From NCBI GenBank assembly GCA_008080595.1, contig VIKI01000016.1, forward strand, positions 1 through 33,150: a stretch of 33,150 bases of DNA, in the 5' to 3' direction. The notes beneath the pieces are model-generated. The model searched no databases, was not told where the DNA came from, and was given only the letters and a program-made list of their open reading frames with translations. Source of the stretch: Comamonadaceae bacterium. GTDB lineage: Bacteria > Pseudomonadota > Gammaproteobacteria > Burkholderiales > Burkholderiaceae_C. Shown here one piece after another: positions 1 to 33,150 of the stretch; positions within the stretch are counted from its first letter, which is position 1, and every line of letters starts with the position of its first letter. The translations under genes were made by a program, and so were the position numbers.

Positions 1-57
1 GTGCAGCCGGGCATCGGCAAAGCGGGCAAATTGCAAAGACAGGGTGAGTTGGTTCAT
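1..57 (-). CDS. ybeY: YbeY endoribonuclease, N-terminal fragment (cut by window edge)
   Basis: Reverse complement from ATG at 57 reads MNQLTLSLQFARFADARLH, open to the window edge, directly downstream of phoH/ybeZ, the usual ybeZ-ybeY order. Only 19 residues are visible. Confidence 0.5.
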   Translation of the reverse strand, partial: MNQLTLSLQFARFADARLH

Positions 58-86
58 AAAAGAGGTGTTTTTACAGAAGAAAATGG

Positions 87-121
87 CCTGTAGCGCTTAT
101 TTATCATGCGCAAACAGCTAT
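87..121 (-). repeat. Dispersed 35-bp-core repeat, copy A
   Basis: Reverse complement: atagctg-ttt-gcgca-tgataaataa-gcgctacagg, between ybeZ and ybeY. Confidence 0.85.
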
Positions 122-139
122 TTATTTTATAGCAATCAT

Positions 140-1222
140 TCAGTTACCGGATTTCTTGCGGCGGGGCGCACGTGCGGCCACATTGGCTTTGGGGGCCGCT
201 TTGGCACGTGTCGGTAGCTTGGGTGGGGTGTGCACCGGCAGCGGAGTGGCTTCAAACGGGGGCATGGGCAGCGCATCGTCACGCGGATGGGGCGGGATGC
301 GGCCCGGCGCGTCGTAGGCATCCACAATGCGGGCCACCAGCGGATGGCGCACCACATCGGCACTGGTCAGGCGGCAGATGGCAATACCTTCCACGCCCTT
401 GAGCACCCGTTCGGCATCAATCAAGCCGCTGAACTGGGTGGTGGGCAGGTCAATCTGGCTCACATCGCCGGTGACCACGGCTTTGGAGCCAAAGCCAATC
501 CGGGTCAAAAACATCTTCATCTGCTCGGGCGTGGTGTTTTGGGCTTCGTCCAGAATCACAAACGAGGTGTTCAGGGTGCGCCCGCGCATGAAGGCCAGCG
601 GCGCGATTTCGATGCTTTGGCGCTCAAAGGCTTTTTGCACCGCCTCAAAACCCATCAAGTCGTACAGCGCGTCGTACAGCGGGCGCAAGTACGGGTCAAT
701 TTTTTGCGCCAGATCACCCGGCAGGTAGCCCAGGCGTTCACCGGCTTCCACTGCCGGGCGGGTCAGCACAATACGCTGCACCGCGCTGCGTTGCAAGGCA
801 TCCACGGCCATCGCCACCGCCAAATAGGTTTTGCCAGTACCGGCCGGGCCAATGCCAAACGTGATGTCGTGGCTGGCAATGCTGTCGAGGTAACGCGCCT
901 GGTTCATGGAGCGGGGTTTCAGGTCGGCACGTTTGGTTTTGAGCGAGGGGCCGTCTTCGCCGTTGACATCACCGTCGCCCGAGAGCATCAGCTGCACCGT
1001 GCGCGGCTCAATCGGACGGGCCGCCATTTCATACAGGGCTTGCAGCATCTCCATGCCGCGCTTGGCGTTGGCTTTGAGGCCGTCCACCTTGAACTGTTCG
1101 TGCCGGTGCGCAATTTTGACCTGCAAGGCGGCCTCAATGGTGCGCAAATGCTCGTCAGTCGGGCCACACAGGTGGGCCAGGCGGGTGTTGTTGGGTGGGG
1201 AAAAAATATGGCGAAGGATCAC
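140..1222 (-). CDS. ybeZ: PhoH family ATPase (YbeZ)
   Basis: Walker [32 protein letters not shown], and PhoH-like [11 protein letters not shown]. Likely GTG start near 1222 ([21 protein letters not shown]) rather than the track start at 1279. Confidence 0.93.
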
Positions 1223-1269
1223 GTTGATAATTCCAGAAAGAGGGACTGTTCCCCCATGATAGGCAAAAA

Positions 1270-1842
1270 ATGATCGCAAAGTTAACCGGTACGCTCGACA
1301 CCAAAAATCCGCCCGCTGTCGTCATCGACTGCCATGGCGTAGGTTACGAGGTGTTTGTGCCCATGAGCACGTTTTACAACCTGCCGGAGCTGGGCAGCAA
1401 GATCACGCTGCTGACGCATTTTGTGGTGCGGGAAGATGCGCAAATTCTGTATGGTTTTGCCACCGCCCAGGAGCGTGAGGGGTTTCGTGAGCTGATCAAA
1501 ATTTCGGGCGTGGGGCCACGCACGGCGCTGTCGATCCTCTCTGGCATGAATGTGACCGAGCTAGCGCAGGCCGTCACCTTGCAGGAGGCGGGCCGACTGA
1601 TCAAGGTGCCAGGCATTGGCAAAAAAACCGCCGAGCGGCTGCTGCTGGAGCTCAAAGGCAAGCTCGGGCCCGACATTGGCGTGGTCGCCAGCCTGGCCAG
1701 CGACGCGCAGAGCGATATTTTGCAGGCATTGCTGGCGCTGGGTTACAGCGACCGTGAGGCCGCTGTGGCGCTGAAAGCCTTGCCCAAAGAGATTGGGGTG
1801 AGCGACGGCATCAAACTGGCGCTGAAGGCACTGGCCAAATAA
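1270..1842 (+). CDS. ruvA: Holliday junction branch migration protein RuvA
   Basis: [28 protein letters not shown]; helix-hairpin-helix [15 protein letters not shown] and [17 protein letters not shown]. Confidence 0.97.
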
Positions 1843-1855
1843 GCGCAACGTCTTT

Positions 1856-3154
1856 TCACTGCGCTTCTCGCACCGGCCGGCCATTGAGCGGCTGAACTGG
1901 GCGGGCATTGTTGGGAAACAGTTGCTGGAACAGGCGGATTTGCTCTTTGCTGAGCTGGGTCGGTGTTTTGAGCACCATCCACAACACGCCTTCGGTGCAG
2001 GGCGGCGTGGTGAGTGAGCCAATGAACTGGTAATAGCGCTGGTCTTTGGGCAGCAACTCGTTCATGTCGACGATGCCGCCAGGCATTCGCACCCGGTCAC
2101 TCGTGTCCAGCGGCATGTAAGTCCACACCTTGTTGATCAGCGGGTTGGCCACGCCGGGATCCAGCAGCACGGCCACCACCGCCAACTGGCCTTCATTGTT
2201 TTTGTGCACCAGGTGCGCCACCATGGCGTAGTTGCGGTAGTTCACCTGCTCCTCGGACGGGGTGTGAAAGTGGAACTGCACCAGCTTGTAGACCGAGCCG
2301 CGTACCGTCAGGGTGTTGTCACCGTACAGGTCGACCTGGATGGTGTGGCCGTTGTTCACCACCGTGCCGCTGGAGGCGGTGTAGTTGAACTGCAGGGGCT
2401 CAGCCGGGCCTTGCAAGGTGACGGATTCCTCAATATTGATGGGTGACTGGCGTTTGCCAATGGCACACACGTTGAATTCGGGTTTGAGCTTGCCCCAGTT
2501 TTGCGGGCCGTTTTCGCCCTCATAAGCCCAATGCGGTTCACCGCCGCCATGGGTGTTGTCGCCATGTGCACCTGTGGCCGGAGCTTCGTGGCCGGTGAGC
2601 GCGGCGGCCTTGGCCTGGATGTAATCCCGGCTGGTTTTGGGATTCACCACCGGGGCTGCCACGGCATGTGCTGCCGGGCGGCGTACCGCTGCGGGGGCTA
2701 CGGCATGGGCTGCGGCCGGTGCGGCATGTTCTGCCACGGGAGCGGCGTGGGCCGCTGCGGCAGGGGCATGTGCTGAACCGGTGGCGGTGGATTTGCTGGC
2801 TGCGGGTTTGAGTTCGGGCTTGTCTTTGATGACCAGGGTCAGGCTTTTCCTGTCGATCAACTTGTCCCGCAGGGCGGCTTTGATGTCCACCGCAAGGTCT
2901 TTGCCTTCCGGGGCAGAGGCCTCTTCGGCTGGTTTTTTTGCGGGCGTGATTTTCTTGACGGTGTGGGCAGGAGCCGCTTCATGTGCGGCGGCGGGTTCTG
3001 CGGCATGACTCAAGGGGGGCATCAGTGCTGCCAAAAAGAGCCCGGTCATGCCACACATCACCCAGGTTTTCCAAGGGTAGGCTATTGAATCGGCCTCAAC
3101 GCGGCAGATGAGTGGCTTGGCAATGGGTTGGGGCATGGTTTTCATGGCAGGCAT
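1856..3154 (-). CDS. Alpha-class carbonic anhydrase with long Ala/Pro/His-rich N-terminal extension
   Basis: QSPINIEES, zinc histidines in QFHFHTPSEEQV and AHLVHK, SLTTPPCTEGVLW. N-terminal hydrophobic segment then about 150 aa low-complexity A/P/H-rich sequence. Confidence 0.94.
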   Translation of the reverse strand: MPAMKTMPQPIAKPLICRVEADSIAYPWKTWVMCGMTGLFLAALMPPLSHAAEPAAAHEAAPAHTVKKITPAKKPAEEASAPEGKDLAVDIKAALRDKLIDRKSLTLVIKDKPELKPAASKSTATGSAHAPAAAAHAAPVAEHAAPAAAHAVAPAAVRRPAAHAVAAPVVNPKTSRDYIQAKAAALTGHEAPATGAHGDNTHGGGEPHWAYEGENGPQNWGKLKPEFNVCAIGKRQSPINIEESVTLQGPAEPLQFNYTASSGTVVNNGHTIQVDLYGDNTLTVRGSVYKLVQFHFHTPSEEQVNYRNYAMVAHLVHKNNEGQLAVVAVLLDPGVANPLINKVWTYMPLDTSDRVRMPGGIVDMNELLPKDQRYYQFIGSLTTPPCTEGVLWMVLKTPTQLSKEQIRLFQQLFPNNARPVQPLNGRPVREAQ

Positions 3155-3280
3155 GGGTCAAATGCTGACCTTGTAAAGGGTTTTTATAACTTGTTATCGG
3201 CACGGGGCGGCATCAGCTTAAGCGTACCGATGCCAGACACGGCGCTATAGTGCCATTTTGTTTCAAAACCCGAGTCTGCC

Positions 3281-4345
3281 TTGAGTATCCAAACCGACGA
3301 CTTTGCCCCCGCGCCGCCCAAACGGGTGGTGTCCAACGCGCCCGCATCCCCCAATGAAGAGGCGATTGAGCGTGCCTTGCGCCCCAAGCTGCTCGATGAA
3401 TACGTCGGCCAGGCCAAAGCCCGTGAGCAGCTGGAGATTTTCATCAACGCCGCCAAGATGCGCGACGAGGCGCTGGACCATGTGCTGCTGTTTGGCCCGC
3501 CTGGCCTGGGCAAAACCACGCTGAGCCACATCATTGCCGCCGAGCTGGGGGTGAACCTGCGCCAGACCAGTGGCCCGGTGCTGGAAAAGCCCAAGGATCT
3601 GGCGGCACTCCTGACCAATCTGGAAAAGAACGATGTGCTGTTCATCGACGAAATCCACCGCCTGAGCCCGGTGGTGGAAGAAATCCTGTACCCGGCGCTG
3701 GAAGACTACAAAATTGACATCATGATCGGCGAAGGCCCGGCGGCACGCTCCATCAAGCTCGACTTGCAGCCCTTCACCCTGGTAGGAGCCACCACCCGCG
3801 CTGGCATGCTGACCAACCCGCTGCGGGATCGCTTTGGCATTGTGGCGCGGCTGGAGTTTTACACGCCCGAGGAACTGGCACGCATCGTCAAGCGCAGTGC
3901 GGGCCTGCTGAATGTGCCGACCGATGAACAGGGCGGCTTTGAGATTGCCCGACGCTCGCGGGGCACGCCGCGTATTGCCAACCGCTTGCTGCGCCGGGTG
4001 CGCGACTATGCCGACGTGAAGGGCTCCGGCGAGATTACGCTGGACATTGCCAACCGCGCCTTGCACATGCTCGACGTGGACCCGCAGGGCTTTGATTTGA
4101 TGGACCGCAAGCTGCTCGAAGCGGTCATCCACCGTTTTGACGGCGGCCCGGTCGGATTGGACAACATTGCCGCCAGCATTGGCGAAGAACGCGAAACCAT
4201 TGAGGACGTGATCGAGCCGTATCTGATTCAGCAGGGCTATTTGCAGCGCACGCCACGCGGGCGCATTGCCACCTTGGCGGCGTACCGGCATCTGGGGGTG
4301 ACACCGCCAGCCAATCAGGCTTCGATTGACTTGTTTGGGGTTTGA
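3281..4345 (+). CDS. ruvB: Holliday junction branch migration ATPase RuvB
   Basis: [12 protein letters not shown], Walker [33 protein letters not shown] start. Confidence 0.97.
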
Positions 4346-4366
4346 TACCAGGGTAACCCCTTTTTT
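4337..4366 (+). terminator. Putative rho-independent terminator overlapping the ruvB stop
   Basis: ggggtt (4337-4342) pairs with aacccc (4355-4360), followed by TTTTTT (4361-4366). Confidence 0.55.
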
Positions 4367-4465
4367 CGCTGGTACAGTTGACGGCATCTATGGATGCCTG
4401 ATGGCTCGGAGGCATCCGCACTGTCAGGTATTTCAGAACATTGGCAAACCCTGTTGAGGCTGAAC

Positions 4466-5371
4466 ATGTCACCCCTACCTTTTCAATTGCTGGTTTCGCT
4501 TGCCCTGATCGGGCCGACACTGGCGCACGCCGCGCCGCCCGAACTGGACGGTACCCTGCGCAAGATTGCCTCCAGTGGAAGCATCGCACTGGGTTACCAC
4601 GAGTCCACACCACCGTTCACATTTCGAACGGCTGACGGCAAGGTCATGGGGTACTCGTATGACTTTGCGCTGAAGATTGCCGAGGCCGTCAAACGGGAAT
4701 TGAACTTGCCTGCGCTGCAAATCGTGCAAGTGCCCTTCACCACCCAGAATCGATTTCCGACCATTCAAAACGGCAGCGCCGACCTGTCGTGCGGGGCTAC
4801 CACCAACACCTTGGAGCGGCAAAAGATCGTTGCTTTCTCCAACACGATATTTGTGGCCGGCTCAAGGCTGATGACGCGCAAGGACTCGGGCATCAAAGAC
4901 TTTACCGACCTGACCGGCAAGAACGTGGTGACCTTTGCCGCATCCACTTCCGAAAAAATGCTGCGCAAATTGAATGCCGAGCAAAACCGGCGCATCCACA
5001 TTGTCAGCACCTTTGATCGCGGCGAAACCCCGTTTTCTGTGCTGCAAGCCAGCCATGCCGATGCCTACATGATGGACGACGTGCTGCTGTACGCTGCCAT
5101 TCACGAGACCTGGCGTCCGGCTGAGTGGACGGTTACCGGCACGCCCCAGTCGTTTGAAGCCTATGGCTGCATCCTGCGCAAGGATGATCCGGCCTTCAAA
5201 AAAGTGGTTGACCAGGAGATTGCCCGCATCATGAAGTCTGGTGAGGCGGATGCCATCTACCGCAAATGGCTGCTTTCGCCCATTCCGCCCAAAGGCATCA
5301 ACTTTGGTTTGACCATGAGCGATGCCATGGTGGATCTCTTCAAGAACCCCAATGACAAACCGTATTACTAA
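4466..5371 (+). CDS. Family-3 (amino-acid type) periplasmic substrate-binding protein, orphan
   Basis: Signal peptide MSPLPFQLLVSLALIGPTLAHA then GTLRKIASSGSIALGYHESTPPFTF, SADLSCGATTNTLERQKIVAFSNTIFVAGSRLM. No permease or ATPase adjacent. Start chosen at the signal peptide rather than the track start 4394. Confidence 0.88.
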   Translation: MSPLPFQLLVSLALIGPTLAHAAPPELDGTLRKIASSGSIALGYHESTPPFTFRTADGKVMGYSYDFALKIAEAVKRELNLPALQIVQVPFTTQNRFPTIQNGSADLSCGATTNTLERQKIVAFSNTIFVAGSRLMTRKDSGIKDFTDLTGKNVVTFAASTSEKMLRKLNAEQNRRIHIVSTFDRGETPFSVLQASHADAYMMDDVLLYAAIHETWRPAEWTVTGTPQSFEAYGCILRKDDPAFKKVVDQEIARIMKSGEADAIYRKWLLSPIPPKGINFGLTMSDAMVDLFKNPNDKPYY

Positions 5372-5398
5372 AGTTGGCAAGTCGAAGTGTTGACTGCC

Positions 5399-7444
5399 AT
5401 GCCAGTAACCGGCTCATTGTTCAAAAAATACGCACTGTTCTTTGGTGCGCTGGTGGGGGGATCACTGTTGATCAGCGGGTTGCTGGATGTTGCTTTTTCG
5501 TATCAGGACAACAAGCAAGCACTGATCCGTCTGCAGCAGGAGAAGGCCCGTAGCGCAGCAGATCGTATTGGGCAGCATCTGTTTGATCTGGAGCAAAAAA
5601 TCAGCAGCACGGTGGCCGTACCCAACGGCCTGTCCAACCTGGATCAGCGCATGGTTGAAATCCAGCTGCTGCGGCGCACCGCCGCGATCCGGGAAATCGC
5701 CTTGCTGGACCCCCAGGGGATCGAGGTTTTGCGGGTGTCCCCATTCAATGCCGACGTGCTGCGCAGCGGTCGCGACCGTTCTGGCGAAGCGGCTTTCCAG
5801 CAGGTCAAATCCGGCAAGCCCTACCGCAGTCCGGTTTACTTTCGTGACAACTCGCTTTACATGACCGTTGCCATGTCGGTGGGGCCTGAGGCCTCCGGCA
5901 TCACTGTTGCGGAAATTGACCTTCAGTTTTTACTGGCGGGTATCACGAAAATCAAGGTGGGCGACACCGGTCATGCCTATGCCGTAGACACCCAGGGTCG
6001 CCTGATTGCACATCCCAACATTGGCCTGGTGCTCAAACACAGCAGCATGATCGACCTGCCACAGGTGCGGGCGGCGATCCAGGATGCCACGCAAGACAGC
6101 GGCGAGTTTGTCGATGCCATCGACCTGGACGGCAAACAGGTGCTGACGGCCTTTGGTGTGATTCCGTACTTGGGCTGGTTCGTTTTTGTTGAAGAACCTA
6201 TCTCGCAGGCCTTCCATCCTTTGTACGCCCAGGCCGTGCGCAGTGCCTTGCTGATCTTGGTTGGCATGGTCGCCACGGTCTTGGCGTGTGTAGCCTTGGT
6301 TCGTCAGATGGTCAAACCCATTCACGCCTTGCGTGATGGTGCCAAGCTGATCGGGCGTGGTGTGTTTGACCAGCCGATCACGGTGCACACCGGTGATGAG
6401 CTGGAGGAGTTGGCCGGTGAGTTCAACCGTATGTCCAGTCAATTGCATGATTCCTACACAACCCTAGAACGAAAAGTTGCCCAGCGTACACAGGAGCTGA
6501 CTGAAAGCGAGCGTTTGCTGCGCCAGGCACAACGGATTGCCGGTTTGGGCAGTTTCACCTGCAACCTGAAGACCGGGGTGTGGACGAGCTCGGAAGTGCT
6601 CGACGAAGTGCTTGGCATCGACAAGGCTTATGAGCGAACGGCCCAAGGCTGGGATGCGCTGGTCCATCCTGATGACTTGCCCGCCGTCAAGGAGGCCTTC
6701 AAGTCAGCCGTGCTTGACAAGAAAAAGGCCATGGACAACGTGTTGCGGATCATTCGACACCATGACCGAGCCGAGCGTTGGGTGCATGGGCTGGGCCGGG
6801 TTGAGTTTGCCCCTGACGGCACCGTCCAATCCCTGCATGGCACGATTCAGGACATTACCGAACGCCAACAGATGGAAGACCAGGTGCGACAACTGGCGTT
6901 TTACGACCCGCTGACGGAGTTGCCCAATCGTCGACTGCTCAACGACCGCTTGAACCAGATGCTCATTGCCGGACGGCGCACGGGGAGTTATGGTGCGTTG
7001 ATGTTCCTCGATCTGGACAACTTCAAACCACTCAATGACCGGTATGGCCACGCCGTGGGTGACCGGCTGCTGATCGAAGTGGCGCAGCGTCTGACCCAAT
7101 GTGTGCGCAAAGCCGATACCGTGTCGCGATTTGGTGGTGACGAGTTTGTGGTGATGTTGTGTGAGCTCAGCAACAACCGGGCCGAAGCCACGCTACAAGC
7201 CCAGGTTGTCGCGGAAAAAATTCGAGCCAGTCTGTCTGAGCTTTACAGCTTGCCGGTTCGGATCGAAGGAAACACGTTGACGACAATCGAGCACCGTTGT
7301 TCTGTCAGCATTGGTGTGATGGTTTTTAATTGCGCCGAAGCCATGGCCGACCACATCCTGAAAGGGGCTGATGCGGCGATGTACCAAGCCAAGGATGCCG
7401 GACGCAACTTGGTGCGCCTCTATGCCGATGTGGCCCCCAGTTGA
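5399..7444 (+). CDS. Membrane diguanylate cyclase: periplasmic Cache-like sensor, HAMP, PAS, GGDEF
   Basis: TM near N-terminus, periplasmic region ending at LLILVGMVATVLACVALV, HAMP-like segment, PAS (SERLLRQAQRIAGLGSFTCNLKTG), GGDEF in SRFGGDEFVVML with I-site RKAD five residues upstream. Confidence 0.92.
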   Translation: MPVTGSLFKKYALFFGALVGGSLLISGLLDVAFSYQDNKQALIRLQQEKARSAADRIGQHLFDLEQKISSTVAVPNGLSNLDQRMVEIQLLRRTAAIREIALLDPQGIEVLRVSPFNADVLRSGRDRSGEAAFQQVKSGKPYRSPVYFRDNSLYMTVAMSVGPEASGITVAEIDLQFLLAGITKIKVGDTGHAYAVDTQGRLIAHPNIGLVLKHSSMIDLPQVRAAIQDATQDSGEFVDAIDLDGKQVLTAFGVIPYLGWFVFVEEPISQAFHPLYAQAVRSALLILVGMVATVLACVALVRQMVKPIHALRDGAKLIGRGVFDQPITVHTGDELEELAGEFNRMSSQLHDSYTTLERKVAQRTQELTESERLLRQAQRIAGLGSFTCNLKTGVWTSSEVLDEVLGIDKAYERTAQGWDALVHPDDLPAVKEAFKSAVLDKKKAMDNVLRIIRHHDRAERWVHGLGRVEFAPDGTVQSLHGTIQDITERQQMEDQVRQLAFYDPLTELPNRRLLNDRLNQMLIAGRRTGSYGALMFLDLDNFKPLNDRYGHAVGDRLLIEVAQRLTQCVRKADTVSRFGGDEFVVMLCELSNNRAEATLQAQVVAEKIRASLSELYSLPVRIEGNTLTTIEHRCSVSIGVMVFNCAEAMADHILKGADAAMYQAKDAGRNLVRLYADVAPS

Positions 7445-7468
7445 GCGCGGTCACCGAGCCGCATCCCT

Positions 7469-8107
7469 CTAAGCACTGCCCTCATCCAGTACCGCCACAT
7501 CCAGATGGCTGGTATCGCCCCAACCCACCAGCGTAAAACCTTCGGGAGTCCACAACAGGCGGTTGATGGCAGCATTGCCCAGATGCCAACTGCGCGGGGC
7601 TTGTAATTCCTGACCGGTAGCCAGGCGGTAAAGCTGGTCCAACACACCGCCGTGTGCCACCAGCACAATTTGCCCGCCCAGATGTTGCTGTGCCAGCGCC
7701 GTGGCGGTGTGTGTGATGCGTTCACGCACAGCCAGCAAGGATTCACCACCGGGGGGAGCCCAGTCTGGGTCGCGCTTGCGCCAGCGCATGGAGTCTTCGG
7801 GCCACAGCGTTTCCAACTCCGTGTAGGTTTTGCCCTCAAAGCTGCCAAAGGCCCGTTCACGCAGGCCGGTGTCGGCTTGCAGTGGGGCCTGGGTGGCGTG
7901 GGCAATGGCATGGGCGGTTTGCCAGGCGCGTTGCAGGTCGCTGGCGTAAATGGCATCCACCGGCTCATCCCTGAGCGCGTTGGCCACTTGGCCGGCCTGC
8001 CAGATGCCCTGGGGATTGAGCGCGATGTCGGTATGGCCTTGCAGGCGGGAGTCTACGTTCCAGTCGGTTTCACCATGGCGGATCACAATCAGGCGAGTCA
8101 CCCTCAT
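7469..8107 (-). CDS. Histidine phosphatase (phosphoglycerate-mutase-like) family protein
   Basis: RHGETDWN near N-terminus, RERAFGSFEGKTYTELE, VLVAHGGVLDQLYR. Confidence 0.93.
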   Translation of the reverse strand: MRVTRLIVIRHGETDWNVDSRLQGHTDIALNPQGIWQAGQVANALRDEPVDAIYASDLQRAWQTAHAIAHATQAPLQADTGLRERAFGSFEGKTYTELETLWPEDSMRWRKRDPDWAPPGGESLLAVRERITHTATALAQQHLGGQIVLVAHGGVLDQLYRLATGQELQAPRSWHLGNAAINRLLWTPEGFTLVGWGDTSHLDVAVLDEGSA

Positions 8108-8700
8108 CTGGGTATCTCGATGTTGACGCGCCGCACCCCGGTGGGCGGCTGGGGGAAGCCTTGAAGTGCCGCATCCAGCAGGGCGGCCAAAATGGGGGTG
8201 TTGTCACTCCACAGCCCGTCATGGGTGGCGTGGCTTTCAAACACCACGGTTTGTGAGGCATCACGCATGATCAGGCTGACCTGTCGCCAGTAGCTGGGTT
8301 GTGCGTCCAGCCCCGGAAACAGTGCGCCCCGGTTACCAATGCTGATGGCCCCATTGCCAAACACCCAGCCCAGCCCAATGCCGATATTCATGCCGCTGTG
8401 GTGGGGGCTGCTTTCCTGCCGTTGCACTGCCGTCACCTGAACGCTGATGGAGGCTGTTTCGGCGTATTTCAAGCCAACTTTGGCCAGGGCTTGCTGCGCC
8501 AGTTGTTCCAGCTGCGCTTGTGCCGGGTCAGCTTGTTGCGAGGGCAGGCGGCTAAAGCGGTAGCTTGAACCGGCGGCCACGGCTTGGGGCGCAAAGCTGT
8601 TGACCTGAGCATCCACCAGCCGTGTGCTGGCACAGCCAGATAATGCAAACGCTATAAAAATAGTAGCCGCTTGCGCATATTTGATAAGCGCTAGATGCAT
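8104..8700 (-). CDS. DUF4136-like lipoprotein
   Basis: Lipobox LSGC in MHLALIKYAQAATIFIAFALSGCASTRLVDAQVNSF; body resembles DUF4136 proteins. Confidence 0.8.
   Translation of the reverse strand: MHLALIKYAQAATIFIAFALSGCASTRLVDAQVNSFAPQAVAAGSSYRFSRLPSQQADPAQAQLEQLAQQALAKVGLKYAETASISVQVTAVQRQESSPHHSGMNIGIGLGWVFGNGAISIGNRGALFPGLDAQPSYWRQVSLIMRDASQTVVFESHATHDGLWSDNTPILAALLDAALQGFPQPPTGVRRVNIEIPR
8663..8697 (+). repeat. Dispersed 35-bp-core repeat, copy B
   Basis: gtagccg-ctt-gcgca-tatttgataa-gcgctagatg; abuts and overlaps the N-terminus of the DUF4136 lipoprotein gene. Confidence 0.85.
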
Positions 8701-8709
8701 ATTTACCTC

Positions 8710-9651
8710 CTAAAGTTGCACCACAGACAGGCCCGGCAAGCTGGGTAGCGGGAATTCTTCGGCATCAAAGGCCTTGTCGCCATTGTCATCGGCAGTGCCT
8801 GTGATGTGGATGTTTTTGAAGTCATAACGCTTGCCATCCATCAAATGCGAGGGCACCACGTTTTGCAGCGCGGTGAACATGGTTTCGGTGCGGCCAGGGT
8901 ACTGGCGCTCCCACTGGTTCACCATGCGCTTGATTTCCTGGCGTTGCAGGTTTTCCTGGCTGCCGCACAGGCTGCACGGGATGATCGGGAACTGACGGTG
9001 TGCGGCCCAGGCGATCAGGTCTTTTTCAGCCACATGGGCCAGCGGGCGGATCACGATGTGGCCACCGTCGTCACTTACCAGCTTGGGCGGCATGCCTTTG
9101 AGCTTGCCAGCGAAGAACATGTTTAAAAAGAAGGTGTGCAACATGTCGTCGCGGTGGTGGCCCAGGGCAATTTTGGTGATTTTGAGCTTGTCGGCCACGC
9201 CGTACAAAATGCCCCGGCGCAGGCGGCTGCACAGGCTGCACATGGTTTTGCCCTCGGGCACCACTTTTTTGACAATACTGTAGGTGTCCTGGGTTTCGAT
9301 GTGGTACTCAATGCCCAGCTTGCTCAGGTAGTCGGGCAGGATATGCGCCGGAAAACCAGGCTGTTTCTGGTCCAGGTTGACGGCGACGATGTCAAAGTGG
9401 ATCGGGGCGCGTTTTTGCAGTTTCAGCAAGATGTCGAGCAGGCCAAAGCTGTCCTTGCCGCCGCTCACACAGACCATCACGCGGTCACCTTCCTCGATCA
9501 TGTTGAAGTCGATGATGGCCTGCCCGACCTGGCGGCACAGGCGTTTTTCGAGCTTGTGCACTTCGCGTTCGATTTTGGTTTTTTTGGATGTGGCAGGAAT
9601 GGCTTGGTCAGGTGTCGCCACAATTTCGGGTTCGGTGCAAAAGGTCGTCAT
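8710..9651 (-). CDS. ttcA: tRNA 2-thiocytidine(32) synthetase TtcA
   Basis: PP-loop [11 protein letters not shown]; cysteine pairs [14 protein letters not shown] and [15 protein letters not shown]. Confidence 0.96.
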
Positions 9652-9782
9652 GGTTGTTTTAAATCATTTTCTGGGGTGATGGCTGGCACCGGGCTTTGGA
9701 TGAGGTTTTTCAGGTTGCGCATCAAAATCAAATGGGCGGCGCACAGCAAGGTGCCACCTCTTCCGCGCACTTGACTCAGTGC

Positions 9783-9803
9783 CAAGGCGCAGCTTGCGCC
9801 TTG
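9783..9803. repeat. Perfect inverted repeat (9-bp stem, 3-nt loop)
   Basis: caaggcgca-gct-tgcgccttg in the folB/ttcA intergenic region; no T-tract on either side. Confidence 0.8.
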
Positions 9804-9889
9804 AGTTGACGAAACAATGGGGCAGGAAAGTCAAGCGAGGTTTTCATGCCCGGATTCTATTTGGGCTGCATTTTTATATGCTTATATTT

Positions 9890-10273
9890 TTACCACTGCC
9901 CGGTTTCCATGCGAATCGCCACCTCGCAGTCGGCAAAAATTTCCAGCTTGGCAATCTTCACCCGCACGCCTTTTACGCCGGGCAGTTGCATCAGCCGGGT
10001 AGCCAGTTTGCCGATCAATGTTTCGAGCAGGTTGACGTGTTCGGCGGTGCATTCGTCGATGATGATTTTGCGCACCTTGCGGTAGTCCAGCACGTGCATG
10101 ATGTCGTCGTCCTTGGGCAACAGGGGCTGGTGGCCCAGGCTCAGTTCGGCATCGACCTGGATCGGCTGCGGGGCGGTTTTTTCGGACTCCAGAATGCCCA
10201 GGTTGGCATCAAAGCGCAAGCCGGTTAATGTCAGAATTTGCTGGCCTACGGCGTGGCTGTGGGGTGTGGTCAT
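9890..10273 (-). CDS. folB: Dihydroneopterin aldolase (FolB-like)
   Basis: LTGLRFDANLGILESEK, DYRKVRKIIIDECTAEHVNLLETLIGKLA. Confidence 0.88.
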   Translation of the reverse strand: MTTPHSHAVGQQILTLTGLRFDANLGILESEKTAPQPIQVDAELSLGHQPLLPKDDDIMHVLDYRKVRKIIIDECTAEHVNLLETLIGKLATRLMQLPGVKGVRVKIAKLEIFADCEVAIRMETGQW

Positions 10274-10300
10274 GGTGCGTGGGGGGGGGTAAGGTGCAGA

Positions 10301-11104
10301 TCAAAGCAAAGAGAAGTCGCGCTCGAATTTCATCAGGTGCTGACCGCCATCGACCAGCAGTGTGGTGCCGGTGATGGACTGATTGCTCAGGGCAAAAGCC
10401 ACCGTGGCGGCCACATCGGCGGCAGTGGACGAGTGGCCCAGCGGTGAGAGTTTGTGCAGCGCTTCAAATTTTTCAGGGGTCAACATGTGGCTGGTGAGCG
10501 TCAGGCCGGGGGCCACCCCCACCACCCGCACGCGCGGAGCCAGTGCCAGCGCCAGCATGGTGTTGGCCGACTCCAGCGCCGCTTTGGACAGGGTGTAGCT
10601 GACAAAGTCGGGGTTGGGGTTCCACAACTTTTGATCCAGCAGGTTCACCACCGCGCCTGTGGCATCGCGGCTGGCCAGGTGCTCATGCAGCGCCTGACTG
10701 AGCAAAATCGCCGCCCCGGCGTTGGCTCGCATGTGTTTTTCCATGGCGGCAAAGCTGAAGGTCTGGGGGGTGTCATGCTCAAAGGTGCTGGCACTGTTGA
10801 CCAGCGCGTCCACATGACCGAGTTTCTCAATCACCTCAGGGAACAGATGCCGTACCGCAGTTTCATTCCCAAGATTGGCACGAAAAGAGGCACTAACCCC
10901 CGCCAATGCTGCGCAAGCAGCTACTGTTTTACGAGCATCTTCAACCGAATCACGGTAATGCACAGCGACCCGCCAACCGGCTTTGGCCAGAGTCAGGGCA
11001 ATCTCGCGCCCCAGGCGTTTGGCGGCTCCGGTGACCAGCACCGTGGGTTGGCGCGGCAAGTGGGTCGCGGCGGTGAAGTCAGGATCAGATTCGAGGGAGG
11101 ACAT
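10301..11104 (-). CDS. SDR oxidoreductase, pteridine reductase/FolM-like
   Basis: TGAAKRLGREIALTLA (TGxxxRxG-type motif), NSASTF, YTLSK, LLVDGGQHL; adjacent to folB. Start at MSSLESD (11104). Confidence 0.9.
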   Translation of the reverse strand: MSSLESDPDFTAATHLPRQPTVLVTGAAKRLGREIALTLAKAGWRVAVHYRDSVEDARKTVAACAALAGVSASFRANLGNETAVRHLFPEVIEKLGHVDALVNSASTFEHDTPQTFSFAAMEKHMRANAGAAILLSQALHEHLASRDATGAVVNLLDQKLWNPNPDFVSYTLSKAALESANTMLALALAPRVRVVGVAPGLTLTSHMLTPEKFEALHKLSPLGHSSTAADVAATVAFALSNQSITGTTLLVDGGQHLMKFERDFSLL

Positions 11105-11123
11105 TCGGGGACAATTCCAGACT

Positions 11124-12266
11124 ATGACAACACAGACAAGTTTAACGAGTGCGCTTTCAGAGCGCATCACCCAAGCAATCCACCAGGCCGGTGGCTGGAT
11201 CGGTTTTGATACTTTCATGGATTTGGCGCTGTATGCCCCCGGCCTGGGCTACTACGCCCATGGCAGCACCAAATTTGGCACCTTGCCCTACACCGTACAA
11301 GACGGAGCCAAGGTGGCCGGCAGTGATTTTGTCACCGCGCCGGAAATCACCCCGCTGTATGGCTGGACGCTGGCCAAGCAGGTGGCGCAAGCCTTTGAGG
11401 TCACGGGTACGCACGAAATCTGGGAATTTGGTGCCGGCTCTGGCGCACTGGCGTTGCAAGTGTTGCAGGCCTTGCAAGCCATGGGGGTAGCCGTGTCGCG
11501 CTACACCCTTGTGGACATTTCAGACAGTTTGCGGGCGCGTCAACAAACCACTTTGGCAGCCTTTGCCGATCAGGTACGCTGGGTCAACAGCTTGCCAGAC
11601 GACATGCAGGGCGTGGTGCTGGGCAACGAGGTGCTGGATGCCATGCCGGTGAAATTGCTGGCGCGTGTAGGCGGCGTGTGGCATGAGCGCGGTGTGGTGC
11701 TGGGGGCTGCCGATGCCGCAGGCACGCCCGGCTTTGTCTGGCAAGACCGAGCCACGGAGTTGCGTCCCTCTTTGGCGATTCCGGGTGAGCACGATTACCT
11801 GACCGAAATTCACCCGCAAGGTGAATCCTTTGTGCGCACCCTGGGCCACAAACTCAGCGCCGGGGCCATTTTCCTGATCGACTATGGTTTCCCCGAGTCT
11901 GAGTACTACCACCCGCAGCGCCACATGGGCACAGTGATGTGCCACCAGGCCCATCAGGTGGACGATGACCCCTTGAGCCGGGTTGGCCAGAAAGACATCA
12001 CCGCCCACGTCAACTTCACCGGCGTAGCCATGGCGGGTAATGAGGCTGATCTGGGCGTGCTGGGCTACTGCAACCAGGCCCGGTTTTTAATGAACTGCGG
12101 TTTTCTCACCCAGCTGGAAGCGGCAGACCTGCCGACCCGGGTGATGGCGCAAAAACTCATCATGGAGCATGAAATGGGTGAATTTTTCAAGGTAATCGGG
12201 TTCTACAAGGGTGAGCCCTGGCAGGCCCTCGGTTTTGATGTGGGCGACAAAACCCACACCCTGTAG
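11124..12266 (+). CDS. MidA/NDUFAF7-like SAM-dependent methyltransferase (DUF185)
   Basis: GWIGFDTFMDLALYAPGLGYYAHG, DFVTAPEITPLYG, EFGAGSGALALQVL, GNEVLDAMPVKLL. Start at MTTQTSLTS. Confidence 0.93.
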   Translation: MTTQTSLTSALSERITQAIHQAGGWIGFDTFMDLALYAPGLGYYAHGSTKFGTLPYTVQDGAKVAGSDFVTAPEITPLYGWTLAKQVAQAFEVTGTHEIWEFGAGSGALALQVLQALQAMGVAVSRYTLVDISDSLRARQQTTLAAFADQVRWVNSLPDDMQGVVLGNEVLDAMPVKLLARVGGVWHERGVVLGAADAAGTPGFVWQDRATELRPSLAIPGEHDYLTEIHPQGESFVRTLGHKLSAGAIFLIDYGFPESEYYHPQRHMGTVMCHQAHQVDDDPLSRVGQKDITAHVNFTGVAMAGNEADLGVLGYCNQARFLMNCGFLTQLEAADLPTRVMAQKLIMEHEMGEFFKVIGFYKGEPWQALGFDVGDKTHTL

Positions 12267-12275
12267 GGCTGCGCC

Positions 12276-12470
12276 ATGATTCGCTGGCTGATCGTTGTTT
12301 TTCTGGTGCTGGTGCTGATCAATGGCTTCACACCGTGGCTGCAAAAACTGGGCTTTGGCCGCCTGCCGGGCGACTTGCGTTTTCGGCTCTTTGGCAAAGA
12401 GTTCTTCATTCCCCTGACCAGCACCATCATCCTGAGTTTGGTGGCTGCGGCCATTTCGCGTTTTCTTTGA
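12276..12470 (+). CDS. DUF2905 family small membrane protein
   Basis: 64 aa MIRWLIVVFLVLVLINGFTPWLQKLGFGRLPGDLRF..FFIPLTSTIILS. Confidence 0.85.
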   Translation: MIRWLIVVFLVLVLINGFTPWLQKLGFGRLPGDLRFRLFGKEFFIPLTSTIILSLVAAAISRFL

Positions 12471-12572
12471 GTCCTTGTTGATGCGGATCAAATTTGGCGT
12501 ATTTCGCAGGCATAGACTGTCTGCAAACAAATGCCTTTGGCGTGGGATTCAAACCACAGGGATGTTGGCCAG

Positions 12573-12600
12573 AGCAGGGTCTCTTGAGCAGGGTCTCTTG
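12573..12600. repeat. Tandem duplication of a 14-bp unit
   Basis: agcagggtctcttg repeated exactly twice (12573-12586, 12587-12600), 17 nt before the first GGDEF gene. Confidence 0.95.
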
Positions 12601-12617
12601 AAATGTAGGCGATTGTT

Positions 12618-13859
12618 TTGAAGAACTTTTTTGTCAGATTGCAGGCTTGGCATGACGAGCACAACCAGGTTGCCCATGAGGCGCTGTTGGAAAACCTGAG
12701 CCGCTTGCCCTGGATTCTGGCGGCCATGTTGCCATTGCTGGGCTTGGGGTGGTATCTGGCTTGGGGTGGTCATGCCAACCCCAACCCCGCAATCACTCGG
12801 TGGTCCGGGTTGATTGGCTGGATGGATCTGGTGATGTTGCTTGGCCTGTCTGCTTTGCTGATGGTGGTGCGCTGGCGCAAGCTCAACGAACGTGTGACCC
12901 CGCTGAGCCGCCTGTTGCCTGGCGTGCTGGCATCTCTCTTTGTTGGTTTTGGCCTGACTTTGTCTACGCTGTCGCAGTGGTTTTTGCCATCGGCCACCAT
13001 GTATGTGCTGAGTTGTGTATTCGCAGGCACCTTGCTGTTGATACGCCCCAGCATCATGGCGTTGATTTATCTGACCAGCCTCGCCATTTTTTATACCGTG
13101 CTAGGCCACACTGTGACGACTTGGGGTGTGCTGGTGATCATGTGTTTTCATGGTGGCCTTGCGGCGGCCCTGGGCATGTGTTTGTCACTGTTGCTGTGGC
13201 GAAGGTACACCTTGACCGAACTGTTGCACCGACAAGTGCAAGCCCAAGGCCTGGCCCTGGAAGCCCAAAACGCCGAACTTGCGCTGCAGAAGATCCGGCT
13301 GGAAACGCTCTCCCATCACGACCCTTTGACCGGCCTGTTGAACCGCCGGGCCTTTGAAATCCAGGCGGATATGGCCCTGAGCCGGGCTCGCCGTGATGGC
13401 ACGGGTTTGGCCGTCATCATGCTGGATCTGGATCATTTCAAGCGTGTCAACGACCAGCATGGTCACCCCGCAGGAGATGCAGCCATCAAATTCATGGCCC
13501 GTGTGATCCAGAGCAGCGTGCGCGACACCGATCTGGCGGCACGTGTGGGAGGTGAGGAGTTCATGCTGTTGCTGCCTGCCACCAGCGCACTTGCGGCGGG
13601 TGGTGTGGCCGAAAAAATCAGGCAACGTGTGGCCTTGACCTCCATCGAGGTGGGGGGTGACCTGACGGTGCGGGTGACCATCAGCGCGGGTGTCACGGCC
13701 TGGGAGGTGGGTCATGTCGGCAGTTTTGAAGACCTGTACGCCGCCGCCGACGCTGCCTTGTACGCTGCCAAACGTGCTGGTCGTAATCGGGTGATGTTCT
13801 CCGATGGGGTTGCCCATGCACAAAATAAGCCTGTAGAGCTTATTCCTCAAGCGCATTAA
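12618..13859 (+). CDS. Multi-TM diguanylate cyclase (tandem copy 1)
   Basis: About six hydrophobic segments then LTGLLNRRAFE, DLDHFKRVNDQHGHPAGD, I-site RDTD, ARVGGEEFMLLL. Apparent TTG start. Confidence 0.9.
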   Translation: MKNFFVRLQAWHDEHNQVAHEALLENLSRLPWILAAMLPLLGLGWYLAWGGHANPNPAITRWSGLIGWMDLVMLLGLSALLMVVRWRKLNERVTPLSRLLPGVLASLFVGFGLTLSTLSQWFLPSATMYVLSCVFAGTLLLIRPSIMALIYLTSLAIFYTVLGHTVTTWGVLVIMCFHGGLAAALGMCLSLLLWRRYTLTELLHRQVQAQGLALEAQNAELALQKIRLETLSHHDPLTGLLNRRAFEIQADMALSRARRDGTGLAVIMLDLDHFKRVNDQHGHPAGDAAIKFMARVIQSSVRDTDLAARVGGEEFMLLLPATSALAAGGVAEKIRQRVALTSIEVGGDLTVRVTISAGVTAWEVGHVGSFEDLYAAADAALYAAKRAGRNRVMFSDGVAHAQNKPVELIPQAH

Positions 13860-13864
13860 GCTCT
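13830..13864 (-). repeat. Dispersed 35-bp-core repeat, copy D
   Basis: Reverse complement: agagctt-aat-gcgct-tgaggaataa-gctctacagg, at the junction of the tandem GGDEF genes. Confidence 0.8.
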
Positions 13865-13871
13865 TATTTTG

Positions 13872-15083
13872 ATGATGAAAAATTTGAACCATTTGCGTCA
13901 TCAACTGGCACGGTGGCATGTACAGCACAACCAGGTGGCGGATCAGGCTTTGCTGGAAAACCTGGGGAGATTGCCTTGGATTCTGCGGCTTGTGGTGCCA
14001 CTGATGGCCATTGCCTTCTTGCGTGCCTGGTTCTATCCGACCCATGGGGTGCGTAGTGCCGAGCTGTTTTTTCGCTTGATTGCCTGGATGGATTTGGTGA
14101 CGTTCATTTGGCTGGCTTTGCTGTTGTGGTTGATGCACCTCAATCAGTGGTCCCGGCGGATCACTCCATTCAGCCGATCTCTGCCATGGGTCTTCACGGT
14201 TCATTTTGTGCTGTTGGGTGCGGTGATTTCAAGCATGTCGCCCTGGACACTGCCATCCTCCACCATGTATGTGCTCAGTTGCGTTTTTGTCGGCACATTG
14301 TTTTTGCTGCGCCCACGCTGGATGCTCCTGATGTATGCCAGCAGTTACGCGGTCTTGTTTGTCGGCGTGGAGTGGTCTACAGAGGCCTGGAATATCAAGG
14401 AAACTTTGCGGTTTCACGGCGGATTGTCAGCCGTTTTGGGAGCCTGTTTGTCGTTGGTGCTGTGGCGCAGGTACACGGTGACAGAGTTGTTGCGAAAAAA
14501 AGTGGCTGTTCAAAGCCTTCGGCTGAAAGCCCAGAATGCCAGACTGATGCAACAAAAAATTCAACTCAAAAGCCTGTCCTTGCATGACCCCTTGACGGGT
14601 TTGCTGAACCGCCGCGCCTTTGAAGCCCAGGCTGAGCATGCGCTCAGTCGGGCTCGTCGTGATGGCTCGGGTTTGGCCGCAGTGATGCTGGATTTAGACC
14701 ATTTCAAGCGGGTGAACGATCAATACGGTCACCCCGCTGGGGATGAAGTCATCAAATATGTGGCTGGAGTGTTGCGCAGCAGTGTGCGTGAGTCTGACTT
14801 GGTGGCCCGTGTCGGGGGCGAAGAATTCATGGTGTTGCTGCCGGGCACGGCTCAAGATGCCGCCATAGAGGTGGCAGAAAAGATCCGCAGACGGGTGGCG
14901 CAATCTCCGGTACGGATGAGTGCCGCCGAACAGGTCGACATGACGATCAGCGCCGGGGTAGCCGCATTGACTAACAAGCATCTTGGCGAGTTTGCCTTGT
15001 TGTATGCCGCCGCAGATTTGGCGCTGTACCAAGCCAAGCGACTGGGGCGCAACCGGGTCGAGGTGGCCGAGACCGTTTCTTGA
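13872..15083 (+). CDS. Multi-TM diguanylate cyclase (tandem copy 2, paralogue)
   Basis: Same layout: LTGLLNRRAFEAQAEHALSRARRDGSGLAAVMLDLDHFKRVNDQYGHPAGDE, I-site RESD, ARVGGEEFMVLL. Confidence 0.92.
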   Translation: MMKNLNHLRHQLARWHVQHNQVADQALLENLGRLPWILRLVVPLMAIAFLRAWFYPTHGVRSAELFFRLIAWMDLVTFIWLALLLWLMHLNQWSRRITPFSRSLPWVFTVHFVLLGAVISSMSPWTLPSSTMYVLSCVFVGTLFLLRPRWMLLMYASSYAVLFVGVEWSTEAWNIKETLRFHGGLSAVLGACLSLVLWRRYTVTELLRKKVAVQSLRLKAQNARLMQQKIQLKSLSLHDPLTGLLNRRAFEAQAEHALSRARRDGSGLAAVMLDLDHFKRVNDQYGHPAGDEVIKYVAGVLRSSVRESDLVARVGGEEFMVLLPGTAQDAAIEVAEKIRRRVAQSPVRMSAAEQVDMTISAGVAALTNKHLGEFALLYAAADLALYQAKRLGRNRVEVAETVS

Positions 15084-15165
15084 AGCGGTTTAGAGGATGG
15101 GTCGAGGTGGTTGCCCTTGAATTTTGATCCGGCAACAGCATGTTCTAAGCCAGAAAGGTTTCACC

Positions 15166-15609
15166 ATGACAGATTCATTGCACATTGTTTGCCCCCATTG
15201 CCACACCACCAACCGCGTGGTTTCCGACCAGCTTGGGCATGCGCCTGATTGCGGCAGTTGTCACCAGCCGCTGTTTGTGGCGCACTCCACTGCGCTGGAT
15301 GAGGCCAGTTTCGAGCGCCACATTGGCCGCAATCACATCCCCGTACTGGTGGACTTTTGGGCCCCGTGGTGCGGCCCGTGCCGCCAGATGGCCCCTGGTT
15401 TTGAGCAGGCTGCAGCCCAGCTTGAGCCGCATGTGCGGGTGGCAAAAGTGGACACCGAGGCCCATCAGAATCTGGGGGCTCGCTTCAATATCCGCAGCAT
15501 TCCCACCCTGGCTTTGTTTGTCGGTGGGCGAGAGGTGGCACGCCAGGCCGGAGCCATGGGTGCGGCCGACATCGTCCGCTGGACGCAGCAGCACCTGCCC
15601 AAGCGGTAA
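15166..15609 (+). CDS. trxC: Thioredoxin 2 (TrxC) with N-terminal zinc ribbon
   Basis: CPHC...CGSCHQPLF zinc ribbon; FWAPWCGPCRQMAP active site; IRSIPTLALF. Confidence 0.95.
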   Translation: MTDSLHIVCPHCHTTNRVVSDQLGHAPDCGSCHQPLFVAHSTALDEASFERHIGRNHIPVLVDFWAPWCGPCRQMAPGFEQAAAQLEPHVRVAKVDTEAHQNLGARFNIRSIPTLALFVGGREVARQAGAMGAADIVRWTQQHLPKR

Positions 15610-15680
15610 CGTACTGGGCCGGTAACTCGGGTGGTTTCCTGGGCTTAGCATCCTGCTACATTGACCTGCCAAAACCCTCC

Positions 15681-16052
15681 ATGCACTCAGCTCTGCAAAC
15701 CGTTGCCCATATTGAACGCACCATCCGCCCGTGGGGCTGGTATGAAACCGTGTCTGAAGCACCGGGTCACAAAATCAAACGGATTGGGGTGCTGCCAGGC
15801 CAGCGCATCAGCCTGCAAAAGCATCAGCACCGGTCAGAGCATTGGGTGGTGGTGCAAGGTATGGCCCGGGTTACCCTGGATACGCTCACTTTTGATTTGA
15901 AAACCGGCGAGCACTGTGACATTGCCTTGGGTCAAGTACACCGCCTGAGCAACCTGACCACACAACGGGTTGAGATCATTGAAGTACAGTTTGGGACTTA
16001 TTTGGGTGAAGACGATGTGGTGCGCCTGGTGGATGATTACGGACGCGCCTGA
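15681..16052 (+). CDS. Cupin, mannose-6-phosphate isomerase type II-like
   Basis: RPWGWYETVSEAPGHKIKRIGVLPGQRISLQKHQHRSEHWVVVQGMARVT. Confidence 0.88.
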   Translation: MHSALQTVAHIERTIRPWGWYETVSEAPGHKIKRIGVLPGQRISLQKHQHRSEHWVVVQGMARVTLDTLTFDLKTGEHCDIALGQVHRLSNLTTQRVEIIEVQFGTYLGEDDVVRLVDDYGRA

Positions 16053-16095
16053 ACACAACCTGGCGTGGCGGTCGCCGCGCTGACCTCTTGACGAA

Positions 16096-17097
16096 ATGAC
16101 TTCTATGACGCACAACGTTTTGACCAACATTTTTTGCCTTCCCTCAGGCAGTTCCCCAGTGGCTTGTGTGGACATTGGGGGCACGAAAGTGGCCGTCAAC
16201 ATGGTGGATGAGCACGGTGCTCGGGGCAAGCGGGTGGAGCCTACCGCCACCACCGGGGCCAATGATGCGCTGGCCGTGCAAATCATCCGCATGATCGGGC
16301 AAAGCTGCGCCGCAGCTGGCATTGAGCAGGCTTCGGTGGCCAGGGTTGGGGTCTCGTCATGTGGCCCGTTTGTGCTCAACAAGGGTCTGGTGGAACTGGC
16401 TGCGCCCAACATCTGCGGCGGCCAGGCTGGCCCGGCACGGGGCTTGCCCAATGACTGGAAAACGGCTTTGCTGGAAGCCCCGTTGCGTGCACGCTTTGCC
16501 CATGTGCGGGTAGCAAACGACTGCATTGGCGCACTGGAGGCCGAGCGCCGCTGGGGAGCCCTGCAAGAGGGCGGCGTGCCTTTGGACAACTGTGCCTATG
16601 TCACCTGGAGTACCGGCATTGGCACCGGGGTGTGCGTGGACGGCCATGTGCTGCGTGGCAAAAACGGCAACGCAGGCCACGCCGGGCACATTTTTGTCAG
16701 CGACAACACCGATGCCTTGTGCGGCTGCGGCAACACCGGTGATGTGGAAAGCCTGGTTGCTGGAAACGCCATTGCACGGCGCTTTGCCCCCGTAGGTTAC
16801 CTTGATGCAGCTGCACTTTTTGTAGCTGCCTACGCAGGTGATACAAGAGCTATAGGCCTGATTGATGATTTATGCCAGGTGATGGGGCGAATGCTCTATA
16901 GCATGATTGTCACGCTGGATCTGCAACGTATCAGCCTGGGTGGTAGCGTTTACTGGCATCACCGCGACTATCTTTTACCGCGCCTGCAGGCTGTGGTCAA
17001 AGGCAAATTGCCACCGCTCACCGACGGCTGTGAACTGATCAGTGCCGGATTGGGTGAGCGCGTGGGTGATTTTGGGGCCTTGGCACTGGTGGCCTGA
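16096..17097 (+). CDS. ROK family sugar kinase
   Basis: VDIGGTKVAVNMVDEHG, STGIGTGVCVDGHVLRGKNGNAGHAGHIFV, CGCGNTGDVESLVAGNAIARRF; upstream of a sugar ABC operon. Confidence 0.9.
   Translation: MTSMTHNVLTNIFCLPSGSSPVACVDIGGTKVAVNMVDEHGARGKRVEPTATTGANDALAVQIIRMIGQSCAAAGIEQASVARVGVSSCGPFVLNKGLVELAAPNICGGQAGPARGLPNDWKTALLEAPLRARFAHVRVANDCIGALEAERRWGALQEGGVPLDNCAYVTWSTGIGTGVCVDGHVLRGKNGNAGHAGHIFVSDNTDALCGCGNTGDVESLVAGNAIARRFAPVGYLDAAALFVAAYAGDTRAIGLIDDLCQVMGRMLYSMIVTLDLQRISLGGSVYWHHRDYLLPRLQAVVKGKLPPLTDGCELISAGLGERVGDFGALALVA
16822..16856 (+). repeat. Dispersed 35-bp-core repeat, copy E (inside the ROK kinase gene)
   Basis: gtagctg-cct-acgca-ggtgatacaa-gagctatagg; same spacing as other copies. 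Confidence 0.6.
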
Positions 17098-17130
17098 AAT
17101 ATGGAGTCTCTAAGGGTTAATCCTCCCTTG

Positions 17131-17174
17131 TGTTGCGCGAAAAATTAATTAACAATTAATTAATTCGCGCAACA
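17131..17174. promoter_or_regulatory. Long compound inverted repeat (candidate operator or hairpin)
   Basis: Outer arms tgttgcgcgaa (17131-17141)/ttcgcgcaaca (17164-17174), inner arms aattaatt (17143-17150)/aattaatt (17154-17161), loop aac. Confidence 0.75.
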
Positions 17175-17244
17175 CGGTGTCTGCACGGATCAACCCGCGC
17201 CTTGCGGCCTTCCCGGCTTGCCAGGCAGACAAACAGGAGATCAC

Positions 17245-18495
17245 ATGAACAAATTTTCCAAATTGGCCACCGCAGTGGCCATGGTAGTGGCTGGCAATGC
17301 AGTTTTGGCTGGAGAGGTTGAAGTGCTGCACTACTGGACTTCCGGCGGTGAAGCCAAGTCAGCCGCTGAGCTGAAGAAAATCATGCAAGCCAAAGGCCAT
17401 GTCTGGAAAGATTTTGCTGTGGCTGGTGGGGGTGGTGACAACGCCGCCACGGTGCTGAAGAGCCGCGTGGTCTCTGGTAACCCGCCTGCTGCCGCCCAAA
17501 TCAAAGGCCCGGCCATTCAGGAGTGGGCCAGCGAAGGTGTCTTGGCCAATCTGGATGCCGTTGCCAAGGCCGAACAATGGGACAGTCTGTTGCCAGGTGT
17601 GGTGGCCAATGTCATGAAATACAAGGGCAACTACGTGGCTGCACCGGTGAACGTGCACCGCGTCAACTGGATGTGGGCCAACAGCGCTGTGCTGAAAAAA
17701 GCCGGTGTGGCTGGTGCACCCAAAACCTGGGACGAGTTTTTTGCAGCGGCCGACAAGGTGAAAAAAGCCGGGTTGATTGCGGTGGCCCATGGTGGTCAAA
17801 ACTGGCAAGATTTCACCACCTTTGAGTCAGTGGTGCTGGGTGTGGGTGGTGCCAAGTTCTACAGCGACGCACTGGTCAAGCTGGATCAAAAAGCGCTGAC
17901 CAGCGCCACCATGACCAAGGCGCTGGAAACCTTCCGCAAGGTCAAGAGCTACACCGACCCAGCTGCGCCTGGCCGCGACTGGAATCTGGCCACCGCTATG
18001 GTGATTCAGGAAAAGGCCGCCTTCCAGTTCATGGGTGACTGGGCCAAGGGCGAATTCTCGGCTGCAGGCAAGGTACCGGGCAAAGACTACATTTGCGCCG
18101 CTGCACCTGGCACGGCCAATGCCTACACCTTCAATGTGGACTCGTTTGCCATGTTCAAGCTGAAAGATGCTGCTGCGCAAAAAGCGCAAGCTGATCTGGC
18201 AGCCAGCATCATGGGCACCGAGTTTCAGGAAGTGTTCAACCTGAACAAGGGCTCCATTCCTGTGCGTCTGAACATGAACATGGCCAAGTTTGACGATTGC
18301 GCCAAGCTCTCCAGCAAAGACTTTGTGGAAACCGCCAAAACCGGTGGTCTGGTGCCTTCTGTGGCCCACGGCATGGCGATCAAACCCGCAGCTGAAGGCG
18401 CCCTCAAAGACGCAGTCAGCCAGTTCTGGAATGACGACAAGATCAGCGTGGCTGATGGTGTGAAAAACATCGCCAAGGCGGCGGCGACCAAGTAA
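17245..18495 (+). CDS. Sugar ABC transporter substrate-binding protein (extracellular family 1, GtsA-like)
   Basis: Signal peptide MNKFSKLATAVAMVVAGNAVLA; VEVLHYWTSGGEAKSAAELKKIMQAKGHVWKDFAVAGGGGDNA; AGGAG upstream of ATG. Confidence 0.93.
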   Translation: MNKFSKLATAVAMVVAGNAVLAGEVEVLHYWTSGGEAKSAAELKKIMQAKGHVWKDFAVAGGGGDNAATVLKSRVVSGNPPAAAQIKGPAIQEWASEGVLANLDAVAKAEQWDSLLPGVVANVMKYKGNYVAAPVNVHRVNWMWANSAVLKKAGVAGAPKTWDEFFAAADKVKKAGLIAVAHGGQNWQDFTTFESVVLGVGGAKFYSDALVKLDQKALTSATMTKALETFRKVKSYTDPAAPGRDWNLATAMVIQEKAAFQFMGDWAKGEFSAAGKVPGKDYICAAAPGTANAYTFNVDSFAMFKLKDAAAQKAQADLAASIMGTEFQEVFNLNKGSIPVRLNMNMAKFDDCAKLSSKDFVETAKTGGLVPSVAHGMAIKPAAEGALKDAVSQFWNDDKISVADGVKNIAKAAATK

Positions 18496-18511
18496 ACACC
18501 CAGGTGTCTCG

Positions 18512-18544
18512 ACCCCATCCGCTGGTCGGGTGGGGTTCTTTTTT
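18512..18544 (+). terminator. Rho-independent terminator/attenuator between binding-protein and permease genes
   Basis: accccatccg-ctggt-cgggtggggt, 10-bp stem with one G.T wobble, followed by tcttttttg. Confidence 0.85.
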
Positions 18545-18572
18545 GCTGCCTCCCGGTGTTGTTGGGAACCCC

Positions 18573-19451
18573 ATGAAATCATTTGAAAACGTTTTACCCA
18601 AGCTGGTGATCGCGCCGGGCTTTGTGCTCGGGTTTGCCTTCATTTATGGCTTGATGATCTGGAACGGCGTGTTGTCCGTGACCAACTCACGCATGTTGCC
18701 CAACTACGACGAATTCGTCGGGCTGGAGCAGTACGTCAAGTTGTGGGAAATGGACCGCTGGTACGTGGCGCTGAAAAACCTCGGCATTTTCAGCGTGTTG
18801 TATGTGGGTGGCTCGATGCTGCTGGGCATGCTGCTGGCGATTTTTCTGGACCAGAAAATCCGCTTTGAAGGCGCGATCCGCACCATTTATTTGTACCCCA
18901 TGGCACTGTCATTCATTGTGACCGGTACGGCCTGGAAATGGATTTTGAACCCCAGCCTAGGGCTGGAAAAACTGATGCACGACATAGGCTGGGCCTCGTT
19001 CAGTTTTGACTGGCTGGTGCAGTCTGACACCGCCATTTACTGCGTGGTGATTGCCGGTATCTGGCAGTCGGCAGGTTTTGCCATGGCCTTGTTTTTGGCG
19101 GGGCTGCGCGGTATTGACGACAGCATCATCAAAGCGGCGCAGATCGACGGGGCCAGCCTGCCGCGTATTTACTGGCGCATTATCTTGCCGGTGTTGCGTC
19201 CGGTGGTGTTCTCCACCATTCTGGTGCTGTCACACCTGTCCATCAAGGCCTTTGACCTGGTGATGGCGCTCACCGCCGGTGGGCCGGGCTATGCCTCTGA
19301 TGTGCCCGCCACCTTCATGTTCACCATGAGTTTCACCCGGGGCCAGATTGGTCTGGGCGCTGCCAGCGCCACCATGATGCTGGCCATGGTGGCGGCCATT
19401 GTGGTGCCTTACCTGTACAGCGAATTACGCTCCAAACCTCATGAGCACTGA
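18573..19451 (+). CDS. Sugar ABC transporter permease 1
   Basis: Multi-TM; EAA loop KAAQIDGASLPRIYWRIILPVLRPVV. Start at MKSFENV, downstream of the terminator. Confidence 0.93.
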   Translation: MKSFENVLPKLVIAPGFVLGFAFIYGLMIWNGVLSVTNSRMLPNYDEFVGLEQYVKLWEMDRWYVALKNLGIFSVLYVGGSMLLGMLLAIFLDQKIRFEGAIRTIYLYPMALSFIVTGTAWKWILNPSLGLEKLMHDIGWASFSFDWLVQSDTAIYCVVIAGIWQSAGFAMALFLAGLRGIDDSIIKAAQIDGASLPRIYWRIILPVLRPVVFSTILVLSHLSIKAFDLVMALTAGGPGYASDVPATFMFTMSFTRGQIGLGAASATMMLAMVAAIVVPYLYSELRSKPHEH

Positions 19452-20309
19452 ATGATGAACGCCAAGAACCTCTCTCGCCTGGCGGTTTATGCCGTGCTGG
19501 GCATCGCTGCCTTCTTCTTTCTGGCACCGCTGTATGTGATGCTGGCCACCAGCTTCAAGGATGCCGAGCAAATCCGCTCCGGCAATTTGTTGAGCTTGCC
19601 CCACGGCCTGAACTTTGAATCGTGGACGCTGGCCTGGTCTACCGCCTGTACCGGGGTGGACTGCCGGGGCCTGAAGCCGTATTTTTGGAACTCGGTGATG
19701 ATGGCCGTGCCCGCCGTACTGATCTCCACCCTGTGGGGTGCGCTCAACGGTTATGTGCTCTCCATGTGGAAATTCAAAGGCTCGGACCTGCTGTTTGGCT
19801 TCATTCTGTTTGGTGTGTTCATGCCGTTCCAGGTGGTGCTGCTGCCCATGAGTCAGGTGCTGGGTTTTCTGGGTTTGAGCAGTTCCATTACCGGCTTGGT
19901 GCTGGTGCACTGTCTGGCCGGCATGGCGGGCACCACGCTGTTTTTCAGAAACTACTACACCGCCATTCCGCGTGAACTGGTCAACGCGGCACGTATGGAT
20001 GGGGCGGGTTTCTGGCGCATCTTCTACCGTATCGTGATCCCGATGTCGACCCCGATTCTGATGGTCACCCTGATCTGGCAGTTCACCAACATCTGGAACG
20101 ACTTCCTGTTTGGTGTGGCTTTCAGCGGTGCTGACAGCAAACCCATCACCGTCGGCCTGAACAACATGGCCAACACCACCAGCAGCGTCAAGAGCTACAA
20201 CGTGGACATGGCAGCGGCCATCATCGCCGGTTTGCCGACCATGCTGGTTTATGTGCTGGCAGGTCAATATTTCGTCAAAGGTCTCACAGCTGGCGCTGTG
20301 AAAGGATAA
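19452..20309 (+). CDS. Sugar ABC transporter permease 2
   Basis: Multi-TM; VNAARMDGAGFWRIFYRIVIPMSTPIL EAA loop; Cys-containing periplasmic insert STACTGVDCRGLKPYFWNS as in GtsC-type permeases. Confidence 0.93.
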   Translation: MMNAKNLSRLAVYAVLGIAAFFFLAPLYVMLATSFKDAEQIRSGNLLSLPHGLNFESWTLAWSTACTGVDCRGLKPYFWNSVMMAVPAVLISTLWGALNGYVLSMWKFKGSDLLFGFILFGVFMPFQVVLLPMSQVLGFLGLSSSITGLVLVHCLAGMAGTTLFFRNYYTAIPRELVNAARMDGAGFWRIFYRIVIPMSTPILMVTLIWQFTNIWNDFLFGVAFSGADSKPITVGLNNMANTTSSVKSYNVDMAAAIIAGLPTMLVYVLAGQYFVKGLTAGAVKG

Positions 20310-20316
20310 ATAAATC

Positions 20317-21341
20317 ATGGCAGCATCACTCCACATTGCAGGCATTCGCAAGGTTTTTGGCAAGGGCGACAAAACCGTCGAAATTTTGAAAAAAATCGAC
20401 ATTGACGTAGCCCCCGGCGAATTCCTGATTCTGGTTGGCCCATCAGGCTGCGGCAAGTCCACCCTGCTCAACATCATTGCCGGTCTGGAAGACCCGACCG
20501 AGGGCGAGCTGAAGATCGCTGGTAAAAACGTCATCGGCGTGGCTCCGGCCCAGCGTGACATTGCCATGGTGTTCCAGAGTTATGCGCTCTACCCGACCAT
20601 GAGTGTGGCCGACAACATTGGTTTTGCGCTGGAAATGCGCAAGGTACCGTTGGAGGTACGCCAAAAACGCATCCAGGAAGTGGCTGCCATGTTGCAGATT
20701 GAGCACTTGCTGGATCGCCGCCCGGCGCAACTCTCGGGTGGCCAGCGCCAGCGCGTGGCCATGGGGCGAGCCTTGGCGCGTGACCCGCAACTGTTCTTGT
20801 TTGACGAGCCGCTCTCCAACCTGGATGCCAAACTGCGGGTGGAAATGCGGGCTGAAATCAAGCGCCTGCATAAGCCATGACGCTGGGCAGCCGCATTGCG
20901 GTGATGAAAGACGGTGTGCTGCAGCAAATCGGCACACCGGATGACATTTACCGCCGTCCGGCCAACACCTATGTGGCCGGATTCATTGGTTCGCCAACTA
21001 TGAATTTCATAGCTGGCAGCGCAAGTGACACGGGCGCTACAGGTCAATTTTCCTTTGAAGGCGGGACGCTGGAGCTGCCTTGCCCGACCCATGGCCCAGT
21101 GATCCTGGGCCAGCGACCCGAGCACATTCATCTGGCCGACGATGCGCCCTGGCGTGGTGAGGTCATGCTGGTGGAGCCCACAGGGGCAGATACCTATGTG
21201 GTGATCAAAACCGGTGCGGGTCTGGTGACTGTGCGCACCCCTCCCAGTACACAGGTCAAGATGGGGGACAGCGTAGGCCTATCGGTCAGCGCCAACCACA
21301 ACAACTGGTTTGATGCACAGACAGGTTTGCGGCTGGGTTAA
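20317..21341 (+). pseudogene. Sugar ABC transporter ATPase (MalK/UgpC type) broken into two ORFs (20317-20880 and 20877-21341)
   Basis: First ORF has Walker A GPSGCGKS, Q-loop FQSYALYP, signature LSGGQRQRVAMGRALARDP, Walker B LFLFDEP, D-loop SNLD, then RLHKP*. Second ORF, in another frame, resumes at MTLGSRIAVMKDGVLQQIG. The expected ..xLGxTxxYVTHDQxEA.. segment with the H-loop histidine is absent. Confidence 0.82.
21009..21043 (+). repeat. Dispersed 35-bp-core repeat, copy F (inside the ABC ATPase 3' ORF)
   Basis: atagctg-gca-gcgca-agtgacacgg-gcgctacagg, followed by tcaattttc; copy A (reverse complement) continues ccattttc. Confidence 0.75.
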
Positions 21342-23797
21342 TTGCCGCTGATGGATGGGCTGAACAAGGCCTCAAACTCCTCGGCAGCTACTGGTCGGGA
21401 GAACAGGTAACCCTGCCCATAGTCACACCCCGCAGCCGCCAGTAAATCACGTTGCAATTCGGTTTCAACCCCTTCGGCAATCACTTTCATACCCAACGCA
21501 TGGGCCATGGCAATAATGGCCTGGCACAACGCCAGATCGGTTGAACCGGCCACCAGTTGGCGCACAAACGACTGGTCAATCTTGACAAAGTCAATATCAA
21601 AGCGTTGCAGGTAAGACAGTGATGAGTAGCCGGTGCCAAAGTCGTCCAGCGACACATTGATACCCTCGTCGCGCAGGCTCAGCAGTTGGTCCAGCACCCC
21701 CCCACTGGTAGACAGCAACAACCCCTCCGTGATTTCCACCACGATGCTGTCCCCTGGCAAGCCAAGTTCATTCAGTTGTTCGATCCAGGAGGTGTGTTTG
21801 GGGTTGGGGTTTTCAAACTGCACCGGTGATTTGTTGACGCTGATCTGGAACTGTGGGTGTAGTGTCTTGCGCCAATGCTTGACTTGCCTGGCCGCCTGGG
21901 CAAAGACCCACTCGCCAATCTCCACAATCAGGCCACTGCTTTCCGCCACGGGAATGAATGCGGCCGGGCTGATCAGGCCACGAATCGGGTGCAGCCAGCG
22001 CACCAGCGCTTCCGCTTTGTGGATGGCACCGGTGGCCAATTCCACAATGGGCTGAAACACCACGCGAAACTCTTGCGCAACCAGTGCCGTTCTCAGGTCG
22101 CTCATGAGTTGCGCACGTTCGCGGGCCGCTTTTTGCAAGGCCGGGGTGAAAAAACTGAAACGATTGCGCCCGGCATCCTTGGCCACATACAGCGCTTGAT
22201 CGGCATTCTTAAACAAGTCTTCAATGGTGTGCCCATCAATGGGGTAGACCGTCACCCCGACGCTGGCCGACACATAGACCTGGTCATGCCCTAACTGGAA
22301 AGAGGCGCTGAGGGTATTCAACAGCTTGGGCAAAATGGTTTGTAAATGTGCAGCGTCTGACAGCTCGGTAATGATCACAATGAATTCATCACCGCCCATG
22401 CGGGCGACGGTGTCCACTTCGCGCAGGCAAGCCTGGATGCGCCGTGCTGCTTCCATCAACAAGGTGTCGCCCTGGTCGTGGCCCAAGGTGTCGTTCACTT
22501 CTTTGAAATGATCCAGGTCAATGAACAAAACGGCCAATTGCAAATTGTCACGGCGGCATTTTTTCAGCTCTTGCGCCAGCCGTTCCTGCATCATGCGGCG
22601 ATTCGGCAAACCGGTCAGGATGTCAAAATGGGCTTGCTGCCAGATCAGTGCTTCGGCAGTTTTGCGCTCGGTGATGTCGGTGTGAGTGCCAATCATGCGC
22701 AGTGGCCGGCCTTGTGCGTCTCGGCTGATGACCATGCCCCGGCTGTGCACCCATTTCCAGTTGCCATCTTTGCAACGCACCCGATGTTCATTGCTGTAGG
22801 TGCTGCTGTGACCATCCAGATGGGCTTGCCGGTCATGCTGCATTTTGGCCAGGTCTTCAGGGTGGGTGCGCATGTCCATCTCACCCATTTCGGTGGGCAG
22901 TTCACCTTCGGCATAACCGTACATCCGCAGTAATTGTGGGGACAAATATTCCTCACCGGTTTGCACCTGCAAATCCCAAACCCCATCGCCTACGCTCTCC
23001 AAGGCCAGTTTCCAACGCGCCTCGCTGTCACGCAGTGCCAATTCGGTTTGTTTGCGCCGGGTGATGTCTTGCACAATGGCCGTGCGTTTGATGATGCGCC
23101 CCTCGGACCAGACCGATGTCCCGCGCGAATGCACCCAGATGTGCCGCCCGGTCAGGGTGATCATCTCGATCTCGAATTCATGGGTTTTGGGCTGTGTTTG
23201 TGAGTCGTTGTAAGACGCATCAACGATAAGCAAGGCTTCTGGTGTGAACAGCTTGCGAGTGCTTTCCAGTGTCGGTTGAAAGCTCTGTGCCGTGGTGTCA
23301 AAAATGCGGTAAACCCCGTCCGTCCAGGTGACCTGATGGTTCAGATAATCTATCTCCCAGCCCCCCATTTCGGCGATGGCCTGGGTGGCATACAGCAACT
23401 CATTGGCACGCTTGCGTCCGGCCTCGGCCTGCACATAATCGGACACGTCGGAAAAAGTACGTACCATGCCACCATTGGGCAGTTGCCTGGAACGCACTTC
23501 CAATGTGAGCCCGGCGCGAGTCAGGCGCAAAAAATGCGTAGGTATGGGGCCTTTGCCGCCAGCCAGAACATACTGACGGGCATGGTCGTCCACCAGATTG
23601 GCATCTTTTCCAAAATCACCACGCTGCATTTGAAATGCGTTCATTTCAGCCAGCGTGGGGTGAGAGTCAAGGAAAGAGCGGGGAATGTCGAGCAACTCGC
23701 ATAACCGGTCGTTGTACAGACACACACGCCCATCCTCATCCAGCAGGTAGATACCTTGGCTGATGCTTCCAAGCAATGTCTGCAGGAGGTGTTTCAT
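21338..23797 (-). CDS. Multi-PAS GGDEF-EAL protein
   Basis: PAS/PAC repeats (ITRRKQTELALRDSEARW), I-site REVD, ARMGGDEFIVII, EAL domain KAEALVRWLHP, SLDDFGTGYSSLSYLQRF. Confidence 0.95.
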   Translation of the reverse strand: MKHLLQTLLGSISQGIYLLDEDGRVCLYNDRLCELLDIPRSFLDSHPTLAEMNAFQMQRGDFGKDANLVDDHARQYVLAGGKGPIPTHFLRLTRAGLTLEVRSRQLPNGGMVRTFSDVSDYVQAEAGRKRANELLYATQAIAEMGGWEIDYLNHQVTWTDGVYRIFDTTAQSFQPTLESTRKLFTPEALLIVDASYNDSQTQPKTHEFEIEMITLTGRHIWVHSRGTSVWSEGRIIKRTAIVQDITRRKQTELALRDSEARWKLALESVGDGVWDLQVQTGEEYLSPQLLRMYGYAEGELPTEMGEMDMRTHPEDLAKMQHDRQAHLDGHSSTYSNEHRVRCKDGNWKWVHSRGMVISRDAQGRPLRMIGTHTDITERKTAEALIWQQAHFDILTGLPNRRMMQERLAQELKKCRRDNLQLAVLFIDLDHFKEVNDTLGHDQGDTLLMEAARRIQACLREVDTVARMGGDEFIVIITELSDAAHLQTILPKLLNTLSASFQLGHDQVYVSASVGVTVYPIDGHTIEDLFKNADQALYVAKDAGRNRFSFFTPALQKAARERAQLMSDLRTALVAQEFRVVFQPIVELATGAIHKAEALVRWLHPIRGLISPAAFIPVAESSGLIVEIGEWVFAQAARQVKHWRKTLHPQFQISVNKSPVQFENPNPKHTSWIEQLNELGLPGDSIVVEITEGLLLSTSGGVLDQLLSLRDEGINVSLDDFGTGYSSLSYLQRFDIDFVKIDQSFVRQLVAGSTDLALCQAIIAMAHALGMKVIAEGVETELQRDLLAAAGCDYGQGYLFSRPVAAEEFEALFSPSISGN

Positions 23798-23903
23798 CTC
23801 GAGTTCAGGGGCGGTTTTTAAGGTGACTCATCAAACATGTTTTACCACCAATATGGCGGGGTTTGTGTGACTTTAAGAGCCGGTCCGGTATTTTGGCCTG
23901 ATA

Positions 23904-23931
23904 CAAATGTATCCAAATGTTATTCAAATGT
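23904..23931. repeat. Three CAAATGT repeats at about one helical turn
   Basis: caaatgt at 23904-23910, 23914-23920, 23925-23931. Confidence 0.8.
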
Positions 23932-25326
23932 CACAGGTGCTGGCAACCACAGTTGTACCCGCAAACCATGGGGCAAGTTACGCACCACCCTGGCCTGACC
24001 TGCGTGGCGCTGGGCAATTTCAGCCACGATGGCCAGGCCCAGGCCACAGCCGCCTGGCAGGGTGCTGGCGCGCCAGAATCGCTCGAACACATGGGGCAAG
24101 TCTTCTTCAGCCAAACCAGGGCCGTTGTCGGCCACCTCCAGCATCACCTGGGAATTCTGCGTCTGCACACTCAGTGTCACTTCGCAACCCTGGCCTGCAT
24201 AGGTCAAAGCGTTGTCGATCAGGTTGTTCATGGCTTCACGCAGCAGCATGGGTTCGCCCACCACATGCAGGTGGTCTGCCCCTTCAAAGCCCAGGTCAAC
24301 GCCAGCCTTGAGTGCGCGTGGTGTCCATTCGCGTGCCACCTCACGCGCCAAAGTAGCGACATCCAGCGGCAGCAATTTCACTTCAACCTCATTGCGAGCC
24401 AGTGATAACAACTGGTGAACCAGGTGAGCGCTACGTTTGGCCCCCGAGAGCACCTTGGTCAGGCGCTCGTGCAGGGCCACCGGGTCACTTTCGCACAAGG
24501 CCAACTCGGTCTGGCTGATCAGCCCGGCCAGTGGTGTGCGCAACTGGTGGGCTGCATCATTGAGAAAACGCTTTTCCTGGCCCAGGCTGCGGCGCACCGT
24601 GGCCAGCAGTTTGTTGAGTGCGTTTGCCAGTGCATGCACTTCCTGCGGTGCCTGAGTGAGTTCAATCGGCGACAAGTCAGACAGTGCCTGCTTGCGCCGG
24701 TCTCCCAATTGGGCCTGCAACCGGGTCAGCGGCTGCAGGCCGCGTGAAATTCCTCCATACACCAGCATGCTCAACACAACGCCTAACAGCAGCAGGGGGG
24801 CCAGCATGTCGGCAATCAGCTCGGTGGTCAAACGCTCTTGCACGGCCAGGCTTTTGGCCACTTGCACCCGCAGGCGCTGGGGTGATTTGTCTTCGCCGTA
24901 ATCCACCTCCAGCAGCGCCACGCGCATGGGTTTGTGGTCCACCTCCGTGTTGTAGAGCAGCGTCTCATTGGGGGGGGTATCGGGTGCCACACTGGGGTCT
25001 GGCAGTTTGCTGTTGCCCAGCAAAAAACGGCCAGGAGGGCTGGACACCATGTAACTCACCCGGTCTTTGGGGTCTTGTTCAATGATGTCTTGTGCGGCCT
25101 TGGGAAAGTCCACCAGCAAGCCCGAACCAATCGGCTTGACCTGGCGCGCCAGTGATCGCACCGACTGAGTGAGCGACTGGTCAATGGCTTTTTCGGCGTA
25201 GTTCAGGGCAATCCGGTAGGCCAACGCACCACCGACCAAAAACAGCACCAATTGCGGCAGCAGCAGCCACAGCAGCAACTGGCGTTTCAGGGATAGCCCG
25301 CGTGGCGGAGGGCTGGTTTCACTCAT
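23920..25326 (-). CDS. Sensor histidine kinase (TctE/QseC-like)
   Basis: GLSLKRQLLLWLLLPQLVLFLVGG, RFLNDAAHQLRTPLAGL, NLIDNALTYAG, ADNGPGLAEEDLPHVFERFWR. Confidence 0.93.
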   Translation of the reverse strand: MSETSPPPRGLSLKRQLLLWLLLPQLVLFLVGGALAYRIALNYAEKAIDQSLTQSVRSLARQVKPIGSGLLVDFPKAAQDIIEQDPKDRVSYMVSSPPGRFLLGNSKLPDPSVAPDTPPNETLLYNTEVDHKPMRVALLEVDYGEDKSPQRLRVQVAKSLAVQERLTTELIADMLAPLLLLGVVLSMLVYGGISRGLQPLTRLQAQLGDRRKQALSDLSPIELTQAPQEVHALANALNKLLATVRRSLGQEKRFLNDAAHQLRTPLAGLISQTELALCESDPVALHERLTKVLSGAKRSAHLVHQLLSLARNEVEVKLLPLDVATLAREVAREWTPRALKAGVDLGFEGADHLHVVGEPMLLREAMNNLIDNALTYAGQGCEVTLSVQTQNSQVMLEVADNGPGLAEEDLPHVFERFWRASTLPGGCGLGLAIVAEIAQRHAGQARVVRNLPHGLRVQLWLPAPVTFE

Positions 25327-26027
25327 GCACTGGTGGTTTCCAGCATGTAGCCCAGGCCGCGTACGTTGCGAATGTTCAGACCCGAGTCGGTGAGCTTGCG
25401 GCGCAGGCGGTGAATGTAGACCTCCAGCGCATTGGAGGCCACCCCACCGGCTTCCAACGGGGTACTTTGCCAGGATTCCAGCACGTCTTCACGGCTGACC
25501 ACGCGCCCGGCATGGGTGACCAACAGTGACAGCAATGCCCATTCACGTTGGGTCAGTTCCAGCTCTTCATCTCCGAGCCAAGCTTGCGGCAAGTGGGCAT
25601 CAACCCGCAGTCCGAGCGTGGTGTGGCTGCTGGCCACTTCAAGCGAGCCGCCAAACGCGGGCAGGCGTGCGCGGCGCAACAGGGAGCCCAGGCGAGCTTG
25701 CAGCTCAGCCATGTCAAACGGTTTGGTCAGGTAGTCGTCGGCCCCGGCGTTGAGGCCTTGCACCCGGTCGTCAATACCGTCGCGCGCGGTGAGAATCAGC
25801 ACCGGCAACGCGGGCAGGCGTTTGCGCACCCAGCGCAGCACCTCCATGCCGCTGATTTTGGGCAGGCCCAAATCAAGTACCACGCCGTCAAAGCGCTGGG
25901 TTTCAAGCAATGTTTGTGCAATTTCGCCATCGGCTGCCGTGGTGACACTGTGACCCGCCCGTGTGAGCTGTGCGCACAAGCCGTCGCGAAGCAATTCGTC
26001 GTCTTCAATAATGAGTAAGCTGGACAT
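25323..26027 (-). CDS. OmpR-family response regulator (TctD-like)
   Basis: LLIIEDDELLRDGL, DGVVLDLGLPKISG, LTARDGIDDRVQGLNAGADDYLTKPF, winged helix VYIHRLRRKL. 4-bp overlap with the kinase. Confidence 0.94.
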   Translation of the reverse strand: MSSLLIIEDDELLRDGLCAQLTRAGHSVTTAADGEIAQTLLETQRFDGVVLDLGLPKISGMEVLRWVRKRLPALPVLILTARDGIDDRVQGLNAGADDYLTKPFDMAELQARLGSLLRRARLPAFGGSLEVASSHTTLGLRVDAHLPQAWLGDEELELTQREWALLSLLVTHAGRVVSREDVLESWQSTPLEAGGVASNALEVYIHRLRRKLTDSGLNIRNVRGLGYMLETTSA

Positions 26028-26118
26028 GGTGTGAAGCATACCCGAGGCTTTGTCTGGTTTTGCGGGTGTGGCTTGTGATGCGGGAAAAGTTGTGAACAGG
26101 TGGCAGAGATTAAAACGG

Positions 26119-27855
26119 CTACAAATGCCGGGGAGCATGGATGGGCAGGGTTACGCGAAAGACTGAGCCGACCCCCAATTCACTCTTGACACTGATCTCG
26201 CCCTCGTGTTTTTGAACAATGCCATACGACAGGGCAAGCCCAAGCCCGGTCCCTTTTCCGATGGCTTTGGTGGTGAAGAAAGGGTCAAAAATCCGATCCA
26301 GATGCTCGGGCCGAATGCCCGTGCCAGTGTCTTGCACCTCCACCCATACCTTGTCGCCTTCTCGTCCCGTGCGCAATGTGATGATGCCGTGGGTCTCGAT
26401 GGCTTGGGCGGCATTGATCAGCAGATTCATGAAGACCTGGTTGAGTTGTGACGGAATACACTCAATGTCCGGTATACCCGCATACGCCTTGACCACAGTG
26501 GCCTTGAGCTTCAATTCGTTGTTCACCATGTTAAGCGTGCTGTCAAGGCATTCTTCCAGATTGGCACACAATCGTTCCGCCTCGCCAACACGGGCAAAAT
26601 CCTTCAAATTCTGAACAATACTCTTGACCCGTTGCATGCCTTCCATGGACTCCATCAGCAAATTGATGGCATCTTCGCGCAAGAAACAAATGTCAATTTC
26701 CTGCTTCAGCTTACCCATGGCGGAACGGGTCTCTGCTTTCAACTCACCTTCACCCGCTTCGTAAGCTGATACCACTTTGAAGAGATCTTCCACATAGCGG
26801 CGCAGACTGCCCAGGTTGGAGTTGATGAACCCGATCGGATTGTTGATTTCGTGGGCAACCCCTGCAGCCAGTTGGCCGATAGAGGCCATTTTTTCAGACT
26901 GCAACAACTGGCCATGCACCTGTGCCAGCTTCTTGATCAGTTCTTCCTGGCGCGCCCGTTCGGTTTCCAATGCGGTGTTGGCCAGGGCAAGTTGATGGCG
27001 ATCTTCCAGAAGCAACTCAACAGCCCGGGCCATTTGTGCAATTTCATCACTGCCCTCCACCGGAACACGCTGCCACACCAACGAGCTGTCATTCGAGCGC
27101 AAATAGTGGCTGACCAGATGCAAACGGTTGAGCACATGCTGGCCAAAGAGGTATTTCATCACCAGCCAGGCGAGCAACAGGCTGCCAATCAACAAGACCA
27201 GAACCCAGCGCTGATTTGCCTGGGAAGTCTGCACCAATTGGCCCACAGCATCCTGATAGTTTTGGGTAAAGTGTGCCGACAAACCCTGGGCCGATGTTGC
27301 CATGGCATAGGCTTGGCGCTGCAACTCCTGATGGAAATGGCGAATCGTCTCCTCTTGTGCCTGACGCTCTGCGCTGGTGCTGAGCGAGTTGCGCGCATGG
27401 GGAGCCGAATTGGCCGATTCGGCTTGCAAAACACCCTCACGCAAGCTGGCCACAATGTGGGTTGTGTTGCGAAAAAGTTGGCTGGCCTGGTGCAGGGCCA
27501 GCACATTGACATCATCGTTGCCCGTGACCAGACGCGCCACCAAACTGTCGATCATCCCTAGACGTTCAATGATGTCGCCATACCCACCACGCATGACCTC
27601 CAGCGAGGATCCATCCAGCATCCGGTACGTCTCGCGCTCAATCAACAAGGTTCGCTGCAGCAACTCTTGGGAATCTTGCATGTGAACCAGTCGCGCACCG
27701 GCCAATTGCTGCGAGCTGTCTACCGCCATGCGCAAAGCGTAGAGAGCCATCAACCCGCCCGCAACAGCCAACAAGGCCAAAGCAGACAAAGCATAAAAGA
27801 ATTGTCGGCGTAGGGATTTGGGCAGCAGCGAGCGAGGCAACGACTTGGAATGCAT
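26119..27855 (-). CDS. Membrane sensor histidine kinase, no receiver domain
   Basis: Two TM helices flanking a periplasmic helical region, MASIGQLAAGVAHEINNPIGFINSNLGSL, LLINAAQAIETHG, DTGTGIRPEHLDRIFDPFFTTK. Confidence 0.93.
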   Translation of the reverse strand: MHSKSLPRSLLPKSLRRQFFYALSALALLAVAGGLMALYALRMAVDSSQQLAGARLVHMQDSQELLQRTLLIERETYRMLDGSSLEVMRGGYGDIIERLGMIDSLVARLVTGNDDVNVLALHQASQLFRNTTHIVASLREGVLQAESANSAPHARNSLSTSAERQAQEETIRHFHQELQRQAYAMATSAQGLSAHFTQNYQDAVGQLVQTSQANQRWVLVLLIGSLLLAWLVMKYLFGQHVLNRLHLVSHYLRSNDSSLVWQRVPVEGSDEIAQMARAVELLLEDRHQLALANTALETERARQEELIKKLAQVHGQLLQSEKMASIGQLAAGVAHEINNPIGFINSNLGSLRRYVEDLFKVVSAYEAGEGELKAETRSAMGKLKQEIDICFLREDAINLLMESMEGMQRVKSIVQNLKDFARVGEAERLCANLEECLDSTLNMVNNELKLKATVVKAYAGIPDIECIPSQLNQVFMNLLINAAQAIETHGIITLRTGREGDKVWVEVQDTGTGIRPEHLDRIFDPFFTTKAIGKGTGLGLALSYGIVQKHEGEISVKSELGVGSVFRVTLPIHAPRHL

Positions 27856-27876
27856 CAGCGTTTGATTTCGTTATGT

Positions 27877-29046
27877 TCAACGTTTCCAGATACGACGGTA
27901 ATTGTCACGGTAGCCATTGTCGGGGTCATACTGAAGACGCGGCCCGCCGTCAAAGGCAATATTGTCTGAAGTGACCAAATGAACCGCAGGCACATAGCCA
28001 CTCACCGGCTGACGCATCAGCAAGCGATTGAGCTCGTCCACCAGTTGCCAGCCATGCAGATTGAGGGGTTCCGCCACCGTACCGTTCTGAAATGTTTTGG
28101 CCTGAATTCGCATGAACGCCGCAGCACTGCCATCCCCCGCCGACAGCAGACTGATCTTGCGCCCGGCTGGCCCTGCCTTGATAAGCTCGGGCACGGCAAA
28201 GTCAAAATAGATGTCATTGATGGCCAGTGCATGTGTCCATTGCGCACCGTGGTGAGCCAGCAGTTCGCGGGTCACCGCAGGCATCAGCTCGGCATTGCGG
28301 GAAATGGCCACGTCCCGAATTTCCAGCAGTTTGCAGGCCTTGCAGGCGCGAATCACGTCGGCCATGGCATTGGCTTTGGCCATGGCGATCTCAAAGTTGG
28401 AATCGGTAAAAATCACCACACCAGCCGCCCCTTGGGCCGAAGTCACGGCGGCCATGGCAGTAACACGTGCCACATCCAGCGGATGGGTTGACACATTCAT
28501 GGCCACCGGGCTGTTGGCCACCGGCCCGGCCATCGCGCTGACATGCCAGCCCACAATGGGTACACCCTGCTTGGCAAAAGGGGCCAGCAGAGGCTGCATG
28601 GCCTGGGCATCGGCACCTACAAGAATCAGACCGTCGGGCTTGGAAGCCAAAGCATTTGCGCTGGCTTTTTGCCGACCGGCCGGAGTGCCTGCGGCATCAA
28701 ATACCTTGACTCCCCATTTGAGTACTCCGGCGGCTTCCTGTATGCCCTGTGCCACACCAAGAATGCCACCGTTGCGCAAGTCATCGCTGATGATGGCCAC
28801 CGTCTTTCCCTGCGCACCGGCTGGCCCTGATTGGGGGCCATCCCAAGGCTGCCCATGCATGCCCGCAGCCGCCACCTTTTGCTTCATGTCGGCCAAAGAC
28901 AAAGAGGCCGGTGCAACCGTTTGCGCCTGTGCCCAAACTGAGGCCAAGCCCACGACCATGACAAAAAAACCTGACCTGAGCCAAGTTTTACCCAAACGCC
29001 GCCCGTTTTGACCGCGTATGCAGGTCAATTCATTAGAGTTGTTCAT
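27877..29046 (-). CDS. Sugar-type (PBP1/RbsB-like) periplasmic binding protein, orphan, paired with the histidine kinase
   Basis: Signal peptide SGFFVMVVGLASVWAQAQ; KTVAIISDDLRNGGILGVAQGIQEAAGVLKWGVKVFDAAGTPAGRQKASANALASKPDGLILVG. No transporter genes nearby. Confidence 0.88.
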   Translation of the reverse strand: MNNSNELTCIRGQNGRRLGKTWLRSGFFVMVVGLASVWAQAQTVAPASLSLADMKQKVAAAGMHGQPWDGPQSGPAGAQGKTVAIISDDLRNGGILGVAQGIQEAAGVLKWGVKVFDAAGTPAGRQKASANALASKPDGLILVGADAQAMQPLLAPFAKQGVPIVGWHVSAMAGPVANSPVAMNVSTHPLDVARVTAMAAVTSAQGAAGVVIFTDSNFEIAMAKANAMADVIRACKACKLLEIRDVAISRNAELMPAVTRELLAHHGAQWTHALAINDIYFDFAVPELIKAGPAGRKISLLSAGDGSAAAFMRIQAKTFQNGTVAEPLNLHGWQLVDELNRLLMRQPVSGYVPAVHLVTSDNIAFDGGPRLQYDPDNGYRDNYRRIWKR

Positions 29047-29273
29047 GACTGAAATCCAGACTTAAAGGGTGAAGACCGGGATTTCAAAGGGAAAAGATCG
29101 AACTCAAGAAGCACGTCAGACAACGTGGCATCCCGGTCATGGCCCGTTAATCAAAGCGTTGCTGAGCAGCATAATACTCGCGACACTTCTGAGCGGCAAT
29201 GTACAAATGCCGAAGGCTACCCATCCGTTAAAACTCAGGATGTAGCACAGACCGGAGCGGGGCAAGAAAAGAT

Positions 29274-29759
29274 TCAGCAGTCGTCTGACAGCACTTCAAG
29301 TGCCACCAACTGCTCATAAAGAGCATGCCTGGCACGCCAATGGGCTTTGTCCGCAATACGTGGGTCACCACCCTCGAAAGCCGCAACGGCTTCTGCTTCA
29401 TTCCAATAAATGCAGCAATCGCCAGCGCGTGCCGCCAAGGCTGCGGCAAAGGCCTCGCGGTCATCCACCGGTGCGGTACGGAACACGCCGCGACCCAGCA
29501 AGTAATCAGCACGGTACAGCGGTGTTTGCCAACCATGCTCATCACCCAATGCACAGATGGCCGGAAAGCGTTCGCGGGCCGTGGCATCTGCCACCGGGTG
29601 ACCCAGATCATTGAGCAAGCCCAGTGCTGTCACATCGTCATGGATTTCCCAGGACTCCAGGGGATCATTTTCCGCCACCTTGCGCGAAAAGTCCTCATCG
29701 TCATAGGCGAACCAGGCACGAGGCGCGTTGCCTTCAGGAAGTTCCAGCACATAGATCAC
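29274..29759 (-). CDS. Hypothetical acidic protein at the 3' end of the nif operon
   Basis: 161-aa ORF, MIYVLELPEGNAPRAWFAYDDEDFSRKV...GDCCIYWNEAEAVAAFEGGDPRIADKAHW, 37 nt after the ferredoxin gene in the same orientation. Confidence 0.75.
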   Translation of the reverse strand: MIYVLELPEGNAPRAWFAYDDEDFSRKVAENDPLESWEIHDDVTALGLLNDLGHPVADATARERFPAICALGDEHGWQTPLYRADYLLGRGVFRTAPVDDREAFAAALAARAGDCCIYWNEAEAVAAFEGGDPRIADKAHWRARHALYEQLVALEVLSDDC

Positions 29760-29796
29760 GGCATGCTCCCAGTGGGGGGGTAGATCAAGTTCTGGT

Positions 29797-30144
29797 TTAG
29801 AACTTCACCAAAATATCTTCATCACGCACCACCATCTGGCAGGCGAGGCGCCATGGTGGTGGCAGATCTTTGGTTTCGGCATCTTCGATTTGCTGGGCAG
29901 TGATCTTGCCAGCCAACTTCAATACCAATTTTTCTTTTTCGGTCAGCGCAACACCAATAGGTGTGTGACCCGAGAGTACGGACACCTGCACCTGGCAAGA
30001 GCCGCATTCACCGTTTTCGCATTCAGACTCCAGTGGGACATTGTTGGCCTTGGCCACAGCGAGCAAGGTTTTGGTATCGCCAGCAATGGCATACACCGTC
30101 ACGTCTTTCTTCATGCGGGGTGAGCTAAAAGTAACATTGGCCAT
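29797..30144 (-). CDS. 2Fe-2S ferredoxin, resembling nitrogenase-protective Shethna protein II (FeSII)
   Basis: ESECENGECGSCQVQV (Cx4Cx2C) with distal C in RLACQMVVRDEDILVKF; directly downstream of nifK. Confidence 0.85.
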   Translation of the reverse strand: MANVTFSSPRMKKDVTVYAIAGDTKTLLAVAKANNVPLESECENGECGSCQVQVSVLSGHTPIGVALTEKEKLVLKLAGKITAQQIEDAETKDLPPPWRLACQMVVRDEDILVKF

Positions 30145-30183
30145 GATGGACTCGAATAAAAAAGGGGGGGTGATACAAAAACA

Positions 30184-31740
30184 TCAACGAACGATGTCGT
30201 AGCTGTAATCTGTTTTTCCGATTTCCATGGTGTTGGCATCGAGCGCTTCAAAGAACTCATCCAACAACATCACCAGCACCCGCATCGATCCGCTGTAACC
30301 CCAGGTAGCGTAACGGTGGTAGTGGTGGCGGTCATGGATCGGGAACACCAGACGCACCAGCGGTGTTTTGGTGTCGCGTTCCAGGAACTTGCCGTAGGTA
30401 TTGCCGATGATGAAGTCCACCGGCTCGGTAAACAGCAGCGAGCGCAAGTGCCACAGATCACGTTTGGGGTAGACCTTGCAGCCTTTGCCGTAAGGAGTGG
30501 AGTCAAGCAACGCCTGCACCTTCACTTCCCACTCTTTGCCACCATTGGTGGACACGATGTGGGTGGGCTCTGCCCCCAATTCCATCAGGAAGGCGGAGTA
30601 ACCCAACATCTGATCAGGGTCACCATACAGGGCATAACGCTTGCCATGCAAATGGGCCTGGCTGTCGGTCATGGCATCGACCAGTTCACCGCGTTCTTTC
30701 TCCAGTGCGGCGGGAATCGGCTTGCCGGTCAGGCGAGAGATTTCCATCAGGAACTTGTCGGTACCGGCCACGCCCATCGGCGCATTCATGGTCACCACTT
30801 CCTGGCCGTGCTCGGCGATGAACTTGGCGGTCTTCTCACAGCTGAATTCCTGGAAGATGATGGTGGCTTTGGCGTGTAATGCGGCCACAACTTCTTCTTT
30901 GGTGGTGCCGCCGGCGTACATGCGGAACTCGCCGTCCGTCGGTGTGTTCCAGCTCTCAGACGGGTCACAAATGATGTTGACCTGAACCCCAAACAAATCA
31001 AAGATGCGGCGAATTTCGCGCATGTTGCCCACCACAAAGCCGTCAAAGCCGCCAATGAAGTTGATGCTGTCGTTAGGCACACGCACCAGCGGTTCGGTGG
31101 TCTTGGCCTTGCCGTCCCAGAAGTGGCGCAGCACACCCATCAGCGCATTGTCGTAGCCGGTGATGTGGCTGCCGACGAAAGCGGGTGTGTGGGCAAACGG
31201 CACGTCAAACTCTTCAGGAATGCTGCCCTTTTGCTTGCTGGTCTTGATGAAGGCATCCACGTCGTCACCAATCACCTCGGCCATGCAGGTGGTGGACACG
31301 GCAATCATGTCGGGTTTGTACAGGCTGTAGGCGTTGGACAGGCCATCGACCATGTTGTTCAGGCCACCAAACACCGCAGCATCTTCCGTCATGGACGAGC
31401 TGACGCAGGAGGTGGGTTCCTTGAAGTGACGAGAAAAGTGGGCACGGTAGTAAGCCACGCAGCCCTGGCTGCCGTGCACAAAACTCAGTGTTTTGGCAAA
31501 GCCATTGGCGGCAAACACCGCACCCAGGGGTTGACAGGCTTTGGCCGGGTTCACTGTGAGTGAATCACGGGCAAAGTTCTTTTGTTTGTAGTCTTCGGTC
31601 TTGGTCCATTCGACGATAGAAGTGATCTTCTCGTCAGAATGTTTCATTTCAAATTGTTTTTTATTGCTCAGCATGTCCTGGTATTCAGGCTCACGGAACA
31701 GCATTTCATGATCGATGACTTTGTCGGCTGATTGAGGCAT
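30184..31740 (-). CDS. nifK: Nitrogenase molybdenum-iron protein beta chain
   Basis: P-cluster cysteines in [41 protein letters not shown]; start at MPQSADK. Confidence 0.98.
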
Positions 31741-31836
31741 GACGGGCTCCAAAAGTGGGTGGGTGATGTGAGCACCCTCAGGCGCTCACTTCGTTACACA
31801 ATAAAACTGGCCGGCACACACCGACCAAGGGGTTTC

Positions 31837-33150
31837 TCAGGCGGCTTTTTTCCAGGGAGCCTTGGTCAGGCCCCAGATCGGGCTGGAAATCGCCATGTCC
31901 ATATCACGGGCAAAGATGGCAAAGCCGTCATAACCGTGGTAGGGGCCGGAATAATCCCAGCTGTGCATCTGGCGGAACGGCACGCCCATCTTCTGGAATA
32001 CGTACTTTTCCTTGATGCCTGAGCCAACCAGATCAGGCTTGACCGAATCAACAAAGTGTTCAAACTCGTAGCCGGTCACGTCGTCATAAATCAGGGTGGC
32101 ATCCTTGATGTAGTGGGTGGTGCGCTGGTAGTCGTCGTTGTGGCCAAACTCATAGCCAGTACCGACCACGATCATGCCCAAATCTTCATAAGCACCAATC
32201 ACGTGACGGGGGCGCAGGCCGCCGATGTACAGCATGACGGTCTTGCCTTGCAGACGTGGTTTGTACTTGTCGATGACGGCTTGCATCAGCGGCTTGTATT
32301 TGGCAATGACTTCTTCCGCCTTGGCCTTGATGGTGTCGTCAAAGTGGCTGGCGATCTCGCGCAGGCTCTTCTCGATCATGGTGGGGCCAAAGAAGTTGTA
32401 CTCGACCCATGGAATACCAAACTTCTCTTCCATGTGGCGGCTGATGTAGTTCATGGAACGGTAGCAGTGCAGCACATTGAGCTTGGCTTTGGGGGTGTTT
32501 TCCATCTCAGCCAGCGTGCCGTCGCCAGACCATTGTGAAATCACCCGCAGGCCCATTTCCTCGAGCAAGATGCGGCTTGACCAGGCATCACCACCGATGT
32601 TGTAGTCACCAATGATGGCCACGTCATAGGGGGTAGACACAAAGGTGGGGTTCTTGCTGGAGTCGGTTTTGTCCAGCACCCAGTCGCGAATCGCATCGTT
32701 GGCCAAATGGTGGCCGAGTGACTGGCTGACACCACGGAAACCTTCGCAGCGCACCGGCACAATGGTGTGGCCGCCCAGCTCTTTGGTCTTTTTCTTGGAC
32801 ACCGCTTCGATGTCGTCGCCGATCAGACCAATCGGGCATTCGGACTGGATCGAGATACCCTTGTTCAGCGGGAACAATTCCTGAATCTCGTCAATGATTT
32901 TGTCAAGTTTTTTGTCACCACCGAAGACAATGTCTTTCTCTTGAAAGTCAGAGGTGAACTGCATCGTGACAAAGGTGTCGATGCCGGTGGTGCCGATGTA
33001 GTAGTTGCGGCGATTGGCCCAGGAATACTGGCCACAACCTACTGGACCATGGCTGATGTGCACCATGTCTTTGATCGGGCCCCACACCACGCCTTTGGAG
33101 CCAGCGTAGGCGCAACCACGAATGGTCATCACGCCAGGCAATGACTTGAT
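31837..33150 (-). CDS. nifD: Nitrogenase molybdenum-iron protein alpha chain, 5' end outside window
   Basis: [47 protein letters not shown], FeMo-co ligands in [19 protein letters not shown] and [17 protein letters not shown]. The frame is open to the window end; the track start is an internal TTG. Confidence 0.98.

Follow-up and report, generated by a model that had tools for sequence, protein, structure and literature searches.

The uptake signal DUS has a known pilin receptor, ComP, and HIP1, an octamer of cyanobacteria forming an 8-bp perfect palindrome, occurs in thousands of copies that are kept via synonymous codon choice. Only two families have been established as taking up DNA in a self-specific manner (PMC7811141). 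The copies of the uptake signal USS are not insertions, have no preferred orientation, and are found preferentially in non-coding sequence (PMC1626085), and USS uptake depends on the rigidity of AT tracts (PMC7811141). V. eiseniae binds DNA selectively and Acidovorax temperans transforms with same-species DNA only, with no signal named in either case (PMC4212676). Rickettsia palindromic elements (RPEs), about 150 bp long, are inserted in frame (PMC10969869), and the Betaproteobacterial repeat element (BRE), of about 90 bp, is present in few copies, sometimes in tandem (PMC3110155). The core of the element described here has been in the literature since 2017, when it was listed, without explanation, among over-represented motif pairs; the unnamed spaced motifs of that paper include GCTTAT(N)5AAGCG, with 114 copies in Acidovorax ebreus, and ATAGCT(N)22CAAAAG, with 125 copies in Polaromonas naphthalenivorans (PMC5217627).

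The element in the window and in the genome

The window, which is the whole stretch of 33,150 nt that was analyzed, contains the following copies of the element.

69..134 (core 87-121), minus strand: intergenic copy, 83 bits
8650..8715 (core 8663-8697), plus strand: copy at a gene junction, 76 bits
10872..10937 (core 10890-10924), minus strand: copy within an SDR oxidoreductase gene (10301-11218, minus strand)
13812..13877 (core 13830-13864), minus strand: copy spanning the junction of two GGDEF genes, from the end of the first (12618-13859) into the start of the second (13869-15083)
16809..16874 (core 16822-16856), plus strand: copy within a ROK-family sugar kinase gene (16096-17097, plus strand)
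20996..21061 (core 21009-21043), plus strand: copy within the 3' part of a UgpC-like ABC ATPase gene (20877-21341, plus strand)

A preliminary description of this DNA had reported six copies, and all were found again with the same coordinates and strands; a search of the window for further copies gave none. The copy that had been called weaker, with its core at 10890-10924, is real, scoring about 39-46 bits, and orthologues with a copy exist. The AT-rich flanks that had been noted are indeed shared, as AT tracts on both sides of a unit of about 66 bp. This unit extends from position -14 to +51 around TAGC, and so is longer than the core first described. It carries about 54 bits of information, and its consensus in fixed register is GCTATnAAWTTnATAGCTGCTTGCGCWTnnTnnAyAAGCGCTAgAGGCCnATTTnnCTnATAAA. 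AT or A-tract segments lie between and on either side of the two GC-rich blocks, TAGCTGCnnGCGC and AAGCGCTnGAGGCC, an anatomy that is unchanged across genomes of 59-69% GC.

The pattern TAGCTG-N3-GCGCA-N10-GCGCTA, with ≤2 mismatches, has 472 matches in the 5.42-Mb genome of the source organism, a freshwater bacterium, versus 1 in the backwards control. A scoring matrix re-estimated from the core-pattern matches was run on an 807 kb sample of the genome and found 145 copies, corresponding to about 970 per genome or 1 per 5.6 kb, and nothing in the reversed sequence scored above 15 bits. The copies are enriched between genes (91 of the 145 sampled are intergenic), and many lie near gene ends. 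In coding DNA, there are 45 matches above 22 bits in the real genes versus 0-5 after gene-by-gene shuffling of synonymous codons. Copy number is thus far above that in shuffled or codon-preserving sequence, the comparison by which the preliminary description had proposed to judge the family. The copies inside genes occur in either orientation relative to the gene and include 22 in frame anti-1 and 16 in frame same-2; they use few frames, and these encode [IV]AAxAxxTGA. The genome searches bear out a dispersed family with constant spacing, present at gene junctions and in gene interiors alike, in either orientation.

In complete chromosomes, copies on the two strands are interspersed without orientation bias, and the numbers of copies per stretch are Poisson counts. 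A distribution linked to the origin or the replichores was considered, as the matches listed looked clustered at the origin, and was rejected when a stricter pattern gave an even spread. A 250 kb stretch of the one plasmid searched in this way, from Rhodoferax ferrireducens, has 0 copies versus 45 expected, and sequence windows with less than 53% GC, a proxy for acquired DNA, have 3 versus 15.8 expected. Viral contigs gave 47 matches versus 1 in the control. BLAST found 1 match in plasmids and none in phages, a weak result since the same threshold recovers only about 41 of the 145 known copies.

Within a single GTDB family, the element is common to about 30 genera, with dialects by lineage, and it is absent from the sister families (50 searched). 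This agrees with the earlier remark that such repeats are common in Comamonadaceae, as Comamonadaceae-type genomes carry the family. comEC is present in 30 of 30 copy-rich genomes, and 18 of 20 copy-poor ones have it as well, so the distribution of the element is not accounted for by competence genes. Decay of the copies in genomes with a broken comEC, such as G004, was considered and dropped because the ratios of strict to loose matches vary with dialect.

Coding copies arise by point substitution

Orthologous sites were compared for the copies in the window. At the intergenic site (69..134) and the gene junction (8650..8715), the same-genus genome G122 also has a copy, of 77 and 72 bits, respectively. 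Within the SDR gene, 9 orthologues bear a copy and 29 lack it, with no indel. The ROK kinase copy is located in a conserved protein segment, and again some orthologues have it and others do not, with no indel. A copy is found at the UgpC-like site in 12 of 61 aligned loci, with no indel in the rest. The copy-lacking homologues were aligned without deletion in 28/28 cases for the ROK kinase, 46/46 for UgpC, and 29/29 for SDR, and two sites in a further gene are gap-free in most comparisons. The preliminary description had envisaged something that moves, but at coding sites the orthologues without a copy have no empty-site gap. In-frame insertion, as in the RPEs, is likewise ruled out there by the gap-free orthologues. 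This result covers coding sites, as comparable intergenic sites were too few in the empty-site survey; the two intergenic sites that differ between genomes G000 and G122 show length differences of 41-47 nt.

Could the coding copies instead result from constraint on the proteins, the alternative raised in the preliminary description? At five gene sites, where the amino acid is the same, the third base is that of the element consensus in 71-82% of cases in copy-bearing orthologues (107/131, 107/144, 108/152, 113/142, and 72/95) versus 19-29% in copy-lacking orthologues (50/225, 67/310, 20/108, 44/190, and 52/179). The AT3 of the flanks is alike in both groups. Since the match at the third base is seen with the amino acid held constant, an origin in protein constraint is excluded. 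A tree of 81 loci requires at least 5-10 changes of copy state per site, and 10 of 12 copies of the source genome are at sites common to another species. The coding copies arise by point substitution at sites that were already similar, with no insertion.

Readout of the element and rival explanations

The layout had been described as weakly palindromic. The core does have dyad symmetry, although it is imperfect, but there is no pairing covariation in the source genome: the observed Watson-Crick counts for the candidate helices are 791/667/379, compared with 782/656/384 expected. Three helices and the pairing of GCTAT with ATAGC on the left were considered as RNA hairpins or alternative pairings, and all were rejected since none showed covariation. 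In one other genome, a weak 7-29 association was seen. The dependencies between positions are almost all between adjacent bases, and the element contains the A-tracts ATTT, TTTT, AAAA, and AAAT, which together point to readout as double-stranded DNA. The element is probably read by a protein as a duplex.

What, then, maintains so many copies? Look-alikes produced by chance or by a protein motif might be suggested by the few frames used in genes and the peptide that they encode, but the copies lie in unrelated proteins and are enriched between genes, and the shuffling and third-base tests refute this explanation, to which we assign a negligible probability. An element acting at the RNA level, as a terminator, an mRNA hairpin, or an sRNA target, is already disfavored and very improbable. 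Although hairpins can be drawn and many copies are near gene ends, the lack of covariation, the absence of a match in an Rfam search, and the occurrence of genic copies in either orientation all argue against it. A mobile element like REP/REPIN or a MITE, mobilized by a single-copy RAYT (Y1 transposase), is improbable to a lesser degree. The predominance of intergenic copies and the imperfect dyad would fit such an element, 28 of 30 copy-rich genomes carry a RAYT, and for 9 of 21 RAYT genes a copy is centered 22-34 bp past the stop codon in constant relative orientation. However, the element is on the 3' side only of these genes, the RAYT flanks bear a different terminal repeat, TTAATTGGGG[T/A]CA, and RAYT also occurs in 15 of 20 copy-poor genomes; mobilization by RAYT was rejected on the last two grounds. 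The mobile-element explanation is further weakened by the coding-site result, the lack of covariation, the plasmid without copies, and the sites shared with another species.

The main rival to an uptake signal is a host-selected binding site, about one per 5-6 kb, for a chromosome-organizing or nucleoid protein, or a topoisomerase. Chance resemblances within genes would then be improved since each site aids DNA packing or segregation. The A-tracts with duplex readout, the length of the site, the even spread along the chromosome, the depletion on the plasmid and in low-GC DNA, and the presence of the element in only some genera, though ComEC is nearly universal, are all consistent with this proposal. 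Nevertheless, we consider it unlikely, though less so than mobilization, as the copies have no order along the chromosome, with Poisson spacing and no strand bias, and each site has been gained and lost repeatedly. Furthermore, selection strong enough to keep some 970 such sites, each with about 54 bits, even within conserved enzymes, seems hard to picture without drive.

A candidate uptake signal and its relation to known systems

We suggest, with a probability of roughly one half, that the element is a new uptake-signal-like family, which would have spread by point mutation and biased recombination. The competence (type IV pilus) machinery would favor DNA bearing the element, and recombination of the DNA taken up would ratchet chance resemblances, including those in genes, toward the consensus by molecular drive, a process already described for the USS of Pasteurellaceae and the DUS of Neisseriaceae. 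The putative reader protein would be part of the uptake machinery, and drive rather than host selection probably builds the copies. Genomic hallmarks of USS and DUS are found here: many dispersed copies in both orientations without bias, a preference for non-coding DNA, genic copies made by substitution, relatives that share the element with lineage dialects, and scarcity in plasmid DNA (one plasmid) or acquired DNA (by the low-GC proxy). Against this reading, DUS and USS are much shorter and less informative than the unit, whose density is several-fold below theirs. The selectivity published for V. eiseniae and A. temperans is suggestive at most. Transformation by same-species DNA only can also reflect the homology needs of recombination. 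More tentatively, the roughly 30 genera of Comamonadaceae-type Burkholderiales may be a third bacterial lineage with its own evolved uptake signal, several times longer than any known, recognized by the shape of the duplex along about six helical turns, and written by drive at about a thousand sites per genome, including conserved enzymes.

If the uptake reading is correct, the evolution of uptake signals could be studied in a third, independent system, and the element would be a candidate explanation for why transformation in Acidovorax and Verminephrobacter is specific as to DNA. In many environmental bacteria it would also mark native as opposed to acquired DNA across the genome, and it would help in building genetic tools for such strains. 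If the reader is instead a nucleoid factor, the element would be a chromosomal binding site of unusual length and abundance, formed within genes.

The A. ebreus motif is the inner core of the element, GCGC-TTAT-N5-AAGCG, with identical spacing, whereas the spacing of the Polaromonas motif is not an exact fit. These motifs share the intergenic preference and the bacterial group, but they were published without the full unit, an analysis of coding sites, or an explanation. BRE is also dispersed, with some coding copies, and has been counted in Comamonadaceae; it differs in its length, its few copies, and its occasional tandem arrangement. The RPEs are similarly a repeat family inside protein genes in usable frames, but they are insertions, unlike the coding copies here. 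HIP1 resembles the element as an over-represented DNA word held by synonymous codons, and differs in being a short perfect palindrome. The DUS of Neisseriaceae is alike in its chromosomal dispersal, dialects, and uneven presence in acquired DNA, although it is a word of 10-12 bp rather than about 66 bp. The USS of Pasteurellaceae (for example, Haemophilus influenzae) is unrelated in sequence, and its 9-bp core is part of a site of about 29 bp, as compared with about 66 bp and about 54 bits at lower density here, but it shares a GC-rich core with AT tracts, many copies without orientation bias, a non-coding preference together with many coding copies, an origin by substitution, and dialects among relatives.

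The repeat unit and its abundance

All six copies that the preliminary description had placed in the window were found there, with matrix scores of 39–83 bits. When G000, the genome of the window (5.42 Mb in 322 contigs), was searched with the core pattern at ≤2 mismatches, the two strands gave 237 and 235 matches, compared with 0 and 1 when the pattern was reversed as a control. We then built a position matrix on 431 kb of G000 and re-estimated it on 807 kb; in the latter it finds 145 copies, or about 970 per genome and one per 5.6 kb, and no match above 15 bits in reversed G000 sequence. These counts bear out the proposal of a dispersed family. The conserved unit in G000 is about 66 bp long (about −15 to +51 around TAGC), holds about 54 bits and has the consensus tGCTAtnAAwTtnATAGCTGCTTGCGCwTnnTnnAyAAGCGCTAgAGGCCnATTTnncTnatAAA.

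The copy counts per stretch are Poisson, copies of both strands are interspersed on complete chromosomes, and their orientation to genes is mixed. By our own codon-model gene predictions, 91 of the 145 copies are intergenic, though intergenic DNA makes up only 14% of the 807 kb, and 52 lie entirely within genes. The median score is 65 bits for intergenic copies versus 47 bits for those in genes, which mostly occupy two of the six frames (anti-1 and same-2), those in which the unit reads stop-free. Certain copies extend over a gene start, where they code for the hydrophobic stretch of N-termini that resemble signal peptides, for example MNTIKTIAACAVSISATSLFLVN (stretches L004, L005 and L006, near 1501–1530); thus, the DNA word may be reused as a secretion signal at some gene starts.

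Mutual information among the 145 copies lies nearly all between adjacent bases. A test for RNA structure covariation had been proposed; for the GCTAT/ATAGC pair and for three candidate helices, Watson–Crick pairing is at the independent expectation. The AT segments are A-tracts (ATTT, TTTT, AAAA, AAAT) in which TpA steps are mostly avoided. In G000, these sequence features argue for duplex readout rather than RNA or single-strand hairpins. Positions 7 and 29 are weakly associated in one other genome, so a dyad may matter in some dialects.

Copies inside genes

We compared 80 related loci, taken around the sugar transporter genes of the window. Several genes have a copy at the identical place in some genomes and none in others:

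10890–10924 (−), SDR gene, copy present or absent among related loci
16822–16856 (+), ROK kinase gene, copy present or absent among related loci
21009–21043 (+), UgpC gene, copy present or absent among related loci
one further gene with an RDLTINAIA motif, presumably from this motif the CCA-adding tRNA nucleotidyltransferase, two polymorphic sites 864–900 bp apart

The UgpC-like ATPase gene of the window (20317–21341) is split into two overlapping frames: one of 187 aa matches profile positions 2–182, and one of 154 aa matches 199–354. This is a frameshift, either real or an assembly error.

Empty sites, a comparison proposed earlier, were sought among copy-lacking homologues, and none has a deletion at the site in the alignments of ROK kinase (0 of 28), UgpC (0 of 46) or SDR (0 of 29). 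Most copy-lacking homologues of the RDLTINAIA gene also align without deletion at both sites; some reference sequences show gaps at the N-terminal one, because that stretch varies in length. Gap-free alignment was used earlier to show that the uptake signal sequences (USS) of H. influenzae are not insertions (PMC1626085). Where the amino acid is unchanged, the third base agrees with the element consensus in 71–82% of copy-bearing versus 19–29% of copy-lacking orthologues, and the two groups have a similar AT content at third positions in the flanks. Shuffling synonymous codons within genes reduces the coding matches from 45 to 0–5, contrary to the chance abundance that the preliminary description had allowed for. 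Furthermore, each site requires at least 5–10 state changes on a tree of 81 loci. Taken together, the gap-free homologues, third-base excess, shuffling loss and repeated changes show that, within genes, base substitutions create and remove the word while the protein sequence constrains them.

Range among relatives and foreign DNA

The complete same-genus genome G122 has 188 copies per Mb, and for 10 of 12 G000 copies its orthologous site also holds one. The other two, both intergenic, have no counterpart, and the sites differ by 41–47 nt in length. The copies at window 69–134 and near 1953 of L201, a related stretch from another species, differ at many positions, although both are strong (83 and 77 bits) and their flanks are well conserved and partly coding; replacement by other copies through recombination is possible.

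Among 151 genomes of the host's GTDB family, matches number from tens to 835 in about 30 genera and are at background in the remaining genera; 117 genomes from 50 other families of the order have 0–4 each. Matrices of other genera (GC up to 69%) keep the full unit anatomy in identical register; the dialects differ, for instance, by having GCGCTT in place of GCGCAT, and CCA or CTC in place of CTT. Some cores in the G086 dialect are near-perfect palindromes, TAGCTGCCAGCGCTT-N7-AAGCGCTGGCAGCTA, matched on both strands (e.g. C11:939135–939171). Many Rhodoferax genomes carry copies at the compared loci, and the Hydrogenophaga loci compared have none. The inner core is the motif GCTTAT(N)5AAGCG, published without explanation for Acidovorax ebreus in a survey whose highest count of motif pairs was that of Rhodoferax ferrireducens (PMC5217627). 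The existence of the motif is therefore already published; the full unit, substitution-built coding copies, family-wide range and uptake reading appear to be new.

At G000 chromosomal density, 45 copies are expected in the 250 kb covered of the 257-kb R. ferrireducens T118 plasmid, and none is there; loci of two other R. ferrireducens genomes carry 0.14–0.19 per kb. The plasmid (L235, L236; NC_007901 100001–200000) has a type IV CRISPR (csf) locus, type I-E cas1e and Cas6e-type genes, and a PRTRC gene set. G000 5-kb windows below 53% GC contain 3 copies versus 15.8 expected. The strict pattern found 47 stretches (L256–L302) in 2.9 million viral contigs, compared with 1 for the reversed control, and these may be host flanks of proviruses.

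Origin and comparison with uptake sequences

The single-copy gene for RAYT, the Y1 transposase of REP/REPIN systems, is conserved across the family, and its ends are marked by TTAATTGGGG[T/A]CA. It lies in these stretches:

L052, about 5429–6160
L213
L215–L217
L225
L227
L228
L232

At 22–34 bp beyond its stop codon, 9 of 21 genomes carry a copy of the element in fixed orientation, apparently grown from TATCAAAATTGATAGC. This proximity would suit a REP/RAYT origin; however, RAYT genes also occur in copy-poor genomes and have their own, different end repeat, and the coding copies are not insertions, so an origin from a REP/RAYT system or a MITE is less probable. The main competing explanation, a binding site of a chromosomal protein, seems to us rather unlikely. 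We favour, with a probability of about one half, the reading that the element is an uptake signal spread by biased uptake and recombination. This reading draws on its combination of USS and DUS (DNA uptake sequence) traits and on the DNA selectivity of two relatives: Acidovorax temperans was transformed by own-species DNA only, and V. eiseniae bound DNA selectively and needed type IV pili for uptake, no signal being named for either (PMC4212676). ComEC is present in 30 of 30 copy-rich genomes and also in 18 of 20 copy-poor ones. The comEC of G004 (L238, G004:C1:1835500–1839000) is split over three frames by two apparent frameshifts, and this genome has a lower copy density (60/Mb in the sample). 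The literature searched, from which subscription journals are mostly absent, contains no report of an uptake sequence in Comamonadaceae.

Like the USS of Pasteurellaceae and the DUS of Neisseriaceae, the element is dispersed without orientation bias, prefers non-coding DNA, has substitution-built coding copies and dialects, carries A-tracts beside a GC core and is scarce in foreign DNA (PMC1626085, PMC1939737, PMC7811141). Since an uptake preference is so far a prediction, we do not class the family as USS or DUS, but it behaves like them.
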